Origin: Klenkia soli
GTDB taxonomy: Bacteria > Actinomycetota > Actinomycetes > Mycobacteriales > Geodermatophilaceae
NCBI RefSeq assembly: GCF_900103975.1
Contig: NZ_FNIR01000013.1
Coordinates: forward strand, 62,001-126,000
Direction of reading: 5' to 3'
DNA: 64,000 nt
The translations under genes and the position numbers were made by a program. Below are positions 1 through 64,000 of the stretch, one piece after another. Each line of letters starts with the position of its first letter. Within the stretch, counting starts at the first letter, position 1. The notes beneath the pieces were generated by a model that saw only the letters and a list, made by a program, of their open reading frames with translations, was not told the origin of the DNA and made no database searches.

Positions 1-1101
1 GCGCTGGCCAGCCTCGGCTACCAGGAGGAGCAGGTCGAGGCCATCGTCGAGTTCATCGCCGAGCACGGCCACGTCGTCGACGCCCCCACCCTGCGCCCCG
101 AGCACTACGAGGTCTTCGACTGCGCCATGGGCGAGCGGGCCATCTCCCCGATGGGCCACGTCCGCATGATGGCCGCGGTCCAGCCGTTCATCTCCGGTGC
201 GATCTCCAAGACGGTCAACATGCCCGAGACGGCGACCATCGAGGACGTCGAGAACATCTACTTCCAGGGCTGGAAGATGGGCATCAAGGCCCTCGCGATC
301 TACCGCGACAACTGCAAGGTCGGCCAGCCGCTGTCCGGCGGCAAGGGCAAGAACGACGGCACCAAGGCCGAGGTGGCCCCCGTCGCCGAGGCCCCGGCCG
401 CGGCCGCCCTGTCCCACCCGGTGCGCAAGCGGCTGCCGAAGAAGCGCACCAGCGTCACCACGTCCTTCTCCGTCGCCGGTGCCGAGGGCTACATGACCGC
501 CGGCATGTACGAGGACGGCAGCCTGGGCGAGGTCTTCCTCAAGCTGGGCAAGCAGGGCTCCACCCTGGCCGGTGTCATGGACGCCTTCTCGATCGGGATC
601 TCGCTGGCGCTGCAGCACGGTGTGCCGTTGGAGACCTACATCTCCAAGTTCACCAACATGCGCTTCGAGCCCGCCGGCATGACCGACGACCCGGACATCC
701 GGATCGCCCAGTCGGTGATGGACTACATCTTCCGGCGCCTGGCGCTGGACCACCTGTCCATCGAGAAGCGCGCGAACCTGGGCATCTTCACCGCCGAGGA
801 GCGCGCGGCGCAGGTTGCCGGGTCCTACGGCACGGCCTCCACCGCGACCGTCGAGGAGGAGGTCGACCTCGAGGCGCTGCGTGGCTCGGCGCCGACCGAG
901 GCCCCCGAGAAGCAGCAGGAGAAGGTCACCCCGGCCGGCCCGAAGTCGATCAAGGAGGCCCACTCCTCGGCCGAGCTGCTCGAGCTGGTCACCGGCACGG
1001 CCACCGACGCGCCGCTGTGCATGACCTGCGGCACGAAGATGCGCCCGGCCGGCAGCTGCTACGTCTGCGAGGGCTGCGGCTCCACCAGCGGTTGCAGCTG
1101 A
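1..1101 (+). CDS. nrdJ: Adenosylcobalamin-dependent (class II) ribonucleotide reductase, C-terminal part
   Basis: The reading frame is open from base 1 and has no start inside the window, so only the last 366 residues are present. Class II RNR makes deoxyribonucleotides from ribonucleotides using coenzyme B12. The segment with MGHVRMMAAVQPFISGAISK and the following GWKMGIKALAIYRDNCK stretch is characteristic of the NrdJ barrel end. An Ala/Lys-rich linker and a second conserved block follow. The chain ends in a cysteine-rich tail (CMTC, CYVC, GC and SGCS), the kind of C-terminal cysteine cluster that relays reducing equivalents from thioredoxin. A strong stem-loop follows within 20 nt, so nrdJ is probably the last gene of its transcript. 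Confidence 0.95.
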   Translation, partial: ALASLGYQEEQVEAIVEFIAEHGHVVDAPTLRPEHYEVFDCAMGERAISPMGHVRMMAAVQPFISGAISKTVNMPETATIEDVENIYFQGWKMGIKALAIYRDNCKVGQPLSGGKGKNDGTKAEVAPVAEAPAAAALSHPVRKRLPKKRTSVTTSFSVAGAEGYMTAGMYEDGSLGEVFLKLGKQGSTLAGVMDAFSIGISLALQHGVPLETYISKFTNMRFEPAGMTDDPDIRIAQSVMDYIFRRLALDHLSIEKRANLGIFTAEERAAQVAGSYGTASTATVEEEVDLEALRGSAPTEAPEKQQEKVTPAGPKSIKEAHSSAELLELVTGTATDAPLCMTCGTKMRPAGSCYVCEGCGSTSGCS

Positions 1102-1119
1102 CCACCAGCACCTAGGTCC

Positions 1120-1157
1120 CCAGCGGGGGCGGAGCCGACCGGCTCCGCCCCCGCTGG
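1120..1157 (+). terminator. Perfect 17-bp stem-loop after nrdJ
   Basis: Bases 1120-1136 and 1141-1157 are exact reverse complements around a 4-nt loop (GACC). The stem begins 18 nt after the stop codon. There is no U tract, which is usual for terminators in very GC-rich actinobacteria. Confidence 0.8.
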
Positions 1158-1474
1158 CGTGTCCGCGGTCCGCCGACCGGATACGGGTGCGCGCGGTTCA
1201 GCCCGCCCGGCGGGGGGTAGTGCTGGTGAGTTCGCCTGCTCGACACCGTCCCGGACCCGGCGGCCCTCCGCCGATGGTCTGCGAGGTCCCCCCGTGCGAG
1301 ATCCATCACCGCATCCGCCCTGGGTCTGGACCGGGCGAGTCCGTCGTCGGCCGCTGACGAGGTCCCGCACCTCGTGCCGATTCCTGCCCGTGCACCGGAC
1401 GACGTCGTCCGGGGTGCGGTCGGGCACGCGAACCCCTGGCTCCATCCTGCGCGACCGCCCCCCTGGAGCCCCTC
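1158..1474. promoter_or_regulatory. 317-bp gene-free region with two palindromic elements
   Basis: I see no convincing gene here. It holds a short hairpin at 1357-1375 (7-bp arms ACGAGGT/ACCTCGT, 5-nt loop) and a perfect 18-bp palindrome at 1395-1412 (CCGGACGAC joined to its reverse complement), the shape of a TetR-type operator. Both lie in the leader of the next gene, whose start at 1475 is preceded by GGAG. No canonical -35/-10 pair stands out. Confidence 0.4.
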
Positions 1475-2077
1475 ATGACCGCTGACCGGCACACCGTCCT
1501 CCGCTCGATGCACGACATCGGCCTCGCCGCCTGGTTCGGGGGCAGCCTGATGGGTGCCTTCGGCGTCAACGGTGCCGCGGCCGCCGCGAAGGACCCGACC
1601 GAGCGCGTGCGGCTCAGCTCCATCGGCTGGGCGAAGTGGGCCCCCGTCCAGGCCGCCGCCATCGGCGTGCACCTCGTCGGCTCCCTCGGCATGGCCCGGG
1701 CCGACCGCGGCCGGGTCGCCAACCAGGACGGCGCAGTCAGCAACACGGTCATCAAGACCGTGCTCACCGCCGCCGCGATGGGCACGACGCTGGCCAGCGG
1801 GCTCGCCGGCGCGAAGACCGCCAAGGGTGCGAAGGACGCCTCGGGGGCCCCGGCCGCCGGTGCCACCGAGCCCGGTTCGGACACCCCGGCGGACGTCGCC
1901 GAGGGGCAGGCCGCACTCAAGCCGCTGCAGTGGATCAACCCGGTGCTGACCAGCGTCCTCATCGTGCTGGCCGCCCAGCAGGGCGAGCAGCAGCGCACGG
2001 CACCCGCCCTCCTGACCGGCATGTTCGGTCAGGGGATCACCGGCGCCCGCACCGCGCTCAAGCGCGCCGCCGGCTGA
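1475..2077 (+). CDS. Conserved small integral membrane protein, function unknown
   Basis: This 200-residue protein has four hydrophobic stretches (about residues 10-32, 50-70, 88-108 and 150-170), separated by a Gly/Ala/Pro-rich loop near 115-140. The N-terminus (MTADRHTVLRSMHDIG, then AAWFGG) resembles uncharacterised actinobacterial membrane proteins, but I cannot name a function. The ATG is supported by GGAG 8 nt upstream. The stop is 11 nt before the desaturase start, so the two genes are probably cotranscribed. If so, a role in the envelope or membrane lipids is possible, but that is inference from position alone. Confidence 0.8.
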   Translation: MTADRHTVLRSMHDIGLAAWFGGSLMGAFGVNGAAAAAKDPTERVRLSSIGWAKWAPVQAAAIGVHLVGSLGMARADRGRVANQDGAVSNTVIKTVLTAAAMGTTLASGLAGAKTAKGAKDASGAPAAGATEPGSDTPADVAEGQAALKPLQWINPVLTSVLIVLAAQQGEQQRTAPALLTGMFGQGITGARTALKRAAG

Positions 2078-2088
2078 GCTGTCCGACC

Positions 2089-3180
2089 GTGACCGCTCTG
2101 CAGGACCCCCCGCCCGTGCCCGCGTCCCGGGCACGGGCGGGTGCCCGTCCGGCCACCCTCTACGCCCAGCTCGCCGAGCAGGTCCAGGCCGCCGGCCTCA
2201 TGCGGCGTCGGCTCGGCTTCTACGGGGCGACGGCGGCTGCGGTGGTCGGCACCACGGCCGGTGCCTGGGTGGCGTTCGCGCTCCTGGGCGACAGCTGGTG
2301 GCAGCTGGCCGTCGCCGCCGTCCTGGCCGTGACCAGCGCCCAGTTCGGGTTCCTCGCCCACGACGCCGCGCACCGCCAGGTCTTCGCCTCCCACGGCGCC
2401 AACGCCTGGGCCGCCCGGTTGCTCGCCGGCGTGGGCGCGGGGCTGAGCGTCGGCTGGTGGACCGGCAAGCACAACCGCCACCACAGCGGGCCCAACCAGG
2501 TCGGCCGCGACCCCGACATCGCCCCCGGGGTCCTGGTCTTCGACCCCGCCGACGCCGGGTCCCGATCCGGCGTCGTCGGCCGCTGGTTCCTGGCCCGTCA
2601 GGGCTGGGCCTTCTTCCCGCTCCTCCTGCTCGAGGGCCTGCAGCTGCACGTCGCCGGGCTGCGCGAGCTGCTCACCCGGGCCGACCTGCCGCACCGCCGG
2701 CTCGAGCTCGGGATCATCGGCGCCCGGCTCGTCGGTTTCCTGGTCGCCGTCCTCGTCGTCCTCCCACCCGGCAAGGCCGCCGCGTTCGTCGCCGTCCAGC
2801 TGGGGTTGTTCGGGCTGCTCATGGGCGGGGCGTTCGCGCCCAACCACAAGGGCATGCCGATCGTGCCCGCCGGCACCCGGGTCGACTTCCTCTCCCGCCA
2901 GGTGCTGATGAGCCGCAACATCGACGGCGGTCGGGTGACCGACATCGCCATGGGTGGCCTGAACTACCAGATCGAGCACCACCTGTTCCCGAGCATGGCC
3001 CGGCCCGACCTGCGGCACGCCCAGCCCCTGGTCCGGCAGTTCTGCGCCGACCACGGCGTGCCCTACACCCAGACCAGCCTGGTCGGCTCGTACGGCATCG
3101 TCGTGCGGTACCTGAACCGGGTGGGGCTGGGGGAGCGGAACCCGTTCACCTGCCCGCTGGTGCAGCAGACGCGGGCCTGA
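2089..3180 (+). CDS. Membrane fatty-acid (acyl-CoA/acyl-lipid) desaturase
   Basis: This 363-residue diiron membrane desaturase would introduce a double bond into a fatty acyl chain. All three histidine boxes are present: HDAAH at residues 91-95, HNRHH at 128-132 and QIEHH near 294-298. The last has the Q-x-x-H-H form typical of front-end/linoleoyl-CoA-type desaturases. Hydrophobic segments before and between the boxes (about 48-90, 110-123, 205-260) fit the usual four-helix topology. The GTG at 2089 is chosen because it follows the preceding stop by 11 nt and gives a normal family length. Upstream in-frame sequence reads through the previous gene and looks non-coding. Exact regiospecificity cannot be read from the sequence. 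Confidence 0.92.
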   Translation: MTALQDPPPVPASRARAGARPATLYAQLAEQVQAAGLMRRRLGFYGATAAAVVGTTAGAWVAFALLGDSWWQLAVAAVLAVTSAQFGFLAHDAAHRQVFASHGANAWAARLLAGVGAGLSVGWWTGKHNRHHSGPNQVGRDPDIAPGVLVFDPADAGSRSGVVGRWFLARQGWAFFPLLLLEGLQLHVAGLRELLTRADLPHRRLELGIIGARLVGFLVAVLVVLPPGKAAAFVAVQLGLFGLLMGGAFAPNHKGMPIVPAGTRVDFLSRQVLMSRNIDGGRVTDIAMGGLNYQIEHHLFPSMARPDLRHAQPLVRQFCADHGVPYTQTSLVGSYGIVVRYLNRVGLGERNPFTCPLVQQTRA

Positions 3181-3189
3181 CGCAGGGGC

Positions 3190-3222
3190 CGCCACCTGGC
3201 GGGCGAGCACCGCCAGGTGGCG
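3190..3222 (+). terminator. 13-bp stem-loop after the desaturase gene
   Basis: Bases 3190-3202 and 3210-3222 are perfect reverse complements with a 7-nt loop (GCGAGCA), 9 nt after the desaturase stop. It is a good intrinsic terminator candidate and separates this unit from the esterase gene. Confidence 0.75.
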
Positions 3223-3296
3223 CTGGGCAGACGGCGGTGGGCAGGACACGATGGTGATCGCGGTCACCGGTGACCGCCCCGGCCCCAGGAGATCCC

Positions 3297-4277
3297 GTGA
3301 CGACGACGTCGCTGCCCCGCCCGCCCTTCGACCCCCTGGTCGCCGCCGCGCTCGACGCGCTGGGCGAGCTGCTGCCCTCGTCGCTGACCCCGGACATGAT
3401 CCCCGTGCTCCGGCAGCCCAACCCGGCCTTGCCGCCGGCCAGCGACGACGAGCTGTCCCAGGGCGGCGCACTGCAGGTCAGCACCCGCACGGTGCCCGGT
3501 CCCGACGGCGCGCCCGACGTCGAGGTGATCGTGCTCCGGCCCACCGCGGCGATGGCTCCGGTGCCGGCGGTGCTGCACACCCACGGCGGCGGAATGATCA
3601 TCGGGGACGCCCGCACGGGGTTGCTCGAGATCGCCGGCTGGGCCGCCGAGCTCGGCCTCGCGGTCGTCTCGGTGGAGTACCGGCTCGCCCCCGAGACGCC
3701 GCACCCCGGCCCGGTGGAGGACTGCTACGCCGCGCTGGTCTGGACGGTGCGGCAGGCCGCGGAGCTGGGCATCGACCCCGAACGGGTGGTCGTCGCCGGG
3801 GCCAGCGCCGGGGGAGGGCTGGCCGCCGCGCTGGCCCTCATGGCGCGGGACCGGGGTGAGGTGGCCCTGGCCGGCCAGGTGCTGATCTACCCGATGCTCG
3901 ACGACCGGAACGACACGGTGTCGGCCCAGCAGATGGCCGGCGTCGGGGTCTGGGACCGGACCTCGAACCAGACCGGCTGGACGGCCCTGCTCGGGGACGC
4001 GGCGGGCGGCCCCGACGTGCCCGCCTACGCCGCGCCGGCCCGGGCCACCGACCTCGCCGGCCTGCCGCCGGCGTTCATCGACGTCGCCTCGACCGAGACC
4101 TTCCGCGACGAGGACGTCGCCTACGCCTCGCGCATCTGGGCGGCCGGCGGTGTCGCCGAGCTGCACGTCTGGCCCGGCGGGTGCCACGGCTTCGACCTGC
4201 TGGTCCCCGACGCCGCCATCTCGCAGGCGGCGCGGGCGGCCCGGATCGCGTGGCTGCGTCGACTGCTGGCCGCCTGA
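3297..4277 (+). CDS. Alpha/beta hydrolase of the hormone-sensitive-lipase (HSL) esterase family
   Basis: A 326-residue probable cytoplasmic carboxylesterase. The HSL signature HGGG (oxyanion hole) lies at residues 96-99. The nucleophile is in GASAG with Ser170. The acid is expected in the DVASTETFRDED segment, and the catalytic His is His297 in CHGFD, so the full triad is present. The GTG at 3297 is preferred because AGGAG lies 5 nt upstream (3287-3291); an in-frame GTG at 3270 has no such signal. A -10-like CACGAT at 3247-3252 would give a short leader containing that ribosome site. Substrate is unknown; short-chain esters are typical for the family. Confidence 0.9.
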   Translation: MTTTSLPRPPFDPLVAAALDALGELLPSSLTPDMIPVLRQPNPALPPASDDELSQGGALQVSTRTVPGPDGAPDVEVIVLRPTAAMAPVPAVLHTHGGGMIIGDARTGLLEIAGWAAELGLAVVSVEYRLAPETPHPGPVEDCYAALVWTVRQAAELGIDPERVVVAGASAGGGLAAALALMARDRGEVALAGQVLIYPMLDDRNDTVSAQQMAGVGVWDRTSNQTGWTALLGDAAGGPDVPAYAAPARATDLAGLPPAFIDVASTETFRDEDVAYASRIWAAGGVAELHVWPGGCHGFDLLVPDAAISQAARAARIAWLRRLLAA

Positions 4278-4308
4278 CCGGGGGCTGGTGGCGGCGCCGG
4301 CCGGCGGA

Positions 4309-4314
4309 CAGGAT
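4309..4314 (+). promoter_or_regulatory. -10-like hexamer CAGGAT, leaderless type
   Basis: CAGGAT keeps the A2 and T6 of the actinobacterial -10 consensus (TANNNT) and stands 6 nt before the GTG at 4321, with no Shine-Dalgarno in between. Transcription would begin at or next to the start codon. Confidence 0.5.
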
Positions 4315-4320
4315 GGCCCC

Positions 4321-5325
4321 GTGAACGATCTGGCGATGCGGCTGGCGGCGCTGGACCCCGAGGTGGGCGCCGCGCTGCGGGCGGTCGGGCACTTCGACGC
4401 GCTGCTGGCGGCGCGGGCCGGGCTGCAGGACGTCGTCCGCGGGGCTGCCGAGCTGGCCGGGTGCGCGGCCCGGTACGTCGACCACGAGCGGGGCCTCGTC
4501 GTCCGGGCGCAGCCCGACGGCGTGCTGGCGGCCGGGTCCGCGGCCACCGACCCCGGGTGGGTGCGGACCGGTGTCGAGGGCACCGGTGGTGAGCTGCTCC
4601 TGGAGCGCCCGGGCCCGGCCGGCACCCGGGACGCGGTCGTGCTGGAGCGGGCGGCCGCGGCCGTCGGCACGGTGCTCGACCGCACCCGGCGCGGTCGCCC
4701 CGGCGCGGACCCGGCCTCGGTGGAGGTGGTGCTGGACCCGGCGGCCACCCCCGCCGACCGGCAGGCCGCCGCCCACCGGTTGGGCTTGACCGGTCCGGCC
4801 CGCGCGGTGGCGCTGGCCGACGGGCGGTGGGCGGTCGTCTGCGGCGGCGAGCCGGCGCCGGCCGGTGTCCGGTGCGGCACCGGTCCGGCGGTCCCCGTCG
4901 AGGAGCTGCCCGGCTCGGCCGAGCTGGCTGCGCTGGCCCTGCGGCTCACGGCCGAGGGCACCGCCGAGGACCCCGGGCCCCGCGAGGTCCACGCCGACGA
5001 CGTGGCGACGGTGCTGGCCCTGGTCCGAGCGGTCGACGACGCCCCGCCGCTGCCCGACGTCCGGGCGCTGCAGGGCGCGGCCGCCGCCGGTCCGTGGGTG
5101 CTGACGACCCTCGACGCCGTCGCCACGACCGGGAGCCAGCGCGACGCCGCCCGGGCCCTGCACCTGCACCACTCCACGCTGCAGGACCGGCTCCAGCACG
5201 CCGAGCAGATGCTCGGCTGGGGGGTGCGCGACCCGGCCGGACGGCTGCGGCTGCAGCTGGCCCTGCACCTGCACCGGGCGGCCCGCTCCGGCGTGGGCGG
5301 GCGGCAGGGGGCCGACCGGCGGTAG
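4321..5325 (+). CDS. PucR/CdaR-type transcriptional regulator
   Basis: A 334-residue DNA-binding regulator. The last ~60 residues (about 270-325, with TGSQRDAARALHLHHSTL and DRLQHAEQMLGW) match the PucR C-terminal helix-turn-helix, including the typical two-helix reader and the 'R/LQLALHLHR' tail. The N-terminal two thirds is Ala-rich with a weak sensory-fold pattern and no recognisable cofactor motif. The gene is monocistronic in appearance and lies 17 nt before thyA, but a functional link to thyA is not evident. The GTG start follows a leaderless-type -10. The effector is unknown. Confidence 0.8.
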   Translation: MNDLAMRLAALDPEVGAALRAVGHFDALLAARAGLQDVVRGAAELAGCAARYVDHERGLVVRAQPDGVLAAGSAATDPGWVRTGVEGTGGELLLERPGPAGTRDAVVLERAAAAVGTVLDRTRRGRPGADPASVEVVLDPAATPADRQAAAHRLGLTGPARAVALADGRWAVVCGGEPAPAGVRCGTGPAVPVEELPGSAELAALALRLTAEGTAEDPGPREVHADDVATVLALVRAVDDAPPLPDVRALQGAAAAGPWVLTTLDAVATTGSQRDAARALHLHHSTLQDRLQHAEQMLGWGVRDPAGRLRLQLALHLHRAARSGVGGRQGADRR

Positions 5326-5342
5326 CGGCGGCGTGGAATTCT

Positions 5343-6257
5343 GTGCCGGTGGACGACGACCTGTACCTGCCGTTCGCCGAGCGCACCCCCGACGGCCAGT
5401 ACGCCGACGTGCTGCGGGCGATCGTCACCGAGGGGGAGCGGACGGCGACCCGGCAGGGCGTCGAGGCGCTGACCCTCATGCAGCAGACCACCCGCTACCC
5501 GCTGCGCAACGGCTTCCCGGTGATCACCGAGCGGTCCATCAAGGGCTTCTGGCCCAAGGCGATCGGCGAGCTGTGCGCGTTCGTCAACGGCGCCACCACG
5601 CTCGAGGAGCTCGCCGCGTTCGGCTGCGACTGGTGGGACGCCTGGGCGACGCCTGCGAAGACCCGCAAGCGCGGTCTGCCCGACGGTGACCTGGGGCCCG
5701 GCTCCTACGGCGGGGCCTTCCACGACTTCCCGGCCCCGCCCGGCCGCGAGCCCATGGACCAGTTCACCCACCTGGTCGAGCAGGTGCGCGAGCTGCCCGA
5801 GCTGCGCACCCACTTCGTGTCGCCGTGGATCCCGCAGTACCAGGTGCGCGGCGAGGGCAAGACCCCCGGGACGACGATCGCGCCCTGCCACGGCTGGGTG
5901 CACGTGCGGGTCCTCAACGGCACCCTGCACCTGCACATGTTCCAGCGGTCGGCCGACGTCCCGGTGGGCGTTCCGGCGAACATGATCCAGTACGCCGCGC
6001 TGACGCTGATGCTCGCGCAGCTCACCGGCACCCGGGCCGGCACGTTCCACCACACGATGAGCGACGCGCACATCTACGTCGACCAGCTCGACGCCGTCCA
6101 CGAGATGCTCGGCCGCGAGCCCCGCCGGCTGCCCACCCTGACCCTCACCGACGAGGGCCGGCAGGTCACCGACATCCATGACTTCCGGGCCACCCACTTC
6201 GCGCTGGCCGACTACGAGCCGCACCCGGCCATCCGCGGCATCCCGGTCGCCTCGTGA
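5343..6257 (+). CDS. thyA: Thymidylate synthase, divergent ThyA-type
   Basis: A 304-residue homologue of ThyA, which methylates dUMP to dTMP with methylene-tetrahydrofolate. Aligning by eye to E. coli ThyA gives a constant offset of 36 for the catalytic core: Cys182-His183 (C146-H147), Gln201-Arg202-Ser203-Asp205 (Q165, R166, S167, D169), Asn213 (N177, the dUMP-specificity residue), His243 and Tyr245 (H207, Y209). The C-terminus YEPHPAIRG..PVA is also conserved. Unusual points: APCHGWVHV replaces the common PPCHAFFQF, YGGAFHDF replaces YGxQWR, one of the paired arginines before VSxW is Thr, and there are insertions near 105-118 and 165-178. The GTG at 5343 is used; GTG 5349 is an alternative. 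It overlaps folA by 4 bp (GTGA), the classic thyA-folA pair. Confidence 0.88.
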   Translation: MPVDDDLYLPFAERTPDGQYADVLRAIVTEGERTATRQGVEALTLMQQTTRYPLRNGFPVITERSIKGFWPKAIGELCAFVNGATTLEELAAFGCDWWDAWATPAKTRKRGLPDGDLGPGSYGGAFHDFPAPPGREPMDQFTHLVEQVRELPELRTHFVSPWIPQYQVRGEGKTPGTTIAPCHGWVHVRVLNGTLHLHMFQRSADVPVGVPANMIQYAALTLMLAQLTGTRAGTFHHTMSDAHIYVDQLDAVHEMLGREPRRLPTLTLTDEGRQVTDIHDFRATHFALADYEPHPAIRGIPVAS

Positions 6258-6781
6258 GGCTGTCGCTGGTCGTGGCGGTGGCCGACGACGGCGTCATCGG
6301 CGACGCGAACGGCCTGCCCTGGCACATCAGCGAGGACCTCCGCCGCTTCCGCGAGCTCACCACCGGCCACGTGGTGGTCGCCGGTCGGCTGACCCACGAG
6401 TCGGTGGTCGCGCGCCTGGGGCAGCCGCTGCCGCGCCGGCACACCGTGGTGGTCAGCCGCCGCTCGGCCCCCGCCGGACCGGAGGTCTGGACGCCGGGCG
6501 CGGCCACCGTCGCCGGCGACCTCGACGCCGCGCTCGCGCTGGCGGCGCGACTGGCTGCCGACGCCGAGCACCCCGAGGTGGTCGTGATGGGCGGTGCCCA
6601 GCTCTACGCCCAGGCCTTGCCGCAGGTCGGCACGGTGCACCTGACCCGGGTGCACCTGGAACCCGGCGGCGACACCCGCATGCCCGAGGGCTGGCTCGAC
6701 GGCTTCACCGTCGCCGACAGCCGCGACCTCACCACGGCGTCGGGCGCCGACGTCACCTTCCAGACGCTGACCCGTGGCTGA
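6254..6781 (+). CDS. folA: Dihydrofolate reductase
   Basis: A 175-residue enzyme that regenerates tetrahydrofolate from the dihydrofolate made by thymidylate synthase, using NADPH. Seen: the N-terminal strand with AVADDGVIGDANGLPWH (substrate/NADPH loop, Trp in LPW), the acidic residue in SEDLRRF, the Arg/Ser patch VVVSRR, and VVVMGGAQLYAQAL (the MGG-x-x-[IL]Y nicotinamide-binding motif). The GTG start overlaps the thyA stop. The 3' end overlaps the next gene by 8 bp, so the three genes are a translationally coupled unit. Confidence 0.95.
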   Translation: MRLSLVVAVADDGVIGDANGLPWHISEDLRRFRELTTGHVVVAGRLTHESVVARLGQPLPRRHTVVVSRRSAPAGPEVWTPGAATVAGDLDAALALAARLAADAEHPEVVVMGGAQLYAQALPQVGTVHLTRVHLEPGGDTRMPEGWLDGFTVADSRDLTTASGADVTFQTLTRG

Positions 6782-7205
6782 CCTGTACTGCCCGGCCAAC
6801 GCCCGCACCGCCGAGCAGGTCGCCCGCATGGCCGACCTCGGGGCGCGCGGGGTCTGCCTGTTCTGCGCCGACGCGGGGTCCGAGGCCGGGGGCGGTCAGG
6901 TCGTCACCGAGACCGTGCACTGGCGAGCCCTGCACAACGACTTCCCCTACGCCGGCGCCGCGCAGCACCTGCTGCTGGTGCCCCGGGCGCACGTCACCGA
7001 CGTCCTGGACCTCGACGACGAGGCCCGCGCCGACCTGTGGACGATCCTGCGCACCGTGCGCGGCGACACCCGCGGGCCCTACGGGCTGGGCATGCGCAAC
7101 GGGCCGTGCGAGGGCACCGGCGGCACCATCGCGCACGCCCACCTGCACGTGCTGGTGCCCGACGGGGAGCGCCCGCTGCGCATGCGGTTCAGCTCGGTGC
7201 GCTGA
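6774..7205 (+). CDS. HIT-family nucleotide hydrolase/transferase
   Basis: A 143-residue histidine-triad protein. HAHLHVLV is a complete H-x-H-x-H-x-x motif near residues 124-131, and CLFC near 28-31 is the zinc-binding Cys pair found in many HIT proteins. Family members hydrolyse or transfer nucleotide phosphoramidates and dinucleoside polyphosphates. It is the third gene of the thyA-folA unit, and its GTG lies inside the end of folA. Its own 3' end overlaps the oppositely oriented deaminase gene by 17 bp (7189-7205). A role in nucleotide salvage or clean-up alongside thyA-folA is plausible but inferred. Confidence 0.88.
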   Translation: MADLYCPANARTAEQVARMADLGARGVCLFCADAGSEAGGGQVVTETVHWRALHNDFPYAGAAQHLLLVPRAHVTDVLDLDDEARADLWTILRTVRGDTRGPYGLGMRNGPCEGTGGTIAHAHLHVLVPDGERPLRMRFSSVR

Positions 7206-8025
7206 GGTCCACCCAGACCAGCTCGACCCCGGCGCCGGCCAGGATCTGCTCGGCGTCGAGCACCGCGTACGAGCCGCGGAAGAAGCAGCGGGCGAACCGG
7301 GCCTCGGCCACCAGGTAGGCGCAGGCCGGGCAGGGGAACGCCGAGACGTAGAGGTCGGCGCCCGCGGTGTCGAAGGCACCGGCGGCGGCCTGGCCCACCA
7401 GCGAGGCCTCGGCGTGGATCGCCGTCGACAGGTCGGCGCGCAGCCCGCGGGAGAACTCGTTGCGCGGGTCGCCGGAGACGTAGGGCGCGTACTCGGTGGG
7501 CTGGTGCCGGTTGTGCGCGGTGGCCAGCACCTCGCCGCCCCGGGCCGCGAGCGCGCCGACCTGGCGCCACCAGTCCGAGGACCGGTCCCCGACGGCGACG
7601 GTCCGCTGCATGAGCGCGACGTGCACCGGGTCGGTGGTGGCCGCGGCGCTCGCCTGCGCCGGCCGCTCCTCGGTGGCCCAGGGCCGGTCCCAGCGCAGGA
7701 AGGTCCGCTCGAACCGCCACGGGACCCCCGCGTGCTGCTGCGCGAGGGCCCGGGTGACGGCCTCGTCGGGGACCACGACGACGTCCCCGGTGAGCGCGTC
7801 CGGCAGGTCGTCCGGCTGCACCACGCGCGCGGCCACGCCGTGCTCCAGGGTCACCAGCCGGGCCACGGTGCCGGCGGCCAGCGCCCGGATCTCCTTGCGC
7901 ATCGCCGGGAACTGCTCGGCGAAGCCCTCGCCGAGCAGCAGCACCTCCGCGGCGTCGGCGTGCTCGGCGAACAGCCGCCGGTGGCCCGCGTGGTAGACCG
8001 GCGCGTACAGCAGGACCTGCTTCAC
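7189..8025 (-). CDS. dCMP/cytidine-deaminase-fold protein with N-terminal HxGH domain
   Basis: A 278-residue two-part protein. The C-terminal half has the zinc deaminase signature: HAE at residues 204-206 and PCPAC at 231-235 (PCxxC), as in deoxycytidylate and related deaminases. The first ~115 residues begin LLYAPVYHAGHRRLF. This contains HAGH (12-15), an HxGH-like element reminiscent of nucleotidyltransferases, followed by a Rossmann-like alternation of strands and helices. That half is not a known deaminase region. The GTG start overlaps the stop of the cytidylyltransferase-like gene by 4 bp, so the two are coupled. Its 3' end runs 17 bp into the HIT gene on the other strand. The substrate is not predictable. 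Confidence 0.8.
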   Translation of the reverse strand: MKQVLLYAPVYHAGHRRLFAEHADAAEVLLLGEGFAEQFPAMRKEIRALAAGTVARLVTLEHGVAARVVQPDDLPDALTGDVVVVPDEAVTRALAQQHAGVPWRFERTFLRWDRPWATEERPAQASAAATTDPVHVALMQRTVAVGDRSSDWWRQVGALAARGGEVLATAHNRHQPTEYAPYVSGDPRNEFSRGLRADLSTAIHAEASLVGQAAAGAFDTAGADLYVSAFPCPACAYLVAEARFARCFFRGSYAVLDAEQILAGAGVELVWVDLSAPS

Positions 8026-8582
8026 GGGTTCTCGGTGGCCGCCGCGTCGGCCAGGTGGATCAGCCGCAGCCGGGCCGACGTGCTCACCGTCGACATCCGG
8101 TCCAGCACCACCACCCGGTCGCAGTACTCGGCCTCCAGCCGGGCGACCTCCTCGGCGGTGTAGGTGTCGGCGGTGGCCACCAGCACGGCCGGGCGCACCG
8201 CCTTGATCAGCGCCCACTGCTCGTGCTCGACGTGCTTGAGGGTCACGATGCCCACCCCGCGCTGGTGGGTGACCATGCGCAGCCGCTCCATCTCGGGGAC
8301 GGCGGGCCGGCTGGGCCCCTTGCGCCGGCGGACCTTCTCGTCGCTGTCCACGCCGACGATGAGGAACCCGCCCAGGGACCGGGCGTGCTCGAGGTAGCGG
8401 CTGTGGCCCTCGTGGATCATGTCGAACGAGCCGCTGGTCAGCACCACGCGGAGGCCCAGGGTCTTCAGCGCCGAGCTCATGGCGGCCAGCCGGTCGAGGT
8501 CGTCGACGAAGCGTTCCTCGAAGTGCGACGCGTCCTGGAACAGGTCGCTGTAGAGCCGGCCCGGCTCGGGGTTCCCGGTCAC
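8022..8582 (-). CDS. Adenylyl/cytidylyltransferase-like protein (HldE C-domain/TagD type)
   Basis: A 186-residue protein with the nucleotidyltransferase core: the strand VVLTSGSFDMIHEGH carries HEGH at residues 57-60 (HxGH, ATP/CTP binding), followed by LIVGVDSDEKV, the usual second strand. A ~40-residue N-terminal extension precedes the core. The canonical C-terminal ISSTxIR motif is replaced by STVSTSARLRL. Family members activate sugar phosphates, glycerol phosphate or phosphopantetheine by transfer of NMP. Tight coupling to a deaminase suggests a joint nucleotide-linked reaction, which is inference. The GTG start follows a leaderless -10 (TAGCCT, 8594-8589). Confidence 0.8.
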   Translation of the reverse strand: MTGNPEPGRLYSDLFQDASHFEERFVDDLDRLAAMSSALKTLGLRVVLTSGSFDMIHEGHSRYLEHARSLGGFLIVGVDSDEKVRRRKGPSRPAVPEMERLRMVTHQRGVGIVTLKHVEHEQWALIKAVRPAVLVATADTYTAEEVARLEAEYCDRVVVLDRMSTVSTSARLRLIHLADAAATENP

Positions 8583-8588
8583 GCGGCG

Positions 8589-8609
8589 AGGCTACCGGTC
8601 GGCGAGGAT
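8589..8609. promoter_or_regulatory. Compact divergent leaderless promoters
   Basis: Only 34 bp separate the two divergent start codons (8582 - and 8617 +). TAGCCT on the minus strand (8594-8589) stands 6 nt before the minus GTG, and GAGGAT on the plus strand (8604-8609) stands 7 nt before the plus ATG. Both fit TANNNT at positions 2 and 6. The -35 regions would overlap the opposing promoter, so the genes may interfere with one another. Confidence 0.5.
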
Positions 8610-8616
8610 GGGTCCC

Positions 8617-9834
8617 ATGAGCGAGCGCGCGCACGATCTGGTCCTGTTCGGTGCCAGCGGGTTCGTCGGGAAGCTGGTGGCCGAGTACCTGGCCGAGCAC
8701 GCCCCCGAGGGTGCGCGGATCGCGCTGGCCGGCCGCACCCGGGCCAAGGTCGAGGTGGTCCGCGCCGGGCTGCCCGAGCGTGGCCGGAGCTGGCCGGTGC
8801 TGGTCGCCGACTCCGCCGACCCCGCCGCGCTGGCCGAGCTGGCCGGCAGCACGCGCGCCGTCGTCACCACCGTCGGGCCCTACGCCCGGTACGGGCTGCC
8901 CCTGGTCGAGGCCTGCGCCCGGGCCGGCACGCACTACGCCGACCTGACCGGCGAGGTGCTCTTCGTGCGGGACGCCGTCGACGCCACCGACGCGCTCGCC
9001 CGGGAGACCGGGGCGAGGATCGTGCACGCCTGCGGCTACGACTCGATCCCCTCCGACCTCGCGGTCGCCGAGCTGGCCCGACGGGCCGCCGCCGACGGCG
9101 CCGGCGGCCTCACCGACGTGCAGACGGTGGCCACGGCCAAGGGCGGGTTCTCCGGCGGCACGATCGACTCGATGCGCGCCCAGGTCGCCGCGATCAAGGA
9201 GCGACCCGAGCTGCGCCGGGTGGCCGGCCACCCCTACGCCCTCAGCCCCGACCGGGCAGCCGAGCCCGCCACCCGGCAGCCCCGCGACGCGTCGACGCCC
9301 TCCCGCACCGCGGACGGTCGCTGGGTCGCCCCGTTCGTCATGGCCTCGTTCAACACCCGGGTCGTGCGGCGCAGCAACGCGCTGCAGGACTTCGCCTACG
9401 GGCGCGGGTTCTCCTACGGCGAGGTGATGGCCACGGGCACGGGCATCGGCGGCGCGGTCGCCGCCGGCGCGGTCACCGGTGGGCTGCTCGCCGGCGTCTC
9501 GGCCATGGCGTTCGGACCCACCGCGGCGCTGCTGGACCGGGTGCTGCCGGCGCCCGGCGAGGGCCCGGACGCCGCGACCCGGGCGAAGGGCTTCTTCCGC
9601 ATGGTCACCACGGGGACGACGGAGTCCGGCCGGCGCTACCGCTCGGTCGCCGCCGGGAAGGGCGACCCGGGGTACGCGGCGACCGCGGTGATGCTCGGCG
9701 AGGCGGGGTTGTCGCTGGCCCTGGACGACCTGCCCGACCGCGCCGGCTCGCTCACCCCGGCCACCGCCTTGGGCACCGTGCTGGTCGACCGCCTGCGCGC
9801 GGCCGGCCACACCTACGAGGTCACCGAGCTGTGA
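8617..9834 (+). CDS. Saccharopine dehydrogenase-like NAD(P)-binding oxidoreductase (trans-acting enoyl reductase type)
   Basis: A 405-residue protein. The N-terminal Rossmann motif is LVLFGASGFVGKLVAEYL (G-x-x-G-x-x-G), followed by LAGRTRAKVEVV for the cofactor ribose. A conserved CGYDSIPSDLA block lies in the middle, and a hydrophobic Gly/Ala-rich segment near 270-305 could associate with membrane. This matches the saccharopine-dehydrogenase-like family that includes the mycobacterial trans-acting enoyl reductase Rv2953; lipid-related reductions are the known role there. The ATG at 8617 is chosen over ATG 8608 because GAGG ends directly against the latter. It overlaps the next gene by 4 bp. 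Confidence 0.85.
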   Translation: MSERAHDLVLFGASGFVGKLVAEYLAEHAPEGARIALAGRTRAKVEVVRAGLPERGRSWPVLVADSADPAALAELAGSTRAVVTTVGPYARYGLPLVEACARAGTHYADLTGEVLFVRDAVDATDALARETGARIVHACGYDSIPSDLAVAELARRAAADGAGGLTDVQTVATAKGGFSGGTIDSMRAQVAAIKERPELRRVAGHPYALSPDRAAEPATRQPRDASTPSRTADGRWVAPFVMASFNTRVVRRSNALQDFAYGRGFSYGEVMATGTGIGGAVAAGAVTGGLLAGVSAMAFGPTAALLDRVLPAPGEGPDAATRAKGFFRMVTTGTTESGRRYRSVAAGKGDPGYAATAVMLGEAGLSLALDDLPDRAGSLTPATALGTVLVDRLRAAGHTYEVTEL

Positions 9835-10310
9835 GCGTGCGCCGCGCCGAGGAGGCCGACCTGCCGCTGCTGGCCGACGTCGAACGGGCGGCGGACCAGC
9901 TCTTCGTCCCGCTGGGCATGACCGACTTCCCGCCGCCGGCCACCCCGGCGCAGCGGGCGCAGGCGTGGCGTGTGCTGGTCGAGGGCCGACCGCCGCGGGG
10001 TTTCGCCGTCCTGGAGCTGGTCGACGGCGCGGTGCACCTGGAGCAGTTGTCGGTCGACCCCGCCCACGGCCGGCAGGGCATCGGGGCCGGGCTGCTCGAG
10101 GCGACCGTCGAGCAGGCGCGGGAGCACGGTGCCGACCGGGTCACGCTGTGCACCTACGCCGACGTCGCCTGGAACGGGCCGTTCTACGCCCGGCACGGGT
10201 TCGTCGAGATCACCGACCCGACCCCCGGCCTGGCCCTGCTGCTGGCCCACGAGGTCGACCTCGGTCTGGACCGGTACGGTCGCCGCGCGGCGATGGAGCG
10301 CCGGCTCTGA
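9831..10310 (+). CDS. GNAT-family N-acetyltransferase
   Basis: A 159-residue acetyl-CoA-dependent acyltransferase. The signature motif A is VDPAHGRQGIGAGLLEATV (R/Q-x-x-G-x-G/A pyrophosphate loop), preceded by a strand VHLEQLSV and followed by FYARHGF, the typical C-terminal helix-strand of the fold. The GTG overlaps the stop of the upstream reductase (GTGA), so the two are cotranslated. The acceptor substrate cannot be predicted. Confidence 0.88.
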   Translation: MSVRRAEEADLPLLADVERAADQLFVPLGMTDFPPPATPAQRAQAWRVLVEGRPPRGFAVLELVDGAVHLEQLSVDPAHGRQGIGAGLLEATVEQAREHGADRVTLCTYADVAWNGPFYARHGFVEITDPTPGLALLLAHEVDLGLDRYGRRAAMERRL

Positions 10311-10330
10311 GCCTTGCCCCTGAGGTGGGG

Positions 10331-11812
10331 TCAGGCGTCGCCGCGGCGGACGACCCGCCCGGGGAGGGCGTCGAGCACGACCTCGCCGTCGCGCACCACC
10401 GGGGTGCCGGCGACGAGGACGTGCTGGAAGCCGCTGCTGGGTGCCAGCGCGGTGTAGGTGGCCCGGTCGGTCACGGTGGCCGGGTCGAACACCACCAGGT
10501 CGGCGTCGGCGCCGACCTGCACCCGGCCCTTGCGGCGCATCGCCGGGACGGCCGCCTCCAGCAGCTGGGCCGGGAGCAGGGAGGACCGGCGGAGGGCCTC
10601 GGTGAGGCCGAGGACCCCTCGCTCGCGGACCAGCCAGCGCAGCGTCCGCGCGTAGGACCCCGCGGTGCGCGGGTGGGTGACCGCGTCGGCCGGGGGTGGC
10701 CAGACGTCGGGCACGGCGGCGCCGCCGGGACCGACCAGCGGCATCGCGTCGGTGGCCACCGCGGTGTCGGGCAGCAGGAACGAGCGCTCGAGCAGGGCGA
10801 GGTCACCGGCGTCCTCCTCGTCGAGCATGTGCACCACGACCAGGCCGCCGGGGTCGGTGGCCCGGAGGTGGGTCAGCTGCGCGGCGTCGGCGATCCGCTC
10901 GCCGGTGGCCAGCCAGGTGATCGACGACGGGGTCAGCCGCATGCGGTGCAGCGCCTCGGGGGCCAGGAACGCCGCGCCGACCACCGTGGAGCCCGCGCCG
11001 TACGGGTAGGCCTCGGTGCTCACCCGTACGCCCTCGCCCCGGGCGGTCTCCACCGCGGCGGCGACCTCGTCGAGCATCCGGTTCGAGGTGGAGTTCACGT
11101 GGCACATGTGCATGTGCGCGCCGGTGCCGGCGGCCGCGGCGATGACCTCCAGCGCGCCCTCGAGAGAGGTCCCGGGCTCCTCGGTGGAGATGAACCGCGT
11201 GTGGGTGAAGGTGGGCACCCCGCGGCGGGCGGCCAGCCCGGCCAGCCGGAAGTACTCGGCGCGGCCGCTGTCGGGCGCGTAGCCGACCAGGCAGCCGATG
11301 CCCAGCGCACCCTCGTCGAGGGCGTCGTCGAGCAGGCCGAGGATGCGGTCGACCTCGGCGTCGGTGGCCGGACCCCGCCACCGGGGCCCGTTCTGGAACT
11401 GCCCGAACAGGTCGAGGCTGAGGTCGCCGTCCCCGGGCAACGGGACGCCGTCCAGCACGTGCATGCGCGCGTCGGTCCAGGCCGCGGAGAACCCGACGTT
11501 CACCGGACGGCCCTCGGCCTCGGCGCGTGCGCAGGCCAGCCCCACCGGCAGCGCCCCGGCCTCCAGCTCCAGGGCCGTGGTCACGCCGTCCATCGCCTGC
11601 AGGCGGAGACCGGTGAGCGACTGGGCGTGGCTGTGCAGGTCGACGAACCCCGCCGTGACCACCTGGCCCGACACGTCCCACACCTGCCGGCCCGGGGGCA
11701 CCTCCTCGCTCACCGCGGTGACGGTGCCCCCGGTGATGCCCACGGCCCGGACGCCGTCCAGGCCGGTCTCCGGGTCGACCACCCGGCCGCCGACCAGCAC
11801 CAGGTCGTGCAT
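10331..11812 (-). CDS. N-acyl-D-amino-acid deacylase (D-aminoacylase)-type amidohydrolase
   Basis: A 493-residue metal-dependent amidohydrolase. The N-terminal strand set (DLVLVGGRVVDPETGLDG) leads into GFVDLHSHAQS with the HxH metal ligands. Later metal/catalytic histidines are visible in FTHTRF and HMHMCHVNS, and the chain returns to the beta-sandwich at VGADADLVVFDPATV. This order matches the D-aminoacylase/N-acyl-D-glutamate deacylase group, which frees D-amino acids from N-acyl forms. The ATG overlaps the stop of the upstream fusion gene (ATGA). It lies across a divergent promoter from the peptide-import operon, supporting a D-amino-acid theme. Confidence 0.88.
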   Translation of the reverse strand: MHDLVLVGGRVVDPETGLDGVRAVGITGGTVTAVSEEVPPGRQVWDVSGQVVTAGFVDLHSHAQSLTGLRLQAMDGVTTALELEAGALPVGLACARAEAEGRPVNVGFSAAWTDARMHVLDGVPLPGDGDLSLDLFGQFQNGPRWRGPATDAEVDRILGLLDDALDEGALGIGCLVGYAPDSGRAEYFRLAGLAARRGVPTFTHTRFISTEEPGTSLEGALEVIAAAAGTGAHMHMCHVNSTSNRMLDEVAAAVETARGEGVRVSTEAYPYGAGSTVVGAAFLAPEALHRMRLTPSSITWLATGERIADAAQLTHLRATDPGGLVVVHMLDEEDAGDLALLERSFLLPDTAVATDAMPLVGPGGAAVPDVWPPPADAVTHPRTAGSYARTLRWLVRERGVLGLTEALRRSSLLPAQLLEAAVPAMRRKGRVQVGADADLVVFDPATVTDRATYTALAPSSGFQHVLVAGTPVVRDGEVVLDALPGRVVRRGDA

Positions 11813-14800
11813 CAGCCGACCTTGGGGTTGGCCCGCACCCCGTAGTGCACGTACTCGCTGCCGTCGGGCAGGGCGTAGAAGGTCACCGCCATCCAGCTCT
11901 CCTGGCCCGGGGGCTGGGCGCAGAACAGGCCGTCGGCGACCGCGTGCAGGGTCAGCTCCTCGGGGGAGTGGCCGGGGGCGTCGGCGAGCGGGCCGGTGGG
12001 CACCATGCGCAGCACCAGCCCGCCGTCGCGCTCGCTGACCTCGGTGCGCACCGAGCTGCGCTCGTAGGTGCCGGTCCACCGCGCGAGGTCGAGCTCGGGC
12101 GCGGGGTCGGCCGGCTGGATCTGGTCGGCCATCGTGACCCCGGCCAGCTCGGACACGACCTCGCCGACCAGCGCGCGGAACAGGTCGGCGGTGTGGCCGC
12201 CGTTGGTCAGCAGGACGACGACCAGCCCGGCGTCGGGCACGACCCGCAGGTAGGCGTTCTGCCCGAAGGTGGTGCCGTCGTGGCCGTAAAGCCGCTGGCC
12301 TTCCCAGCCGAAGCGGATCCAGCCCAGGCCCCAGGAGTCCGCGCCCAGGGTGTGGGTGTCGGGCAGCTGGGTCTGCTCGGCCTGCATGTCCGCGGCGGTG
12401 CTCCCCGACAGCAGCGGGGCGCCGCCGGTCAGGTGCGCCCGGGCGAAGGTGGTGACGTCGCGGGCCGAGGCGTTGATCAGCCCGGCCGGCCCGGCCGAGC
12501 GGGGCAGCAGGAAGGTGGTGACCGGCTCGAACGGCTGGTCGGGGCCCTCGCTCACGTGGCCGACCGCGACCCGGTGCAGGATCGCCTCCTCGGGCAGCGT
12601 CGAGGTGCGGGTCAGGCCCAGCGGCTCGACGACCCGCTCGCGCAGCACGGCGTCCCACGTCGTCCCGGTGAGCACCTCGACCACGCGGCCGGCCAGGCTG
12701 AACCCGGAGTTGCAGTAGGAGAAGGTCGCGCCCAGCGGGTGGTTCTGCTGGACCTCCGCCAAGGCGGCCACATACCTCTCGAGCACGTCGTCGCCGCGGC
12801 CGGTGTCGGTGAACACGTCGCCGTCGATGCCGCTGGTGTGGGTGAGCAGGTGCCGCATCGTCACCTGCTTCGTGACGTCCGGGTCGCCCAGCGCCAGGTC
12901 GGGCAGCACCTCGACCAGCGGGGCGTCGAGGTCCAGCTTCCCCTCCTCGACCAGCTGCATGACCAGGGTCGCCGTCCAGACCTTGGAGATCGAGCCGATC
13001 TGGAACACCGAGTCGGTGGTCACCTCGACGCCGGTGGCGGTGTTGAGCACGCCGGTGGCGGCCTCGACGAGCTCGTCGTCGGCGCCGTCACGGCCCAGCC
13101 GCAGGATCGCCAGGGTCGCCCCGGGCACCTGGTGGGCCGCGGCGAGGGAGTCCAGGCGCTGCTGCCAGTGCGCGCCGTCCAGCGGGGGAGTGGTCACGTG
13201 CTGCTCCGTCCAGTCGATGATCCGCCGGCTGAGGTCGGCCCGGTGGCTGGGCCGGCCGTCGACGACGAACAGGTGGGAGGCCCCCGGGTAGAGGACCAGC
13301 TCGGTGGGCACCCCGCGGCTGCGCAGGGCGGTGAACCACAGCTCGGCCTGCCCGGCCGGGCAGCGCTCGTCCGCGGCGCCGTGCACCACCAGCGTGGGGG
13401 TGGTGACCGCGCCGACCCGGGTCCACGGGTTGACCTCGGCCAGCGCGGCGCGGTCGGTCACCGGGTCGGGCCACTCCAGGCCGCCCAGCAGCGGGCCGAC
13501 GTCGGAGGTGCCCCACATGCCCGTGAGGTCGGCGACCACGCCGCCGGCCACGGCCGCGGCGAACCGGTCGGTGCGCCCGGTCAGCCAGCAGGTCAGGAAA
13601 CCGCCGTAGGAGTAGCCGGTCAGCGCCAGCCGGTCGGGGTCGGCGACGCCCTCGGCGACCAGGGCGTCCAGCGGCTCCAGCACGTCGCGCTCGTCGGCGA
13701 GCCCCCAGCGGCCGACGGCGGCGGTGTGGTGGTCGAGGCCGTAGCCGTCGCTGCCGCGGATGTCCAGCAGCAGCACCGACCAGCCCCGGCCGGCCAGCAC
13801 CTGGTGGTAGGGGTGGATCGCGTCGGCGGCCGGGGTCCAGGCGTTGTGCGGGCCGCCGTGCACGTCGACCAGCAGCGGGCCGGGGCCGGTCACGGCGGGG
13901 TCGCGCAGCAGCCAGCCGTGCACGGTGCGCCCGTCGGAGACGGTGAAGGTGCGCGCCTGCGGCGCGACGAGGGCCACGCCCGGCAGGGCGGCGGCGGTGT
14001 GCCGGGTCAGCCGCACCGGCGCACCCCCGGACAGCGGGACGACGGCCACCTCGCCGAAGGTGGTGGGGTCGGCCAGCACGACCGCGGCGACGTCGGCCCC
14101 GGCGGCCACCGCGAGGCCGGAGACCACGACGTCGTCCCCGCCGACCAGCCCCTCCGGCGCCCCGGAGCCGTCGACCGGGGCGGCCACGACGTGGGTGCAG
14201 CCGTGGTCGCGGATGCAGAACACGACCCGGCGACCGTCCGGGGTGAGCTGCGCCGGCCCGCCCGGGTAGCCGGGGCCGCCGGGCATGACGTTGCGGTCGA
14301 GCACCGCGGCCAGGTCGGTGACGCGGCCGCCGTCCAGCGGCACCCGGAGCAGCTGGGTGTGCCCGACCTCGACCCGCTGCTGCCCGCTCACCAGCAGGAC
14401 GTCGTCCGGGGCCCAGACGACCGGGCCGGCGACGCCCTCGGCCGGGCCCACCTGCTCGGGCTGCCCGCCCGTGACCGGCACGACGTGCACCGCGGAACGC
14501 CCGGTCAGGTCGGGGTCCGGGCCGGTGGGGGCGCCGAAGGCCAGCCGCCGGCCGTCGGGGGACCACGCGGGGGCGCCGACGTGCCGGTCGCCGGAGGTCA
14601 CCTGCCGCACCTCGCCGCTGGCCCGGTCGAGCACGTGCACCTGGCTGCGCACCTCGCCGAGGTGGCCCGCGCCGTCGGCCTTCCAGCCGAGCCGGGTGGT
14701 CACCAGCGGGGCGTGCTCGTCGGGGGTGCCGGCCGGGTGCACCGGGGCGGTGAAGGCCAGCGCGCCGCCGTCCGGGCGCCACACCGGGGCACCGGCCCCC

Positions 14801-15132
14801 AGGGGGAGGTCGGTGACCCGCTCGGGCTCGCCGCCGGTCATCGGCAGCAGGTGCAGCTGGGCGGGCGCCCCGTCGGCGGCCCGCAGGAACGCCAGCACCG
14901 CGCCGTCGGGGGAGAAGGTGGGCGCGGTGTCCGCCGGGCCGTGCGTCAGCGGGGTCGGCGCGGCCCACCCGTCGCCGTCGGCGCGGACGACCCACAGGCA
15001 GCGCCGGTCGACGTCGGCCCCGGTGTCGGTGGTGCGCAGGACGTAGACGACGGTGCGGCCGTCGGGGGCGATGGCCGGCTCCGCGGGCAGGGCGAACGCG
15101 GCCAGGTCGGCGAGCTGCAGCGGGCGGGCCAT
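11812..15132 (-). CDS. Fusion of S9 prolyl-oligopeptidase-type peptidase and class-C beta-lactamase-like serine hydrolase
   Basis: A single 1106-residue chain with two complete serine hydrolase modules. Residues ~1-400 are WD40/TolB-like repeats (recurrent SPDG, LTPDGRR). About 400-650 are the S9 catalytic domain: oxyanion HGGPHN, nucleophile Ser508 in GYSYGG, Asp in GAADERCP, His in GASHLF. About 665-1106 are a serine beta-lactamase/D-aminopeptidase-type domain: Ser714-Ile-Ser-Lys717 (SxxK), Tyr-Cys-Asn (YxN) and His-Asp-Gly (HxG). No signal peptide is evident, so it probably acts in the cytoplasm on imported peptides. The hydrolase half is clearly paralogous to the divergent gene at 15251. 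The ATG at 15132 has CACGAT 6 nt upstream (15144-15139). Confidence 0.9.
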   Translation of the reverse strand: MARPLQLADLAAFALPAEPAIAPDGRTVVYVLRTTDTGADVDRRCLWVVRADGDGWAAPTPLTHGPADTAPTFSPDGAVLAFLRAADGAPAQLHLLPMTGGEPERVTDLPLGAGAPVWRPDGGALAFTAPVHPAGTPDEHAPLVTTRLGWKADGAGHLGEVRSQVHVLDRASGEVRQVTSGDRHVGAPAWSPDGRRLAFGAPTGPDPDLTGRSAVHVVPVTGGQPEQVGPAEGVAGPVVWAPDDVLLVSGQQRVEVGHTQLLRVPLDGGRVTDLAAVLDRNVMPGGPGYPGGPAQLTPDGRRVVFCIRDHGCTHVVAAPVDGSGAPEGLVGGDDVVVSGLAVAAGADVAAVVLADPTTFGEVAVVPLSGGAPVRLTRHTAAALPGVALVAPQARTFTVSDGRTVHGWLLRDPAVTGPGPLLVDVHGGPHNAWTPAADAIHPYHQVLAGRGWSVLLLDIRGSDGYGLDHHTAAVGRWGLADERDVLEPLDALVAEGVADPDRLALTGYSYGGFLTCWLTGRTDRFAAAVAGGVVADLTGMWGTSDVGPLLGGLEWPDPVTDRAALAEVNPWTRVGAVTTPTLVVHGAADERCPAGQAELWFTALRSRGVPTELVLYPGASHLFVVDGRPSHRADLSRRIIDWTEQHVTTPPLDGAHWQQRLDSLAAAHQVPGATLAILRLGRDGADDELVEAATGVLNTATGVEVTTDSVFQIGSISKVWTATLVMQLVEEGKLDLDAPLVEVLPDLALGDPDVTKQVTMRHLLTHTSGIDGDVFTDTGRGDDVLERYVAALAEVQQNHPLGATFSYCNSGFSLAGRVVEVLTGTTWDAVLRERVVEPLGLTRTSTLPEEAILHRVAVGHVSEGPDQPFEPVTTFLLPRSAGPAGLINASARDVTTFARAHLTGGAPLLSGSTAADMQAEQTQLPDTHTLGADSWGLGWIRFGWEGQRLYGHDGTTFGQNAYLRVVPDAGLVVVLLTNGGHTADLFRALVGEVVSELAGVTMADQIQPADPAPELDLARWTGTYERSSVRTEVSERDGGLVLRMVPTGPLADAPGHSPEELTLHAVADGLFCAQPPGQESWMAVTFYALPDGSEYVHYGVRANPKVG

Positions 15133-15250
15133 GCCCGGATCGTGCCGCCGCGGTGCCGGTACTGGTTCGTCCGACACGACGAACGGGGTGCCGCCGGTTC
15201 GGCCGCGCGGACGAACGGCAGCTCGCCCGGCGCCCCTAGCGTCCACCGCC
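15133..15250. promoter_or_regulatory. Divergent promoter with GTTCGTC/GACGAAC inverted repeat
   Basis: The 118-bp gap serves both the fusion gene (-) and the stand-alone hydrolase (+). A perfect 7-bp inverted repeat occupies 15165-15171 and 15178-15184 (6-nt spacer). A third copy of GACGAAC lies at 15210-15216, 32 bp further on (about three helical turns). -10-like hexamers: CACGAT on the minus strand (15144-15139) and TAGCGT on the plus strand (15237-15242, 8 nt before the ATG). The repeat is a candidate operator controlling both directions, perhaps for the PucR protein at 25141. Confidence 0.45.
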
Positions 15251-16651
15251 ATGACGAGCGCGACGAGCACCACGGTGGAGCAGGTCGGGGCCTGGCTGGC
15301 CGACCGGCTGCCGGCCCTCCTGGCCGAGCACGACGTGCCGGCCGCAGCCGTCGCGGTGTCCGTGGGCGGCGAGGTGGTCGAGGCCGCCGCGGGGCTGCTC
15401 AGCCGCACCACCGGTGTCGAGGCCACGACCGACTCGGTGTTCCAGATCGGCTCGGTCACCAAGGTCTGGACGGCGACCCTGGTGATGCAGCTGGTCGACG
15501 AGGGCGCGGTCGACCTCGACGCCCCGGTGCGCCGGTACCTGCCCGACCTGCGGCTGGGCGACGAGTCCGCCGCCGCGGCGATCACCGTGCGGCAGCTGCT
15601 GGCGCACACCGCCGGCTTCGAGGGCGACGTGTTCACCGACACCGGCCGCGGCGACGACGCGCTGTCGACCTACCTCGGCGAGCTCGCCGGGGTCGCGCAG
15701 CTGTTCGCCCCCGGCGAGCTGTTCAGCTACAACAACGCCGGCTACTGCGTGCTCGGCCTGCTCGTCGAGGTGCTGCGCGGCAAGCCCTACGACCAGTGCC
15801 TCACCGACCACCTCATCACCCCGCTGGGCCTGACCACCGCCTCGCCGAGCCCCTACGAGGCGATCGTGCACCGGGTCGCCGTCGGCCACGTGACACCGGC
15901 CCCGGGCGCCGAGCAGGTGGCCGCACCGGTGTGGGCGATGGTCCGCTCGAACGCCCCGGCCGGGTCGATGCTGGCCATGTCGGCGCGCGACCTGGTCGGC
16001 TTCGGCCGGCTGCACCTGTCCGGCGGGGTTGCCCCCGACGGCACCCGGCTGCTGGCCGAGGCCACCGTCGCGGCCATGCGCGAGCCGCAGGTGCGGCTGC
16101 CCGAGCTGCGGGTGCTGGGCGACGCGTGGGGCCTGGGCTGGGAGCTGTTCGACGGCCCGGGCGGGGTGCACGGCCACGACGGCAACACCATCGGCCAGGC
16201 CTCGTTCCTGCGCCTGGTGCCCGAGCACGACCTGGCCGTCGCCCTGCTGACCAACGGCGGCAACCCCTACGCCCTGTACGCCGACGTCGTCGGGCACGTG
16301 CTGCGCGAGCTCGCCGGCCTCGAGCCCCGGGCCCTGCCCACCCCGCCGGCCGACCCCGCGCCGGTGGACCCCACCCGGTTCACCGGCACCTACGAGAGCC
16401 TCGTCTACGACCTCGTCGTCAGCGCCGACGAGCAGGAGCGCATCTGGCTGCAGATCGTGCCCAAGGACCCGCTGGTCGACCTGACCGACGGCCCCGAGCG
16501 CACCGAGCTGGTCGGCTTCGGCCCCGACGCGCTCATCCCGGTGCAGGGCCAGATGGGGCTGCACATCCCGCACGTCTTCCTCGGCGACGACGGCTCGGGC
16601 CGGGCCCGCTTCCTGCACCTGGGCCGCGCCGTGCGCCGTGCCGACGCCTGA
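15251..16651 (+). CDS. Class-C beta-lactamase/D-aminopeptidase-type serine hydrolase
   Basis: A 466-residue penicillin-recognising-fold hydrolase. Ser68-Val-Thr-Lys71 is the SxxK active site, SYNN provides the YxN motif, and GHDGN supplies the HxG motif. The C-terminal ~110 residues (from ARFTGTYESL) form the beta-barrel-like accessory domain found in D-aminopeptidases and related esterases. No signal peptide is visible. Long identical stretches with the C-terminal half of the neighbouring fusion (for example TDSVFQIGS, KVWTATLVMQLV, GDVFTDTGRGDD) show a local duplication. It is the first gene of the import operon, 57 nt before the binding protein gene. Confidence 0.9.
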   Translation: MTSATSTTVEQVGAWLADRLPALLAEHDVPAAAVAVSVGGEVVEAAAGLLSRTTGVEATTDSVFQIGSVTKVWTATLVMQLVDEGAVDLDAPVRRYLPDLRLGDESAAAAITVRQLLAHTAGFEGDVFTDTGRGDDALSTYLGELAGVAQLFAPGELFSYNNAGYCVLGLLVEVLRGKPYDQCLTDHLITPLGLTTASPSPYEAIVHRVAVGHVTPAPGAEQVAAPVWAMVRSNAPAGSMLAMSARDLVGFGRLHLSGGVAPDGTRLLAEATVAAMREPQVRLPELRVLGDAWGLGWELFDGPGGVHGHDGNTIGQASFLRLVPEHDLAVALLTNGGNPYALYADVVGHVLRELAGLEPRALPTPPADPAPVDPTRFTGTYESLVYDLVVSADEQERIWLQIVPKDPLVDLTDGPERTELVGFGPDALIPVQGQMGLHIPHVFLGDDGSGRARFLHLGRAVRRADA

Positions 16652-16708
16652 CCTGCCCCCGCACACCCCGCCCCGTCCAGCCCAGCCCCGCCCCGAGAGG
16701 ACCCCCGC

Positions 16709-18280
16709 ATGAGGCACGTCCGCACCGCCGCCGGACTCGGCGTCACCGCCCTCGCGCTCGCCGCTTGCGGCGGCGGCTCCGGGGGTGGTGGCGAGGCCGT
16801 CTCCGGCGGCACCTTCGTCTTCGCCGTCGCCGCCGACCCGGGCAACCTGGACCCCCAGGCGTCGGCGGCCAGCGGGCTGTTCCAGATCACCCATTTCGCC
16901 TACGACTCGCTGCTCGGCCTGGACGCCGACGGGGAGGTCGTCTCGCAGATGGCCACCGACTGGTCGGTGGACGGGTCGACGGTCACGCTCACGATGGACC
17001 CCGACGTCACCTGCTCCGACGGCACGCCGTTCACCGCCGAGGACGCCGCGGAGAACATCAACTACGTCGCCGACCCGGCCAACCAGAGCCCGTTCCTCGG
17101 GGTGTTCGTGCCCGACGGCGTGACCGCCACGGGCGCCGAGGACGGCACGGTCACCCTGACCCTCGCCGCGCCGGCGCCGTTCGTGCTCAACGGCCTCGCC
17201 GGGGTGCCGATGGTCTGCTCGGCCGGGCTGGCCGACCGCGACTCGCTCACCGACTCGACGCTGGGCACCGGTCCCTTCCAGCTCACCGAGGCCGTGCCGA
17301 ACGACCACTACACGTACACGGTGCGCGACGACTACACCTGGGGCCCGGACGGTGCGAGCACCAGCACCGAGGGGACCCCCGACCAGGTGGTGTTCCAGAT
17401 CGTGCCGAACGAGACCACCGCGGCCAACCAGCTGCTGTCCGGCGAGGTGAACGCCGCGCAGATCATCGGCCCGGACTTCGACCGGCTGGAGTCGGCGGGG
17501 CTGTTCTCCACCAGCGTCACCGCCGTCCTCGGCGAGCAGTGGTACAACCAGACCGCTGGCCGCCCGGCGTCCGACCCGGCCGTCCGGCTGGCCCTCACCC
17601 AGGCCGTGGACTTCGAGCAGGTCGCCAAGGTGCTCAGCGCCGACCGCGGTGGCCCCGGCACCAGCTTCGCCGCGTCGGCCCCCTCCGCGTGCGGCGGCGA
17701 CTCGGTCTCCGACGCGATGCCGGACGTCGACGCCGACGCCGCCGCCGCGACCCTCGACGCGGCCGGCTGGGTCGCCGGCGCCGACGGCACCCGGGCCAAG
17801 GGCGGCACGCCGCTGGCGATCACGTTCCTCTACGACACCGAGCTGGGTGCCAGCGGCTCGGCCGCCGCGGAGCTGGTCACCACGGCCTGGCAGGACCTGG
17901 GCGTGACGGTGGACGTGACCCCGCAGGACGAGACGGCGTCGATCAGCACGCTGTTCGGCTCGGGGGACTGGGACGCCGCCTGGGTGCAGCTGAACGTCAG
18001 CAGCCCCGACCAGGTGGTGCCGTTCGTCTCCGGCACCGTGGTGCCCGACGGCAACAACTTCGCGCACATCGCCAACCCCGACTACGACGCCCTCGTCGCG
18101 CAGGCCAGCACCATGGAGGGCACCGACGGCTGCGACACCTGGCTGCAGGCCGAGGCGGCGCTCGTGTCCTCCGCCGACGTCTTCCCCTTCGCCAACCAGG
18201 AGTCGACGTTCTTCGGCTCGGGCGCGGAGTTCGCGCTCGGCGACGGCCTCATCCCCACCAGCATCCGCATGCAGGGCTGA
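16709..18280 (+). CDS. Peptide/opine-type ABC transporter substrate-binding lipoprotein (family 5)
   Basis: A 523-residue extracellular solute-binding protein. The N-terminus MRHVRTAAGLG...ALALAAC ends in a lipobox with Cys20, so it is anchored to the outer face of the membrane. The SBP_bac_5 pattern begins FVFAVAADPGNLDPQ, continues through DSLLGLDADGEVV and the P-F-x-A-E-D-A region, and later contains FQIVPNETTAANQLLSGEVNA. Such proteins bind peptides, opines or similar amides for the permeases encoded next. A GAGAGGA ribosome site precedes the ATG. The downstream permease begins 4 nt after its stop. Confidence 0.93.
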   Translation: MRHVRTAAGLGVTALALAACGGGSGGGGEAVSGGTFVFAVAADPGNLDPQASAASGLFQITHFAYDSLLGLDADGEVVSQMATDWSVDGSTVTLTMDPDVTCSDGTPFTAEDAAENINYVADPANQSPFLGVFVPDGVTATGAEDGTVTLTLAAPAPFVLNGLAGVPMVCSAGLADRDSLTDSTLGTGPFQLTEAVPNDHYTYTVRDDYTWGPDGASTSTEGTPDQVVFQIVPNETTAANQLLSGEVNAAQIIGPDFDRLESAGLFSTSVTAVLGEQWYNQTAGRPASDPAVRLALTQAVDFEQVAKVLSADRGGPGTSFAASAPSACGGDSVSDAMPDVDADAAAATLDAAGWVAGADGTRAKGGTPLAITFLYDTELGASGSAAAELVTTAWQDLGVTVDVTPQDETASISTLFGSGDWDAAWVQLNVSSPDQVVPFVSGTVVPDGNNFAHIANPDYDALVAQASTMEGTDGCDTWLQAEAALVSSADVFPFANQESTFFGSGAEFALGDGLIPTSIRMQG

Positions 18281-18284
18281 GCCG

Positions 18285-19286
18285 GTGACCGCCGTCGCCC
18301 CGGCCTCCGCCGTCGGGACGCCGTCCCGACGGATGGCCGACAACCCGTGGCTGGCCTTCGCGGTGCGCCGCACCGGCCGGCTGCTGGTCTCGCTGTGGGT
18401 GCTGGTGACGGCGTCGTTCCTGATCCTGCACCTCATCCCGGGCGACCCGGTGCGGGCGGCGCTGGGGCCGACCGCACCGGCCGCCCTGGTCGCCGCCCGC
18501 CGGGCGTCGCTCGGGCTGGACCGGCCCCTGTGGGAGCAGTACGTGGACTACCTGCGCGGGGTGCTGACCGGCGACCTGGGCTCGTCGCTGGGCTCCTCGC
18601 TGCCGGTCTCGCGGATCATCGGGCAGCGCCTGCCGGCCACCCTGGAGCTGGCGCTGCTGGCCTTCGTGGTGGTGGTCGCGCTCGCCGTGCCCATCGGGGC
18701 CGGGATGGGCGTGCTCACCCGGGGTGGGCGGCGGCGCGGCGGCGAGCTGGCGTTCTCCTCCGCGAGCACGGTCGTCGGCGCGGTGCCGGACTTCGTGCTC
18801 GGCGTCGGGTTCGTCTACGTCTTCAGCGTGACGCTGGGCTGGCTCCCGGTGGCCGGGCGCACCGGGCCGTCGTCCTACGTGCTGCCGGTGCTCGCCCTGG
18901 CCGTCGGCCCGGCGGCGGCGCTGGCCCGCATCGTGCGGGTGGAGATGCTCACCGCCCTGCGCAGCGACCACGTGCGGACGGCGCGGGCCAAGCGGCTGCC
19001 GGCCTGGCAGGTCAACCTCGGCCACGCGCTCCCGCACGCGCTGACGGCCTCGATCACCCTCGGCGGGCTGCTGCTCTCGGCGCTGGTGGCCGGCACCGTG
19101 CTGGTGGAGAACGTCTTCTCCTGGCCGGGCCTGGGCTCGACCATCGTCTCCTCGATCCTGGAGAAGGACTACCCCGTCGTGCAGGGCGTCGTGCTCGTGT
19201 ACGGCGCCGGAGTGCTGCTGGTGAACCTGGCCGTCGACGTCGTCCTGTCCCTGCTCGACCCGCGCTCCGTCATCCGGGAGAGCTGA
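18285..19286 (+). CDS. ABC transporter permease, DppB/OppB type
   Basis: A 333-residue inner-membrane permease. A ~25-residue cytoplasmic leader precedes TM1 (LVSLWVLVTASFLILHLIPGDPV), followed by the conserved PGDPV.A.LG and LGLDRPL..QY..YL..VL.GDLG.S block typical of DppB. About six membrane segments follow. The EAA-like loop is in ARIVRVEMLTALRSDHVRTARAK, and the C-terminus holds SWPGLGS. It starts with GTG 4 nt after the binding-protein stop and overlaps the next gene at TGATG. Confidence 0.92.
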   Translation: MTAVAPASAVGTPSRRMADNPWLAFAVRRTGRLLVSLWVLVTASFLILHLIPGDPVRAALGPTAPAALVAARRASLGLDRPLWEQYVDYLRGVLTGDLGSSLGSSLPVSRIIGQRLPATLELALLAFVVVVALAVPIGAGMGVLTRGGRRRGGELAFSSASTVVGAVPDFVLGVGFVYVFSVTLGWLPVAGRTGPSSYVLPVLALAVGPAAALARIVRVEMLTALRSDHVRTARAKRLPAWQVNLGHALPHALTASITLGGLLLSALVAGTVLVENVFSWPGLGSTIVSSILEKDYPVVQGVVLVYGAGVLLVNLAVDVVLSLLDPRSVIRES

Positions 19287-21250
19287 TGACCACCATGGCG
19301 CCCGGGGTGCTCGTCCCCGTCGCCGACCGACCGGCCGCCCGTGGCCGGTGGGGGTCGGTGCTGCGCACGCCGGTCGGCATCGGCGCCGGGGTGCTGCTGG
19401 CCGCGGTGCTGGTGCTCGCCGTCGTCGCGCCCGTCGTGTGGGGGGCGCAGGCCGAGGCCGTGGACACCGACGCGATCCTGCAGGGGTCCTCGGCCGCGCA
19501 CCTGGTGGGCACCGACAACCTGGGCCGTGACCTCTTCGCCCGCACCATGGTGGCCACCGGCCTCTCGGTGCGGCTGGCGCTGACCGCCACCGTGCTCACC
19601 GTGGTGCTGGGCATGCTGCTGGGTGCGGCGCCGCTGCTGCTGGGCCGCCGCGCCGGCCGGCTGGTCACCGCGGGCATCGACATCGCCGTCGCGTTCCCCG
19701 GCCTGCTGCTGGCGCTGTTCTTCGCCATCGTGTTCGGGGTCGGCGCCACGGGCGCGGTGCTGGCCATCGGCGTCGCCGGGGCGCCGGTGTTCGCCCGGCT
19801 CACCTCGACGCTGGCCGCCGGGGTCGCGTCGCGGGACTACGTGCTGGCCGCGCGGGTCGCCGGGGTCGGCCGGTTCCGCGTGCTGCTGCGCCACGTGTTC
19901 CCCAACATCGCCGAGCCGCTGGTCGTCAACGCGACCATCGGCGCCGGCGGTGCGCTGCTGGCCTTCGCCGGGTTGTCGTTCCTCGGGCTGGGGGTGCAGG
20001 CGCCGGACTACGACTGGGGCCGGCTGCTGCAGGACGGCCTGTCGGGCATCTACCGGCACCCGGAGGCCGCCCTGGCCCCCGGCCTGGCCATCGTCGTCGC
20101 CGGGCTGGCGTTCAACCTGTTCGGCGAGGCCGTGGCCAAGGGCATCGGGCTCACCTCGGCCGCCGGGGTCGTGCGCGGCCGCCGCGCCGCCGGGGCCGAC
20201 CGGCAGCCGGCCACCGAGCGCGGCCCGGTGGCCGGGCAACCCGTGCTCGACGTCGAGGACCTCTCGGTGGCGTTCCCGGGTGCCGGTGGCCCGGTCCGGC
20301 CGGTGCGCGGGGTGACCTTCTCGGTGGGGCGCGGCGAGGCCGTGGGCGTGGTGGGGGAGTCGGGGTCGGGCAAGTCGCTCACCGCGCTGGCCGTCGCCCG
20401 CCTGGTCGAGGCGCCGGGCGAGGTGACCGCGGCCCGGCTGGACTTCCGGGGCACCGACCTGCGCACCGGCGGCGAGCGGGCGCACCGCCGGCTGCTGGGC
20501 ACCGGGTTCGCGATGGTCTTCCAGGACCCGATGACCTCGCTGAACCCCACCCGGCGGATCGGCCACCAGCTGGCCGAGGGCGCCCGCCGGCACCAGGGCC
20601 TATCCCGGGCGGCCGGGCTGGCCCGCGCGGTGGACCGGCTGCGCAGCGTGCGGGTGCCCGAACCCGAGCGCCGGGCCCGCCAGTACCCGCACGAGTTCTC
20701 CGGGGGCATGCGCCAGCGGGCGATGATCGGCATGGGCCTCATGGGGGAGCCCGCGCTGATCGTGGCCGACGAGCCGACCACCGCCCTCGACGTCACCGTG
20801 CAGCGCTCGGTGCTCGACCTGCTCGCCGCGATCCGCCGCTCCGACGACGTCGCCCTGCTGCTGATCAGCCACGACGTGGCGGTCGTGCGCGAGGTGTGCG
20901 ACCGGGTGCTGGTGATGTACGCCGGGCGCATCGTGGAGGACCTGCCCGCCGACCGGCTCGCCGCGGGCCGGCACCCCTACACCCGGGCCCTCGTGGCCAC
21001 CGTCCCGGACATGGCCGTCGACCTCGACGCACCCCTGCCGGTGATCCCCGGCCGGCCGGTCGACCCGTCGGCGCAGCCTCCCGGGTGCGCCTACGCCGCG
21101 CGCTGCCCGCTGGCGTCGGACCGCTGCCGGGCGGAGGACCCACCGCTGGCGGCCGACGCGTCGGGGAGCCGGGTGGCCTGCTGGCACGCCGACGAGGTCG
21201 CCGACGGGGCGCTCGCCGCCGCCGGTGCGGCACGGGAGGAGGTCGCGTGA
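19286..21250 (+). CDS. Fused ABC permease-ATPase (DppC-DppD in one chain)
   Basis: A 654-residue protein joins two components normally encoded separately. Residues ~1-300 are a DppC-type permease (TM1 near 25-50, HLVGTDNLGRDLFARTM, EAA loop ASRDYVLAARVAGVG, FAGLSFLGLGVQAPDYDWG). A ~20-residue Ala/Arg linker leads to a DppD-type ATPase with Walker A GESGSGKS (Lys363), Q-loop FQDPMTSLNP, signature FSGGMRQRA, Walker B LIVADEPTTALD and switch His in SHDVAV. The oligopeptide C-terminal cysteine motif (GCAYAARCPLASDRC) closes it. No stop or frameshift interrupts the join. It overlaps neighbours at both ends. Confidence 0.92.
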   Translation: MTTMAPGVLVPVADRPAARGRWGSVLRTPVGIGAGVLLAAVLVLAVVAPVVWGAQAEAVDTDAILQGSSAAHLVGTDNLGRDLFARTMVATGLSVRLALTATVLTVVLGMLLGAAPLLLGRRAGRLVTAGIDIAVAFPGLLLALFFAIVFGVGATGAVLAIGVAGAPVFARLTSTLAAGVASRDYVLAARVAGVGRFRVLLRHVFPNIAEPLVVNATIGAGGALLAFAGLSFLGLGVQAPDYDWGRLLQDGLSGIYRHPEAALAPGLAIVVAGLAFNLFGEAVAKGIGLTSAAGVVRGRRAAGADRQPATERGPVAGQPVLDVEDLSVAFPGAGGPVRPVRGVTFSVGRGEAVGVVGESGSGKSLTALAVARLVEAPGEVTAARLDFRGTDLRTGGERAHRRLLGTGFAMVFQDPMTSLNPTRRIGHQLAEGARRHQGLSRAAGLARAVDRLRSVRVPEPERRARQYPHEFSGGMRQRAMIGMGLMGEPALIVADEPTTALDVTVQRSVLDLLAAIRRSDDVALLLISHDVAVVREVCDRVLVMYAGRIVEDLPADRLAAGRHPYTRALVATVPDMAVDLDAPLPVIPGRPVDPSAQPPGCAYAARCPLASDRCRAEDPPLAADASGSRVACWHADEVADGALAAAGAAREEVA

Positions 21251-21990
21251 GCGAGCTGGTGTTCGACGACGTGACGGTGCGGTACGGCAACGCCCGCACC
21301 GGGCACACCGCGGTGGACGGCGTGCGCCTGGTCGTGCCCGACGGTGCGGTGGTCGGCCTGGTCGGCGAGTCGGGGTCGGGCAAGTCGACCCTGGCCAAGG
21401 CTGCGGTCGGGCTGGCACCGGTGACCGGTGGGGCGGTGCTGCTGGACGGCGTGCCGGTGCCCACCCGCCCCGGTCGCCGTCCCGTGCAGATGGTGTTCCA
21501 GGACCCGTACTCCTCGCTGGACCCGCGGATGACGATCGGCGACAGCATCGCCGAGGCCGTGCCGCGCGGCACCCCGCGGGCGCAGCGCCGGGCCGACGTG
21601 CTCCGGTTGCTGGAGCTGGTCGACCTGGACCCGGCCCGGGCCCGCGCCCACCCCGCCCAGCTGTCGGGCGGGCAGCGGCAGCGCGTGGCCGTCGCGCGGG
21701 CCCTGGCCGCCCGGCCCGACGTGGTGATCGCCGACGAGATCACCTCGGCGCTCGACGTGTCGATCCAGGGCACGGTGCTCAACCTGGTGCGCCGGCTGCA
21801 GCGCGAGCTGGGCACCTCGATGCTGTTCATCTCGCACAACCTGGCCGTGGTGCGCTACGTCGCCAGCACCATCGCGGTGATGCGCGAGGGCCGCATCGTC
21901 GAGCAGGGCCCGGCCGAGCAGGTGCTCGGCGACCCGGCGCACGAGTACACCCGCGAGCTGCTGGCCGCCGTGCCCGGGGCGGTCCGGTGA
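21247..21990 (+). CDS. ABC transporter ATP-binding protein, DppF/OppF type
   Basis: A 247-residue second ATPase for the importer. Walker A is GESGSGKST, Q-loop FQDPYSSLDP, signature LSGGQRQRV, Walker B VVIADEITSALD and switch His in SHNLAV. It is shorter than most DppF proteins because it lacks the cysteine-rich C-terminal extension, which here is supplied only by the fused partner. The GTG overlaps the stop of the fusion gene (GTGA), and its own stop overlaps the M20 gene. Confidence 0.93.
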   Translation: MSELVFDDVTVRYGNARTGHTAVDGVRLVVPDGAVVGLVGESGSGKSTLAKAAVGLAPVTGGAVLLDGVPVPTRPGRRPVQMVFQDPYSSLDPRMTIGDSIAEAVPRGTPRAQRRADVLRLLELVDLDPARARAHPAQLSGGQRQRVAVARALAARPDVVIADEITSALDVSIQGTVLNLVRRLQRELGTSMLFISHNLAVVRYVASTIAVMREGRIVEQGPAEQVLGDPAHEYTRELLAAVPGAVR

Positions 21991-23123
21991 CCGAGCTCCC
22001 GGCCGACGTGCTGGCCGACATCCACGAGCTGGTCTCCTGCGAGTCGCCCTCGGACGACCTGGCGGCCGTGGCCCGCAGCGCCGACGTCGTCGCCCGGGTC
22101 GGCACCCGCCGGCTGGGGTGCGAGCCCGAGCGCATCGTGCTCGAGGGCCGCACCCACCTGCGCTGGCGCCTGGGGGAGGGTCCGCCACGGGTGCTGGTGC
22201 TGGGTCACCACGACACCGTCTGGCCCCTCGGGTCGCTGGCCACCCACCCGTCCACGGTCGTCGACGGCGTGCTGCGCGGCCCGGGCAGCGTGGACATGAA
22301 GGCCGGCCTGGTCGTCGCGTTCGCCGCGGTGGCCGCGCTCGAGGACCCGGCCGGGGTGACCGTGCTGGTGACCGGCGACGAGGAGCTGGGCTCGCCGTCC
22401 TCCCGGACGCTGATCGAGGACGAGGCCCGCGGCTGCGCGGCCGCGCTCGTGCTGGAGGCCGCCGCCGACGGCGGGGCCCTCAAGACCACCCGCAAGGGCG
22501 TCTCGCTGTACCGGGTCGCGGTCACCGGCCGCGCCGCGCACGCCGGGCTCGCGCCCGCCGACGGCGTCAACGCCGGCGTCGAGCTGGCCCACCAGGTGCT
22601 CGCGCTGACCGCCCTCGGCGACCCCGACCTCGGGACGACGGTCACCCCGACCGCGTCGGCGGCGGGCACCGTCACCAACACCGTGCCGGCGCAGGCATGG
22701 GTCGCCGTCGACGTGCGCGTGCCCGACGCCGCCGAGCAGGACCGGGTCGACGCGGCGGTGCGGGCGCTGCGCCCCGTGCTGCCCGGCGCCCGCGTGGAGG
22801 TGACCGGCGGACCGAACCGACCGCCGATGGAGGCCGCCGCCGCGCTGCTCGACCGGGCCCGTGCGGTCGCCCGCGGGCTCGGGCTGCCCGAGCTGCGCGG
22901 TGCCTCGGTCGGGGGCGCCTCCGACGGGAACTTCACCGCCGGCGTCGGGGTGCCCACGCTCGACGGGCTGGGCGCGGTGGGCGGGGGCGCGCACGCCGAC
23001 GACGAGCACGTGCTGGTCGCCGAGCTCGCGCCGCGGCTGGCGCTGCTCACCGCGCTGCTGGCCGACCTGCTCGCCGACGTCGCGGACGAGCCGGCCGGGC
23101 CGGCCGACGGGGGCCGGCGGTGA
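21987..23123 (+). CDS. M20-family zinc amidohydrolase (carboxypeptidase/desuccinylase type)
   Basis: A 378-residue binuclear metallohydrolase. Metal and catalytic residues can be placed: HHDTVW (His, Asp), GSVDMKAG (bridging Asp), DEELGS (general-base Glu plus metal Glu), and the terminal metal His in GGGAHADDEHV. The inserted dimerisation domain begins near KTTRKGVSLYRVAVTGRAAHAG. It resembles glutamate carboxypeptidase and ArgE/DapE-like deacylases. In the known Geobacillus D-amino-acid conversion pathway an M20 enzyme removes the N-succinyl group from the L-isomer, and the next two genes encode the other two activities, so that role is the best guess here. Confidence 0.9.
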   Translation: MTELPADVLADIHELVSCESPSDDLAAVARSADVVARVGTRRLGCEPERIVLEGRTHLRWRLGEGPPRVLVLGHHDTVWPLGSLATHPSTVVDGVLRGPGSVDMKAGLVVAFAAVAALEDPAGVTVLVTGDEELGSPSSRTLIEDEARGCAAALVLEAAADGGALKTTRKGVSLYRVAVTGRAAHAGLAPADGVNAGVELAHQVLALTALGDPDLGTTVTPTASAAGTVTNTVPAQAWVAVDVRVPDAAEQDRVDAAVRALRPVLPGARVEVTGGPNRPPMEAAAALLDRARAVARGLGLPELRGASVGGASDGNFTAGVGVPTLDGLGAVGGGAHADDEHVLVAELAPRLALLTALLADLLADVADEPAGPADGGRR

Positions 23124-24001
23124 CCACGTGGACCGTCGCCGACGACGCCCAGCTGGCCGCCGACGCCGCCGGGCGCGCGGCGGGGGTCGCGGTCCGGACG
23201 ATCACGGCGGTGCCGGACCTGGCCGCGGTCGCCGGCCTGCTGGGCGCCATCTGGCAACGGGCCGACAGCCCGCCGTTGAGCACCGAGCTGCTGCGGGCGC
23301 TGGCGACGGCGGGCAGCTACGTGGCCGGCGCGTACGACGGGGACGACCTGGTGGGGGCCTGCGTGGGCTTCTTCGCCGAACCGGCCGCCGGGTCGCTGCA
23401 CAGCCACATCGCCGGGGTCTCCGGGGCCGTGCGCGGTCGCAGCGTCGGGTTCGCGCTCAAGGTGCACCAGCGCGCCTGGGCGCTGGCCCGCGGGGTCGGC
23501 GAGATCACCTGGACCTACGACCCGCTGGTCGCCCGCAACGCCTGGTTCAACACCGGCAAGCTCGGCGCCGCCGCGGTGGCCTACCTGCCCGACCACTACG
23601 GCGGCATGCAGGACGCGCTCAACGCCGGCGACGAGACCGACCGGTTGCTGGTCCGCTGGGACCTCGCGGCGCCGCAGGTCGTGGCGGCCTGCCGCGGCGG
23701 GGCCCCGGGTGCCGCCGTCCCGCCCGGCGCGGCGGTGGCGCTGGGCTGCTCGCCCGACGGCGCCCCGGTGCCCGGTCGCACCGACGCACCGGTGCTGCTG
23801 GTGGCCGTGCCCCGCGACGTCGAGGCGCTGCGCCGCACCGACCCGGCGCTGGCCGCGCGGTGGCGCAGCGCCGTCCGGTCGGTGCTGCACCCGGTGCTGG
23901 CCGACGGCGGGCGGATCACCGGCTTCGACCGCGCCGGGCGGTACGTGCTGCACCAGCGCGGCGCAGAGCACACGACAGGGGAGAGGCAACCGTGGAGCTG
24001 A
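23120..24001 (+). CDS. GNAT-superfamily acyltransferase (COG3375 type), candidate amino-acid N-succinyltransferase
   Basis: A 293-residue protein. The GNAT-like part includes VAGLLGAIWQRAD, GAYDGDDLVGACVGFF (strands), SLHSHIAGVSGAVRGRSVGFALK (acyl-CoA binding motif A equivalent) and ITWTYDPLVARNAWFNTGKLGA. This is the pattern of the predicted acetyltransferase group COG3375. A C-terminal ~100-residue half (VLLVAVPRDVEALRR) also follows that family. In Geobacillus kaustophilus a protein of this sort N-succinylates D-amino acids beside NSAR and an M20 desuccinylase; the same three-gene set is seen here. It overlaps M20 by 4 bp and the racemase gene by 10 bp. Confidence 0.82.
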   Translation: MTTWTVADDAQLAADAAGRAAGVAVRTITAVPDLAAVAGLLGAIWQRADSPPLSTELLRALATAGSYVAGAYDGDDLVGACVGFFAEPAAGSLHSHIAGVSGAVRGRSVGFALKVHQRAWALARGVGEITWTYDPLVARNAWFNTGKLGAAAVAYLPDHYGGMQDALNAGDETDRLLVRWDLAAPQVVAACRGGAPGAAVPPGAAVALGCSPDGAPVPGRTDAPVLLVAVPRDVEALRRTDPALAARWRSAVRSVLHPVLADGGRITGFDRAGRYVLHQRGAEHTTGERQPWS

Positions 24002-25113
24002 TCGACTCGACCGTCGAGGGGGTCGAACTGCGGCGGGTCGGGCTGCCCCTGGTGTCGCCGTTCCGCACCTCGTTCGGCACCCAGACCCACCGCGACGTCC
24101 TGCTGGTCCGGGTGGTGACCGCCGACGCCGAGGGCTGGGGCGAGTGCGTGGCCATGGCCGACCCGCTGTACTCCGAGGAGTACGTGGACGGCGCGGTCGA
24201 CGTGCTGCGCCGCTTCCTGGTGCCCCGGCTGGCCGCGGCCGGGCGGATCGACGCCGCGGCGGTCGCCGAGGTGCTGGCCCCCGTGCACGGGCACCGGATG
24301 GCCAAGGCCGCCCTTGAGCTCGCGGTGCTCGACGCGCAGCTGCGGGCCGCCGGCACCCCGCTGTCCCGGCACCTCGGCGCCGTGCACGACCGGGTGCCGT
24401 GCGGGGTGTCGGTCGGGATCATGGACTCGGTGCCGGCGCTGCTGGACGCGGTGGGGGAGTACCTCGACCAGGGCTACGTGCGGATCAAGCTCAAGATCGA
24501 ACCCGGCTGGGACGTCGAACCGGTGCGCGCGGTGCGCGAGCGCTTCGGCGACGACGTGCTGCTGCAGGTCGACGCCAACACCGCCTACACCCTCGCCGAC
24601 GCCCGGCACCTGGCCCGGCTGGACCCCTTCGACCTGCTGCTGGTCGAGCAGCCGCTGCCCGAGGACGACGTGCTGGGGCACGCCGCGCTGGCCCGGCAGA
24701 TCCGCACCCCGGTCTGCCTGGACGAGTCGATCACCTCCGCCCGGGCCGCGGCCGAGGCGATCACCCTGGGCGCCTGCTCGATCGTGAACGTCAAGCCCGG
24801 CCGGGTCGGTGGGTACCTGGAGGCCCGGCGGATCCACGACGTCTGCGCCGCGCACGGGGTGCCGGTCTGGTGCGGCGGGATGCTGGAGACCGGGATCGGC
24901 CGGGCGGCGAACGTGGCGCTGGCGGCGCTGCCCGGGTTCACGCTCCCCGGGGACACCTCGGCGTCGGACCGCTACTACCGCACCGACGTCACCGACCCGT
25001 TCGTGCTCGACGGCGGCCACCTCGGCGTGCCCACCGGGCCCGGCATCGGCGTCGTCCCGGTGCCCGAGGTGCTCGAGGACGTGACCACCTGGCGCGAGTG
25101 GCTGCCGGTGTGA
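23992..25113 (+). CDS. N-succinylamino acid racemase / o-succinylbenzoate synthase-type enolase superfamily enzyme
   Basis: A 373-residue enolase-superfamily protein of the MenC2/NSAR group. Key residues align with the characterised Amycolatopsis enzyme at a constant offset of 5: Lys166-x-Lys168 (KLK), Asp194 (VDAN), Glu219 (VEQP), Asp244 (LDES) and Lys268 (NVKPGRVGG). Enzymes of this group racemise N-acylamino acids or make o-succinylbenzoate for menaquinone. No other menaquinone genes are nearby, whereas a GNAT, an M20 hydrolase and a peptide importer are fused upstream, so racemisation is favoured. A strong GGGGAGAGG ribosome site inside the end of the preceding gene supports GTG 23992. 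Confidence 0.9.
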   Translation: MELIDSTVEGVELRRVGLPLVSPFRTSFGTQTHRDVLLVRVVTADAEGWGECVAMADPLYSEEYVDGAVDVLRRFLVPRLAAAGRIDAAAVAEVLAPVHGHRMAKAALELAVLDAQLRAAGTPLSRHLGAVHDRVPCGVSVGIMDSVPALLDAVGEYLDQGYVRIKLKIEPGWDVEPVRAVRERFGDDVLLQVDANTAYTLADARHLARLDPFDLLLVEQPLPEDDVLGHAALARQIRTPVCLDESITSARAAAEAITLGACSIVNVKPGRVGGYLEARRIHDVCAAHGVPVWCGGMLETGIGRAANVALAALPGFTLPGDTSASDRYYRTDVTDPFVLDGGHLGVPTGPGIGVVPVPEVLEDVTTWREWLPV

Positions 25114-25127
25114 ACCGGACGGATCAG

Positions 25128-25133
25128 TAACGT
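25128..25133 (+). promoter_or_regulatory. -10 hexamer TAACGT before the PucR gene
   Basis: TAACGT is the best match to TANNNT in the window. It lies 7 nt upstream of the GTG at 25141 with no Shine-Dalgarno sequence, so the regulator probably has its own leaderless transcript in addition to read-through from the import operon. Confidence 0.6.
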
Positions 25134-25140
25134 CGACCCG

Positions 25141-26781
25141 GTGACGGGAGCTCCGGCAGGTCTGCGCCGGGTCCTCGACGACCTGGGCACGACGCTGCTG
25201 GACCTGCTGCACGGCGACCCCGACGCCGTCCCGCGGCTGGGCGGGGTGGCCATCCACGACCCCATCGACGAGCCCGAGCTGCCCCCGGCCGCGCTGGTGC
25301 TGGGCGTGGGCGTCGGCGGAGCGGCGGCGACCATCACCTTGCTGACCCAGCTCGGCCGCCGCGGTGCGGCCGGGCTGGTGCTGCGGGCGCCGGTGACGGT
25401 GACCCCGGCGGTGCTGGCCGCGGCCCGGGAGTCCGGCGTGGCGCTGCTGGGGCTGACCCGCGGGGCGACCTGGGCGCAGCTGGCGGCCATGCTCCGGGTG
25501 CTGCTGGCCGAGGGCGACGTCGGCGCGCAGACCGCCGAGTCGCTGGGCGGGCTGCCCTCGGGCGATCTGTTCGCGCTGGCCAACGCCGTGGCCGCGCTGG
25601 TCGACGCGCCGATCACCATCGAGGACCGCAGCAACCGCGTGCTCGCGTTCTCCGGCCGGCAGGACGAGGCCGACCCCGGACGCATCCAGACCGTGCTGGG
25701 GCTGCAGGTGCCCGAGGTCTACTCCCGGGTGCTCACCGAGCGCGGGGTGTTCCGCGAGCTGTACCGCTCCACCGGGCCGGTCCTGGTCGAGCCGGTGACC
25801 CCGCTGGACGGCGCCGGTGCGCTGCCCCGCGCGGCCATCGCGGTGCGGGCCGGTGACGAGGTGCTCGGCTCGATCTGGGCGGTGCTCCGCGACGGCCTGA
25901 GCCCCGACCGGGCCCGCGCCCTCGGTGAGGCCGCCACCCTGGTCGCCCTGCACATGCTGCGGGTGCGGGCCGGCGCCGACGTGCAGCGCCGGCTGCAGGC
26001 CGACCTGGTCTCCACGGCGCTGGAGGGGGGCGCGGGCGCGCGGGAGGCGCTGCACCGCCTGGGGCTGGCCGACCGCTCGGTGGTGGTGCTGGCCCTGGCG
26101 GCGCTGGACCCCGCCGCCGGGGTCGACGCCGCCAGCGACGCCGGGTCGGCCAACGACCGCCAGCGGCTGGCCGACGCGTTCGGGGTGCACCTGTCCGCCG
26201 TCCACCCCCGGTCGGCCACCGCGCTGGTCGGCCACGCCGTCTACGGGCTGGTGCCGGTCACCGGCGAGGACGCCGACGCCCGGGCCGTGCGGATCGCCAC
26301 CGACTTCCTCGACCGCATCGGGCCGCGCATCCCCGCCGTCGTCGGGATCGGCCCGGCCGGCCGCGACGTCGCCGGCCTGGCCGCCGCCCGGGTGGCCGCC
26401 GACCGCGCGCTGCGGGTGCTGCGGGTGCGCGCCGGTGCGGCGGGAGGCGGTGCGGTGCGGGTGGCCCGGGCCGACGACGTCCACGTCGAGGGGCTGCTGC
26501 TCGAGCTGCACGACCTGGCCGAGGCCCGGGGTGACCGGCCGGCCGGGCCGGTGGCCCGGCTGGGGGAGTACGACGCCGCGCACGGGGCGCAGCTGGTGCC
26601 CACGCTGCGGGCCTGGCTGGACGCCTTCGGCGACGTCCCGGCGGCCGCCGCGGCGCTGTACGTGCACCCGAACACGTTCCGCTACCGCCTGCGCCGGGTC
26701 GCCGAGGTCGGCGGCATCGACCTGGGCGACCCCGACGTCCGCTTCGCCGCGATGGTGCAGCTGCGCCTGCTGGACCGCTGA
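25141..26781 (+). CDS. PucR-family transcriptional regulator
   Basis: A 546-residue regulator. An N-terminal PucR-type sensory region (about 1-130, with VLGVGVGG and LRAPVTVTPAVLAAARESGVALLGL) is followed by a GAF-like middle (about 150-270) and a GGDEF-like remnant domain. The C-terminal HTH_30 helix-turn-helix spans about 485-545: DVPAAAAALYVHPNTFRYRLRRVAEV. Relatives control purine, amino-acid and amide catabolism in response to the substrate. Its position 27 nt after the racemase gene makes it the likely controller of the D-amino-acid operon. Confidence 0.88.
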   Translation: MTGAPAGLRRVLDDLGTTLLDLLHGDPDAVPRLGGVAIHDPIDEPELPPAALVLGVGVGGAAATITLLTQLGRRGAAGLVLRAPVTVTPAVLAAARESGVALLGLTRGATWAQLAAMLRVLLAEGDVGAQTAESLGGLPSGDLFALANAVAALVDAPITIEDRSNRVLAFSGRQDEADPGRIQTVLGLQVPEVYSRVLTERGVFRELYRSTGPVLVEPVTPLDGAGALPRAAIAVRAGDEVLGSIWAVLRDGLSPDRARALGEAATLVALHMLRVRAGADVQRRLQADLVSTALEGGAGAREALHRLGLADRSVVVLALAALDPAAGVDAASDAGSANDRQRLADAFGVHLSAVHPRSATALVGHAVYGLVPVTGEDADARAVRIATDFLDRIGPRIPAVVGIGPAGRDVAGLAAARVAADRALRVLRVRAGAAGGGAVRVARADDVHVEGLLLELHDLAEARGDRPAGPVARLGEYDAAHGAQLVPTLRAWLDAFGDVPAAAAALYVHPNTFRYRLRRVAEVGGIDLGDPDVRFAAMVQLRLLDR

Positions 26782-26797
26782 GGGGCCGGGCCCCCGA

Positions 26798-28555
26798 TCA
26801 GGCGCGCAGGACGTCGTCCGCGCTGCCCACGACCGCGAACGTCGTCGTCCCGTCGGTGCCCGAGACGACGGCGGCCCCCGAGGCGGACACCCAGCCCCAG
26901 CCGGCGGCGAGGTCGGGCACGACGGTGGACCCGTCGGCGGCGGTCAGGGTGACCTCCGCACCGGGCGGGGCGGCGACCACGACGAACCGGAACGCCGGCC
27001 CGTCGGGGTCGGTGACCACGCAGTCGGTGGCCACGACGAGCCGGGCGAGGTCGGTCCCGGCCGGGTGGCCGGCGCCCCCGCAGCTGGCGACGGCGGTGTA
27101 CCCGCCCGACGTGGCGTGGTGGTAGGCGGCGGTCCCGGTGGTGGTGACGACGGCGCCGCCGGGCAGGACGGCGGCCACGGTGGCGGTCTCGACGACCTGG
27201 CCGGTCGGCATCCGGGCGCTGCCCGCGCCCAGGACCGTGATCGCCAGGTCCGCCGGCGCCCAGGAGGTGGCCGCGCTGACGGCGTCGACCGCCGCCGCGT
27301 AGGCGGTGGCCGCGACCTGCTCGGTGCCCGACCGGCTGGTGGGCACGCTCCCCGGGTCCGGGGCGACCGCATCGACGACCAGCGGCACCCGCCCGTCGGT
27401 GGGCGCGCCGGGGCCCACCGCGTACCGCACCCCGGCCGCCGACGAGCGGTCGACGGCCAGGACGGCGACGCCGTCCTCGGTGGGCACCTCGCGGTAGTCC
27501 CGCGCCCCGCTGCCCAGGGCAGGGTCGACGTCCACCCCGGGGGACACCTGGACCTCCGTGCCCTCGGCGGCGACGACGACCAGCTCCACCCGGCCCCGGT
27601 CGGGATCGGTCACCGCCACGGCGGCGGCCAGGTCGTCGGCCGCCCCCGTCGGGTCGCCCTCCGCGGTGGGGGTGACCGTCAGCTGCCCCGGTCCGCTCCC
27701 GGCGGCGCCGGTCAGCCACGCGAGCTGGGTGCCCCCGTCCGCGGCGCGGCCCATCAGCACCACGCGGGTGCCGTCGACGTCCCCGCCGTACACGAGGCGG
27801 TAGCCCGACCCGGGCAGTCCTGCGGCGTCCAGGCGCCGCTGCAGGTCGGGCAGCACCCCTGGGTCGTCGGCCAGCTCACCGCGCGGCGCGCCCGCGTAGG
27901 CCCCCGCCAGCACCGGTGCCGACGGTGCCGACGCCGGCACCGGTCCGGGGAGGTGGTCGGGCACGAGGACCGCACCGGCGACGGCCGCGGCGGCCACGAC
28001 GACGGCGAGACCGGCGCGCCGCCGCCGACGGGTGACCGCGACCCCGACGGCGTCCGCCGCCGCGTCGTCGTCGAACGCGGACGCGTCGTGGGCGGCGGCC
28101 AGCGAGGCGAGCCGCTCGGGGAGGCGGGTGGGGTCGGGCACCTCGCCGACCAGCCGGCGCGCGGCGGTGTCGGGGTCGGCGCCCGGCACGAGGTCCCGGA
28201 TGCGCGCGGGGGGCCAGTCCTCGGCGAAGCGCAGCACGACGGCCGCCCGCTCGTCGCGGGTGAGGCCGGCGAGGGCGTCGGCCAACCGGCCGGCCGCGGC
28301 TAGGTCGTCCTCGGTGAGCCACCAGACCGGCGCCCCCGCGCTGAGGGTCGCGCCGTCCCCGACCCGCCGGCGGCGGAAGGTGCGGACCACCGCGACGACC
28401 GCGCCGTCGTGGCCGGGCGGGACCGGGCGGGCACCGGCCAGCGCCGCGACGACCAGCCGCCAGGCGCTGCCGACGTCACCGGTGAGCAGCACGGCGGTGG
28501 GCAGCACCTGCCGCCAGCGCTCCCGCGCGAGCGCCGCCCTGGTGTCCACGAGCAC
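26798..28555 (-). CDS. Membrane protein with degenerate ECF-sigma-like N-terminus and large extracytoplasmic domain
   Basis: A 585-residue protein I cannot assign to a named family. Residues ~15-140 look like a decayed ECF sigma factor: AVLLTGDVGSAWRLVVAAL recalls region 2, and LAGLTRDERAAVVLRFAEDWPPARI recalls region 4. Then come a positively charged RRRRR and one membrane segment (about 181-199). The remaining ~385 residues are an acidic, Val/Asp/Gly-rich, beta-predicted domain with two cysteines that would lie outside. It may sense envelope conditions and signal through its sigma-like part, but that is conjecture. It starts at GTG 28555. The 16-nt gap after the convergent PucR gene contains a GGGGCC/GGCCCC palindrome. 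Confidence 0.75.
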   Translation of the reverse strand: MLVDTRAALARERWRQVLPTAVLLTGDVGSAWRLVVAALAGARPVPPGHDGAVVAVVRTFRRRRVGDGATLSAGAPVWWLTEDDLAAAGRLADALAGLTRDERAAVVLRFAEDWPPARIRDLVPGADPDTAARRLVGEVPDPTRLPERLASLAAAHDASAFDDDAAADAVGVAVTRRRRRAGLAVVVAAAAVAGAVLVPDHLPGPVPASAPSAPVLAGAYAGAPRGELADDPGVLPDLQRRLDAAGLPGSGYRLVYGGDVDGTRVVLMGRAADGGTQLAWLTGAAGSGPGQLTVTPTAEGDPTGAADDLAAAVAVTDPDRGRVELVVVAAEGTEVQVSPGVDVDPALGSGARDYREVPTEDGVAVLAVDRSSAAGVRYAVGPGAPTDGRVPLVVDAVAPDPGSVPTSRSGTEQVAATAYAAAVDAVSAATSWAPADLAITVLGAGSARMPTGQVVETATVAAVLPGGAVVTTTGTAAYHHATSGGYTAVASCGGAGHPAGTDLARLVVATDCVVTDPDGPAFRFVVVAAPPGAEVTLTAADGSTVVPDLAAGWGWVSASGAAVVSGTDGTTTFAVVGSADDVLRA

Positions 28556-28694
28556 CCAGGATGCCCCGGATGCCGGGCGTCTGCACCGGGTCGGCCCGCC
28601 GGAGGGGCCGGACCCCCGTCAGGGACGGTGGCGCGGGCGTCAGGGAGACGTCAAGGGCGTGGTCCGCCGGGCCCGGTGGACCCAGGATCACGGG
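28556..28694. promoter_or_regulatory. Divergent region with helically phased CGTCAGGGA direct repeats
   Basis: CGTCAGGGA occurs at 28617-28625 and again at 28638-28646 (21 bp apart). A variant CGTCAAGGG follows at 28649-28657 (11 bp later). Spacings of two turns and one turn are typical of OmpR-type response-regulator boxes. They end 26 nt before a -10-like CAGGAT (28683-28688) that stands 6 nt before the GTG at 28695, the position of an activator site. Confidence 0.45.
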
Positions 28695-28901
28695 GTGACC
28701 ACGACGACGACCACCCTGCTCACCGGCCTGTGCCGACCGACCACCTGCGCGACGGTGCACGCCGTCGAGGCGCACCGGAGCAGCGACGAGCTGGACGGCG
28801 GACCCGAGCTGGCCCTCTGCGGTGCGGTGGTCTCCGTCGCGGACACCCCGTGGACGCCGACCGCACCGGGTGCCTGCCCGGCCTGCGCCTGCACCTGCTG
28901 A
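28695..28901 (+). CDS. Small cysteine-rich protein, function unknown
   Basis: A 68-residue protein that starts with a run of threonines. It has six cysteines: a pair near residues 13-18 (CRPTTC), one at the middle (ALCGAV), and a terminal CPACACTC. Such a tail could bind a metal. A clear -10-like hexamer 6 nt before the GTG, the AGGA inside it, and the phased repeats upstream support expression. The opposite strand also carries an open frame of similar length, but without start signals. I do not recognise a family. Confidence 0.6.
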   Translation: MTTTTTTLLTGLCRPTTCATVHAVEAHRSSDELDGGPELALCGAVVSVADTPWTPTAPGACPACACTC

Positions 28902-28913
28902 ACCGGGGGGAGG

Positions 28914-28919
28914 CAGGAT
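28914..28919 (+). promoter_or_regulatory. -10-like CAGGAT before the aldo/keto reductase
   Basis: CAGGAT ends 7 nt before the ATG at 28927; GGGGAGG just upstream could alternatively act as a distant ribosome site. The element lies inside the 25-nt gap after the small Cys-rich gene. Confidence 0.4.
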
Positions 28920-28926
28920 CAGCGGC

Positions 28927-29961
28927 ATGGCCTACGAGGCGGCGCAGACCCGCTACGACGACATGACCTACCGCCGCACCGGGCGCAGCGGCACCGACCT
29001 GCCCGCGGTCAGCCTGGGCCTGTGGCACAACTTCGGCGACGACGTGCCCTTCGACCGCCAGCGCGACATCCTGCGCCGGGCCTTCGACCTGGGCATCACC
29101 CACATCGACCTGGCCAACAACTACGGCCCGCCCTACGGGTCGGCCGAGACCAACTTCGGCCGCCACCTGCGCGACGACTTCGCGCCCTACCGCGACGAGC
29201 TGGTGATCAGCACGAAGGCCGGCTACGACATGTGGCCCGGCCCCTACGGCCAGGGCGGCGGCGGGCGCAAGTACGTGCTGAGCAGCCTCGACCAGTCGCT
29301 GCGGCGGATGGGTCTGGAGTACGTCGACGTCTTCTACAGCCACCGGCCCGACCCCACCACGCCGCTCGAGGAGACGATGGGGGCCCTGCACACCGCGGTC
29401 ACCAGCGGCCGGGCGCTGTACGCCGGCATCAGCTCCTACGGCCCCGAGGACACCCGGCGGGCGGCGGCGATCCTGGCCGACCTGGGTACGCCGCTGTTCA
29501 TCCACCAGCCCAGCTACTCGATGCTCAACCGCTGGATCGAGACCGAGGGTCTGCTCGACGTCCTGGCCGAGGTGGGTGCCGGGTGCATCGCGTTCTCGCC
29601 GCTGGCCCAGGGCATGCTCACCAGCAAGTACCTGGACGGCGTCCCCGAGGGCTCGCGGGCCAGCCAGGGCAAGTCGCTGTCGACCGACCTGCTCACCGAC
29701 GACGCGATCGAGCACGTGCGCGCGCTGAACACCCTGGCCGAGGGCCGCGGGCAGTCCCTGGCCCAGCTGGCCCTGGCGTGGGCGCTGCGCGACGAGCGGG
29801 TCACCAGCGTGCTGGTCGGCGCCAGCAGCGTCCGCCAGCTCGACGACAACGTGGGGGCCCTGGCGAACCTGGCGTTCACCGCCGACGAGCTGACCGCGAT
29901 CGAGCGGCACGCCGTCGACTCGGGCATCGACCTCTGGCGGGCGCCCCGCACCGCGGGGTGA
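28927..29961 (+). CDS. Aldo/keto reductase, L-glyceraldehyde-3-phosphate reductase (YghZ/Gpr) type
   Basis: A 344-residue NADPH-dependent TIM-barrel oxidoreductase. The catalytic tetrad is visible: Asp in HIDLANN, Tyr in YGPPYG, Lys in VISTKAGY and His in YSHRPDP. Cofactor-binding residues lie in ISSYGPE, IAFSPLAQGML and LVGASSVRQLDDN. The GYDMWPGPYG.GGGRKY block is specific to the YghZ-like group, which detoxifies reactive aldehydes such as methylglyoxal and L-glyceraldehyde-3-phosphate. It is followed after 77 nt by the NDH-like gene. Confidence 0.92.
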   Translation: MAYEAAQTRYDDMTYRRTGRSGTDLPAVSLGLWHNFGDDVPFDRQRDILRRAFDLGITHIDLANNYGPPYGSAETNFGRHLRDDFAPYRDELVISTKAGYDMWPGPYGQGGGGRKYVLSSLDQSLRRMGLEYVDVFYSHRPDPTTPLEETMGALHTAVTSGRALYAGISSYGPEDTRRAAAILADLGTPLFIHQPSYSMLNRWIETEGLLDVLAEVGAGCIAFSPLAQGMLTSKYLDGVPEGSRASQGKSLSTDLLTDDAIEHVRALNTLAEGRGQSLAQLALAWALRDERVTSVLVGASSVRQLDDNVGALANLAFTADELTAIERHAVDSGIDLWRAPRTAG

Positions 29962-29979
29962 CCCACGAGACGGGTTCGA

Positions 29980-30031
29980 CCTCGTCGGTGCGGGGCAGGT
30001 CCTGACCACGCCTGCACCCGCACCGACGAGG
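29980..30031 (+). promoter_or_regulatory. 15-bp inverted repeat that covers the ribosome binding site of the next gene
   Basis: Bases 29980-29994 and 30017-30031 are perfect 15-bp reverse complements (CCTCGTCGGTGCGGG and its partner) with a 22-nt spacer. The right arm includes four of the six bases of the GAGGAG ribosome site (30028-30033) for the ATG at 30039. In RNA the stem would hide the site; in DNA it could be an operator. Confidence 0.55.
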
Positions 30032-30038
30032 AGAACCC

Positions 30039-31382
30039 ATGAGCCGCCCCAGGATCGTCGTCGTCGGGGGAGGGTTCGCCGGGTTCCACGCCCTCCGCAA
30101 GCTCGAGAAGACCATGCCCCCCGAGGCGGCCGAGCTCGTGCTGGTCAACCCCAGCGACTACCTGCTCTACAGCCCGCTGCTGCCCGACGTCAGCGCCGGC
30201 GTCGTCGAGCCGCGGCACATCGCGATCAGCCTCCGCCAGCAGCTGCGCCGCACCCGAGTCGTGCTGGGCAGCGCCACCGCGGTCGACCACGGCGCGAAGA
30301 CGGTCACCGTGCGGACGACGGACGACGGCGGCGCCACCGAGGAGGTCGTCACACTGGCCTACGACCGCCTGGTGCTCGTGCCCGGGTCGATCACCCGCCA
30401 GTTCGACATCCCCGGTGTCGCCGAGCGCGCGCACGGGGTGAAGACCCTGGTCGAGGCCCAGTTCCTCCGCGACCACCTGCTCCGCCAGCTGGACCGGGCC
30501 GACGCCCTGCCGGCCGGTCCCGAGCACGACGCCGAACGCCGCGCCCGCATGACCGTCGTCGCGGTCGGCGCGGGCTACACCGGCACCGAGATCGTCGCCC
30601 AGCTGCAGTTCTGGCTGGAGACCATCGCGCAGCGGTGGTCGACCGTGCGTCCTGCGGACATCTCGTGGGTGCTCGTCGACCTGGCGGAGAGCGTGCTGCC
30701 CGAGCTCGGCCCCGAGCTGGGCGAGAAGGCGCTGGGTGCGCTGCGCCGCCGCGGCATCGACGTGCGGCTGGGCGTCACGGTGAAGGAGGCGCGGGACGGC
30801 GAGACCGAGCTGACCGACGGCTCGACCATCCCCAGCCGCACCCTGGTCTGGGGGGCCGGGGTCGCCGCCAGCCCGCTGGTCCAGACCCTGGACCTGCCGC
30901 TGCAGAAGGGGCGGCTCGTCGTCCGGCCCGACCTCACCGTGCCCGGCGCCGACGGGGTGTTCGCCGGCGGCGACGCGGCCGCCGTCCCCGACCTGACCCA
31001 GGAGGGCACCCCGATGACCCCGCCGACCGCGCAGCACGCGCAGCGGCAGGGCACCGCGCTGGGCCGCAACGTGGCCGCCAGCCTGGGCGTCGGCGCGGCG
31101 AAGCCGTACCGGCACCGCGACCTCGGCCTGGTCGCCGACCTCGGCGGCTGGGACGCCATCGCCAAGCCGTTGGGCATCAGGCTGCACGGTCCGGTGGCCA
31201 AGCTGGTGGCCCGCGGCTACCACCTGTACGCGCTGCCGTCGGTGGCCAACCGGGTGCGGGTCGGCACGGACTGGCTGCTGGCCGCGCTGCTGCCGGCCCA
31301 GTCGGTCGAGGTCACCCGCATCCGGCCCGACCAGGCCCTGGTCAGCACCGCCCAGCAGTCGCAGGCGCACCTGCGCGGCTGA
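30039..31382 (+). CDS. Pyridine nucleotide-disulfide oxidoreductase, NDH-2-like
   Basis: A 447-residue FAD/NAD(P)H flavoprotein. FAD binding: IVVVGGGFAGFHALRKLE (GxGxxG) and VFAGGDAAAVPD near the C-terminal third. NAD(P)H binding: VVAVGAGYTGTEIVAQLQ. LVWGAGVAASPL is the typical quinone-reductase segment. It resembles type II NADH dehydrogenases that pass electrons from NADH to quinone without proton pumping. The C-terminal part (residues ~370-430) is moderately hydrophobic and may attach to the membrane. A second, more canonical NDH-2 lies at 37674-39110. Confidence 0.88.
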   Translation: MSRPRIVVVGGGFAGFHALRKLEKTMPPEAAELVLVNPSDYLLYSPLLPDVSAGVVEPRHIAISLRQQLRRTRVVLGSATAVDHGAKTVTVRTTDDGGATEEVVTLAYDRLVLVPGSITRQFDIPGVAERAHGVKTLVEAQFLRDHLLRQLDRADALPAGPEHDAERRARMTVVAVGAGYTGTEIVAQLQFWLETIAQRWSTVRPADISWVLVDLAESVLPELGPELGEKALGALRRRGIDVRLGVTVKEARDGETELTDGSTIPSRTLVWGAGVAASPLVQTLDLPLQKGRLVVRPDLTVPGADGVFAGGDAAAVPDLTQEGTPMTPPTAQHAQRQGTALGRNVAASLGVGAAKPYRHRDLGLVADLGGWDAIAKPLGIRLHGPVAKLVARGYHLYALPSVANRVRVGTDWLLAALLPAQSVEVTRIRPDQALVSTAQQSQAHLRG

Positions 31383-31435
31383 TCCCCCCGCCGGCGGGTC
31401 GTCCGTGCGATCCTGCGGCGGACGGAGGGGGAGCG

Positions 31436-32125
31436 GTGCGGGCAGCACGTGCGGTGGCGGCGGTCGCGCTGGTCGGTCTGAGCGTGTCGGGGTGCCGGCT
31501 CGGCGCCGCGCTGGGCGCGGAACCGGCAGTCGCGACGGACGCGACCTCGGCGTCCGTCGCGACGACCAGCCCGTCGGCGGCGCCGGCCCCCGCCGTCGTC
31601 CCGCTGGCCGTCGTCCCCGGCGCCGGTGCCGACGACCTCCTCTCCGTGACCCGCGGCGAGGTGCAGGTGGGGTTCGCGCCGCCGCTCACCGACTGGCCGG
31701 AGCCGTGCCAGGTCGACGACGCAGCGCTGGAGTACGTGCCGATCACCATCAGGTTCAGCGGCGACGAGCTGGCCGGCCGGCTCACCGTGACCATCACCGC
31801 GGCGACGCCGGCCGACGTCGGCCCGATCGGGGTGTTCTTCGACGACGCGACCGACCCCTACTGCCAGGGGGACCCCGCGTTCCCGTCGTCGGACACGTTC
31901 TGGTCGCACGGCAACGGCGGCCGCACCACCGCCTACGTCGTGCTCCAGGACGCCGTCGGCCCCGCCACGCCGCAGGGTCGGCCCGACGTCGTCTCCAGCC
32001 TCGAGATCCGGGTCGACGACCTGCGCCGGCACGCATCCGGCGACGCCCCGCTGCGGTTGACGGCGCCCACGGTCGGCGCGCTCTGCCCCGACGACGACGA
32101 CGCGATCTGCGTGCCCCTGCCCTGA
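31436..32125 (+). CDS. Putative secreted lipoprotein, function unknown
   Basis: A 229-residue protein. The N-terminus RAARAVAAVALVGLSVSGC is a short lipoprotein signal peptide whose lipobox ends at Cys20. It is followed by an Ala/Ser/Thr/Pro linker and a ~150-residue beta-rich domain with four more cysteines (CQ, YCQG, LCPDD, ICV) that could form disulfides outside the cell. A GGAGGGGG ribosome site precedes the GTG. No family was recognised. Confidence 0.75.
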   Translation: MRAARAVAAVALVGLSVSGCRLGAALGAEPAVATDATSASVATTSPSAAPAPAVVPLAVVPGAGADDLLSVTRGEVQVGFAPPLTDWPEPCQVDDAALEYVPITIRFSGDELAGRLTVTITAATPADVGPIGVFFDDATDPYCQGDPAFPSSDTFWSHGNGGRTTAYVVLQDAVGPATPQGRPDVVSSLEIRVDDLRRHASGDAPLRLTAPTVGALCPDDDDAICVPLP

Positions 32126-32129
32126 CCGC

Positions 32130-32135
32130 GAGACT
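32130..32135 (+). promoter_or_regulatory. -10-like GAGACT, leaderless type
   Basis: GAGACT (A2, T6 kept) ends 6 nt before the GTG at 32142, and there is no ribosome site between. It lies just after the lipoprotein stop. Confidence 0.4.
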
Positions 32136-32141
32136 GGGCCG

Positions 32142-32861
32142 GTGACCGACCTCCGCTTCTGGTTCGACCCGGTCTGCCCCTTCGCCTGGCTCACCAGCCG
32201 CTGGGTCGAGGAGGTGGCCCGGCAGCGCGAGTACTCCGTCGAGTGGCGGTTCATCTCGCTGCGGCTGCTCAACGCCCACGTCGACTACGCGGCCCACTTC
32301 CCGCCCGAGTACGAGGCCGGGCACACCGCCGGCCTGCGGCTGCTGCGGGTGGCCGCCCGCGTGCGCGACGAGCACGGGGACGACGGCGTCGGCCGGTTCT
32401 ACGCCGCGGTCGGCACCGGCATCCACGACGCCGAGCCGGTCGGTGCCACCCCCGGCCACGACCGCCGCGGCACCCGGGAGTTCCTCGCCCCGGTGCTGGC
32501 CGACCTCGGCTTCGCCCCCGACCTCGCCGACGCCCTGGACGACGACGCCCTCGACGCCCGCATCCGGACCGAGACCGACGAGGCGCTGGCGCTGGCCGGC
32601 AAGGACGTCGGCACCCCGATCCTGCAGTTCCTCCCGCCGGACGGCCTGGCGTTCTTCGGCCCGGTCATCAGCCGGCTGCCGGCCCCCGAGGACGCCGTCG
32701 CGCTGTGGGACCACGTCGTCGGCCTCGCCTCCTTCCCGGGGTTCACCGAGCTGAAGCGGTCGCTGCGCGAGCGCCCCCAGCTGCGCAGCTACGGCGTCGA
32801 GCCCGGCGAGGTGGGGGAGACCGAGGACTGGCACGGCGGCAGCCGGCGGCAGAAGCGGTGA
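32142..32861 (+). CDS. DsbA-family thioredoxin-fold protein related to mycothiol-dependent Rv2466c
   Basis: A 239-residue protein. The N-terminus LRFWFDPVCPFAWLTSRWVEEV closely follows mycobacterial Rv2466c, a mycothiol-dependent nitroreductase, whose active site is CPWC. Here the site reads Cys-Pro-Phe-Ala, so the resolving cysteine is missing and only a monothiol mechanism is possible. The rest of the fold agrees (helical insert; GTPILQF and AFFGPVISRLP). It could still use mycothiol as the second thiol. It overlaps the following remnant by 4 bp. Confidence 0.88.
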   Translation: MTDLRFWFDPVCPFAWLTSRWVEEVARQREYSVEWRFISLRLLNAHVDYAAHFPPEYEAGHTAGLRLLRVAARVRDEHGDDGVGRFYAAVGTGIHDAEPVGATPGHDRRGTREFLAPVLADLGFAPDLADALDDDALDARIRTETDEALALAGKDVGTPILQFLPPDGLAFFGPVISRLPAPEDAVALWDHVVGLASFPGFTELKRSLRERPQLRSYGVEPGEVGETEDWHGGSRRQKR

Positions 32862-33049
32862 CCGACCTGCTGCTGGCCGACGTCCGGCCGTGGGGCGGCC
32901 CGCCGGTCGACCTGCTGGTCACGGGGGACCGCATCACCGACGTCGTCCCCGCCGGGTCGGGCTCGGACGGCGGGCGGGTCGAGGGCGGCGGGCTGCTGGC
33001 GCTGCCCGGCGGCCGGGTCGTCGTCCGCGACGGCGAGCTGCTGGTCTGA
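32858..33049 (+). pseudogene. Remnant of an amidohydrolase: N- and C-terminal strands joined, catalytic barrel deleted
   Basis: A 63-codon frame. Its first ~45 codons read like the start of a cytosine-deaminase/imidazolonepropionase-type amidohydrolase (TDLLLADVRPWGG, DLLVTGDRITDVVPAG, then GGGLLALPG). In an intact enzyme this is followed at once by the metal-binding HxH segment. Instead it passes directly to GRVVVRDGELLV, the usual last strand of such enzymes. An in-frame deletion of about 300 codons would explain this. The GTG overlaps the stop of the preceding gene, so it may still be translated; it could also have been kept as a mini-protein. Confidence 0.65.
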
Positions 33050-33058
33050 CCTCCGCCG

Positions 33059-33134
33059 CGGGGTGGCCCGACGTCCTGCACGGTGGCCGGCCGTCGTCCA
33101 CCGCGTCCACCGTCGGGGATGTCCGGCCACCCCG
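33059..33134. terminator. Long composite hairpin between convergent genes
   Basis: The segment folds on itself: 33059-33068 pairs with 33125-33134 (10 bp), 33070-33076 with 33117-33123 (7 bp, one G-U), and 33080-33086 with 33107-33113 (7 bp), leaving a ~20-nt loop. It begins 10 nt after the + remnant and ends 47 nt before the - gene stop, fitting a bidirectional terminator. A small structured RNA is an alternative. Confidence 0.55.
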
Positions 33135-33180
33135 GTGCCGGCGAGGGTGCGCGTGACCAGCCGACCCGGGTCGGCCCGGG

Positions 33181-33747
33181 TCACGGGTCCAGCTGCAGGT
33201 CGACCAACCACCCGGACTCCGCGCGGTAGGAGGACTGGTCCCGGGGTGGGACGGTGTCGGCCCGGTCGGCGACGCCGTCGGGTGCGGTGTCGACGTCGCG
33301 GTGCTCCTCGCTGCCCGGCACGGACACGAACGTGCGCCCGCCGTGCGCGGCGTACCAGGTCGACGACTGGCCGGTCGCGGCCGTCGTCCCCTCCTGGTGC
33401 AGGCGGCTGATCACCCGGATGCGGGTGATCCGGCCGGTCACCGGGGGCAGGTCGTCCCACCCGTCGCCGCCGTGCCAGGTCGCCGACAGCCGGGCACGGA
33501 GGCGCACGGTGCCCACCGGCAGGTGCGCAGACAGGTCGCTCCACCCTGCCTGCAGGCCACGGGCCGCGAGCACCCGTGCGGACCAACCGGGCCCGGGGTC
33601 CGGGGCCGGTGTCGCCGTCCAGACGTCCTCGGGGGCGGTGTCGTCGAGGACGGCGAGCAACCGCCAGCTCACCCGGTCGCCGATGGCCAGCGGGCCGCCG
33701 CAGCAGCCGAGCTCCCAGTCGGCGACCTCGACCTCGATGCCGGTCAT
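33181..33747 (-). CDS. DUF6578-like protein of unknown function
   Basis: A 188-residue acidic, Trp-rich soluble protein. The start IEVEVADWELGCCGGPLAIGDRVSW, with the CCG motif and the 'GD-x-VSW' turn, resembles actinobacterial proteins grouped as DUF6578; I am moderately sure of that name. The rest is predicted beta-strand with a GWSARVLAARG and HGGDGWDDLP region. The ATG overlaps the SDR stop (ATGA), making it the last gene of the - strand run. No function can be inferred. Confidence 0.75.
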   Translation of the reverse strand: MTGIEVEVADWELGCCGGPLAIGDRVSWRLLAVLDDTAPEDVWTATPAPDPGPGWSARVLAARGLQAGWSDLSAHLPVGTVRLRARLSATWHGGDGWDDLPPVTGRITRIRVISRLHQEGTTAATGQSSTWYAAHGGRTFVSVPGSEEHRDVDTAPDGVADRADTVPPRDQSSYRAESGWLVDLQLDP

Positions 33748-34511
33748 CGCAGGTACGAGGCGCCGTTGACGTCGAGGACGGCGCCGCTGCACCACAGCGC
33801 ATCGGGACCGGTCAGGAACGCGACCGCGGCGGCGACCTCCGGCGGCTCGCCGACCCGGCCGAACGGGCTCTGCGCGCGGATCCCGTCACCCACCGGCCCG
33901 GCCAGCAGCGACGTCGCCATGTCGGTGGCCACGAACCCGGGGGCCACCGCGCTGACGCCGATGCCGTGCCCACCCAGCGCCAGGGCCAGGGACTGGGTCA
34001 GCGAGTGCACCGCGGCCTTCGACGCCCCGTAGGCCATCGCCTGCGGCTCGCCGCGGAAGGCGCCCCGGGAGCCGACGGTCACGATCCGGCCGCCCGCGGG
34101 ACCCTCGGGCCGGTCGAGCAGGTGCCGCACGACCTGCCAGCTCACGTTGGCCGTCCCGACCACGTTGACCGACAGGACCCGGTGCCACGATGCCTGCCAC
34201 TGCTCGTAGTCCGACTCCTCGATGACCAGCGGGTCGTGCGCCGCGGCGTTGTTGACCAGCACGTCGACCCCGCCCAGCCCGGCCACCGCGTCGGCGACCA
34301 GCGCGGCCACCGCCGCCGGGTCGGCCAGGTCGCCCGAGACCAGCAGGTGACCCTCGCCCGGCAGGCCGGCGAGCACCGCCCGGCCGGCGTCGAGGTCCCG
34401 GCCGGCGTGCACGGCGACCGCGTCACCGCGGGCGGCCAGGGCGTGGGCGATCGCGGCACCGATGCCGCGGGAGGAACCGGTGACCAGGGAACGGGTGCGC
34501 ACCTCCGGCAC
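33744..34511 (-). CDS. Short-chain dehydrogenase/reductase
   Basis: A 255-residue NAD(P)-dependent oxidoreductase with a classical SDR layout: TGSSRGIG at the N-terminus (TGxxxGIG), DVLVNNAA, the catalytic Ser in VTVGSRG, Tyr-x-x-x-Lys in YGASK, and a C-terminal SGAVLDVNG. Three in-frame GTGs are possible (34535, 34511, 34502); 34511 gives the usual short leader, but none has a well-spaced ribosome site. The start lies inside a striking inverted repeat (34493-34537). The substrate is unknown. Confidence 0.88.
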   Translation of the reverse strand: MPEVRTRSLVTGSSRGIGAAIAHALAARGDAVAVHAGRDLDAGRAVLAGLPGEGHLLVSGDLADPAAVAALVADAVAGLGGVDVLVNNAAAHDPLVIEESDYEQWQASWHRVLSVNVVGTANVSWQVVRHLLDRPEGPAGGRIVTVGSRGAFRGEPQAMAYGASKAAVHSLTQSLALALGGHGIGVSAVAPGFVATDMATSLLAGPVGDGIRAQSPFGRVGEPPEVAAAVAFLTGPDALWCSGAVLDVNGASYLR

Positions 34512-34537
34512 GGTAGCCGTGGTGGAGGTGCGCACCC
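34493..34537. promoter_or_regulatory. 14-bp inverted repeat made of two GGTGCGCACC palindromes
   Basis: GGGTGCGCACCTCC at 34493-34506 is the exact reverse complement of 34524-34537, with a 17-bp spacer. Each arm contains the 10-bp palindrome GGTGCGCACC, the two centres being 33 bp apart (about three turns). It spans the candidate SDR start codons, which suggests a repressor site or a regulated second promoter within the run. Confidence 0.45.
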
Positions 34538-34546
34538 TCCGTCGTG

Positions 34547-34960
34547 TCAGCTGGCGTGCGCGGGGCGGTGCGGGTGGCCCTCGACGGCGACGACGATCGC
34601 CTCCTGGGTGCTGCGGGCCACGATCATCTCGACCGGCTCGGTCTCGCTGGCGTTCTGCTCCCAGTGCACGATGCCCGGCGGGATGAACACGAAGTCCCCG
34701 GCGTGCGCCTCGCGGACGTCGTCGAGCTCCTCGCCGACCCACCAGCGGGTCACCCCGCTGATGACGAAGATCGCCGTCTCGGACTCGCCGTGGTGGTGCA
34801 CGCCGGTCTTGCCGCCGGGCTCCAGGACGGCGTAGCCCATCCAGAGCTCGGACGACCCGGTCTTGTCCGCGCAGATCGCGGCGAACCGTCGCAGCCCCGG
34901 CGTCTGGGCGGTGCGGGTGTCGCGCTCCTCCGGCCCGATGACCCGGACGTCCAGCGGCAT
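34547..34960 (-). CDS. Cupin-domain protein
   Basis: A 137-residue single-domain cupin. Motif 1 is G-x-K-T-G-V-HHHG-x-x-E-T (metal-binding His, His and Glu), and motif 2 is AGDFVFIPPGIVHWEQN with the third His. Such proteins bind a divalent metal and act as dioxygenases, isomerases or sensors. The ATG overlaps the stop of the ABM gene (ATGA); a TTG one codon earlier is less likely. It probably acts on the same compound as its neighbours. Confidence 0.9.
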   Translation of the reverse strand: MPLDVRVIGPEERDTRTAQTPGLRRFAAICADKTGSSELWMGYAVLEPGGKTGVHHHGESETAIFVISGVTRWWVGEELDDVREAHAGDFVFIPPGIVHWEQNASETEPVEMIVARSTQEAIVVAVEGHPHRPAHAS

Positions 34961-35280
34961 CAAGCGATCCGCTTGAGCCGGGTGATGGTCAGCCCGTTCT
35001 CGTCCAGCAGCTCGTCGATGCGGCCGGCGAACTGCACCAGGTGCGGGGTGGCCAGGTGGGCGTCGAGGTGGGCCGGGGACTCCCAGTTCTCGTAGAAGAA
35101 GAACGTGCCCGGCTCCTCGACCGCCTCGTGCAGGTCGTAGTTGACGTACCCGTCCTCCTGGCTGGTGGGCTCGATGAGGGCCTCGAGGCCGGCGCGGAGC
35201 TCGTCGGCCTTGCCGGGGGCGGCCTTCATGTACGCGATCACGGTGAGCAGGTCACGGCGGTCGTCGGTGGGGGTGGGCAT
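34960..35280 (-). CDS. Antibiotic-biosynthesis-monooxygenase (ABM)-domain protein
   Basis: A 106-residue ferredoxin-like alpha+beta protein. LLTVIAYMKAAPGKADELRAGLEALI, DGYVNYDLHEAVEEPGTFFFYENW and LATPHLVQFAGRIDEL follow the ABM pattern of cofactor-free quinone monooxygenases (YgiN-like). Such enzymes oxidise or degrade small aromatics. It has GGAG 6 nt before the ATG. The neighbouring cupin starts within its stop codon. Confidence 0.88.
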   Translation of the reverse strand: MPTPTDDRRDLLTVIAYMKAAPGKADELRAGLEALIEPTSQEDGYVNYDLHEAVEEPGTFFFYENWESPAHLDAHLATPHLVQFAGRIDELLDENGLTITRLKRIA

Positions 35281-35331
35281 CGTCGCTCCAGTCCTGGGTG
35301 CGGGTCGGTCGGGTCCACCCCATCGCCCCAG

Positions 35332-35353
35332 CCGGTGGTGCACAACCCACCGG
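35332..35353 (-). terminator. Weak stem-loop between the Gfo/Idh and ABM genes
   Basis: CCGGTGG at 35332-35338 and CCACCGG at 35347-35353 form a 7-bp stem with an 8-nt loop, directly after the Gfo/Idh/MocA stop on the minus strand. It may weaken read-through into the ABM-cupin-SDR genes. Confidence 0.35.
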
Positions 35354-35358
35354 GTGTC

Positions 35359-36339
35359 TCAGTTCTGCGACACCCCGGCCAGCAGCTGCTCGCACAGCTC
35401 CATCGTCACGACGTTGTCCTGCGCGCTGCGGTCCGGGGCCACCGGCGTCGCGGCGAAGGCGGTCAGCTCGCCGACGAAGCCGCGCAGGTGGAGGTCCTGC
35501 TCGCCGCCGGACATCGTGCTGCTCGCCGGGACCAGGCGCTCGACCCGCTCCTGCGGGGCCTGCCACCCCCCGCTGCCGCCGAACCGGATCTCGGTGGTGC
35601 GGGAGTCCACCACCTCGACGACCGCCTGCTCGAAGGCGATCTCGACGACGTCGACCTCCGAGGAGTGGGCCGGCGACGAGGCCAGCCGCAGGGTGCCGTG
35701 CACCTGCGGCGCCACGGTCAGCAGTGCGCTCAGCGTCGATCCCGACGCGTGGGTCGAGGTGGTGGCCTGCACGGTGTGCGGCGCGCCGAGCAGGAAGGGC
35801 ACCAGGTCGACGTGGTGCACGGCCGCCAGGGTCAGGAAGGACCGGACGTCGGGGGCGAACGCCCGGGTGTCGGCGGCGAACCGCACGTCGAAGCCCACCG
35901 GAGGCCCGAACCTGCCCGACCGGACCACGTCCCGCAGTGCCACGAGGGCCGGCGCGTGCCGCTTCATGAACCCCGCCCGGAGCACCACCCCGGCGTCGGC
36001 GGCGTGGTCGGCGAGCCGGCGGGCCTGCGCCGCGTCGGTGCCCAGCGGCTTCTCGCACAGCACGTTCCGGCCCGCTGCCAGGACCGCGGCCACGATGTCC
36101 GGCTGGTCGGCCGGCTGGGCGCAGACCACGACGTGCCGCACGTCGGGCTCGCCGGCCAGCAGGTCGGCCACCGAGCCGTACGGCGTCCCGGCGGAGCCGG
36201 CGGCGGCCAGGGCGGCCCGCGACCGGTCGACGTCGCGGGTGGCCAGGGCGGCGATCTCCAGGCCGGCTGCCCGGATGGCCGGGACCAGGTTGACCCGGGC
36301 GTGGTGCCCGGCCCCGACCAGGGCGATGCGCTCGGTCAC
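35359..36339 (-). CDS. Gfo/Idh/MocA-family oxidoreductase
   Basis: A 326-residue NAD(P)-dependent sugar/cyclitol-type dehydrogenase. The Rossmann motif is ALVGAGHHARVNLVPAI, and the catalytic lysine motif is CEKPLG (EKP). AVHHVDLVPFLLG in the second domain is the region that usually supplies the active-site His/Asp. The GTG overlaps the SRPBCC stop (GTGA), and its own end is followed by a weak stem-loop. The substrate is unknown; sugars or inositol derivatives are usual. Confidence 0.9.
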   Translation of the reverse strand: MTERIALVGAGHHARVNLVPAIRAAGLEIAALATRDVDRSRAALAAAGSAGTPYGSVADLLAGEPDVRHVVVCAQPADQPDIVAAVLAAGRNVLCEKPLGTDAAQARRLADHAADAGVVLRAGFMKRHAPALVALRDVVRSGRFGPPVGFDVRFAADTRAFAPDVRSFLTLAAVHHVDLVPFLLGAPHTVQATTSTHASGSTLSALLTVAPQVHGTLRLASSPAHSSEVDVVEIAFEQAVVEVVDSRTTEIRFGGSGGWQAPQERVERLVPASSTMSGGEQDLHLRGFVGELTAFAATPVAPDRSAQDNVVTMELCEQLLAGVSQN

Positions 36340-36800
36340 CGGCCCTCGGCGATCTGCTTGATCGCCGCCAGCGTCGCCGGGATGCCGCTGCGCGCTGCCT
36401 CCTGGCGGGTGGCGATCTCGTGCGCTGCGCGCTCTCCGTGCTTCTGCGCCATGAACTGCAGGCCGGCGTCGGCGAACTCCCACGACTCGGTCAGCCGGGT
36501 GCCGCCCTCGACCGGCTCCAGGTCGTAGCGCCAGAACACCTTGCGGTCGTTGACGCTCCAGGCGAAGGCCCGTGGCCGGTCGGCCTGCTCGACGGTCGAC
36601 CGGGTCTCCCAGGTGCGCTCCGGGGTCTCCTGGCGGCCGCCGAAGACGTCGCCCACCGCGCCCGAGCCGCCGTCGACCCACCAGCACTCCCGGCACTGCG
36701 GGCTCCACTCGCCGGTGCGGGTCACGTCCGTCACCAGGTCGTAGACGACCTCGGGGGCAGCGGCGACGACGATCGAGTCCGACAGGCGCAGGCTGGTCAT
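36336..36800 (-). CDS. SRPBCC (START/Bet v1-like) family protein
   Basis: A 154-residue ligand-binding fold. It opens with SLRLSDSIVVAAAPEVVYDLVTDV, the standard polyketide-cyclase/START strand-helix, then TGEWSPQCRECWW, and ends with a long C-terminal helix. The central cavity of this fold binds hydrophobic molecules or promotes cyclisation or hydration. Two cysteines in CREC are unusual. The start overlaps the BKACE stop (ATGA) and its stop overlaps the Gfo/Idh start. Confidence 0.85.
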   Translation of the reverse strand: MTSLRLSDSIVVAAAPEVVYDLVTDVTRTGEWSPQCRECWWVDGGSGAVGDVFGGRQETPERTWETRSTVEQADRPRAFAWSVNDRKVFWRYDLEPVEGGTRLTESWEFADAGLQFMAQKHGERAAHEIATRQEAARSGIPATLAAIKQIAEGR

Positions 36801-37669
36801 GCCCCGAGTGTGGCGGCCCGGACCTCCGCCGGTGTGGCCACCCGCCGTCCGCCGGCCTCGACCCGGGCGACGGCGGCCCGCACCAGCTCCTCGTTCGAGG
36901 TCGGGCACCCCAGCGGGGCGTCCTCGAGGCCCACCCGCACGTGCCCGCCGCGCTCGACCGCGACGTCGGCCAGGTCGCCCAGCTCGACGCCCAGGCCGGC
37001 CACCATCCACGGCCCGCCCGGGTCGCAGTCCTCGAGCAACCGCAGGTGGGCGTCCAGGGCCCAGGTGGCGGGCGGGAAGCCGAAGGTGAACCCGTCGCTG
37101 AACATGAACCGGTGCACCGGCCGGGGCGCGGCAGGTACGCGCAGCGCGGCCCCGAGCCGGGTGAAGCCGGGCTCGTAGACGGCGAAGCTGGGTACCAGCC
37201 GGTGCTCGGCGCAGACGGCCAGTCCGGCCCGGACGTCGGCCGGGCTGTTGGCGTACAGGAATCCCTCGCCCCCCGCGGCCAGCTCGTCGGTCGTGGCCAC
37301 CACCAGCGACCCGGGGTCGACGACGGCCCACTCGACCAGGCCGGCCCGGGCCAGCCGGTCGACGGTGTCGTACCGGGCCCGCCCGGCCGAGGCGTCCGCA
37401 GCGGGCACCGGCCCCATCGGGACCGTGGGGTAGCAGATCACGTCGCGGGCGGACCGGATCGCCTCGAACACCGGGGCGTACAGCTCGTAGGCCTCGCGCG
37501 GGCGGCCGGCGTCGTCGAAGGCGTGCAGGTGGACGACGGCGGCGCCCGCGTCGGCGCAGGCGACCGCCTGGGCCACCAGCTCGTCGGCGGTGACCGGGGC
37601 CAGCGGTTGACGGCCGGTGCCCCAGGTGCCGTTGAGCGCCACCTCCAACCAGACGGGGGTGGCGCTCAC
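36797..37669 (-). CDS. Beta-keto acid cleavage enzyme (BKACE, DUF849; 3-keto-5-aminohexanoate cleavage type)
   Basis: A 290-residue zinc TIM-barrel enzyme that condenses a beta-keto acid with acetyl-CoA and splits it into acetoacetate and a new CoA ester. Seen: EVALNGTWG at the start, VVHLHAFDD with the HLH zinc ligands, MVAGLGVELGDL, and HVRVGLEDAP near residue 240, all hallmarks of the family. Which keto acid is used depends on pocket residues I cannot score by eye. It begins with GTG 4 nt after the NDH stop. Confidence 0.88.
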   Translation of the reverse strand: MSATPVWLEVALNGTWGTGRQPLAPVTADELVAQAVACADAGAAVVHLHAFDDAGRPREAYELYAPVFEAIRSARDVICYPTVPMGPVPAADASAGRARYDTVDRLARAGLVEWAVVDPGSLVVATTDELAAGGEGFLYANSPADVRAGLAVCAEHRLVPSFAVYEPGFTRLGAALRVPAAPRPVHRFMFSDGFTFGFPPATWALDAHLRLLEDCDPGGPWMVAGLGVELGDLADVAVERGGHVRVGLEDAPLGCPTSNEELVRAAVARVEAGGRRVATPAEVRAATLGA

Positions 37670-37673
37670 GGCA

Positions 37674-39110
37674 TCAGGCGACGGTGCGGTCGGCGGGCTG
37701 GTCGATCCGGATCGGGTCGGCCGCGGTGCCGTGCAGACCGCCGGTCTGCGCGACCTCGAAGTCCGGCCCCAGCTTCTCCAGCGCCAGCCGGCCGTACACC
37801 TGCTGCTGGGTGGCCACCCGCTGGGCGCGGCCCTTGCCCAGGAAGGAGACGATCCAGCTGAACGTGGTGGTCAGCCGGCTCTTGAACCCGACGATGTAGA
37901 CCAGGTGGACCAGCAGCCACATCATCCAGGCCAGGAAACCGGTGACCTTGAACTTGCCGAGGTCGGCGACGGCCTTGTACCGGCTGATGGTGGCCATCGA
38001 GCCCTTGTCGAAGTACTCGAACTTCTCCTTGTGCTTGCGCCCGGAGACCGTCGCGGCGATGCGGTCGGCGGCGAAGCGCCCACCCTGGATGGCGACCTGG
38101 GCGACGCCCGGCAGCCGGTCCAGGCTCATCATGTCGCCGACGACGAAGACCTCGGGGTGCCCGGGCAGCGTGAGGTCGGGCTGCACCTCGACCCGCCCGG
38201 CGCGGTCGATCTGCACGTCGCACTGCTGGGCCAGCAGGGCGCCCAACGGGCTGGCCTGCACACCCGCGGCCCAGATCTTCGTGGCCGCGGTCACCCGGCG
38301 GGTGGTGCCGTCCTTGGTGTCCTTGACGTCCAGGCCGTTGGCGTCGAGGCCGGTGACCATCGCGCCGAGCTGGATCTCCACGCCGATGTCGCGCAGCTGC
38401 TTGGCCGCGTTCTGCTGCAGCTTCTCGGCGAAGGGCGGCAGGACGACGGGGGCGGCGTCCATGAGGATGACCCGGGCGGTCTTCGGGTCGATGTTGCGGA
38501 AGTTGTCCTTCAGGGTGCGGCGGGCCAGCTCGGCGATCTGCCCGGCCATCTCCACCCCGGTCGGGCCGGCGCCGACGACGACGAAGGTCAGCAGTCGGTC
38601 GATCTCGGCGGGGTCGGTGGCGACCTCGGCCATCTCGAAGGCGCCCAGGATGCGGCCGCGCAGCTCGAGGGCGTCGTCCACGCTCTTCATGCCCGGCGCG
38701 AACTGCGAGAACTGGCTGTTGCCGAAGTAGGACTGCCCGGCGCCCGCGGCCACGATCAGGTGGTCGTAGGCGTGCACGGTCTCGCGGCCCAGCAGCCAGG
38801 AGGTGACGGTCTTGTCGGCCAGGTCGATGTCGACGACCTCGCCGAGCACCACCGAGGCGTTCTTCTGCTTCTTCAGGATGTCGCGGGTCGGCGGGGCGAT
38901 CTCGCCCTCGCTGATGATCCCGGTGGCCACCTGGTACAGCAGCGGCTGGAAGAGGTGGTGGCCGGTCTTGGCGACCAGGGTGATGTCGACGTCGGCCTTG
39001 CGGAGGCGCTGGGCGGCGAACAGACCGCCGAATCCGGAGCCGATGATGACCACGCGGGGACGGCGGGCGGTGGTCGGGTTCGTGGGCACAGCAGCTCCGG
39101 ATGTCGTCAT
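37674..39110 (-). CDS. ndh: Type II NADH dehydrogenase (NADH:quinone oxidoreductase)
   Basis: A 478-residue membrane-associated flavoenzyme. FAD motif VVIIGSGFGGLFAAQRL, the quinone-side HHLFQPLLYQVATG, NADH motif FVVVGAGPTGVEMAGQIAEL, IWAAGVQASPLG, and second FAD motif VFVVGDMMSLD are all present. The C-terminal hydrophobic segments (FLAWMMWLLVHLVYIVGF and FSWIVSFLG, ~residues 385-425) match the membrane anchor of mycobacterial Ndh. ATG 39110 is preferred over ATG 39122 because GGGAGA lies 6 nt before it. It is the first gene of the minus-strand run. Confidence 0.94.
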   Translation of the reverse strand: MTTSGAAVPTNPTTARRPRVVIIGSGFGGLFAAQRLRKADVDITLVAKTGHHLFQPLLYQVATGIISEGEIAPPTRDILKKQKNASVVLGEVVDIDLADKTVTSWLLGRETVHAYDHLIVAAGAGQSYFGNSQFSQFAPGMKSVDDALELRGRILGAFEMAEVATDPAEIDRLLTFVVVGAGPTGVEMAGQIAELARRTLKDNFRNIDPKTARVILMDAAPVVLPPFAEKLQQNAAKQLRDIGVEIQLGAMVTGLDANGLDVKDTKDGTTRRVTAATKIWAAGVQASPLGALLAQQCDVQIDRAGRVEVQPDLTLPGHPEVFVVGDMMSLDRLPGVAQVAIQGGRFAADRIAATVSGRKHKEKFEYFDKGSMATISRYKAVADLGKFKVTGFLAWMMWLLVHLVYIVGFKSRLTTTFSWIVSFLGKGRAQRVATQQQVYGRLALEKLGPDFEVAQTGGLHGTAADPIRIDQPADRTVA

Positions 39111-39246
39111 GATGTCTCCCATGGTCCCACGACGGGTCGGGCCACCGTGGATCTCCCCGGCGCGCCAGCGCGCCGCTGGGCACAGCCTGCCCGCCGGGCC
39201 CGGCGACCGCCACCTCCGTGCCGGCTGAGGACCGCTGAACCGGCGG
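39111..39246. promoter_or_regulatory. Intergenic region upstream of ndh with CGGCGCGC/GCGCGCCG palindrome
   Basis: This 136-bp gap lies between the end of the GGDEF/EAL gene and ndh, both on the minus strand. An 8-bp inverted repeat with a 2-nt centre occupies 39158-39175. Right at the GGDEF/EAL stop, a short GACCGC/GCGGTC repeat may act as a weak terminator. No clear -35/-10 pair was identified. Confidence 0.35.
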
Positions 39247-41589
39247 TCACGGACGGTCGGCCGCCAGCTGCCGCTTCGTGGCGTACATCCTCCGGTCGGA
39301 CTCGTGCAGCAGCGCCCGGAAGTCGTCCCCGTCGTCGGGGAAGACGCTCGTGCCGGCGGCGGCGGTGATGCTGATCGCGCCGCCGCCGCCGCCGCCGACG
39401 TCGGCCGGCTCGGCGACGGCCGCGAGCAGGGCGCGGGTGATCTCCGCGGCCTCGGCGTCGGCGTGCCCCCGGCGCAACCCGGGCAGGGCGACCAGGAACT
39501 CGTCGCCGCCGAGCCGGGCGCACAGGTCGCTGTGCCGCAGCCGGGAGTCGATCCGCCGGGCGACGTGGACGAGCAGCTCGTCGCCGGCGGCGTGGCCGCG
39601 TGTGTCGTTCACCGCCTTGAAGCCGTCCAGGTCGAGGAAGAGCAGGGCGACGGCCGTGCCGTCGGCCCGGGCCGCCCAGAGCAGGGTCTCGAGGTCGTCC
39701 TGGAAACGGCGCCGGTTGGACAGGCCGGTGAGCGGGTCGGTCCAGGCCAGCCGCTCGATGCGGGAGAGGTACCGGGAGGACCGGTCCCGTTCGCGCTGCA
39801 GCTCGAGCTCGGCCTCGACCCGGGCCGTGACGTCGTGCTGCACGCCGATGTACTGGAGGACGGCGCCGTCGCGGTCGACCACGGGCGCCAGGTGCACCTC
39901 GTTCCACCACGGGGTGCGGTCGGGGCCGCGGTGGTTGAGCAGCGTCTCCCTGCACTCCCGGCCGGCGGCGACGGCAGCCCGGACCCGGGTCACCGCCGCG
40001 TGGTCGGTGCCCGGGCCCTGGAGGAACCGGCAGTTGCGCCCGAGCAGCTGGTCCGTGGGCAGGCCGGACAGCTGCTCGAAGGCGCGGTTGACGAACACCA
40101 GGGGCTGGTCCGCCACGGTCATGTCGACGATGCACACCCCGCTGGCGGTGGCCCCGAGGGCACGCTCGAGCAGCGATCCGGCGGCCTCCGGTCCGGGCGT
40201 GGTACCGGCGGGCGGCGGGGGGTCCTGGGCGCGGGACCGCCGCGGGGGCGTGCCGGACACCGCAGGCGGGGGGGAGACCCGGGGGGCCACCCGGGACACC
40301 AGCGCCCGGGCCGCGGCGACGACGGTGTCGCGTCGGTAGGTCAGCGCGAACTCGAAGCCGCGCTCCGCCTCGGGGACGTCGTCGCCGAGGTCCCGGGCCA
40401 GCAGCGCGACCGCGAAGTGCGGGCTCAGCACGACGACGTCCCACTCGTCGCGGAGCGGGTCGGCCAGCGCCAGGGAGGCGCCGCGCAGGCCGGCGACCGG
40501 TTCGGCCGGGACCTCGTCCCCCAGGGCGCAGACGAAACCCACCGAGGCCACCAGGTCGCGGTACCGCTGCGCTGTGGTCGGAGTGAAGTGGCGGGCGTGC
40601 TGGAACGCCGATGCCACGATGCATGAGTCACCCAGCCGCAGCGCCTCCCGCTCGATCTGCTTGGTGACCTCCAACAGCAGCCGCTTCGACCCCTGCCGCA
40701 CGGTGGCCGAGGCCGGGAGCAGGTCGAAGGGCGACCCCAGCTCGTCGGACGAGCCCTCGACCGGTTCCTCCGGATCGGGCAGCGGGAGCCCTGGGGCGCT
40801 GACCTCCCACCGGTCGGGCGACCCGACCGGTGGGGCGGGCGCGGGCCGGCCGAACAGCCAGCCCTGACCCAGGGTGGCGCCCAGCGCCAGGGCGACCGCG
40901 AGGTGCTCCGTGGTCTCGACGCCCTCCGCCACGACGAGCGCGCCGCTGTCCTCGGCGTAGGCGTTGACGGCGTTCATCACCTCGGCGACCGCGGGGCCGG
41001 GCCGGTCCTGGACCAGCCGCAGGTCGAGCTTGACGACGTCGGGCCGCAGCAGGGGCATGAAGGCGATGGACATCGCGTCGGCGCCCACGTCGTCCAGGGC
41101 CACACCCCACCCGAGCTGCCGCACCCGGGCGACGGTCTGCAGCAGCTCGGCCGGGCGCTCGGCCAGCGCCCGCTCCGTGATCTCGAGGACCACCCGGAGC
41201 TGGCCCGGTGCCCGCTCGGCGATCCGCCGGAGCTCACCGAGCGGGGCCCGGTCCAGGACCTCCGGCTCCACGTTGACGAAGAGGGTGAGGGGAGCGACGA
41301 GGCCGGCCGCCACGGCACCGCGCACCGCCGAGGTGCGGCACGCCTCGTCGAGCTCGGTCAGCAGTCCGCTCTCGCGTGCCGCGGCGAAGAGGGCGGTGGG
41401 CGACTCCCACGGACCGGCCGGGCCGCGGGCCAGGGCCTCGCAGGCGACCACGCGTCCGGTGCGCAGGTCGACGATGGGTTGGAAGACGCTGGTGACCTGC
41501 CCGCCGCGGATGACCTCCGCGATGCCCCGTGGGTCGGTCGTCGTCGGGGGGACGTGGTGGGCGCGCAGCGGCGGGTCGGTGGTGGCCAT
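39247..41589 (-). CDS. EAL-DICT-LOV-GGDEF cyclic-di-GMP turnover protein, putative blue-light sensor
   Basis: A 780-residue soluble signalling protein. Residues ~20-255 are an EAL phosphodiesterase domain: Glu51-Ala-Leu, FVNVEP, LEITE, DDVGAD, VKLDL and AEGVE are intact. About 330-460 form a DICT sensory domain (HFTPTTAQRYRDLVASVGFVCALG). About 480-600 form a PAS/LOV domain with GRNCRFLQG, where Cys520 is the flavin-adduct cysteine of LOV photoreceptors. About 640-775 form a GGDEF cyclase domain with RLGGDEF at 694-698. Both catalytic domains look competent, so light or redox may set the balance of c-di-GMP. The EAL-first order is uncommon. AGGA lies 5 nt before the ATG. Confidence 0.92.
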   Translation of the reverse strand: MATTDPPLRAHHVPPTTTDPRGIAEVIRGGQVTSVFQPIVDLRTGRVVACEALARGPAGPWESPTALFAAARESGLLTELDEACRTSAVRGAVAAGLVAPLTLFVNVEPEVLDRAPLGELRRIAERAPGQLRVVLEITERALAERPAELLQTVARVRQLGWGVALDDVGADAMSIAFMPLLRPDVVKLDLRLVQDRPGPAVAEVMNAVNAYAEDSGALVVAEGVETTEHLAVALALGATLGQGWLFGRPAPAPPVGSPDRWEVSAPGLPLPDPEEPVEGSSDELGSPFDLLPASATVRQGSKRLLLEVTKQIEREALRLGDSCIVASAFQHARHFTPTTAQRYRDLVASVGFVCALGDEVPAEPVAGLRGASLALADPLRDEWDVVVLSPHFAVALLARDLGDDVPEAERGFEFALTYRRDTVVAAARALVSRVAPRVSPPPAVSGTPPRRSRAQDPPPPAGTTPGPEAAGSLLERALGATASGVCIVDMTVADQPLVFVNRAFEQLSGLPTDQLLGRNCRFLQGPGTDHAAVTRVRAAVAAGRECRETLLNHRGPDRTPWWNEVHLAPVVDRDGAVLQYIGVQHDVTARVEAELELQRERDRSSRYLSRIERLAWTDPLTGLSNRRRFQDDLETLLWAARADGTAVALLFLDLDGFKAVNDTRGHAAGDELLVHVARRIDSRLRHSDLCARLGGDEFLVALPGLRRGHADAEAAEITRALLAAVAEPADVGGGGGGAISITAAAGTSVFPDDGDDFRALLHESDRRMYATKRQLAADRP

Positions 41590-41761
41590 GGTGTCCTGCT
41601 TCCGGACGGGACCACCGATCCGGTGGTCCGCGCGCGAGGACCCGCCCGCCGGCCGGTCTCGCGGCCGCGGGGAAGGGCACATCGCCTGGGCGCTACCGGG
41701 TCCGGGGCAGCTGGGGCGCATCCACCACACCACAGGCCCCCGGGGCGCACAAACCCGACCG
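41590..41761. promoter_or_regulatory. Upstream region of the light/c-di-GMP gene with a 21-bp inverted repeat
   Basis: GGACCACCG (41609-41617) and CGGTGGTCC (41621-41629) form a perfect 9-bp inverted repeat around ATC, about 20 nt upstream of the ATG at 41589. It may be an operator or a leader hairpin. The remaining 130 bp back to the DUF6629-like gene show nothing else distinct. Confidence 0.4.
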
Positions 41762-42445
41762 TCAAGCGAAGGCCGGGCGCTCCTGCTGGAACCGCTTCAC
41801 CGAACCGCCCTGGGCGCGGTTGCGGCGCACGAAGAACAGCAGCACGAGGCAGCTCGTCAGCGCCGCCCACACGCACCAGATCGAGGCGAACGCCTCGGCC
41901 AGCACCACCAGGACGGCGGTCAGCCCGACCGCGTTGGCCACGCCGAACGCCACGATGGACGGGTAACCGGCCAGCAATGCCGCCCCCACGGTGGCCAGCA
42001 CGTACCCCACCGCGGCCACCCCGAGCAGCGGGGCGTGGGCGGTGTAGGCGATCGAGTGGTGCACCTCGGCGTACCCCACCGGACGCGCCGCGGTCGCCCA
42101 GAACAGGTACACCGAGGTGATCGCCCCGATGACCACGAAGGGCGTCATGTGGGCCCGCCGCCGGCCCGGCGGCTCGATCAGCAGGATCGCCGTGGGCACC
42201 AGGACCGGCAGCAACCCGAACGCGAACAGCACGTACAGGTACGCGGCCACGTCACCGGCACCCCGGCTGATGTGCCCTTCGAGGGACAGCCAGACGAAGC
42301 CTTCGGTGAACTGGTGCGCGGCGAACAGCAGCGGCAGCGATGCGAACGGCACGTCCCGTCGGGTGCGCACCTGGGTCAGGGTCGCGATCCCCACGGAGCC
42401 GATGACACCGGCGGCGACGAAGTCCGCGGTGGCGGAGAAGCACAC
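41762..42445 (-). CDS. DUF6629-like multi-pass membrane protein
   Basis: A 227-residue protein with about seven hydrophobic segments. The start MCFSATADFVAAGVIGSVGIATL, the LFAAHQFTEGFVWL motif in the second helix and the late SIWCVWAAL.S segment match proteins collected as DUF6629; I am fairly but not fully sure of the number. Conserved His, Glu and Cys lie within membrane segments. Start GTG 42445 is 9 nt after the DoxX-like stop, so the two are probably cotranscribed. Function unknown. Confidence 0.78.
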   Translation of the reverse strand: MCFSATADFVAAGVIGSVGIATLTQVRTRRDVPFASLPLLFAAHQFTEGFVWLSLEGHISRGAGDVAAYLYVLFAFGLLPVLVPTAILLIEPPGRRRAHMTPFVVIGAITSVYLFWATAARPVGYAEVHHSIAYTAHAPLLGVAAVGYVLATVGAALLAGYPSIVAFGVANAVGLTAVLVVLAEAFASIWCVWAALTSCLVLLFFVRRNRAQGGSVKRFQQERPAFA

Positions 42446-42454
42446 GAGCGGCGG

Positions 42455-42883
42455 CTACTTCGTGCGGCTGACCCAGGCCTGGGTGAGCAGGCCGAGGCCG
42501 ATGCCGAGCATCCACACGTCCTTGGAGACCGGCAGGCCGTCCTGGGTGGGGGCGACCGACTTGCCGGGCTTGGTCATGCCGGGGGTGCGCAGGTACAGCC
42601 CGAGCAGCCCGCCGGCGAAGCCGGTGAGCGCCGCACCGGCGACCGCGGTCGGCACGAACGGGGTCAGCAGCGCGGCGCCGATGGCGATCTCCGCGGTGGA
42701 CAGGCCCTTGGCGAAGGTGGCCGGGGCGACCTTGGCCAGGAACGGGTAGGTGCCCGCGGCGAAGCCGTGCAGGCCGGCGGCGGTGCCCTCGTCGGCGTTC
42801 CGCTTGCCCAGCCCCGAGTTCAGGATGAAGGCACCGGTGGCCAGGCGGGGGGCGATCTCGGCGGCGGTGATGGGCAGGCGCAT
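42455..42883 (-). CDS. DoxX-like small membrane protein
   Basis: A 142-residue protein with about four hydrophobic stretches (residues 10-22, 48-80, 82-100 and 120-135). RLATGAFILNSGLGK near the start, followed by glycine-rich helices (LTGFAGGLLGLYL), recalls DoxX/SURF4-type proteins, though the match is loose. AGGA lies 3 nt before the ATG. It follows the terminator of the helicase gene and so opens a new transcript with the DUF6629-like gene. Confidence 0.72.
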   Translation of the reverse strand: MRLPITAAEIAPRLATGAFILNSGLGKRNADEGTAAGLHGFAAGTYPFLAKVAPATFAKGLSTAEIAIGAALLTPFVPTAVAGAALTGFAGGLLGLYLRTPGMTKPGKSVAPTQDGLPVSKDVWMLGIGLGLLTQAWVSRTK

Positions 42884-42896
42884 GGTTCCTCGCTCA

Positions 42897-42937
42897 GCAG
42901 GGGGTGGGGAGAGACCGATTCTCTCCCCACCCCCTGC
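42897..42937 (-). terminator. Perfect 18-bp stem-loop after the DEAD-box helicase gene
   Basis: 42897-42914 and 42920-42937 are exact reverse complements (GCAGGGGGTGGGGAGAGA arm) with a 5-nt loop, the longest perfect stem in the window. It lies between the helicase stop (42981) and the DoxX-like start (42883), so it most likely ends helicase transcription. Confidence 0.8.
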
Positions 42938-42980
42938 CCCGCCGCCCGGGGGCCCAACCGGCCCCGGGCGACCGGCGGTG

Positions 42981-44756
42981 TCAGCGGCCGGCGCGGCGGG
43001 GCCGTGCAGCTGGCTGGCCGGCGCGGGCGGCCAGCTCGGCGCGGGTGCGGGCCGGGCCCGCCGAACGGGTGCCGCCGGTGCGGGCCGGGGCGCCCGAGCG
43101 GCCGCCACCGGCGTTGCCGGAACCGCCGCCGGCACCGCGACGACGACCGCCGCCACCACCGCCCTGGGGCTGCTCGACGACCGGGGCCGGCTCGACGTAG
43201 GGCGCGGCCGGACCGGTCAGCGCCACGATCTCCCGGGCACCGGGCTTGATCGCCGACACCTCGGGGGTGATCCCGGCCTGGCGGGCCAGCAGCCGCACCT
43301 CGCCGGCCTGGTCCGGGGTGGCGATGGTGACCACGGTGCCGCCCGCTCCGGCGCGTGCCGTACGGCCCGAGCGGTGCAGGTAGGCCTTGTGCTCGGCCGG
43401 CGGGTCGACGTGCACGACGATCGCGACGTCGTCCACGTGGATGCCGCGGGCGGCGATGTCGGTCGCGCACAGCACCCGGGTCGTGCCCGAGGTGAAGGCC
43501 TCGAGGTTGCGCTCGCGGGCGTTCTGGCTCAGGTTGCCGTGCAGGTCGACGGCGGGCACGCCGCCGGCGGTGAGCTGCTTGGCCAGCTTCTTGGCCTGGT
43601 GCTTGGTGCGGGTGAACAGCACGACCCGGTCCAGCCCCGAGGCCAGCTCCTTGACGACCTGGCTCTTGTCCAGCGCGTCGACCCGGAACACGTGGTGGGT
43701 CATCGTCGACACCGGCGCGACGGCGGGGTCGACCGAGTGGGTGCGCGGGTTGTCCAGGTAGCGCTTGACCAGCACGTCGACGCCGTTGTCCAGCGTGGCC
43801 GAGAACAGCAGCCGCTGGCCGACCTTCGGGGTGCGGTCCATGAGGCGCTTGACGCCGGGCAGGAAGCCCAGGTCGGCCATGTGGTCGGCCTCGTCGAGGA
43901 TGGTGATCTCGACCGCGGACAGGTCGCAGTGGCCCTGGCCGATGAGGTCCTCGAGCCGGCCGGGGCAGGCGATGAGCACGTCGACGCCGCCGGCCAGCGC
44001 CTGGACCTGCGGGTTCTGGCCCACGCCGCCGAACACGACCGTGGTCTTCATGCCCACGGCGGTGGCCAGCGGGGTCACGACGGCGGCGACCTGGTTGGCC
44101 AGCTCGCGGGTCGGCACCAGGATCAGGCTGCGCGGCTTGCGCGGCTGCCGCTTCGAGGTCGAGCCGGCCAGCCGGGCGACCAGCGGCAGCGAGAAGGCCA
44201 GGGTCTTGCCCGAGCCGGTGCGGCCGCGGCCCAGGACGTCCTTGCCGGCCAGGGTGTCCGGCAGCGTCGCGACCTGGATCGGGAACGGCGCGGTGATGCC
44301 GCTGGCGGTCAGCGTCTCGACCAGCGGGGCCGGGACGCCGAGGGCGGCGAAGGTCGTGTCGGTCGGCAGGGCCGTCGGGGCGGTGGGGTGGGCGGACGAC
44401 GCACCCGGGGCCTGCGCGGGCACGACCGTGCGCGGCTGGACGACGGGCTGCTGCGCGCGGGGGGCCGGGACCGGGGCCTCCTCGACGGCGGGCGCGGCAG
44501 CCTGCTCGGTGGTCTGCTCGACCGCCTGCTCGGCGCCGGCGCCGTTGCCGCGACCGCGGCCACCGCGGCGGCGGCGGCGGCCGGTGCCGGGCTCGCCGGC
44601 GGTCTCGGGGCGGTGCGGCTCGTGCCGGGTGACCAGCGGCTGCTGCGGGGCGCTCGAGCCGGCGGCGCGGAACGCGGGGGCCTGGCGGGCCGCACCGGCG
44701 CCGCCGGGGCTGGTGGCGCGGCGGCGCGGGCGGGCGGGGGAGTTCTCGGGGGTCAC
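42981..44756 (-). CDS. DEAD-box ATP-dependent RNA helicase
   Basis: A 591-residue RNA helicase for ribosome assembly, RNA decay or cold adaptation. A ~140-residue disordered Ala/Pro/Arg-rich N-terminus precedes the core: Q motif (PFPIQ), motif I GRTGSGKT, PTRELANQ, motif II DEADHMADLGF, SAT, then domain 2 with VLFTRTKHQAKKLA, ATDIAARGIHVDDV and motif VI HRSGRTARAG. The C-terminal ~90 residues are Gly/Arg-rich (GGGGGGRRRG, GGGRSG), a typical RNA-binding tail. GTG 44756 is chosen because AGGAC lies upstream and the family-like sequence starts there. The long leader contains an 11-bp direct repeat. Confidence 0.93.
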   Translation of the reverse strand: MTPENSPARPRRRATSPGGAGAARQAPAFRAAGSSAPQQPLVTRHEPHRPETAGEPGTGRRRRRGGRGRGNGAGAEQAVEQTTEQAAAPAVEEAPVPAPRAQQPVVQPRTVVPAQAPGASSAHPTAPTALPTDTTFAALGVPAPLVETLTASGITAPFPIQVATLPDTLAGKDVLGRGRTGSGKTLAFSLPLVARLAGSTSKRQPRKPRSLILVPTRELANQVAAVVTPLATAVGMKTTVVFGGVGQNPQVQALAGGVDVLIACPGRLEDLIGQGHCDLSAVEITILDEADHMADLGFLPGVKRLMDRTPKVGQRLLFSATLDNGVDVLVKRYLDNPRTHSVDPAVAPVSTMTHHVFRVDALDKSQVVKELASGLDRVVLFTRTKHQAKKLAKQLTAGGVPAVDLHGNLSQNARERNLEAFTSGTTRVLCATDIAARGIHVDDVAIVVHVDPPAEHKAYLHRSGRTARAGAGGTVVTIATPDQAGEVRLLARQAGITPEVSAIKPGAREIVALTGPAAPYVEPAPVVEQPQGGGGGGRRRGAGGGSGNAGGGRSGAPARTGGTRSAGPARTRAELAARAGQPAARPRRAGR

Positions 44757-45050
44757 GATGGTGTCCTCACCAGGTCGGTGGCCACCGTCCGTCGCCAGGG
44801 CGGGGCCCTGGTCAGGGCCGCACCGTCCGGTCGGACGTCGGGTCGCCGGCGCGCCTCGGTGGCGCTGCCTCTGCGCCGACGTCGGGTCCACCTGCTCTCG
44901 GACGAGCAGGGGGCGGCGCCGGTGATCATCACTGTGCCACGTCGACCGGGCGTCGGGACCCGGCCGAGGGGGAGTCGGTGGTCACACCGGGTGGGTCCGG
45001 GCGCGTGGCGGTGCCCCGGGCGGGGTAGGACCGACCCTCGTGACCGCAGC
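44757..45050. promoter_or_regulatory. 294-bp divergent region between helicase and MFS genes
   Basis: GACGTCGGGTC occurs twice, at 44834-44844 and 44878-44888 (44 bp apart, about four turns). A 7-bp stem (CCTGCTC/GAGCAGG, 44891-44910) follows. A TAGGAC hexamer at 45026-45031 precedes a four-codon frame (GTG at 45040, stop at 45052-45054) that overlaps the MFS start. A long helicase leader would fit cold-shock-type control, but this is inference. Confidence 0.35.
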
Positions 45051-46544
45051 GTGACCGCCACCGAGCAGCAGACCGGCTCCGCCGACGAGACCTACCAGCC
45101 CGACCCCCGCCGCTGGCGGGCGTTGTCGGTGACCCTGGTGGCCGGGTTCATGACGCTGCTGGACGTCAGCATCGTCTCGGTCGCGCTGCCCTCGATGCGC
45201 GAGGCCCTCGACGCCTCGGCCAGCGGCGTCCAGTGGGTGGTCTCGGGCTACGCCCTGACCTTCGGCCTGGTGCTGGTCCCGGCCGGCCGGTTGGGCGACG
45301 CGTTCGGCCGGCGCCGGATCTTCCTGGTCGCCCTGGCGGCCTTCGTGCTGACCAGCGCCGCGGCGGGCGCGGCGCCGAACGCGGAGTGGCTGGTCGCCGC
45401 CCGGCTGCTGCAGGGCGTGGCGGCCGGCTTCCTGGCCCCGCAGAACTCGGCGCTCATCCAGCAGCTGTTCCGCGGGCCCGAACGGGGCAAGGCCTTCGGG
45501 CTCTTCGGCGCCACGGTCGGGCTGTCCACCGCGATCGGCCCGGTGGTCGGCGGCCTGCTGATCGGCCTGTTCGGCGAGGACCTCGGCTGGCGGGCGATCT
45601 TCTTCGTCAACGTGCCGATCGGCGTCGTGGCGCTGGTGCTCGCCGCGCGGTTGCTGCCCAAGGGCCGGCCCACGGGCACCAGCACCGACATCGACGTCGT
45701 GGGCACGGTGCTGCTGGGCCTCGGTGCGGTGCTCGTCCTGCTGCCGCTGGTGCAGGCGGAGTCCGGCGGGCTGCGCTCGCTGTGGTTCCTCTTCCTGCTC
45801 GGCGCCGCCACGCTGGCCGCCTTCGCCTGGTGGGAGCGGCGGGTGGTGGCGCGGGGGCGGGAGCCGGTGTTCGACGTCCGGCTGCTCACCCAGACCCGGG
45901 GCTACGCCGCCGGGGTGTCCGTGGGCACGGTCTACTTCATCGGGTTCAGCGGGATCTGGCTGGTGTTCGCCCTGTTCTTCCAGACCGGGCTGGGCTGGAC
46001 GGCGCTGCACTCGGGCCTGTCGGTGATGCCCTTCGCGATCGGCGCGGCCGGGTCCGCGGCGGTCGCCGGCCGGCTGGTCAGCCGGTACGGCCGGCTGCTC
46101 ACCGTGATCGGGCTGTCCGTCGTCTCCGCGGGGCTGATCACGACCGCCCTGCTGGTGGCCTTCGTCCCGCCGGACGTGCTGACCTGGGCCGTGCTGCCCG
46201 CCCTATTCCTCGCCGGCCTCGGCGGTGGGTTCGTGATCAGCCCGAACATCACGCTGACCCTGCGCGACGTGCCCGTCCGGATGGCCGGGGCCGCCGGCGG
46301 CGGCTTGCAGACCACCCAGCGCTTCGGTGCGGCGCTGGGCTCCGCCGTCCTGCCCGGGCTGTTCTACGTCGTGCTCGGCTCCACCGGCGGCGACTACCCG
46401 AGGGCGGCCGGCATCGCCCTGGGGGTGGCGGTGCTCGGGGCGCTGGGCGCGCTGGTCATCGCCGTCCCCGACTGGCTGCGCGACCGCCGGTCCGACGACG
46501 GCACCCGGACGCCGGCCGAGCACGGCCACGCCGACCTGCACTGA
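45051..46544 (+). CDS. MFS drug:H+ antiporter, 14-TM DHA2 family
   Basis: A 497-residue exporter. The first helix contains LVAGFMTLLDVSIVSVALPSM (the DHA2 'LD-x-[ST]IV-x-ALP' motif D1). Motif A appears as GRLGDAFGRRR after helix 2, motif C as GPVVGGLLIG in helix 5, and about 14 membrane segments can be counted. Members expel cationic drugs, dyes or antibiotics. No regulator is adjacent. GTG 45051 is taken; it overlaps the stop of a tiny upstream frame. Convergent with the AraC gene (9 nt apart). Confidence 0.9.
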   Translation: MTATEQQTGSADETYQPDPRRWRALSVTLVAGFMTLLDVSIVSVALPSMREALDASASGVQWVVSGYALTFGLVLVPAGRLGDAFGRRRIFLVALAAFVLTSAAAGAAPNAEWLVAARLLQGVAAGFLAPQNSALIQQLFRGPERGKAFGLFGATVGLSTAIGPVVGGLLIGLFGEDLGWRAIFFVNVPIGVVALVLAARLLPKGRPTGTSTDIDVVGTVLLGLGAVLVLLPLVQAESGGLRSLWFLFLLGAATLAAFAWWERRVVARGREPVFDVRLLTQTRGYAAGVSVGTVYFIGFSGIWLVFALFFQTGLGWTALHSGLSVMPFAIGAAGSAAVAGRLVSRYGRLLTVIGLSVVSAGLITTALLVAFVPPDVLTWAVLPALFLAGLGGGFVISPNITLTLRDVPVRMAGAAGGGLQTTQRFGAALGSAVLPGLFYVVLGSTGGDYPRAAGIALGVAVLGALGALVIAVPDWLRDRRSDDGTRTPAEHGHADLH

Positions 46545-46553
46545 CCGGGCGGG

Positions 46554-47531
46554 TCAGCCCGGCAGCGGGGAGCCGCGGAAGGTCCGGCGGTAGGCCAGCG
46601 GGGCGACCCCGATCGCGGCGTGCAGGTGCTGGCGCAGCGAGGTCGCCGTGCCGAACCCCGCCTGCGCGGCGACCCGGTCGATGCTGGCGTCGGAGGTCTC
46701 CAGCAGGTGCCGGGCCAGCTCGACCCGCTGCTGGGTGAGCCAGCGGAGCGGACTGAGCCCCGTCTCCTCCCGGAAGCGGCGGGTGAAGGTGCGCACGCTC
46801 GTGCCGGCGTGGGCGGCCAGCTGGTCGAGGGTCCACGGCCGGTCCAGGTGCTCCTGCACCCAGGCCCGGGTGGCCGCCGTGCCGGCGCCGTCGGGGTCGG
46901 GCACCGGGCGGTCGACGAACTGGGACTGGCCGCCGTCCCGCCAGGGCGCGACCACCCGGCGGCGGGCGATCCGGGTCGCGGTCGCGCTGCCGTGGTCGCG
47001 CCGCACCAGGTGCAGCAGCAGGTCGATGCCGGCGGCGTTGCCCGCGCTGGTGAGCACGTCGCCGTCGTCGACGTGGAGGACGTCGGGGTCGACCCGGACC
47101 CGTGGGTGCAGCTGGGCGAGCTGGTCGGTGTGCAGCCAGTGCGTGGTGGCCGGGCGCCCGTCCAGCCGGCCGGCCGCGGCCAGCACGAACGCACCGGTGC
47201 AGATCGACACCAGCCGGGCCGGCCCCTGCAGGGCCGCGGCCACGCCGTCGGGCAGCTCGCCGGTGCGCATCACCGCGCCCCCGGCCACCCCCGGGACGAC
47301 GACCGTGCCCGCCCCGGCCAGCAGGGACAGGTCGCCGTCGGGCAGCACCCGGTACCCGGCGCTGGTGGTCACCGGCCCGCCGTCGACGGTGGCCGTCACG
47401 ACCTCGTAGAGCGGTGCGTCGTCGGCGTCCCGGGCCCCGCCGAGGAAGGCGTGCGGCAGGCCGAGCTCGAAGGCGACCACGTGCTCCAGCGCGAGGACGA
47501 CGACCCGGTGCAGCGGTGGTCCGGACGACAT
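46554..47531 (-). CDS. AraC-family regulator with DJ-1/PfpI-like N-terminal domain (FtrA/GlxA type)
   Basis: A 325-residue transcriptional regulator. Residues ~10-185 form a glutamine-amidotransferase-like domain (VVVLALEHVVAFELGLP, VPGVAGG, LVSICTGAFVLAAAGRLDGR with Cys, and TTHW). About 225-320 carry two AraC helix-turn-helices (WTLDQLAAHAGTSVRTFTRRFREETGLSPL and ASIDRVAAQAGFGTATSLRQHL). Relatives act as activators of amide or nitrile catabolism or repressors of neighbours. An inverted repeat across its own start suggests autoregulation and control of the divergent MFS gene. Confidence 0.92.
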   Translation of the reverse strand: MSSGPPLHRVVVLALEHVVAFELGLPHAFLGGARDADDAPLYEVVTATVDGGPVTTSAGYRVLPDGDLSLLAGAGTVVVPGVAGGAVMRTGELPDGVAAALQGPARLVSICTGAFVLAAAGRLDGRPATTHWLHTDQLAQLHPRVRVDPDVLHVDDGDVLTSAGNAAGIDLLLHLVRRDHGSATATRIARRRVVAPWRDGGQSQFVDRPVPDPDGAGTAATRAWVQEHLDRPWTLDQLAAHAGTSVRTFTRRFREETGLSPLRWLTQQRVELARHLLETSDASIDRVAAQAGFGTATSLRQHLHAAIGVAPLAYRRTFRGSPLPG

Positions 47532-47565
47532 GGCCGGATTCTTGCACATGCTGGCTGTCCGGCCA
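47531..47565. promoter_or_regulatory. Inverted repeat TGGCCGGA/TCCGGCCA between AraC and MFS genes
   Basis: The arms are 47531-47538 and 47558-47565 with a 19-bp spacer. The left arm overlaps the AraC start, and the -10-like AAGAAT (minus strand, 47543-47538) stands 6 nt before that ATG. This is a candidate binding site for the AraC protein. Confidence 0.45.
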
Positions 47566-47603
47566 CTGGTGCCCGGTTGCCCGCGCACGGGATGCTCTGC
47601 GCC

Positions 47604-48908
47604 GTGACCGACCTGCGCACCCGCCGCATCCACCCCGCCTGGTGGGTCGCGGCGGTGACCTTCCTGGCCCTGGTGGGGGCGGCGGCGTTCCGGGCCGTCC
47701 CCGGCGTGCTCATCGAGCCGCTGCAGGCCGAGTTCGGCTGGTCCACCTCGACCATCTCGGCCGCGGTCGGGCTGAACATGGCGCTCTACGGGTTGACCGC
47801 ACCGTTCGCCGCAGCCCTGATGGAGCGGTTCGGCATCCGGCGCGTGGTGGTCAGCGCGCTGCTGGTCGTCGCCCTCGGGTCCGGGCTGACGGTGTTCATG
47901 ACCGCGCCCTGGCAGCTGGTCCTGTGCTGGGGCCTGCTGGTCGGGCTGGGCACCGGCTCGATGGCGATGTCGCTGGTGGCCACGGTCACCGGCCGCTGGT
48001 TCGTAGCCCGCCGCGGGCTGGTGTCCGGCGTCCTCACCGCGGGCGGGGCGGCCGGTCAGCTGATCTTCCTGCCGGTGGTCGCCACCGTCTCCGCCGCGCA
48101 CGGGTGGCGCCCGGCGGCGCTGGGCACGACGGCGGCCGCGCTGGTCGTCGTCCCCTTCGTGGCCTGGTTCCTGCGGGACCGGCCCAGCGACGTCGGCGCC
48201 GTGCCGCTGGGCGGGACGGCGGCCGACGAGCCGCCCCGGGCGACCGGCAACGCCGCCCGCACCGCGCTGGCCGGGCTGGCGCTGGCCGCCCGCACCCGGG
48301 TGTTCTGGCTGCTGGCCGCCGGGTTCGCGATCTGCGGGGCAACGACGAACGGGCTGGTCCAGCCGCACTTCATCCCGGCCGCCCACGACCACGGCATGCC
48401 GGTGACCACGGCGGCCTCGTTGCTGGCGCTGGTCGGGTTGTTCGACATCGCCGGTACGATCGCCTCGGGCTGGCTCACCGACCGGGTCGACCCGCGGTTC
48501 CTGCTGCTGGCCTACTACGCGCTGCGCGGGTTGTCGCTGTTCCTGCTGCCGCCGCTGTTCGGGTCGGACCTGCAGGCCTCGATGATCGCGTTCATCGTGT
48601 TCTACGGCCTGGACTGGGTGGCCACCGTGCCGCCGACCCTGGCGCTGTGCCGGCAGCACTTCGGCGCCCGGGCGCCGGTGGTGTTCGGCTGGGTGTTCGC
48701 CAGCCACCAGGTCGGCGCCGCGATCGCGGCGTACTCCGCGGGGGTGGTGCGCGACGTCACCGGGACCTACGACGCCGCCTGGTACGGCGCCGCGCTGCTC
48801 TGCCTGGTCGCCGCCGGGTTGTCGATCTCGATCCGCCGGGTCCGGCCGGTGCAGCCGGCGCCGGCCGCCGAGGAGGCAGCCGCGGAGGACGCCGTCCTCC
48901 GCGGCTGA
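47604..48908 (+). CDS. MFS transporter, monocarboxylate/oxalate-formate-antiporter-like
   Basis: A 434-residue, 12-TM permease. Motifs: TM1 VAAVTFLALVGAAAFRAVPGVLIEPLQAEFGWS (the 'EFGWS' of OFA/MCT-like members), a motif-A-like MERFGIRRV, GWLTDRVDPR after TM8, and a central loop near residue 200. Substrates in this group are usually small carboxylates. GTG 47604 is preferred, with GATGCT 7 nt upstream; ATG 47592 is a 4-codon longer alternative. The divergent AraC regulator is its probable controller. Confidence 0.88.
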   Translation: MTDLRTRRIHPAWWVAAVTFLALVGAAAFRAVPGVLIEPLQAEFGWSTSTISAAVGLNMALYGLTAPFAAALMERFGIRRVVVSALLVVALGSGLTVFMTAPWQLVLCWGLLVGLGTGSMAMSLVATVTGRWFVARRGLVSGVLTAGGAAGQLIFLPVVATVSAAHGWRPAALGTTAAALVVVPFVAWFLRDRPSDVGAVPLGGTAADEPPRATGNAARTALAGLALAARTRVFWLLAAGFAICGATTNGLVQPHFIPAAHDHGMPVTTAASLLALVGLFDIAGTIASGWLTDRVDPRFLLLAYYALRGLSLFLLPPLFGSDLQASMIAFIVFYGLDWVATVPPTLALCRQHFGARAPVVFGWVFASHQVGAAIAAYSAGVVRDVTGTYDAAWYGAALLCLVAAGLSISIRRVRPVQPAPAAEEAAAEDAVLRG

Positions 48909-48911
48909 CGG

Positions 48912-49115
48912 TCAGCGGCGCCGGGCGTCACGCCTCGCGCCGCGCCGGCGGGAGTCCAGGAACTCCCCGCCCTTGCGCAGGCCCTTGGACAGCGAGGTCG
49001 GGCCGTTCTCGCGCTCGAGCGCGGTGCCGGCGCGCTGCAGCAGCTTGGCCACCAACGGGGCGGCCACGGTCAGCAGCAGCCAGGTGCGGATCCGTCGGGT
49101 GAGGAACAGCCACAT
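48912..49115 (-). CDS. Small basic membrane-anchored protein, function unknown
   Basis: A 67-residue protein with one hydrophobic segment (WLLLTVAAPLVAKLL, residues ~12-26) preceded by RRIR and followed by a positively charged tail ending in a dense Arg cluster (RRRGARRDARRR). It looks like a single-helix membrane protein with a cytoplasmic basic tail. GGAG is 11 nt before the ATG. Its stop lies 3 nt from the convergent MFS stop, inside a small palindrome (48904-48916). Confidence 0.6.
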   Translation of the reverse strand: MWLFLTRRIRTWLLLTVAAPLVAKLLQRAGTALERENGPTSLSKGLRKGGEFLDSRRRGARRDARRR

Positions 49116-49190
49116 GGGGGAGCACTCCAGGGGTCGAGGGGGACTCCGGGCGATGCTGCCGTCCCCGAGCCGATCCCGCCTGCCCGGACC

Positions 49191-49907
49191 TCACCAGGGG
49201 AGGGGACCGTCGTCGTTGGAGTAGGTGCCGGTCGGGCCGTCGTCCGGCAGCGTGGCCAGGCGGATCGGCGTGCGGGCCCCCTCCTCGGGGGTGCGGGTGC
49301 CGCGGTGCCCGTTGAGGTCGGTGGACACGAAGCCCGGGCAGCCCATGTTCACCAGGATCCCGGTGCCCTTCAGCTCCTTGGCGTACTGCACGGTCACCGC
49401 GTTGAGGTAGGTCTTGGACGGCGAGTAGGCCGCCGACAGGGGACCGGTCGTGCCGTCGTCCGCGCTCTGCAGCGTCAGCGACCCCACCCCGCTGGACACG
49501 TTCACGATCCGCGGGGACGGTGAGCGGCGCAGCAGCGGCAGCACCGCGTTGGTCAACCGGATCACGCCCCAGACGTTGACCTCCACCGCAGCGCGGACGG
49601 CGTTCATGTCCACCTCGCTGGGCGTCTGCACCCCGCCGCCGGTCACCCCGGCGTTGTTCACCAGCACGTCCAGCCCGCCCCGCTCCGCCAGCAGCGCCGC
49701 GGCGGCGGCCACGCTCGCGTCGTCGGTGACGTCCAGCGGGACGCCGAACGCGTCCACCCCGGCCTCCCGCAGCTGCGCCACCGCGGCCTCGCGGCGCTCG
49801 TCGTCCCGGGCGCCGACGCCCACGGCCCAGCCCAGCCGGCCCAGGCCGGCGGCGATCTCGTACCCGATGCCCTTGTTCGCGCCGGTGACCAGCGCTGTCG
49901 TCGTCAT
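49191..49907 (-). CDS. Short-chain dehydrogenase/reductase, carbonyl-reductase-like
   Basis: A 238-residue SDR. TGANKGIGYEIAAGL is the cofactor motif in the form typical of carbonyl reductases (TGANKGIG). DVLVNNAGV, the catalytic Ser in VNVSSGVGS, and Tyr-x-x-x-Lys in YSPSK are all intact. The C-terminus contains GCPGFVSTDLNGHRG, typical of this group. GGAGG lies 2 nt before the ATG. A LysR gene is divergent 95 bp away and probably controls it. Substrates may be quinones or reactive carbonyls. Confidence 0.9.
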   Translation of the reverse strand: MTTTALVTGANKGIGYEIAAGLGRLGWAVGVGARDDERREAAVAQLREAGVDAFGVPLDVTDDASVAAAAALLAERGGLDVLVNNAGVTGGGVQTPSEVDMNAVRAAVEVNVWGVIRLTNAVLPLLRRSPSPRIVNVSSGVGSLTLQSADDGTTGPLSAAYSPSKTYLNAVTVQYAKELKGTGILVNMGCPGFVSTDLNGHRGTRTPEEGARTPIRLATLPDDGPTGTYSNDDGPLPW

Positions 49908-50002
49908 GCCTCCAGGGTCGTCCTGGTCGGGCACCCCACGCCAACACCGATCGGGTGCGCACCGATGCTCCCCGGGTATGGATCGGCGTACCGTCGCGCG
50001 GC
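49908..50002. promoter_or_regulatory. SDR-LysR divergent region
   Basis: CACCGAT appears at 49945-49951 and 49960-49966 (15 bp apart); the first is part of a CACC-GATCG-GGTG palindrome. TACCGT at 49989-49994 stands 8 nt before the LysR GTG. These are candidate LysR sites by position; a clear T-N11-A box is not distinct. Confidence 0.4.
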
Positions 50003-50836
50003 GTGGAGACCCGGGAACTGCGGTACGTCGTCGCCGTCGCCGAGGAGCTGCACTTCGGGCGCGCGGCCCAGCGGCTGGGCATGGCGCAGCCGCCGCTGAG
50101 CCGGGCGATCCGCCAGGTCGAGCGCCGCCTCGGGACACCGTTGTTCGAGCGCACCAGCCGCGTCGTCCGGCTGACCGCGGCCGGTGAGGTGCTGCTGCGG
50201 GAGGGCCGGGCCGCGCTGGCCGCCGTGGAGGCCGCCGAGCGGCGCACCAGGCGGGCGGCCCCGGCTGCCGGGCAGGCCGGCGTCGTGCTGGTCACCAAGG
50301 CCGGCGCGTCGGCCGAGCTGCTGGCCAAGCTGCTGGACGCCCACGCCGCCGAGCCCGATGCCGTCCCGGTCGAGGTGCTGCTGTGCGGCATCGGCGAGCA
50401 GGAGCCGATGCTGCGCGACGGCCGGGCCGACGTCGCCCTGCTGCACCGGCCCTTCGACGTGACCGCGGGGCTGGACACCGAGGAGCTCGGCACCGAGGGC
50501 CAGGTCGCGGTGCTCCCGGCCGGGCACCCGCTCACCGGGCGCGCCGACGTCCTGCTGGCCGACCTCGACCACCTGCCCGGGTTGCCGGCCGCACGGTGGC
50601 CCGACGAGCCGGACGGGCCCGGGCCGCGGATCCGCGACCACGCCCAGCTGCTGCAGCTCGTCGCGCTGGGCCGCACGTTCGCCGTGCTGCCCGAGTCGGT
50701 CCGCACCCAGCTGCCGGAGGGGCTGACCGCGGTGCCCGTCCGGGATGCCCCGCAGGTCACCACGGTCATCGCCTGGCCGCCGCACAGCCGGTCGCCCGCC
50801 GTCGCGGGCCTGGTCCGCACCGCCCTGCGGCTCTAG
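50003..50836 (+). CDS. LysR-family transcriptional regulator
   Basis: A 277-residue regulator. The N-terminal helix-turn-helix is canonical: TRELRYVVAVAEELHFGRAAQRLGMAQPPLSRAIRQVERRLG, with FERTSRVVRLTAAG following. The effector domain runs from about residue 85 to the end. The GTG at 50003 gives the usual start; a longer frame upstream crosses the promoter. It is divergent from the SDR gene, its likely target. Its TAG stop overlaps the TAG of the convergent alpha/beta hydrolase at a shared CTAG (50833-50836). Confidence 0.92.
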   Translation: METRELRYVVAVAEELHFGRAAQRLGMAQPPLSRAIRQVERRLGTPLFERTSRVVRLTAAGEVLLREGRAALAAVEAAERRTRRAAPAAGQAGVVLVTKAGASAELLAKLLDAHAAEPDAVPVEVLLCGIGEQEPMLRDGRADVALLHRPFDVTAGLDTEELGTEGQVAVLPAGHPLTGRADVLLADLDHLPGLPAARWPDEPDGPGPRIRDHAQLLQLVALGRTFAVLPESVRTQLPEGLTAVPVRDAPQVTTVIAWPPHSRSPAVAGLVRTALRL

Positions 50837-51618
50837 CTGCCCTCGACGACGGACCACACGAGCCCGGCCAGCCGGTCGGGGGTCTCCAGCTGCGGCAGGT
50901 GCCCGGCGTCGCCGATGACCTCGAGCCGGGCACCGGGGATGGCCCGGGCGTAGGCCTCCCCGTGGCTCGGGCCGACCACCCGGTCGGCGGCGCCCCAGAC
51001 GACGAGCACCGGCCGGTCGACGGCCGGGAGCCGGTCGAGCAGGGTGGGATCGGCCATCGTCGTCCCGCCGTAGGCCAGCAGCGCCGCGCGGTTGCCCGCC
51101 ATCGCCTCCCGGGCCGCCGCGGGCAGGGTGTCGACGTCGAGCCGGAAGCGGTCGGGGTCGGCGTAGCTGAGATCGGTGACCTGGTCCATGGTCAGCGAGA
51201 AGAAGTCGACGACCGGGTCGGTGTCGCTGGCCAGGCCGACCGCGTCGACGAGGACCACACCGCCGACCCGGGGGTCGGCCAGCAGGGCCATCTCGGCGGC
51301 GGTCCAGCCGCCGATCGAGTTGCCCACGACGGTGATGCCGGTGAGGTCGAGCTCGCCGAGCAGGGCCACGTACAGCGCAGCCAGGTCGGCGATCGAGTCC
51401 AGGCCCACGGGGCGGGGCGTGCCGCTGAAGCCGGGGTGGGTGGGGGTCAGGACGCGGGCGGGCCGGGTGCCGGCCAGCAGCTCGGCGAACCCGGCCACGG
51501 ACTGCGGGCCGGCACCGCCGTGCAGGAGGAGGACCGGGCGGCCCGAGCCCTGCTCGGCGAGCGTGACCGGTACGGGGCCGGCGGCGGTGGGGACGGTGAC
51601 GGTGGTCGTGGTGGGCAC
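50833..51618 (-). CDS. Alpha/beta-fold hydrolase
   Basis: A 261-residue hydrolase. The oxyanion region is LLLHGGAGPQS, the nucleophile lies in GNSIGGW (GxSxG), the acid in VVWGAADRVV, and the catalytic His in GDAGHLPQLE. It resembles haloperoxidase/C-C hydrolase-type enzymes, with substrate unknown. GTG 51618 is chosen because GAGGAGG lies 4 nt upstream; a longer frame to 51678 would run through the MarR sites. The adjacent MarR protein probably represses it. Its stop shares CTAG with the LysR gene. Confidence 0.9.
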   Translation of the reverse strand: MPTTTTVTVPTAAGPVPVTLAEQGSGRPVLLLHGGAGPQSVAGFAELLAGTRPARVLTPTHPGFSGTPRPVGLDSIADLAALYVALLGELDLTGITVVGNSIGGWTAAEMALLADPRVGGVVLVDAVGLASDTDPVVDFFSLTMDQVTDLSYADPDRFRLDVDTLPAAAREAMAGNRAALLAYGGTTMADPTLLDRLPAVDRPVLVVWGAADRVVGPSHGEAYARAIPGARLEVIGDAGHLPQLETPDRLAGLVWSVVEGS

Positions 51619-51643
51619 GGGGCCTCCTCGGGTCGGTGGCTTC

Positions 51644-51684
51644 ATCAACATGTTGACCGTACGCCTCATGGTCAACATGTTGAT
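51644..51684. promoter_or_regulatory. Two TCAACATGTTGA palindromes, MarR operator
   Basis: The perfect 12-bp palindrome occurs at 51645-51656 and 51672-51683, centres 27 bp apart; with flanks the two boxes are 15-bp reverse complements (51644-51658, 51670-51684). On the minus strand TTGACC and CATGTT inside the boxes can serve as -35 and -10 (17-bp spacing) for the hydrolase. On the plus strand the second box abuts TACAGT (51684-51689), 6 nt before the MarR ATG. Binding would block both promoters. Confidence 0.75.
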
Positions 51685-51695
51685 ACAGTGACCGC

Positions 51696-52103
51696 ATGAC
51701 CCGGTCGGTGCAGGACGTCGCGCTGTCGATCAAGCGGGTGCAGAGCCGGCACCACCGCACGCTCGACGCCGCGCTGACCTCGCTAGGCCTCAGCCTGGTG
51801 CAGTGGGACGCCCTCCGGCACCTGGACCGCAACCCCGACGCCTCCCTGCACGACCTGGCCCAGCTGACCTTCCAGAGCGACCAGGCGTTCGGCACGCTCA
51901 CGCAGCGGTTGACCGACCGCGGTCTGGTCGAGCGGGTGCCCGGTCCCGGCCGGGCGGTCCGGCTGGTCATGACCGACCGGGGACGCGATGCCCTCATCCG
52001 GGCGGCGGGCGTCGTCGACGGGGTGCTCGCCGAGTCCTTCGCCGGGCTCACGCCCCGCCAGGTCGACCAGCTCGGCGAGCTCGTCGAGCGCCTGCTCCGC
52101 TAG
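51696..52103 (+). CDS. MarR-family transcriptional regulator
   Basis: A 135-residue winged-helix repressor. The order fits MarR: SIKRVQSRHHRTLDAALTSLGLSLVQWDALRHL, then LHDLAQLTFQSDQAFGTLTQRLTDRGLVER (recognition helix), the wing GPGRAVRLVMTDRG, and a C-terminal dimer helix. It is expected to bind the two palindromes upstream, repressing itself and the divergent hydrolase until a small phenolic-type ligand binds. Its TAG stop shares CTAG with the convergent SDR (52100-52103). Confidence 0.93.
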   Translation: MTRSVQDVALSIKRVQSRHHRTLDAALTSLGLSLVQWDALRHLDRNPDASLHDLAQLTFQSDQAFGTLTQRLTDRGLVERVPGPGRAVRLVMTDRGRDALIRAAGVVDGVLAESFAGLTPRQVDQLGELVERLLR

Positions 52104-52957
52104 GACGGTCCGATCCCCGCGCCCCAACGGTCGGGGTGGCGGGGTTGCTGCACGTCGGCGGTCAGCGCGGCGGCGAAGGCGTCGTCGGTCCAGTCGGGCT
52201 GCTCCCAGGTCGCCGCCGGGGCCGGGTGGGTCCAGACCGACAGCTGCGACCCGTCGAAGGACAGCACCTGGCCGTGCAGGTGCGCCGCCCGCGCCGAGGC
52301 CAGGAACACCACCACCGGCGCCACGGTCTCCGGGGGCGGGAACACCAGCGCGTGGCCGACGTCCCCGGCCTCGAACACCGCCGTCATGTCCGTGCGGGCG
52401 ACCGGCGCCAGCGCGTTCACCCGGATGCCGCGCCGGTGCAGCTCGAGGTCCATCGCCCGGGTCAACCCGACCACGCCGGCCTTGGCCGCGGCGTAGTTGG
52501 TCTGCCCGGCGGTGCCGAACAGCCCGGACCCCGATGTCACGTGCAGCACCGCGCCGCCGGTGCCCCGCATCGCCCGGACGGCGGCCCGGCTGCAGTCCCA
52601 GGTGCCGCGCAGGTTCACCGCCAGGACCTCGTCGAACTCCGCGTCGGACATCCGGGCCAGCGACCGGTCCCGGGTGACCCCGGCATTCGTGACCACCATC
52701 CCGACCGAGCCGAACGCCTGCACGCAGGTGTCGACCAGCCGGTCCCCGGTGCCGGGCTCGGCGACCGAGCCGGCGCAGCCGACCGCGCTGCCGCCCCCGG
52801 CGGCGATCTCCTCGACCACCGCGGCGGTGCGGTCCGCGTCGGTGCCGTTGACCACCACCCGCGCGCCGGCCGCGGCCAGCCCCTGCGCGAACGCCCGGCC
52901 CAGGCCGCGGGTGGAGCCGGTCACCACGACCGGGAGGCCGGCGAGGTCGGTGCTCAC
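52100..52957 (-). CDS. Short-chain dehydrogenase/reductase with C-terminal extension
   Basis: A 285-residue SDR of the FabG/3-hydroxyacyl-CoA dehydrogenase-like type: TGSTRGLGRAFAQGL, VVTNAGVTRD, the catalytic Ser in HVTSGSG and Tyr-x-x-x-Lys in NYAAAK. A ~45-residue C-terminal extension after FDGSQLSVW (Trp/Pro-rich, WEQPDW and DRWG) is longer than in FabG and may complete the active site or oligomer. The GTG overlaps the tandem-TetR stop (GTGA). It probably handles a CoA-linked or cyclic alcohol made by the neighbouring acyl-CoA genes. Confidence 0.9.
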   Translation of the reverse strand: MSTDLAGLPVVVTGSTRGLGRAFAQGLAAAGARVVVNGTDADRTAAVVEEIAAGGGSAVGCAGSVAEPGTGDRLVDTCVQAFGSVGMVVTNAGVTRDRSLARMSDAEFDEVLAVNLRGTWDCSRAAVRAMRGTGGAVLHVTSGSGLFGTAGQTNYAAAKAGVVGLTRAMDLELHRRGIRVNALAPVARTDMTAVFEAGDVGHALVFPPPETVAPVVVFLASARAAHLHGQVLSFDGSQLSVWTHPAPAATWEQPDWTDDAFAAALTADVQQPRHPDRWGAGIGPS

Positions 52958-54126
52958 CGGTCCACCACGGGGGTGTCCAGCACGGCCTGCACGGTCGCCC
53001 GCAGCGCCGTCGGGGTGTCCGGGTGCTCGTGCCACCGGCCCAGCCGGACGACGTCCTGCACCACCGCCCGCGCGGCGTGCACCAGCACCAACGCCTGGTC
53101 GGCGGGCAGCTCGGGCCGTGCCCGGGACAGCGCGACCAGCCAGGCGGTGACGTCGGCGGCCAGCGCCTGGCGCACCCGCCGGGCGGCCTCGGGGGGCAGG
53201 TTCTTGGCCTCCAGCACGTAGACGGCGAACAGCAGCCGGTCGGCCAGGCCCAGCTCCACGTAGCCCGCGACCAGGTCGTCCAGGTCGTCCAGGTCGGCGG
53301 GGGAGGTGTGCCGCGCGGTGAGCCGGTCGCCCGCGGCGCTGAACGCAGCGACCAGCAGGTCGGCCTTGGTGGGGTACCAGTGGTAGATGCTCGGCCCGGC
53401 CATCCCGAGCTCGGCCGCGATGTCGTCCAGGCTCACGGCCTGGTACCCGCGGGCGGCGAAGAGCCCGACGGCGGTGTCCAGCAGCTGCTCGCTGCGCCCG
53501 CCGGGCGCCGGGCGAGCGGGTGCGTCCGACCGTCCACCGGTGGCCCAGCGGGCCCGGGACGCCGCCAGCGCCGCCGCGGCGAGCACGGCGCCGTGCCGGG
53601 CGGGGTCGGGTTCCCGGCGGTGCGTCGAGGGGCTGGCCAGGACGGCGAGGGCGCCGGTGGCGCAGAACCGCGCCTGGGTGCCGGTCAGCGCGGGACGGTC
53701 CCGGGCGATCGCTGCGGTGAACCTGCGGGCCAGCGCGCCGAACCGGCGGTCCAGCGCGGCGCGGCGGTCGGCGTCGACGTGCCGCAGCTCCCGCTGCAGC
53801 AGCACCCACAGGTCGTGCTCGGCGACGGCGGCGCCGGCCATGACGTCCAGGAATGCGTCCAGCGGCACCTCCGGCGCGCGGGCGAGGGCCTCCTCCACGA
53901 CGTCCAGCGCGCCGCCGACCGCGGCGGCCAGCAGCTCCTGCTTGTCGGCGTAGTGCCGGTAGAGCGCCGGCGCGGTGATGCCCACCGCGCCGGCGACGTC
54001 GGCCATCGACACCTGGTGGAACCCGCGCAGCCGGAACAGCCGACCGGCCGCGTCGGCGAGCTGGGCCCGCCGCTGGGCGGTGGGCAGCCGGGTGCGGGGG
54101 GCGGACCCGGAGAGCGGGCGGGTCAC
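52954..54126 (-). CDS. Tandem TetR regulator (two TetR repressors in one chain)
   Basis: A 390-residue protein containing two complete TetR units. Unit 1 (about 1-195) has the helix-turn-helix RLFRLRGFHQVSMADVAGAVGITAPALYRHYADKQELL. Unit 2 (about 205-390) has LFAARGYQAVSLDDIAAELGMAGPSIYHWYPTKADLL, with Met242 in its recognition region. Each is followed by its own ligand-binding helices. A single polypeptide would act as an intramolecular pseudodimer, able to bind asymmetric operators. GGAGGA lies 4 nt before the GTG. It sits between an acyl-CoA ligase and an SDR, so an acyl-CoA ligand is likely. Confidence 0.88.
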   Translation of the reverse strand: MTRPLSGSAPRTRLPTAQRRAQLADAAGRLFRLRGFHQVSMADVAGAVGITAPALYRHYADKQELLAAAVGGALDVVEEALARAPEVPLDAFLDVMAGAAVAEHDLWVLLQRELRHVDADRRAALDRRFGALARRFTAAIARDRPALTGTQARFCATGALAVLASPSTHRREPDPARHGAVLAAAALAASRARWATGGRSDAPARPAPGGRSEQLLDTAVGLFAARGYQAVSLDDIAAELGMAGPSIYHWYPTKADLLVAAFSAAGDRLTARHTSPADLDDLDDLVAGYVELGLADRLLFAVYVLEAKNLPPEAARRVRQALAADVTAWLVALSRARPELPADQALVLVHAARAVVQDVVRLGRWHEHPDTPTALRATVQAVLDTPVVDR

Positions 54127-54149
54127 CGGGTCCTCCTCCTCTGCACGGG

Positions 54150-55700
54150 TCAGCCCAGCTCGCGCAGCCGGTGCTTCTGGATCTTGCCGCTGGCGGTCGC
54201 CGGCAGCGCCGGGACCACGGTCCAGTGCGTCGGGAACTTGGCCCGGGCCATGCGGACCGACTCCAGGTGCTCGATCATCCGCTCGGGCCCGGCCCACTCC
54301 GCGCCGGGGGCGAGCACCAGCCAGGCGCCGACCGCCTCGCCGAGCCGCTCGTCCGGGACGGCGGTGACCGCGACCGCCGCCACGTCGGGGTGCGCGGCCA
54401 GCGCGGACTCGATGTCCAGGGTGGAGAACTTCTCCCCGCCCCGGTTGACGATGTCCTTCAGGCGCCCCGACATGCGCACCCAGCCCTCGGCGTCGACCAC
54501 GCCCACGTCGCCGGGGTAGAACCAGCCCTCGTCGTCCAGCTGCTCGGCGGTGCGCTGCGGGTCGGTGTACCGGGTGAGCAGCTGGGGCCCGCGGATGCGC
54601 AGCTCGCCCTCCTCGCCGGCCGGCAGCGCGGTGCGGTCCGGGCCGACGGCCTCGATCGCCATGCCGGGCAGCACCTTGCCGTCCCACAGCGAACGGCGCT
54701 CGACCGGGGCGTCCTCGGGGGCGGCCGCGCAGACGCCGGCGGTCTCGGTCATGCCGTAGCAGCGCATCGCCCGCACGCCGACCGCCTCGGCGCGCTGCAC
54801 GACCACCGGCGGGATGGCCGCCCCGGCGCAGGCGTAGAGGTCCAGCCGGTGCCCGACCCCCGCGCCGGCCTCGTAGCGCTGCACCAGGTCGGCGAGGAAG
54901 AGCGTGGCGCCCATCGCCAGGGTGGCGCCCTCGCGCTCGATCACCTCGACCGCCTCGTCGGGCTTCCAGGCCGGCATGATCACCGACCGCGCCCCGAGGA
55001 AGGCCGGGAAGACGACGCCGGCGACGAAGCCGCCCAGGTGCGACAGGGGGGTGGCGCACAGCACCACGCAGCTCTCGTCGACGTCCAGCGCGACCTGGAA
55101 GTTGCGCAGGTGGGCGAGCAGGGCCGCGCTGGACAGCAGGGCGCCCTTGGGTGCCGACGTCGTCCCCGAGGTGTAGAGCAGCAGGGTCGGCTCCTCGGCG
55201 TCCAGCGGCTCGGGCAGCTCGGTGCCCGGCACCTCGCCGGTGGCCGGCAGCGCCGACCAGCCCTCGCGGGTGCCGCCCACCAGGTACCGGACGGCGGGTT
55301 CGTGCCCCAGGTCGGCGAGGATCGCGTCGGTCTCCTCGGCCGGCCGGCGCGGCCCCAGCTCGGCGGCCACGGCGACCACGGCCGGCCGGGCGTCGTCGAG
55401 GATCTGGGCCATCTCGTGCTCGCGGTAGATCGGGATGACCGGCATGTCGACCGCCCCGATCCGGAAGGCCGCGACCTGCAGCGCGAGGGCCTCCAGGCAG
55501 TTGGGCAGCTGCACCATGACCCGGTCGCCGCGCTGCACGCCGCGGCGCACCAGGTCGGCGGCCACGGTGCGCACCCAGGCGTCGAACTCGCCGTAGGTCA
55601 CCCGACGGTCGCCGAACACGAACAGCTCGCGGTCCGGGGTGCGGGCGGCCTGCCCGGAGAGCAGGTACCCGATGCGGGGGTCGTGGTCGGTGGTCGTCAT
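54150..55700 (-). CDS. Acyl-CoA synthetase (AMP-forming ligase, FadD-like)
   Basis: A 516-residue adenylate-forming enzyme that activates a carboxylic acid to its CoA thioester. The phosphate loop LLLYTSGTTSAPKGAL, the aromatic-adenine motif YGMTET, GWFYPGDVG, the hinge RMSGRLKDIVNRGGEK, and the catalytic lysine in TASGKIQKHRL are all present. It resembles cyclohexanecarboxylate/medium-chain CoA ligases, but substrate assignment is weak. The ATG overlaps the SnoaL-like stop (ATGA partner), and 23 nt separate it from the TetR gene. Confidence 0.93.
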   Translation of the reverse strand: MTTTDHDPRIGYLLSGQAARTPDRELFVFGDRRVTYGEFDAWVRTVAADLVRRGVQRGDRVMVQLPNCLEALALQVAAFRIGAVDMPVIPIYREHEMAQILDDARPAVVAVAAELGPRRPAEETDAILADLGHEPAVRYLVGGTREGWSALPATGEVPGTELPEPLDAEEPTLLLYTSGTTSAPKGALLSSAALLAHLRNFQVALDVDESCVVLCATPLSHLGGFVAGVVFPAFLGARSVIMPAWKPDEAVEVIEREGATLAMGATLFLADLVQRYEAGAGVGHRLDLYACAGAAIPPVVVQRAEAVGVRAMRCYGMTETAGVCAAAPEDAPVERRSLWDGKVLPGMAIEAVGPDRTALPAGEEGELRIRGPQLLTRYTDPQRTAEQLDDEGWFYPGDVGVVDAEGWVRMSGRLKDIVNRGGEKFSTLDIESALAAHPDVAAVAVTAVPDERLGEAVGAWLVLAPGAEWAGPERMIEHLESVRMARAKFPTHWTVVPALPATASGKIQKHRLRELG

Positions 55701-56191
55701 GCCGTCGTCCTCTCGGCGGTCGAGGTGGTGGTGAGGCCGAGCAGGTAGGCCCCGCCCTTCTGGTCCCCGCGGGGCGGGAGAGCGCCGAGCTGGCGGAGCA
55801 TGTCGACGATCTCGAAGGCGGCGGTGTACCGGGCGAGCAGCCCGTCGCGGAACCCGAGGAAGATGTCGCAGCCCTGCACCCGGAAGGTGCGGTCGGTGCG
55901 CAGTGCCGCCGGGGCGTTCCCGGACTGCTCGAACAGCACCAGCGCGCGGCCGTCCTCGACCGCGGTGAACAGCTGGACCTCGCGGACCCGGTACTCGGGC
56001 ATGGCCCGCCAGATCGCGTCGACGTAGGCCCGCACGGCCTCGCGCCCGCGCAGCGGCTCGGGCCAGAACACCCGCTCCTCCCAGGAGATGTCCGGGTGCA
56101 GCAGGGCGAGCACGGTGTCGGTGTCGCGGGAGTTCCAGGCGTCGATCCAGTCGTCGGCGAACCGGCGGAGGAAGGCCGGGTCGACGCTCAC
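55697..56191 (-). CDS. SnoaL/NTF2-like protein
   Basis: A 164-residue alpha+beta cone-fold protein. FADDWIDAWNSRDTDTVLALLHPDISWEE at the N-terminus and LRGREAVRAYVDAIWRAMPEYRV next are the standard NTF2-like helices; IFLGFRDGLLARYTAAFEIVDMLRQLG closes it. Such proteins act as isomerases, dehydratases or binding partners. It overlaps the crotonase stop (GTGA) and the ligase start (ATGA), so the three are coupled. Its partner substrate is probably the CoA-linked compound. Confidence 0.88.
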   Translation of the reverse strand: MSVDPAFLRRFADDWIDAWNSRDTDTVLALLHPDISWEERVFWPEPLRGREAVRAYVDAIWRAMPEYRVREVQLFTAVEDGRALVLFEQSGNAPAALRTDRTFRVQGCDIFLGFRDGLLARYTAAFEIVDMLRQLGALPPRGDQKGGAYLLGLTTTSTAERTTA

Positions 56192-56949
56192 GAGCGCTTC
56201 CCGATCGCGGCGTAGGCCTCGGTGATCCGCTCGACGACGTCCGGGTGCCAGACGATCTCGCGGTAGGCCATCGTCTCGAACGACAGCGCCGAGATCGGGT
56301 CCATCGCCGGCGAGCGCAGGATCATCTCCTTGTTGAACAGCGCCGACTTGGTCGACGTCGCGGCGATGCTCGCGGCGATCCGGGTGGCCTCGGCGACCAC
56401 CCCGCCGGTGGGCACCAGCCGGTCGACCAGCCCGATCCGCAGCGCCTCGGCGGCGTCGATGCGGTCGCCGGTGAGCGTGAGCAGCTTCGCCTGGCTGAGG
56501 CCGACGATCTTCCACAGCGGGGAGAAGTAGGGGGTCAACCCGAACTTGACCTGCGGGAACCCGAAGACGGCGTTCTCGGCGCCCACCCGGATGTCGCAGA
56601 ACACCGCGATGTCGCAGCCGCCGCCCAGGGTGGGCCCGGCGCACGCGGCGATGGTCGGCTTCGGGTAGTCCAGCAGCGCGCCGTAGACCCGCAGGCAGGC
56701 CGCGGCATAGGCGGCGCGGGTCTCCTGGGTGAAGCCGGACTGCAGGTCCAGGTCCAGGCCGGCGCAGAACATCTCCTCACCGCCGGTGAGCACGACGGCG
56801 GCGACGTCGTCGTCGGTGCGCCAGGCGTCCAGGTGGTCGCCGAGGGCGCCGAAGAGCTCCAGGCTCAGCGCGTTGCGCCGCTCGGGCCGGTCGAAGGTGA
56901 TCGTGCCGACGCCCCCGGTCGTCGAGGCGGAGATGGCTGGTGCGGTCAC
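56188..56949 (-). CDS. Enoyl-CoA hydratase/isomerase (crotonase) family protein lacking the usual catalytic glutamates
   Basis: A 253-residue crotonase-fold protein: ERRNALSLELF, FCAGLDLDLQSGF and AGPTLGGGCDIAVFCDIRV (oxyanion hole) are typical. However, the region that normally reads FG-x-PE...G..P has FGFPQVKFGLTPYFSPLW, so Gln replaces the first catalytic Glu and the second position is not acidic. Simple hydration is therefore unlikely; ring opening, isomerisation, decarboxylation or thioester hydrolysis are alternatives. It starts with GTG, and a divergent homologue with the same change lies 145 bp away. Confidence 0.9.
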   Translation of the reverse strand: MTAPAISASTTGGVGTITFDRPERRNALSLELFGALGDHLDAWRTDDDVAAVVLTGGEEMFCAGLDLDLQSGFTQETRAAYAAACLRVYGALLDYPKPTIAACAGPTLGGGCDIAVFCDIRVGAENAVFGFPQVKFGLTPYFSPLWKIVGLSQAKLLTLTGDRIDAAEALRIGLVDRLVPTGGVVAEATRIAASIAATSTKSALFNKEMILRSPAMDPISALSFETMAYREIVWHPDVVERITEAYAAIGKRS

Positions 56950-57093
56950 GGCGAGCGGCTCCCTGGGTCGGCGGTCGGGCGGACGCTAGCGCACGAAGTG
57001 AACGACGACTAGACCTTGACGGGACCTCGTCGACCAGCTGTGATGCCGACAAGTGAACGCCGAACAGGCGTGCGGACGACGAGAGGCGCAGTC
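56950..57093. promoter_or_regulatory. Divergent crotonase promoter with AAGTGAACG direct repeats
   Basis: AAGTGAACG occurs at 56996-57004 and 57051-57059, 55 bp apart. TTGACG (57016-57021) followed after 17 nt by TGTGAT is a possible plus-strand promoter. On the minus strand TAGCGT sits near the crotonase leader. These repeats are candidate sites for the nearby TetR protein. Confidence 0.35.
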
Positions 57094-57888
57094 GTGGCTG
57101 AGCACCAGTACCTGCGGACCGCCGTCGAGGACGGCGTCGGGATCCTCCAGCTGGACCACCCGGGCAAGCGCAACGCCCTGGGGTGGGAACTGCACGAGGA
57201 GGTCATCGCGGCGCTGGAGGCCTGGGCGTACGACGACGAGGTCGCCTGCGTGCTGCTAATCGGCGACGAGGACATCTTCTGCGCCGGCTGGGCCCTCGAC
57301 GTCCTGCAGGGCACCTCGGACGCCGACCGCACCCGGTTCACCGACCTCGCGCTGCGGCTGATGGTGGCGCTCTACGACTACCGCAAGCCCACGATCGCCG
57401 CCGTCGCCGGCGTGGCCCCGGGCTACGGCATGGACCTGGCCACGATGTGCGACATCACGATCGCGTCGGAGAACGCCGCGTTCGGGTCGACCCAGGTCAA
57501 GTACGCGATGAACGGCTTCTACCACGCCCTGCAGCGCCGGGTGGGCGCCCAGCGGGCCCGCCGGATGTTCTTCACCGGCGACCCGATCGACGCCCAGGAG
57601 GCGCTGCGGGTCGGCCTGGTCGACGAGGTGGTGCCGGTCGGGCAGCTGCGGGAGAGCGCCCTGCGGCTGGCCCGGCAGATCGGGGAGCACGGGGCCGAGC
57701 TGACCACCGTGCTCAAGGAGGTCGCGCTGCGGGCCGGGCACATGGACCACGTCGCCGCCACCGCCTACGAGCTGCGGGTCACCCACGACCTGGTGCAGCG
57801 CGGCCTGTTCACCCGCCGGATCGCCGAGGGCCTGGACCGGCTGCGGGCCGGCACCAGCAAGGCCACGGAGCGGTTGGCCCGCCGCTGA
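57094..57888 (+). CDS. Enoyl-CoA hydratase/isomerase family protein lacking the usual catalytic glutamates
   Basis: A 264-residue crotonase: KRNALGWELHEE, FCAGWALDVLQGT, AGVAPGYGMDLATMCDITIAS (oxyanion hole). The catalytic stretch reads FGSTQVKYAMNGFYHALQRR, again Gln instead of the first Glu and no acid at the second site, parallel to the divergent gene. The two probably arose by duplication or act on consecutive forms of one CoA ester. GTG 57094 has GAGAGG 7 nt upstream; longer starts lie within the promoter. Confidence 0.9.
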   Translation: MAEHQYLRTAVEDGVGILQLDHPGKRNALGWELHEEVIAALEAWAYDDEVACVLLIGDEDIFCAGWALDVLQGTSDADRTRFTDLALRLMVALYDYRKPTIAAVAGVAPGYGMDLATMCDITIASENAAFGSTQVKYAMNGFYHALQRRVGAQRARRMFFTGDPIDAQEALRVGLVDEVVPVGQLRESALRLARQIGEHGAELTTVLKEVALRAGHMDHVAATAYELRVTHDLVQRGLFTRRIAEGLDRLRAGTSKATERLARR

Positions 57889-57897
57889 CCTGGCCCT

Positions 57898-57919
57898 CCG
57901 CCCAGCTGATCCAGGGCGG
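57898..57919. terminator. Small stem between convergent crotonase and GMC genes
   Basis: CCGCCC (57898-57903) and GGGCGG (57914-57919) form a 6-bp stem with a 10-nt loop in the 32-nt gap between the two convergent stops. A weak bidirectional terminator at best. Confidence 0.35.
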
Positions 57920-57920
57920 G

Positions 57921-59528
57921 TCAGGCCTGGGCGAGGGCGCTGCGGGCGCCGAGGTCGGCCCTGACCAGGTCGGCGGCGCGCTCGGCGATCATGATCGTCG
58001 GGGCGTTGGTGTTGCCGCGCACCAGCGTCGGCATGACCGAGGCGTCGACCACCCGCAGCCCCGCGATGCCGTGCACCCGCAGCTGCGGGTCGACCACGGC
58101 GTCGTCGTCGGTGCCCATCCGGCACGAGCCCACCGGGTGGTACAGCGACTCCAGGGTGTCGCGCACCGACTGCCGCAGCTCCGCCCGGGTGGACCGGGTG
58201 CCGCCCGGCGACCACTCCTCGGCCAGGACCTTCGCCAGCGGCCCGACGGCGGCGATGTCGCGGGCCTTCTCGACCCCGGTGACCAGGGCCTCGAGGTCGC
58301 GGTCGTCGGTCAGGTAACCGGCGTCGATGGCCGGGGCCCAGGTCGGGTCCGCCGAGCGCAGCCGCACCGACCCGCGGGACTGCACGTGCACCAGGACGGC
58401 GCACGCGGTGAAGGCGTCCACGTCGGGGTCGACCCGGGCCTGCTGCCAGTACTTGACCGGCAGGAAGTGGTACTGCAGGTCGGGCTCGGCCAGGGCGTCG
58501 TCGGAACGGGTGTAGAGCCCGGCCTCGGCCAGGTTGGAGGTGAGCGGCCCGCGCCGGGCGCCGAACCACTGCGCGTACCCGGCGGGGGACTCGCCGCGGA
58601 ACAGCGACTTGCCGCTGCGCACGTGCCAGATGGTCGGCACCAGCGGGTGGTCCTGCAGGCCCGCGCCGACACCGGGCAGGTCGTGGACGACGTCGACGCC
58701 GACCTCGCGCAGGTGGTCGGCCGGCCCGATGCCCGAGAGCATGAGAAGCTGCGGGGTGTTGATCGCCCCGCCGGAGAGGATCACCTGGTCGGCCTGCACC
58801 TGCTGCAGCCGTCCGTCGGCCACGTACTCCACGCCGGTGGCCCGGTCGCCCTCGAGCAGCACCCGGGTGACCTGGGCGCCGGTCTGCACGGTCAGGTTGG
58901 GCCGGCCCTGCGCGGGGTGCAGGTAGGCGTCGGCGGCCGACCAGCGTCGTCCCCGCTTCTGGGTCAGCTGGTAGAGGCCGGCACCCTCCTGGCGGGCGCC
59001 GTTGAAGTCGGGGTTGCGCGGGTAGCCCGCGGCCACCGCGGACTCGACGACGGCGCGGCTCCACGGGTGCGGCGAGCGCGGGTCCTCGACCCGGAGCGGC
59101 CCGCCCGCGCCGTGGAACTCCGACGCGCCACGGCCGTTGTCCTCCATCCGCTTGAAGAGCGGGAGGACCTCGGAGTAGGACCAGCCCGGGTCGCCGGTCA
59201 GCTGCGCCCACTCGTCGTAGTCGGCGGCGGCGCCCCGGATGTAGATCATCGCGTTGTTCGAGCTGCAGCCGCCGAGCATCTTGCCGCGCGGCCAGAACAC
59301 CCGGCGGTCAGCGGCCGCCGGCTGCGGCTCGGTGGCGTAGTTCCAGTCGCGACGGGTGCGGAAGGTCTTGTACAGCGCCGCGGGGATCTGCACCTCGAGG
59401 GTCTTGTCCGACCCGCCGGCCTCCAGCACGAGCACCCGCAGCGACGGGTCCTCGGTCAGCCGGCCGGCCAGCGCGCAGCCCGCCGACCCGGCACCGACCA
59501 CGACGACGTCGTAGGACGCGGCGCTCAC
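57921..59528 (-). CDS. GMC-family FAD-dependent alcohol oxidase/dehydrogenase
   Basis: A 535-residue flavoenzyme that oxidises alcohols to aldehydes. FAD motif VVVVGAGSAGCALAGRL, GMC signature 1 RGKMLGGCSSNNAMIYIRG, signature 2 SGGAINTPQLLMLSGIGP, and the C-terminal active-site region HPVGSCRMG followed by VRGNTNAPTIMIAE are all present. It is choline-dehydrogenase-like in annotation terms, but no betaine genes are nearby; alcohols from terpenoids, polyethers or fatty alcohols fit equally. The GTG overlaps the aldehyde dehydrogenase stop (GTGA), so the aldehyde is passed to the enzyme encoded just upstream. Confidence 0.92.
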   Translation of the reverse strand: MSAASYDVVVVGAGSAGCALAGRLTEDPSLRVLVLEAGGSDKTLEVQIPAALYKTFRTRRDWNYATEPQPAAADRRVFWPRGKMLGGCSSNNAMIYIRGAAADYDEWAQLTGDPGWSYSEVLPLFKRMEDNGRGASEFHGAGGPLRVEDPRSPHPWSRAVVESAVAAGYPRNPDFNGARQEGAGLYQLTQKRGRRWSAADAYLHPAQGRPNLTVQTGAQVTRVLLEGDRATGVEYVADGRLQQVQADQVILSGGAINTPQLLMLSGIGPADHLREVGVDVVHDLPGVGAGLQDHPLVPTIWHVRSGKSLFRGESPAGYAQWFGARRGPLTSNLAEAGLYTRSDDALAEPDLQYHFLPVKYWQQARVDPDVDAFTACAVLVHVQSRGSVRLRSADPTWAPAIDAGYLTDDRDLEALVTGVEKARDIAAVGPLAKVLAEEWSPGGTRSTRAELRQSVRDTLESLYHPVGSCRMGTDDDAVVDPQLRVHGIAGLRVVDASVMPTLVRGNTNAPTIMIAERAADLVRADLGARSALAQA

Positions 59529-61036
59529 CGGTGGCGCCCGTGCACGAGGCCCATGACGCGGGCGAGCGCGTCGGCGGCCGACGCCGGCCGGCCGAAGCTC
59601 ATCAGCGCGACCGGGAGCGGGAAGCGCTGCCGGGTGATCGCCTTGGCACGGGTGAACTCGCGCAGGCCGTCCTCGCCGTGGATGCGGCCGAAGCCGCTGT
59701 CGCCCACCCCGCCGAAGGGCAGCGACGGCACGCTGGCGAAGGTGATCACGGAGTTGACCGAGGTCATCCCGCTGCGCATGCGGCGGGCGAGGTCCATGCC
59801 GCGCTTCGCCGAGCCGCTGAACACCGAGCCGCCCAGGCCCAGCGACGTCCCGTTGGCCAGCTCCAGGGCCTCCTCGGCGTCGGACACCTTGGTGATGGTG
59901 ATCGTCGGTCCGAAGGTCTCCTCCTGCACGGCCGACGAGGTCTCGGGCACGTCCAGCAGCACGGTGGGGGCGACGAACCCGCCCTCGACGGTGCCGCCGG
60001 TGACCGCGCGGCCACCGGTCGCCGCGGCGTCGTCCAGGTGCCGCTGCACGACCTCGGTCTGGCTGGCCATGGTCATCGGGCCGTAGGAGGCGGTGTCGTC
60101 GGAGCCCGGCCGGATGCCGGCGACCTGCGCGGTGACCGCGGCGACGAACGCGTCGTAGACCGGGGCGGTGGCGTACACCCGCTCGATGCCGATGCAGGTC
60201 TGCCCGGCGTTGCTCATCGCACCCCAGACGGCGGCGTCGGCGGCCGCGGCGACGTCCGCGTCGTCGTCGACGATCATGGCGTCCTTGCCGCCGCACTCCA
60301 TGAGCACCGGGGTGAGGGTCTCGGCGCAGGTGGCCATGACCTTCCGGCCGGTCGCGGCCGAACCGGTGAAGGCGACCTTGCCGACGCCGGCGCGGCACAG
60401 CGCGGCGCCGGTCTCGCCCAGGCCGGTCACGACCTGCAGGGCGTCGGGGGCGTCGGGGACGGCGGCCGCCCACGCCTCGGCCAGCCACGCGCCGATCGCC
60501 GGGGTGAACTCGCTGGGCTTGAAGACGACGGCGTTGCCCGCGGCGAGGGCGTAGGCGATCGAGCCCATCGGGGTGAAGACCGGGTAGTTCCAGGGCCCGA
60601 TGACGCCGACCACGCCGAGGGGCTGGTACTCCAGCACGGCCTGGTGGTTGGCGGCCAGCAGCCCCGGGTTGACCGAGCGCGGGCCGAGGGTCTTCTTCGC
60701 GTGCGCACCGGCCCAGGCCAGGTGGTCGACGGCCAGGGTGATCTCGAGGATGGCGTCGGCGTGCGGCTTGCCGTTCTCGCGGTGCACCAGGTCGGCCAGC
60801 TCGTGCATGCGGCGGGCCAGGTAGCCGCGGTAGGCGGCCAGCCGGGTGCGGCGCCCGGCGAACCCGAGGTCACCCCACGTCCGCGCGGCCGCCCGTGCCC
60901 GGGACACGGCCGCGGCGACGTCGTCGGCCGTGTGCACCGGGAACTCGGCCACCAGGGCGCCGGTGGCCGGGTTCGTGGAGGGGAAGGTGCCGGCTGCGTC
61001 CGGGGCGGCGGTGCCCCGGTCCTCGACGAGTGACAT
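59525..61036 (-). CDS. NAD(P)-dependent aldehyde dehydrogenase, succinate-semialdehyde dehydrogenase-like
   Basis: A 503-residue ALDH. VIGPWNYPVFTPMGSIAYALAAGNAVVFKPSE is the cofactor region. Glu in MECGGKDAMIV and Cys in SNAGQTCIG are the catalytic pair, and EETFGPTITI and PFGGVGDSGFGRIHG complete the fold. It oxidises the product of the coupled GMC enzyme to a carboxylic acid, which the acyl-CoA ligase upstream could activate. The promoter contains TAGCAT (7 nt before the ATG, minus strand) inside an 18-bp palindrome. Confidence 0.93.
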   Translation of the reverse strand: MSLVEDRGTAAPDAAGTFPSTNPATGALVAEFPVHTADDVAAAVSRARAAARTWGDLGFAGRRTRLAAYRGYLARRMHELADLVHRENGKPHADAILEITLAVDHLAWAGAHAKKTLGPRSVNPGLLAANHQAVLEYQPLGVVGVIGPWNYPVFTPMGSIAYALAAGNAVVFKPSEFTPAIGAWLAEAWAAAVPDAPDALQVVTGLGETGAALCRAGVGKVAFTGSAATGRKVMATCAETLTPVLMECGGKDAMIVDDDADVAAAADAAVWGAMSNAGQTCIGIERVYATAPVYDAFVAAVTAQVAGIRPGSDDTASYGPMTMASQTEVVQRHLDDAAATGGRAVTGGTVEGGFVAPTVLLDVPETSSAVQEETFGPTITITKVSDAEEALELANGTSLGLGGSVFSGSAKRGMDLARRMRSGMTSVNSVITFASVPSLPFGGVGDSGFGRIHGEDGLREFTRAKAITRQRFPLPVALMSFGRPASAADALARVMGLVHGRHR

Positions 61037-61045
61037 GGGCCGGAT

Positions 61046-61063
61046 GCTACCCGCGGGTAGCAG
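61046..61063. promoter_or_regulatory. 18-bp perfect palindrome over the aldehyde dehydrogenase promoter
   Basis: TGCTACCCG followed by its exact reverse complement. It overlaps the minus-strand -10 TAGCAT (61050-61045), which stands 7 nt before the ATG at 61036. The layout is a classic repressor site; TetR proteins often use such TACC-N4-GGTA-like cores. Confidence 0.65.
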
Positions 61064-61102
61064 ATATGTGTGACGCGAGGTCGCAGGAACAGGACCGGTC
61101 GG

Positions 61103-62236
61103 TCAACCCCCGAGGGTGACGGGGACGGCGGGGATCGTCGCCGGCGCCCCGGAGAACGCGGCGGGGAGGTCGGACACCGTCCACGCGACGTCCAGCGACA
61201 CGGTGAGCGTGCCACCGGCGAACTCGGCGGGGAGGTCCCAGGCCGCGGACATCGACGGCGCGGAGAACGACGTCAGCTCGGCCACGGCCGACCACGACAC
61301 CGGCTCGGGCAGGGCGGGGATCGCGGCGCCGTCGGCTCCGGTGAGCTCGAAGACGCTGTCGGCGGTGGCGGTGAACTCCAGCACCCCGACGTAGGGGCTG
61401 GTCGCGTCGACGTCTGCCGCCGCGGTCGCCCAGATGCGGCCCGGCGCGGCCCAACCGCGGGCGGGCAGCCAGGGGGACAGGACGAAGGCCCGCTCGTCGA
61501 AGAAGAGCCGCACCGACACGTCGATCGGGAGGTAGGCGCCGCCGAGGTCGGTCACCGCCCCGGCAGCCGACCCCTCGCCCGAGAGGGGGGCGGACCGGTC
61601 GGAGTAGTAGGGCAACCCGGCAGTGGTGTCGGCGTCCTCGGCCAGCTCACCGGTGCGCAGGTCGATGCTCGCCGTCCGACCCTCGTCGGTGACGGCCAGG
61701 GCGAGCGTCTCGTCCTCGGGCACCACCAGCACGAAGGTGGCATCCGGGGCCGTCCAGTAACCGACACCCGTCGGCGGGCCGGTGGAGAAGAAGGAGCCGA
61801 ACGGTTCGACCTCCCACCGCTCCTCGCCGCTGGTGAGGGCGAAGACCGGCGGTGCGTCCGGGTCGGGGTCGAACGGGGCCGTGAGGTCGCGGGTGCTCAC
61901 CGCGGCGACCACCACCTCGAAACCCTCCGGCGCCGCCCGCGGCGCGTCGGGCCCGGAGCCCAGCTGCAGGAGGGTGGCCGCGCTGGTGTCCAGTTCGTCG
62001 GCCACCAGGACATCGGTGACCTGGACGTTCGTGTGCGGGGTGATGAGCCGGCCGGCCGTCGGGGCACCCGTGGGCGCCGAACCCAGCGCCGGGGTCAGGG
62101 CGAGCTGGGCGACCAGCCCGGTCTCGAGCTCGGGTGCCTGCTCGGCCGGCGTCGTCGACGTCCCGGACTGGCAGGCGGTCAGCGTCATGGCGGCAGCGGC
62201 GGCGACGGCGAGCAGGGAACGGTGGGTCGGGCGCAC
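61103..62236 (-). CDS. Secreted lipoprotein, function unknown
   Basis: A 377-residue protein. The signal peptide THRSLLAVAAAAAMTLTAC ends in a lipobox (LTAC). A ~30-residue Thr/Ala/Pro linker is followed by a beta-rich extracellular region of ~330 residues with no further cysteines and several aromatic turns (WTAPDATF, SPWLPARGW). No enzyme motif was found. The GTG start is preceded by TAGGCT (62248-62243), 6 nt upstream, so the mRNA is probably leaderless. Confidence 0.78.
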   Translation of the reverse strand: MRPTHRSLLAVAAAAAMTLTACQSGTSTTPAEQAPELETGLVAQLALTPALGSAPTGAPTAGRLITPHTNVQVTDVLVADELDTSAATLLQLGSGPDAPRAAPEGFEVVVAAVSTRDLTAPFDPDPDAPPVFALTSGEERWEVEPFGSFFSTGPPTGVGYWTAPDATFVLVVPEDETLALAVTDEGRTASIDLRTGELAEDADTTAGLPYYSDRSAPLSGEGSAAGAVTDLGGAYLPIDVSVRLFFDERAFVLSPWLPARGWAAPGRIWATAAADVDATSPYVGVLEFTATADSVFELTGADGAAIPALPEPVSWSAVAELTSFSAPSMSAAWDLPAEFAGGTLTVSLDVAWTVSDLPAAFSGAPATIPAVPVTLGG

Positions 62237-62270
62237 AGCGGGAGCCTAGGAGATCTGCCCCGCCGCGGTC

Positions 62271-62567
62271 TCAGGCGCTCCTGCGGTCCGTCCGGCGGGC
62301 CTTGCGGGCCTTGGCGGCCTCCCAGCGCTCGCGGTCCTTGGCCCGCTTGCCGGCGTTGGCCTCGTACTTGGTCTTCCGACGACGGGCCCGGTCGAGCTCG
62401 CGCTCCTCGAAGGTGCTGCCCTCGCCCCAGCTGCCGGCCAGGTGGGCCACGGCGACCAGCGCGCCGCCGAACACCAGCACGGCGCTGCCCAGGATGGGGT
62501 CGAGGAGGAAGGCCCCGACCGTCGCCAGCACCCAGACGACGGCTCCGACCAGCACGCGCTTGCTCAT
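62271..62567 (-). CDS. Small two-helix membrane protein with basic tail
   Basis: A 98-residue protein. Two adjacent hydrophobic segments (VLVGAVVWVLATVGAFLL, ~5-22, and GSAVLVFGGALVAVAHLAG, ~27-45) are followed by a highly charged helical tail (EERELDRARRRKTKYEANAGKR, then KDRERWEAAKARKARRTDRR) likely in the cytoplasm. GATACT (minus strand, 62580-62575) precedes the ATG by 7 nt. Function unknown. The longer open frame upstream is antisense to the next gene and is discounted. Confidence 0.72.
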   Translation of the reverse strand: MSKRVLVGAVVWVLATVGAFLLDPILGSAVLVFGGALVAVAHLAGSWGEGSTFEERELDRARRRKTKYEANAGKRAKDRERWEAAKARKARRTDRRSA

Positions 62568-62582
62568 GCCCCGGAGTATCCG

Positions 62583-62621
62583 CCGCGCTGCTGAGCGCGG
62601 GTCCGGTGCGTCGGTGAGGAT
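62583..62621. promoter_or_regulatory. Divergent promoter with CCGCGCT/AGCGCGG hairpin
   Basis: 7-bp arms at 62583-62589 and 62594-62600 flank GCTG. GAGGAT at 62616-62621 is the -10-like hexamer, 6 nt before the methyltransferase ATG. The 60-bp gap thus holds two leaderless-type promoters facing away from a central inverted repeat. Confidence 0.4.
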
Positions 62622-62627
62622 CGAGCC

Positions 62628-63740
62628 ATGACCAGTCCACCGTTCCGCGCCGACCACGTCGGCAGCCTCCTGCGCCCGGCCCACCTGCTGGAGGCCCGCG
62701 CCCGGTTCGCCTCCGGCGAGCTCGACGCCGACGGCCTGCGGGCGGTCGAGGACGAGGCCGTCGACGAGGTGGTGCGCCTGCAGGCCGACGTCGGCCTGTC
62801 CACCGCCACGGACGGCGAGTTCCGCCGGGCGTCGTGGCACATGGACTTCATCTACGCGATCCAGGGGATCGAGAAGATCGAGGAGAACATCACCGTCCAC
62901 TTCCGCAACGCCGACGGCACGCTGGACTACACGCCCGCCGGGCTGCGGGTGACCGGTCCGCTGTCGATCGACGAGCCGGTGTTCGCCGACGACTTCGCCC
63001 ACCTGCAGGGGGCGGTGCAGCCCGAGCAGACCGCGAAGCTGACGATCCCGTCGCCGTCGATGGTCCACTACCGCGGGGGTGCCGCGGCCGTCGACCCGGC
63101 CGTCTACCCCGACGAGGACTCCTTCTGGGACGCCCTGAGCGCGGCCTACCGCCAGCAGGTGCAGGGCATCGCCGCGCAGGGCTGCCGCTACCTCCAGCTC
63201 GACGACACGTCGCTGGCCTACCTCAACGACCCGGCCCAGCGCGCGCAGCTGGCGCAGCAGGGGCGCGACGCCGAGCACCAGCACGAGCGGTACATCCGGC
63301 AGATCAACGCGGCCCTGGCCGGTCGGCCCGAGGGCCTCGCCGTCACCACCCACATGTGCCGCGGCAACTTCCGCTCCTCCTGGGCCGCCGAGGGCGGGTA
63401 CGACTTCGTCGCCGAGGCCCTGTTCGGCGGCCTGGAGGTGGACGGCTTCTTCCTGGAGTTCGACGACGCCCGCTCGGGCGGGTTCGAGCCGCTGCGCTTC
63501 GTGCCCCCGGGCAAGCGGGTGGTGCTCGGGCTGGTCACCACCAAGCGACCCGAGCTCGAGAGCAAGGACGACCTGAAGCGGCGCATCGACGAGGCCGCGC
63601 AGTTCGTGCCGCTGGAGCAGCTGGCGCTCTCGCCGCAGTGCGGGTTCTCCTCGACCGTCGAGGGCAACGCGCTCACCCGGGACGAGCAGGTGGCCAAGCT
63701 GGCGCTCGTGGTCGAGACCGCGGCCGAGGTCTGGGGCTGA
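62628..63740 (+). CDS. Cobalamin-independent methionine synthase-like methyltransferase (MetE C-domain/YxjG type)
   Basis: A 370-residue stand-alone version of the MetE catalytic barrel. The N-terminus FRADHVGSLLRP is the diagnostic motif. Zinc ligands are visible as His and Cys in THMCRGN, with the final Cys in LSPQCGFSS; the acidic ligand is expected in FFLEFDDAR. It lacks the N-terminal half of MetE, as in the YxjG/YxjH group, which take methyl groups from alternative donors or methylate homocysteine-like thiols. Leaderless-type promoter; no riboswitch is visible upstream. Confidence 0.92.
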   Translation: MTSPPFRADHVGSLLRPAHLLEARARFASGELDADGLRAVEDEAVDEVVRLQADVGLSTATDGEFRRASWHMDFIYAIQGIEKIEENITVHFRNADGTLDYTPAGLRVTGPLSIDEPVFADDFAHLQGAVQPEQTAKLTIPSPSMVHYRGGAAAVDPAVYPDEDSFWDALSAAYRQQVQGIAAQGCRYLQLDDTSLAYLNDPAQRAQLAQQGRDAEHQHERYIRQINAALAGRPEGLAVTTHMCRGNFRSSWAAEGGYDFVAEALFGGLEVDGFFLEFDDARSGGFEPLRFVPPGKRVVLGLVTTKRPELESKDDLKRRIDEAAQFVPLEQLALSPQCGFSSTVEGNALTRDEQVAKLALVVETAAEVWG

Positions 63741-63844
63741 TCGACCGGAACCCCTGGACGCGGAACCCGATCGTCCCTAAAGTTGCCGCCGGGCGGCCCT
63801 CCGCGGGTCGCCGGTCCGTCCGCCCTGCGCGAGAACGAGTGCCC
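63741..63844 (+). promoter_or_regulatory. Upstream region of the STAS gene
   Basis: TAAAGT at 63778-63783 is a good -10 candidate, giving a leader of about 55 nt. CGGAACCC occurs twice just upstream (63746 and 63761, 15 bp apart). A GCCGCC-G-GGCGGC stem follows the presumed start site. Confidence 0.4.
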
Positions 63845-64000
63845 ATGACTGCCGAGGCAGCCCCCGCCATCCCCGTCCTGCGCATCGACGTCGGTGCCGA
63901 CGTCGGCGGGTCCGGGAGCGGCCGCGTCGTCGTCCGGGTCTCCGGCGAGCTGGACACCGCGGCCGCCGCCGGCCTGCGCGGCGCGATCGCCGAGGTCCTG
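63845..64000 (+). CDS. STAS-domain protein (anti-sigma-factor antagonist type), 5' part
   Basis: 52 codons are present before the window ends. After a Gly/Ser leader, VVVRVSGELDTAAAAGLRGAI has the strand and the 'G-x-L-D-x-x-x-[AS]-x-x-L' pattern of STAS domains such as SpoIIAA/RsbV. The phospho-acceptor serine would lie beyond the window. It probably takes part in partner switching that controls a stress sigma factor, but the partner genes are not visible. Confidence 0.8.
   Translation, partial: MTAEAAPAIPVLRIDVGADVGGSGSGRVVVRVSGELDTAAAAGLRGAIAEVL

Follow-up and report, generated by a model that had tools for sequence, protein, structure and literature searches.

A conserved actinomycete locus linking a probable N-succinylamino acid racemase to a peptide importer and serine hydrolases: a candidate catabolic regulon for D-residue-containing compounds

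Results

Gene content and layout of the locus

The window analysed here is a 64,000-nucleotide stretch of the Klenkia soli genome, and the block under study occupies its positions 10331–26781. The minus strand of this block carries an amidohydrolase gene and an S9–S12 hydrolase fusion gene, and the plus strand carries genes for a stand-alone S12 hydrolase, a peptide ABC importer, an M20 hydrolase, a GNAT, a racemase of the N-succinylamino acid racemase (NSAR) type and a PucR-type regulator. Pfam and NCBIfam searches identified the amidohydrolase, two 'Beta-lactamase' (S12) modules, S9, SBP_bac_5, two permease and two ATPase domains, M20, MR_MLE and the PucR HTH_30 domain, bearing out every enzyme and transporter class named for the block except the GNAT. 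Together with the predicted fold of the latter, these matches confirm the co-location of gene classes claimed in the original prediction.

The importer, which is of the dipeptide/oligopeptide type by profile match, is encoded on the plus strand by a family-5 solute-binding lipoprotein gene (16709..18280; SBP_bac_5, with a lipobox-like LALAAC read in the sequence), permease 1 (18285..19286; BPD_transp_1), a 654-aa fusion of permease 2 to ATPase 1 (19286..21250) and ATPase 2 (21247..21990; ABC_tran). Separate genes for permease 2 and ATPase 1 are absent, the BPD_transp_1, ABC_tran and oligo_HPY domains lying in one ORF. With start codons picked by homology and spacing, a gap of 4 nt separates the end of the binding-protein gene (18280) from the start of permease 1 (18285), and the end/start pairs downstream of permease 1 are 19286/19286, 21250/21247, 21990/21987, 23123/23120 and 24001/23992; the tight packing predicted from the binding protein through the racemase (overlap or at most 4 nt) is thus as claimed on the ORF coordinates. 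The racemase and pucR genes are 27 nt apart, and the two minus-strand genes overlap by 1 nt.

The serine hydrolases and the amidohydrolase

The S9 peptidase and both S12 modules that had been predicted are present, but the S9 domain and one S12 module form a single protein of 1106 aa, encoded by one ORF (11812..15132, minus strand; Pfam Peptidase_S9 and Beta-lactamase). The S9 residues S508, D588 and H620 and the S12 residues S714, K717, Y806, N808 and H951, which we take to be catalytic, are invariant in nine aligned fusion sequences. D-stereospecific S12 peptidases are marked by SxxK, YxN and H/K-x-G motifs, and those of the fusion (S714..K717, Y806..N808 and H951-D-G953) are likewise invariant in the nine fusions. 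The S12 part of the fusion resembles alkaline D-peptidase (4y7p), S12 peptidase 3wwx, R61 (1cef) and D-amino acid amidase (2dns) with E values of 1e-12 to 1e-27, and its predicted model was too poor for use (pLDDT 61.8). The stand-alone S12 hydrolase (15251..16651, plus strand, 466 aa) matches Pfam Beta-lactamase and PDB entries; the best PDB match for S12 was IS11, for which we know of no function. The PDB relatives of the S12 modules include D-alanyl-D-alanine carboxypeptidase, alkaline D-peptidase and D-amino acid amidase, and also esterases and class C beta-lactamases. The hydrolases showed no obvious signal peptide on inspection by eye and in a simple hydropathy analysis, and the two S12-containing proteins are apparently cytoplasmic; in this, and in the fusion of one copy behind an S9 peptidase, the window S12 modules differ from the known D-residue S12 peptidases.

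The amidohydrolase (10331..11812, minus strand, 493 aa) scored above the NF006560 cut-off and is N-acyl-D-amino acid deacylase-like. Its nearest PDB entry, N-acyl-D-glutamate deacylase 3gip, is distant, although similarity extends over the full length (E 1.4e-30). With respect to the metal-ligand set of 3gip, the HxH motif is aligned, one His region is ambiguous in the alignment, and the Cys of the NCG stretch, presumably a metal ligand, is replaced by Ala, which stands two after Glu in the run LELEAG. A D-aminoacylase-type enzyme had been predicted and is present, but it looks accessory; we dropped it as a core gene because it was found at at least 50% identity in only 5 of the best 80 class loci.

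The racemase, the GNAT and the M20 hydrolase

The racemase (23992..25113, plus strand, 373 aa) matched the Amycolatopsis N-acylamino acid racemase/NSAR 1sja with an E value of 5.6e-183, 270 of the 364 aligned positions being identical (74%). In this alignment K163, D189, E214, D239, K263 and R266 (1sja numbering) are all kept; we take K163 and K263 to be the catalytic lysines, D189, E214 and D239 the acidic metal ligands, and R266 a further key residue. The protein also scored above the cut-off of TIGR01928, which is named o-succinylbenzoate synthase. It is not, however, the sole or men-linked o-succinylbenzoate synthase of its genome, since a second, canonical MenC (419 bits) adjoins MenD on contig C17, and the Pfam/NCBIfam domain search recognised no men gene among those of the block. 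Given its identity to NSAR and the MenC beside MenD elsewhere, the window enolase is therefore probably an NSAR and not a menaquinone enzyme.

The GNAT (23120..24001, plus strand, 293 aa) gave no Pfam or NCBIfam match at the thresholds used, and comparing its sequence with the PDB yielded nothing convincing (best E 0.12). When modelled (pLDDT 77.6), however, the protein matched GNAT folds in a Foldseek search against the PDB, with 96 matches at E values up to 0.001; all 50 of the matches listed were GNAT-type by title or known identity, and their alignments spanned 158–219 columns of the 293-residue protein. By its modelled fold the protein is thus a member of the GNAT superfamily, and it belongs to a family conserved across relatives; we propose that it is a D-amino acid N-succinyltransferase. 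A GNAT able to N-succinylate D-aromatic amino acids is known, according to a review (PMC8762209). The M20 hydrolase (21987..23123, plus strand; Peptidase_M20), whose nearest profile match was carboxypeptidase G2 (1cg2, E 3.9e-48), is proposed to be an N-succinyl-L-amino acid desuccinylase.

Conservation of the gene set

In a survey of 296 genomes of the same class the GNAT was found in 85, and the neighbourhoods were read at the best 80 GNAT loci. The M20–GNAT–NSAR trio, adjacent in the window as predicted, recurred at 38 of these 80 loci and at 15 of 16 loci of the family, the window's own locus excluded. The predicted tie of the trio to import and hydrolysis is backed by 21 of the 80 loci, at which the trio occurred together with the S9–S12 fusion and a co-directional importer. 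By a same-ORF test the fusion was found at 24 of the 80, and every one of the 25 full-length fusions in the 296 genomes lies 1.2–8.0 kb from a GNAT gene. Conservation in other genomes indicates that the grouping is more than chance. Other loci among the best 80 hold less: NSAR was near the GNAT in 62 and missing in 18, NSAR occurred without M20 at 24 (some of them cut by contig ends), neither S9 nor S12 was found at 42, and GNAT and NSAR often stood without an importer or S9/S12. The gene set also occurs on plasmids; a Streptomyces plasmid carries a collinear copy of ten genes, and the racemase is annotated menC there, as it is in both Streptomyces records examined. The locus had been described as unusually self-contained, which found no support, because other actinomycetes have a closely similar set, as at the 21 class loci given above. 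No paper naming the operon was found in the literature searched, most subscription papers lying outside its reach.

A palindrome at the divergent promoter and the PucR-type regulator

The divergent promoter is marked by the 18-bp palindrome TTCGTC-N6-GACGAA (15166..15183), the only exact copy in the genome, whose arms are invariant in five genomes. In relatives the palindrome is found at the promoters of pucR and of the split halves of the locus, and also between the two arms of a split importer locus. Across 96 loci there were 12 exact sites, compared with 0, 0 and 1 in resampled sequence, and each lies upstream of an S9, S12 or pucR gene; most class loci are without an exact copy, and none was seen in the two Streptomyces loci. 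When one mismatch was allowed, 52 sites were found in the 96 loci (7, 3 and 7 in resampled sequence) and 31 in the window's own genome (2 for the reversed control); these counts are inflated by coding-like palindromes, and we therefore relied on the exact sites. A degenerate second copy (15198..15215), with arms differing by one mismatch, is not above control, its own pattern with one mismatch allowed giving 5 sites versus 4 for the reversed control. A stricter form of the palindrome, which the window's own copy does not fit, gave 12 sites in the family, those in G005 and G052 having no query gene in the surrounding stretches.

The PucR-type regulator (25141..26781, plus strand, 546 aa; HTH_30 and GGDEF_2) occupies a conserved position next to NSAR, and this position and the shared palindrome support the prediction of a dedicated regulator. 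On sequence grounds, we propose TTCGTC-N6-GACGAA as a candidate PucR operator.

Discussion

A Geobacillus kaustophilus pathway composed of NSAR, a GNAT succinyltransferase and an M20 desuccinylase was reportedly described by Sakai and colleagues in 2006. The window trio comprises the same three enzyme classes and is proposed to follow the same one-way D-to-L route, a likeness drawn by enzyme class; unlike that pathway, it comes with a peptide importer, an S12 hydrolase, an S9–S12 fusion and PucR. The best explanation, to which we give somewhat better than even chances, is a catabolic regulon, under the control of PucR, that acts on D-residue-containing compounds and feeds the known NSAR D-to-L pathway. 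The lipoprotein binding protein and the Dpp/Opp-type importer would take up short peptides or acyl-amides holding D-residues, from which the S12 hydrolase and the S9–S12 fusion, and in this lineage also the N-acyl-D-amino acid deacylase, would release the D-amino acid. The GNAT would N-succinylate it using succinyl-CoA, NSAR would convert the N-succinyl-D- to the N-succinyl-L-form, and the M20 enzyme would free the L-amino acid and therefore pull the sequence one way, with PucR sensing a pathway compound and acting at the TTCGTC-N6-GACGAA sites. We infer D-peptides or N-acyl-D-amino acids as the cargo. Weighing against this reading are the esterases, the class C beta-lactamases and IS11 among the S12 relatives, the loci at which GNAT and NSAR stand without importer or S9/S12, and the lack of the exact palindrome at most class loci; the importer may also serve other substrates, and the deacylase may reverse what the GNAT has done.

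Alternatively, the cluster may degrade N-acyl-amino acids or acyl-amides and not peptides, with amidase or esterase roles for the S9 and S12 enzymes and removal of both enantiomers by NSAR together with an L-specific M20 and a D-specific deacylase. NSARs tolerate several N-substituents and have been coupled to L- or D-acylases for synthesis (PMC7431475), a deacylase-like gene sits in the operon, and esterases are among the S12 relatives. Such a route would nevertheless make an acyl-adding GNAT needless, yet most of the best 80 class loci keep NSAR near it; together with the importer type and the rarity of the deacylase in the class, this makes the alternative unlikely. A role in defence or cell-wall turnover, in which the hydrolases would inactivate peptide antibiotics that contain D-residues or trim the peptides of peptidoglycan, with conversion to L-forms being secondary, accords with the D-alanyl-D-alanine carboxypeptidase and alkaline D-peptidase among the S12 relatives and with the plasmid copies. 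We consider it less probable still, since no obvious signal peptide was seen on the hydrolases, the transporter is an importer and not an exporter, and the NSAR assays tabulated in PMC8142540 mostly used hydrophobic or aromatic N-acyl-amino acids, not D-Ala or D-Glu. That the enolase is an o-succinylbenzoate synthase for menaquinone with unrelated neighbours, a case named beforehand as refuting the original prediction, is very improbable despite the TIGR01928 name and the Streptomyces menC annotations, given the separate MenC beside MenD, the block's lack of recognised men genes and the linkage of the racemase to GNAT and M20.

A broader form of the preferred catabolic reading, possible but doubtful, is that of a widespread and partly plasmid-borne actinomycete regulon for eating heterochiral peptides, including non-ribosomal peptide antibiotics, with the S9–S12 fusion as a signature two-headed peptidase cutting around D-residues and PucR binding TTCGTC-N6-GACGAA.

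NSAR enzymes are often labelled menC, and their natural role is a question of long standing in the study of how enzymes evolve. Reading the window enzyme as NSAR would correct a menaquinone mis-annotation in both Streptomyces records. The conserved set would supply the steps before succinylation, namely uptake and hydrolysis, and, with the signature fusion and the candidate operator, would make the natural role of NSAR directly testable.

Organization of the gene cluster

The block at 10331-26781 belongs to a Klenkia soli genome of 4,758,105 bases in 25 contigs, and the GC content of 72-80% across the window (2-kb steps) fits a high-GC actinomycete. Based on Pfam and NCBIfam domain assignments, the block consists of two divergent gene runs. 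On the minus strand, a gene for an S9-S12 hydrolase fusion (15132-11812), a single 1106-aa ORF, precedes one for an N-acyl-D-amino acid deacylase-like protein (11812-10331), while the plus strand carries, in order, genes for an S12 hydrolase, a binding protein, a permease, a permease-ATPase fusion, an ATPase, an M20 hydrolase, a GNAT protein, an N-succinylamino acid racemase (NSAR) and a PucR regulator. The tight spacing described in the original prediction holds from the binding protein through the racemase. Importer permease 2 and ATPase 1 form a single 654-aa ORF (19286-21250), and a Streptomyces plasmid copy of this fusion is likewise annotated as a permease/ATP-binding protein. Downstream of the block, and with no evident link to it, come an ORF for an aldo/keto reductase at 28822-29961 and one for a pyridine nucleotide-disulphide oxidoreductase at 30039-31382.

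Predicted activities of the encoded proteins

Among solved structures, the window racemase was closest to 1sja, an N-acylamino acid racemase from Amycolatopsis (E 5.6e-183). Of 364 aligned positions 270 are identical, including the functional residues K163, D189, E214, D239, K263 and R266. A canonical actinobacterial MenC is encoded elsewhere in the genome, on contig C17 (533732-534652; PRK02901, 419 bits), adjoined by MenD (532368-533711), and MenB scored above cut-off on contig C15. The TIGR01928 score was 304 bits for the window racemase versus 42 for the C17 MenC gene. Because of this separate MenC beside MenD, the TIGR01928 scores and the kinship with 1sja, the window racemase is unlikely to be a menaquinone enzyme. 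The NSAR of both Streptomyces plasmid records examined is labelled menC with a menaquinone GO term; menaquinone in Streptomyces is held to come via the futalosine route, which would make that label still more doubtful.

The nearest PDB relative of the M20 profile was carboxypeptidase G2 (E 3.9e-48), which cleaves L-glutamate off an N-acyl link. For the GNAT protein, Pfam and NCBIfam searches gave no match and PDB sequences no convincing one (best E 0.12). A structure model built from five sequences (pLDDT 77.6) matches GNAT acetyltransferases: it had 96 matches among PDB structures at E <= 0.001, and the 50 of these that were inspected were all of GNAT type, judging by their titles or known identities. 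Somewhat more than half of the protein is covered by the match.

In the hydrolase fusion, the S9 triad and S12 motif residues, presumably catalytic, were kept in 9/9 aligned sequences. PDB matches were 8wt1 and the acyl-peptide hydrolase 5yzm for the S9 part, and IS11 (7spn), 6ksu, Ulm16 and the S12 peptidase 3wwx for the S12 part. The S12 matches include D-alanyl-D-alanine carboxypeptidase and alkaline D-peptidase, with D-amino acid amidase ranking lower, and also take in esterases and class C beta-lactamases. We infer that the hydrolases are probably cytoplasmic, because neither visual inspection nor simple hydropathy scanning revealed an obvious signal peptide; the N-terminus of the binding protein is lipoprotein-like. 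The deacylase-like amidohydrolase appears to be accessory, and could oppose the GNAT if it accepts N-succinyl-D-amino acids.

Conservation of the cluster

GNAT was present in 17 of 96 Geodermatophilaceae genomes and 6 of 12 genera, including 4 of 9 congeners when the own genome is counted. Among the 16 GNAT loci of other family genomes, M20, GNAT and NSAR occurred together in 15, PucR in 13 and the S9 part in 12 (8 fused to S12, 4 alone); locus L041 carried GNAT without M20 and without NSAR.

Across the Actinomycetes, 85 of the 296 genomes searched, from 36 of the 115 genera, had a GNAT match at E <= 1e-10. Neighbourhoods were compared for the best 80 matches outside the own genome, the lowest of which scored 186.7 bits, with weaker and fragment rows excluded; several stretches end at contig ends, so the counts lean low. 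Near GNAT, NSAR was found in 62/80 loci, M20 in 51/80 and both in 38/80, with NSAR without M20 in 24, M20 without NSAR in 13 and neither in 5. S9 or S12 occurred anywhere in the stretch in 38 loci, the fusion in one ORF in 24, an importer co-directional with GNAT (at least 55% identity) in 23 and PucR in 33. The M20-GNAT-NSAR trio was accompanied by the fusion in 23 loci, by fusion and importer in 21, and by fusion, importer and PucR in 19. In the reverse test, which serves as a control for this linkage, all 25 full-length fusions found in the 296 class genomes (E <= 1e-100, own included), spread over five families going by genome labels, lie 1.2-8.0 kb from GNAT. The 13 loci with M20 and GNAT and no nearby NSAR (e.g. 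L094, L095, L096, L098 and L118) perhaps represent a related pathway that uses a different epimerase or lacks one.

In Jidongwangia harbinensis, the S9-S12, M20, GNAT, NSAR and PucR genes are consecutive, and no importer was found within the 20.6 kb examined. A linear plasmid of Streptomyces sp. SYP-A7193 carries ten collinear genes (serine hydrolase (S12), binding protein, permease, permease/ATPase, ATPase, 'serine hydrolase' (the fusion), M20, GNAT, 'menC' and HTH regulator), whose proteins are 46-77% identical to those of the window. The fusion query matched 12 plasmid records at E <= 1e-100, 10 covering at least 80% of it. On the Streptomyces plasmid L158, several transposases surround the operon copy, one separating the S12 genes from the binding protein.

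A candidate operator in the divergent promoter

The divergent promoter holds TTCGTCCGACACGACGAA at 15166-15183, the sole exact TTCGTC-N6-GACGAA palindrome in the genome; a degenerate second copy at 15198-15215 was by itself no better than the control. The palindrome arms were invariant across five genomes aligned at this promoter. In 96 related loci (16 family and 80 class, 1.85 Mb), 12 exact palindromes were observed, whereas first-order resampling, done three times, gave 1, 0 and 0; all 12 lie upstream of an S9, S12 or pucR gene. When the 96 family genomes were scanned whole, 10 of them had the stricter form TTCGTCSGNNCSGACGAA, at 12 sites in all (reversed control, 0); 10 of the sites, in 8 genomes, are at cluster genes and the other two elsewhere. 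A stricter-form site was present in 8/17 GNAT-bearing genomes versus 2/79 others (Fisher p 6.8e-6, genomes treated as independent). The stricter-form palindromes at L155 (9460) and L156 (3786), in genomes without a GNAT match and with no query genes nearby, may be coincidental or belong to a further PucR regulon.

Three genomes from a different genus carry the S12/deacylase pair and the S12/importer run as a divergent unit of their own, roughly 2-6 kb away from the NSAR unit on its PucR side. Here too the palindrome lies between that pair and that run, which would tie both units into one regulon. Since sites lie just upstream of pucR, we infer that PucR is the protein acting at the palindrome. 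The exact palindrome was not found in the two Streptomyces loci examined and was absent from most of the 80 class loci, suggesting an operator that has changed in sequence or is confined to certain lineages.

Proposed function

The M20-GNAT-NSAR trio is already known. The review PMC8762209, which cites Sakai 2006, reports a GNAT producing N-succinyl-D-aromatic amino acids. The attachment of this trio to a peptide importer, S12 enzymes, the S9-S12 fusion and the PucR palindrome was not named in a search that covered mainly open-access literature, which is weak evidence that it is novel. In a rival reading the cluster might act on N-acyl-amino acids, a possibility kept open by the tolerance of NSAR enzymes for several N-substituents described in PMC7431475. 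The simplest account is that compounds with D-residues would be taken up and hydrolysed within the cell, and that D-amino acids would then be converted to L-amino acids via the known NSAR route.
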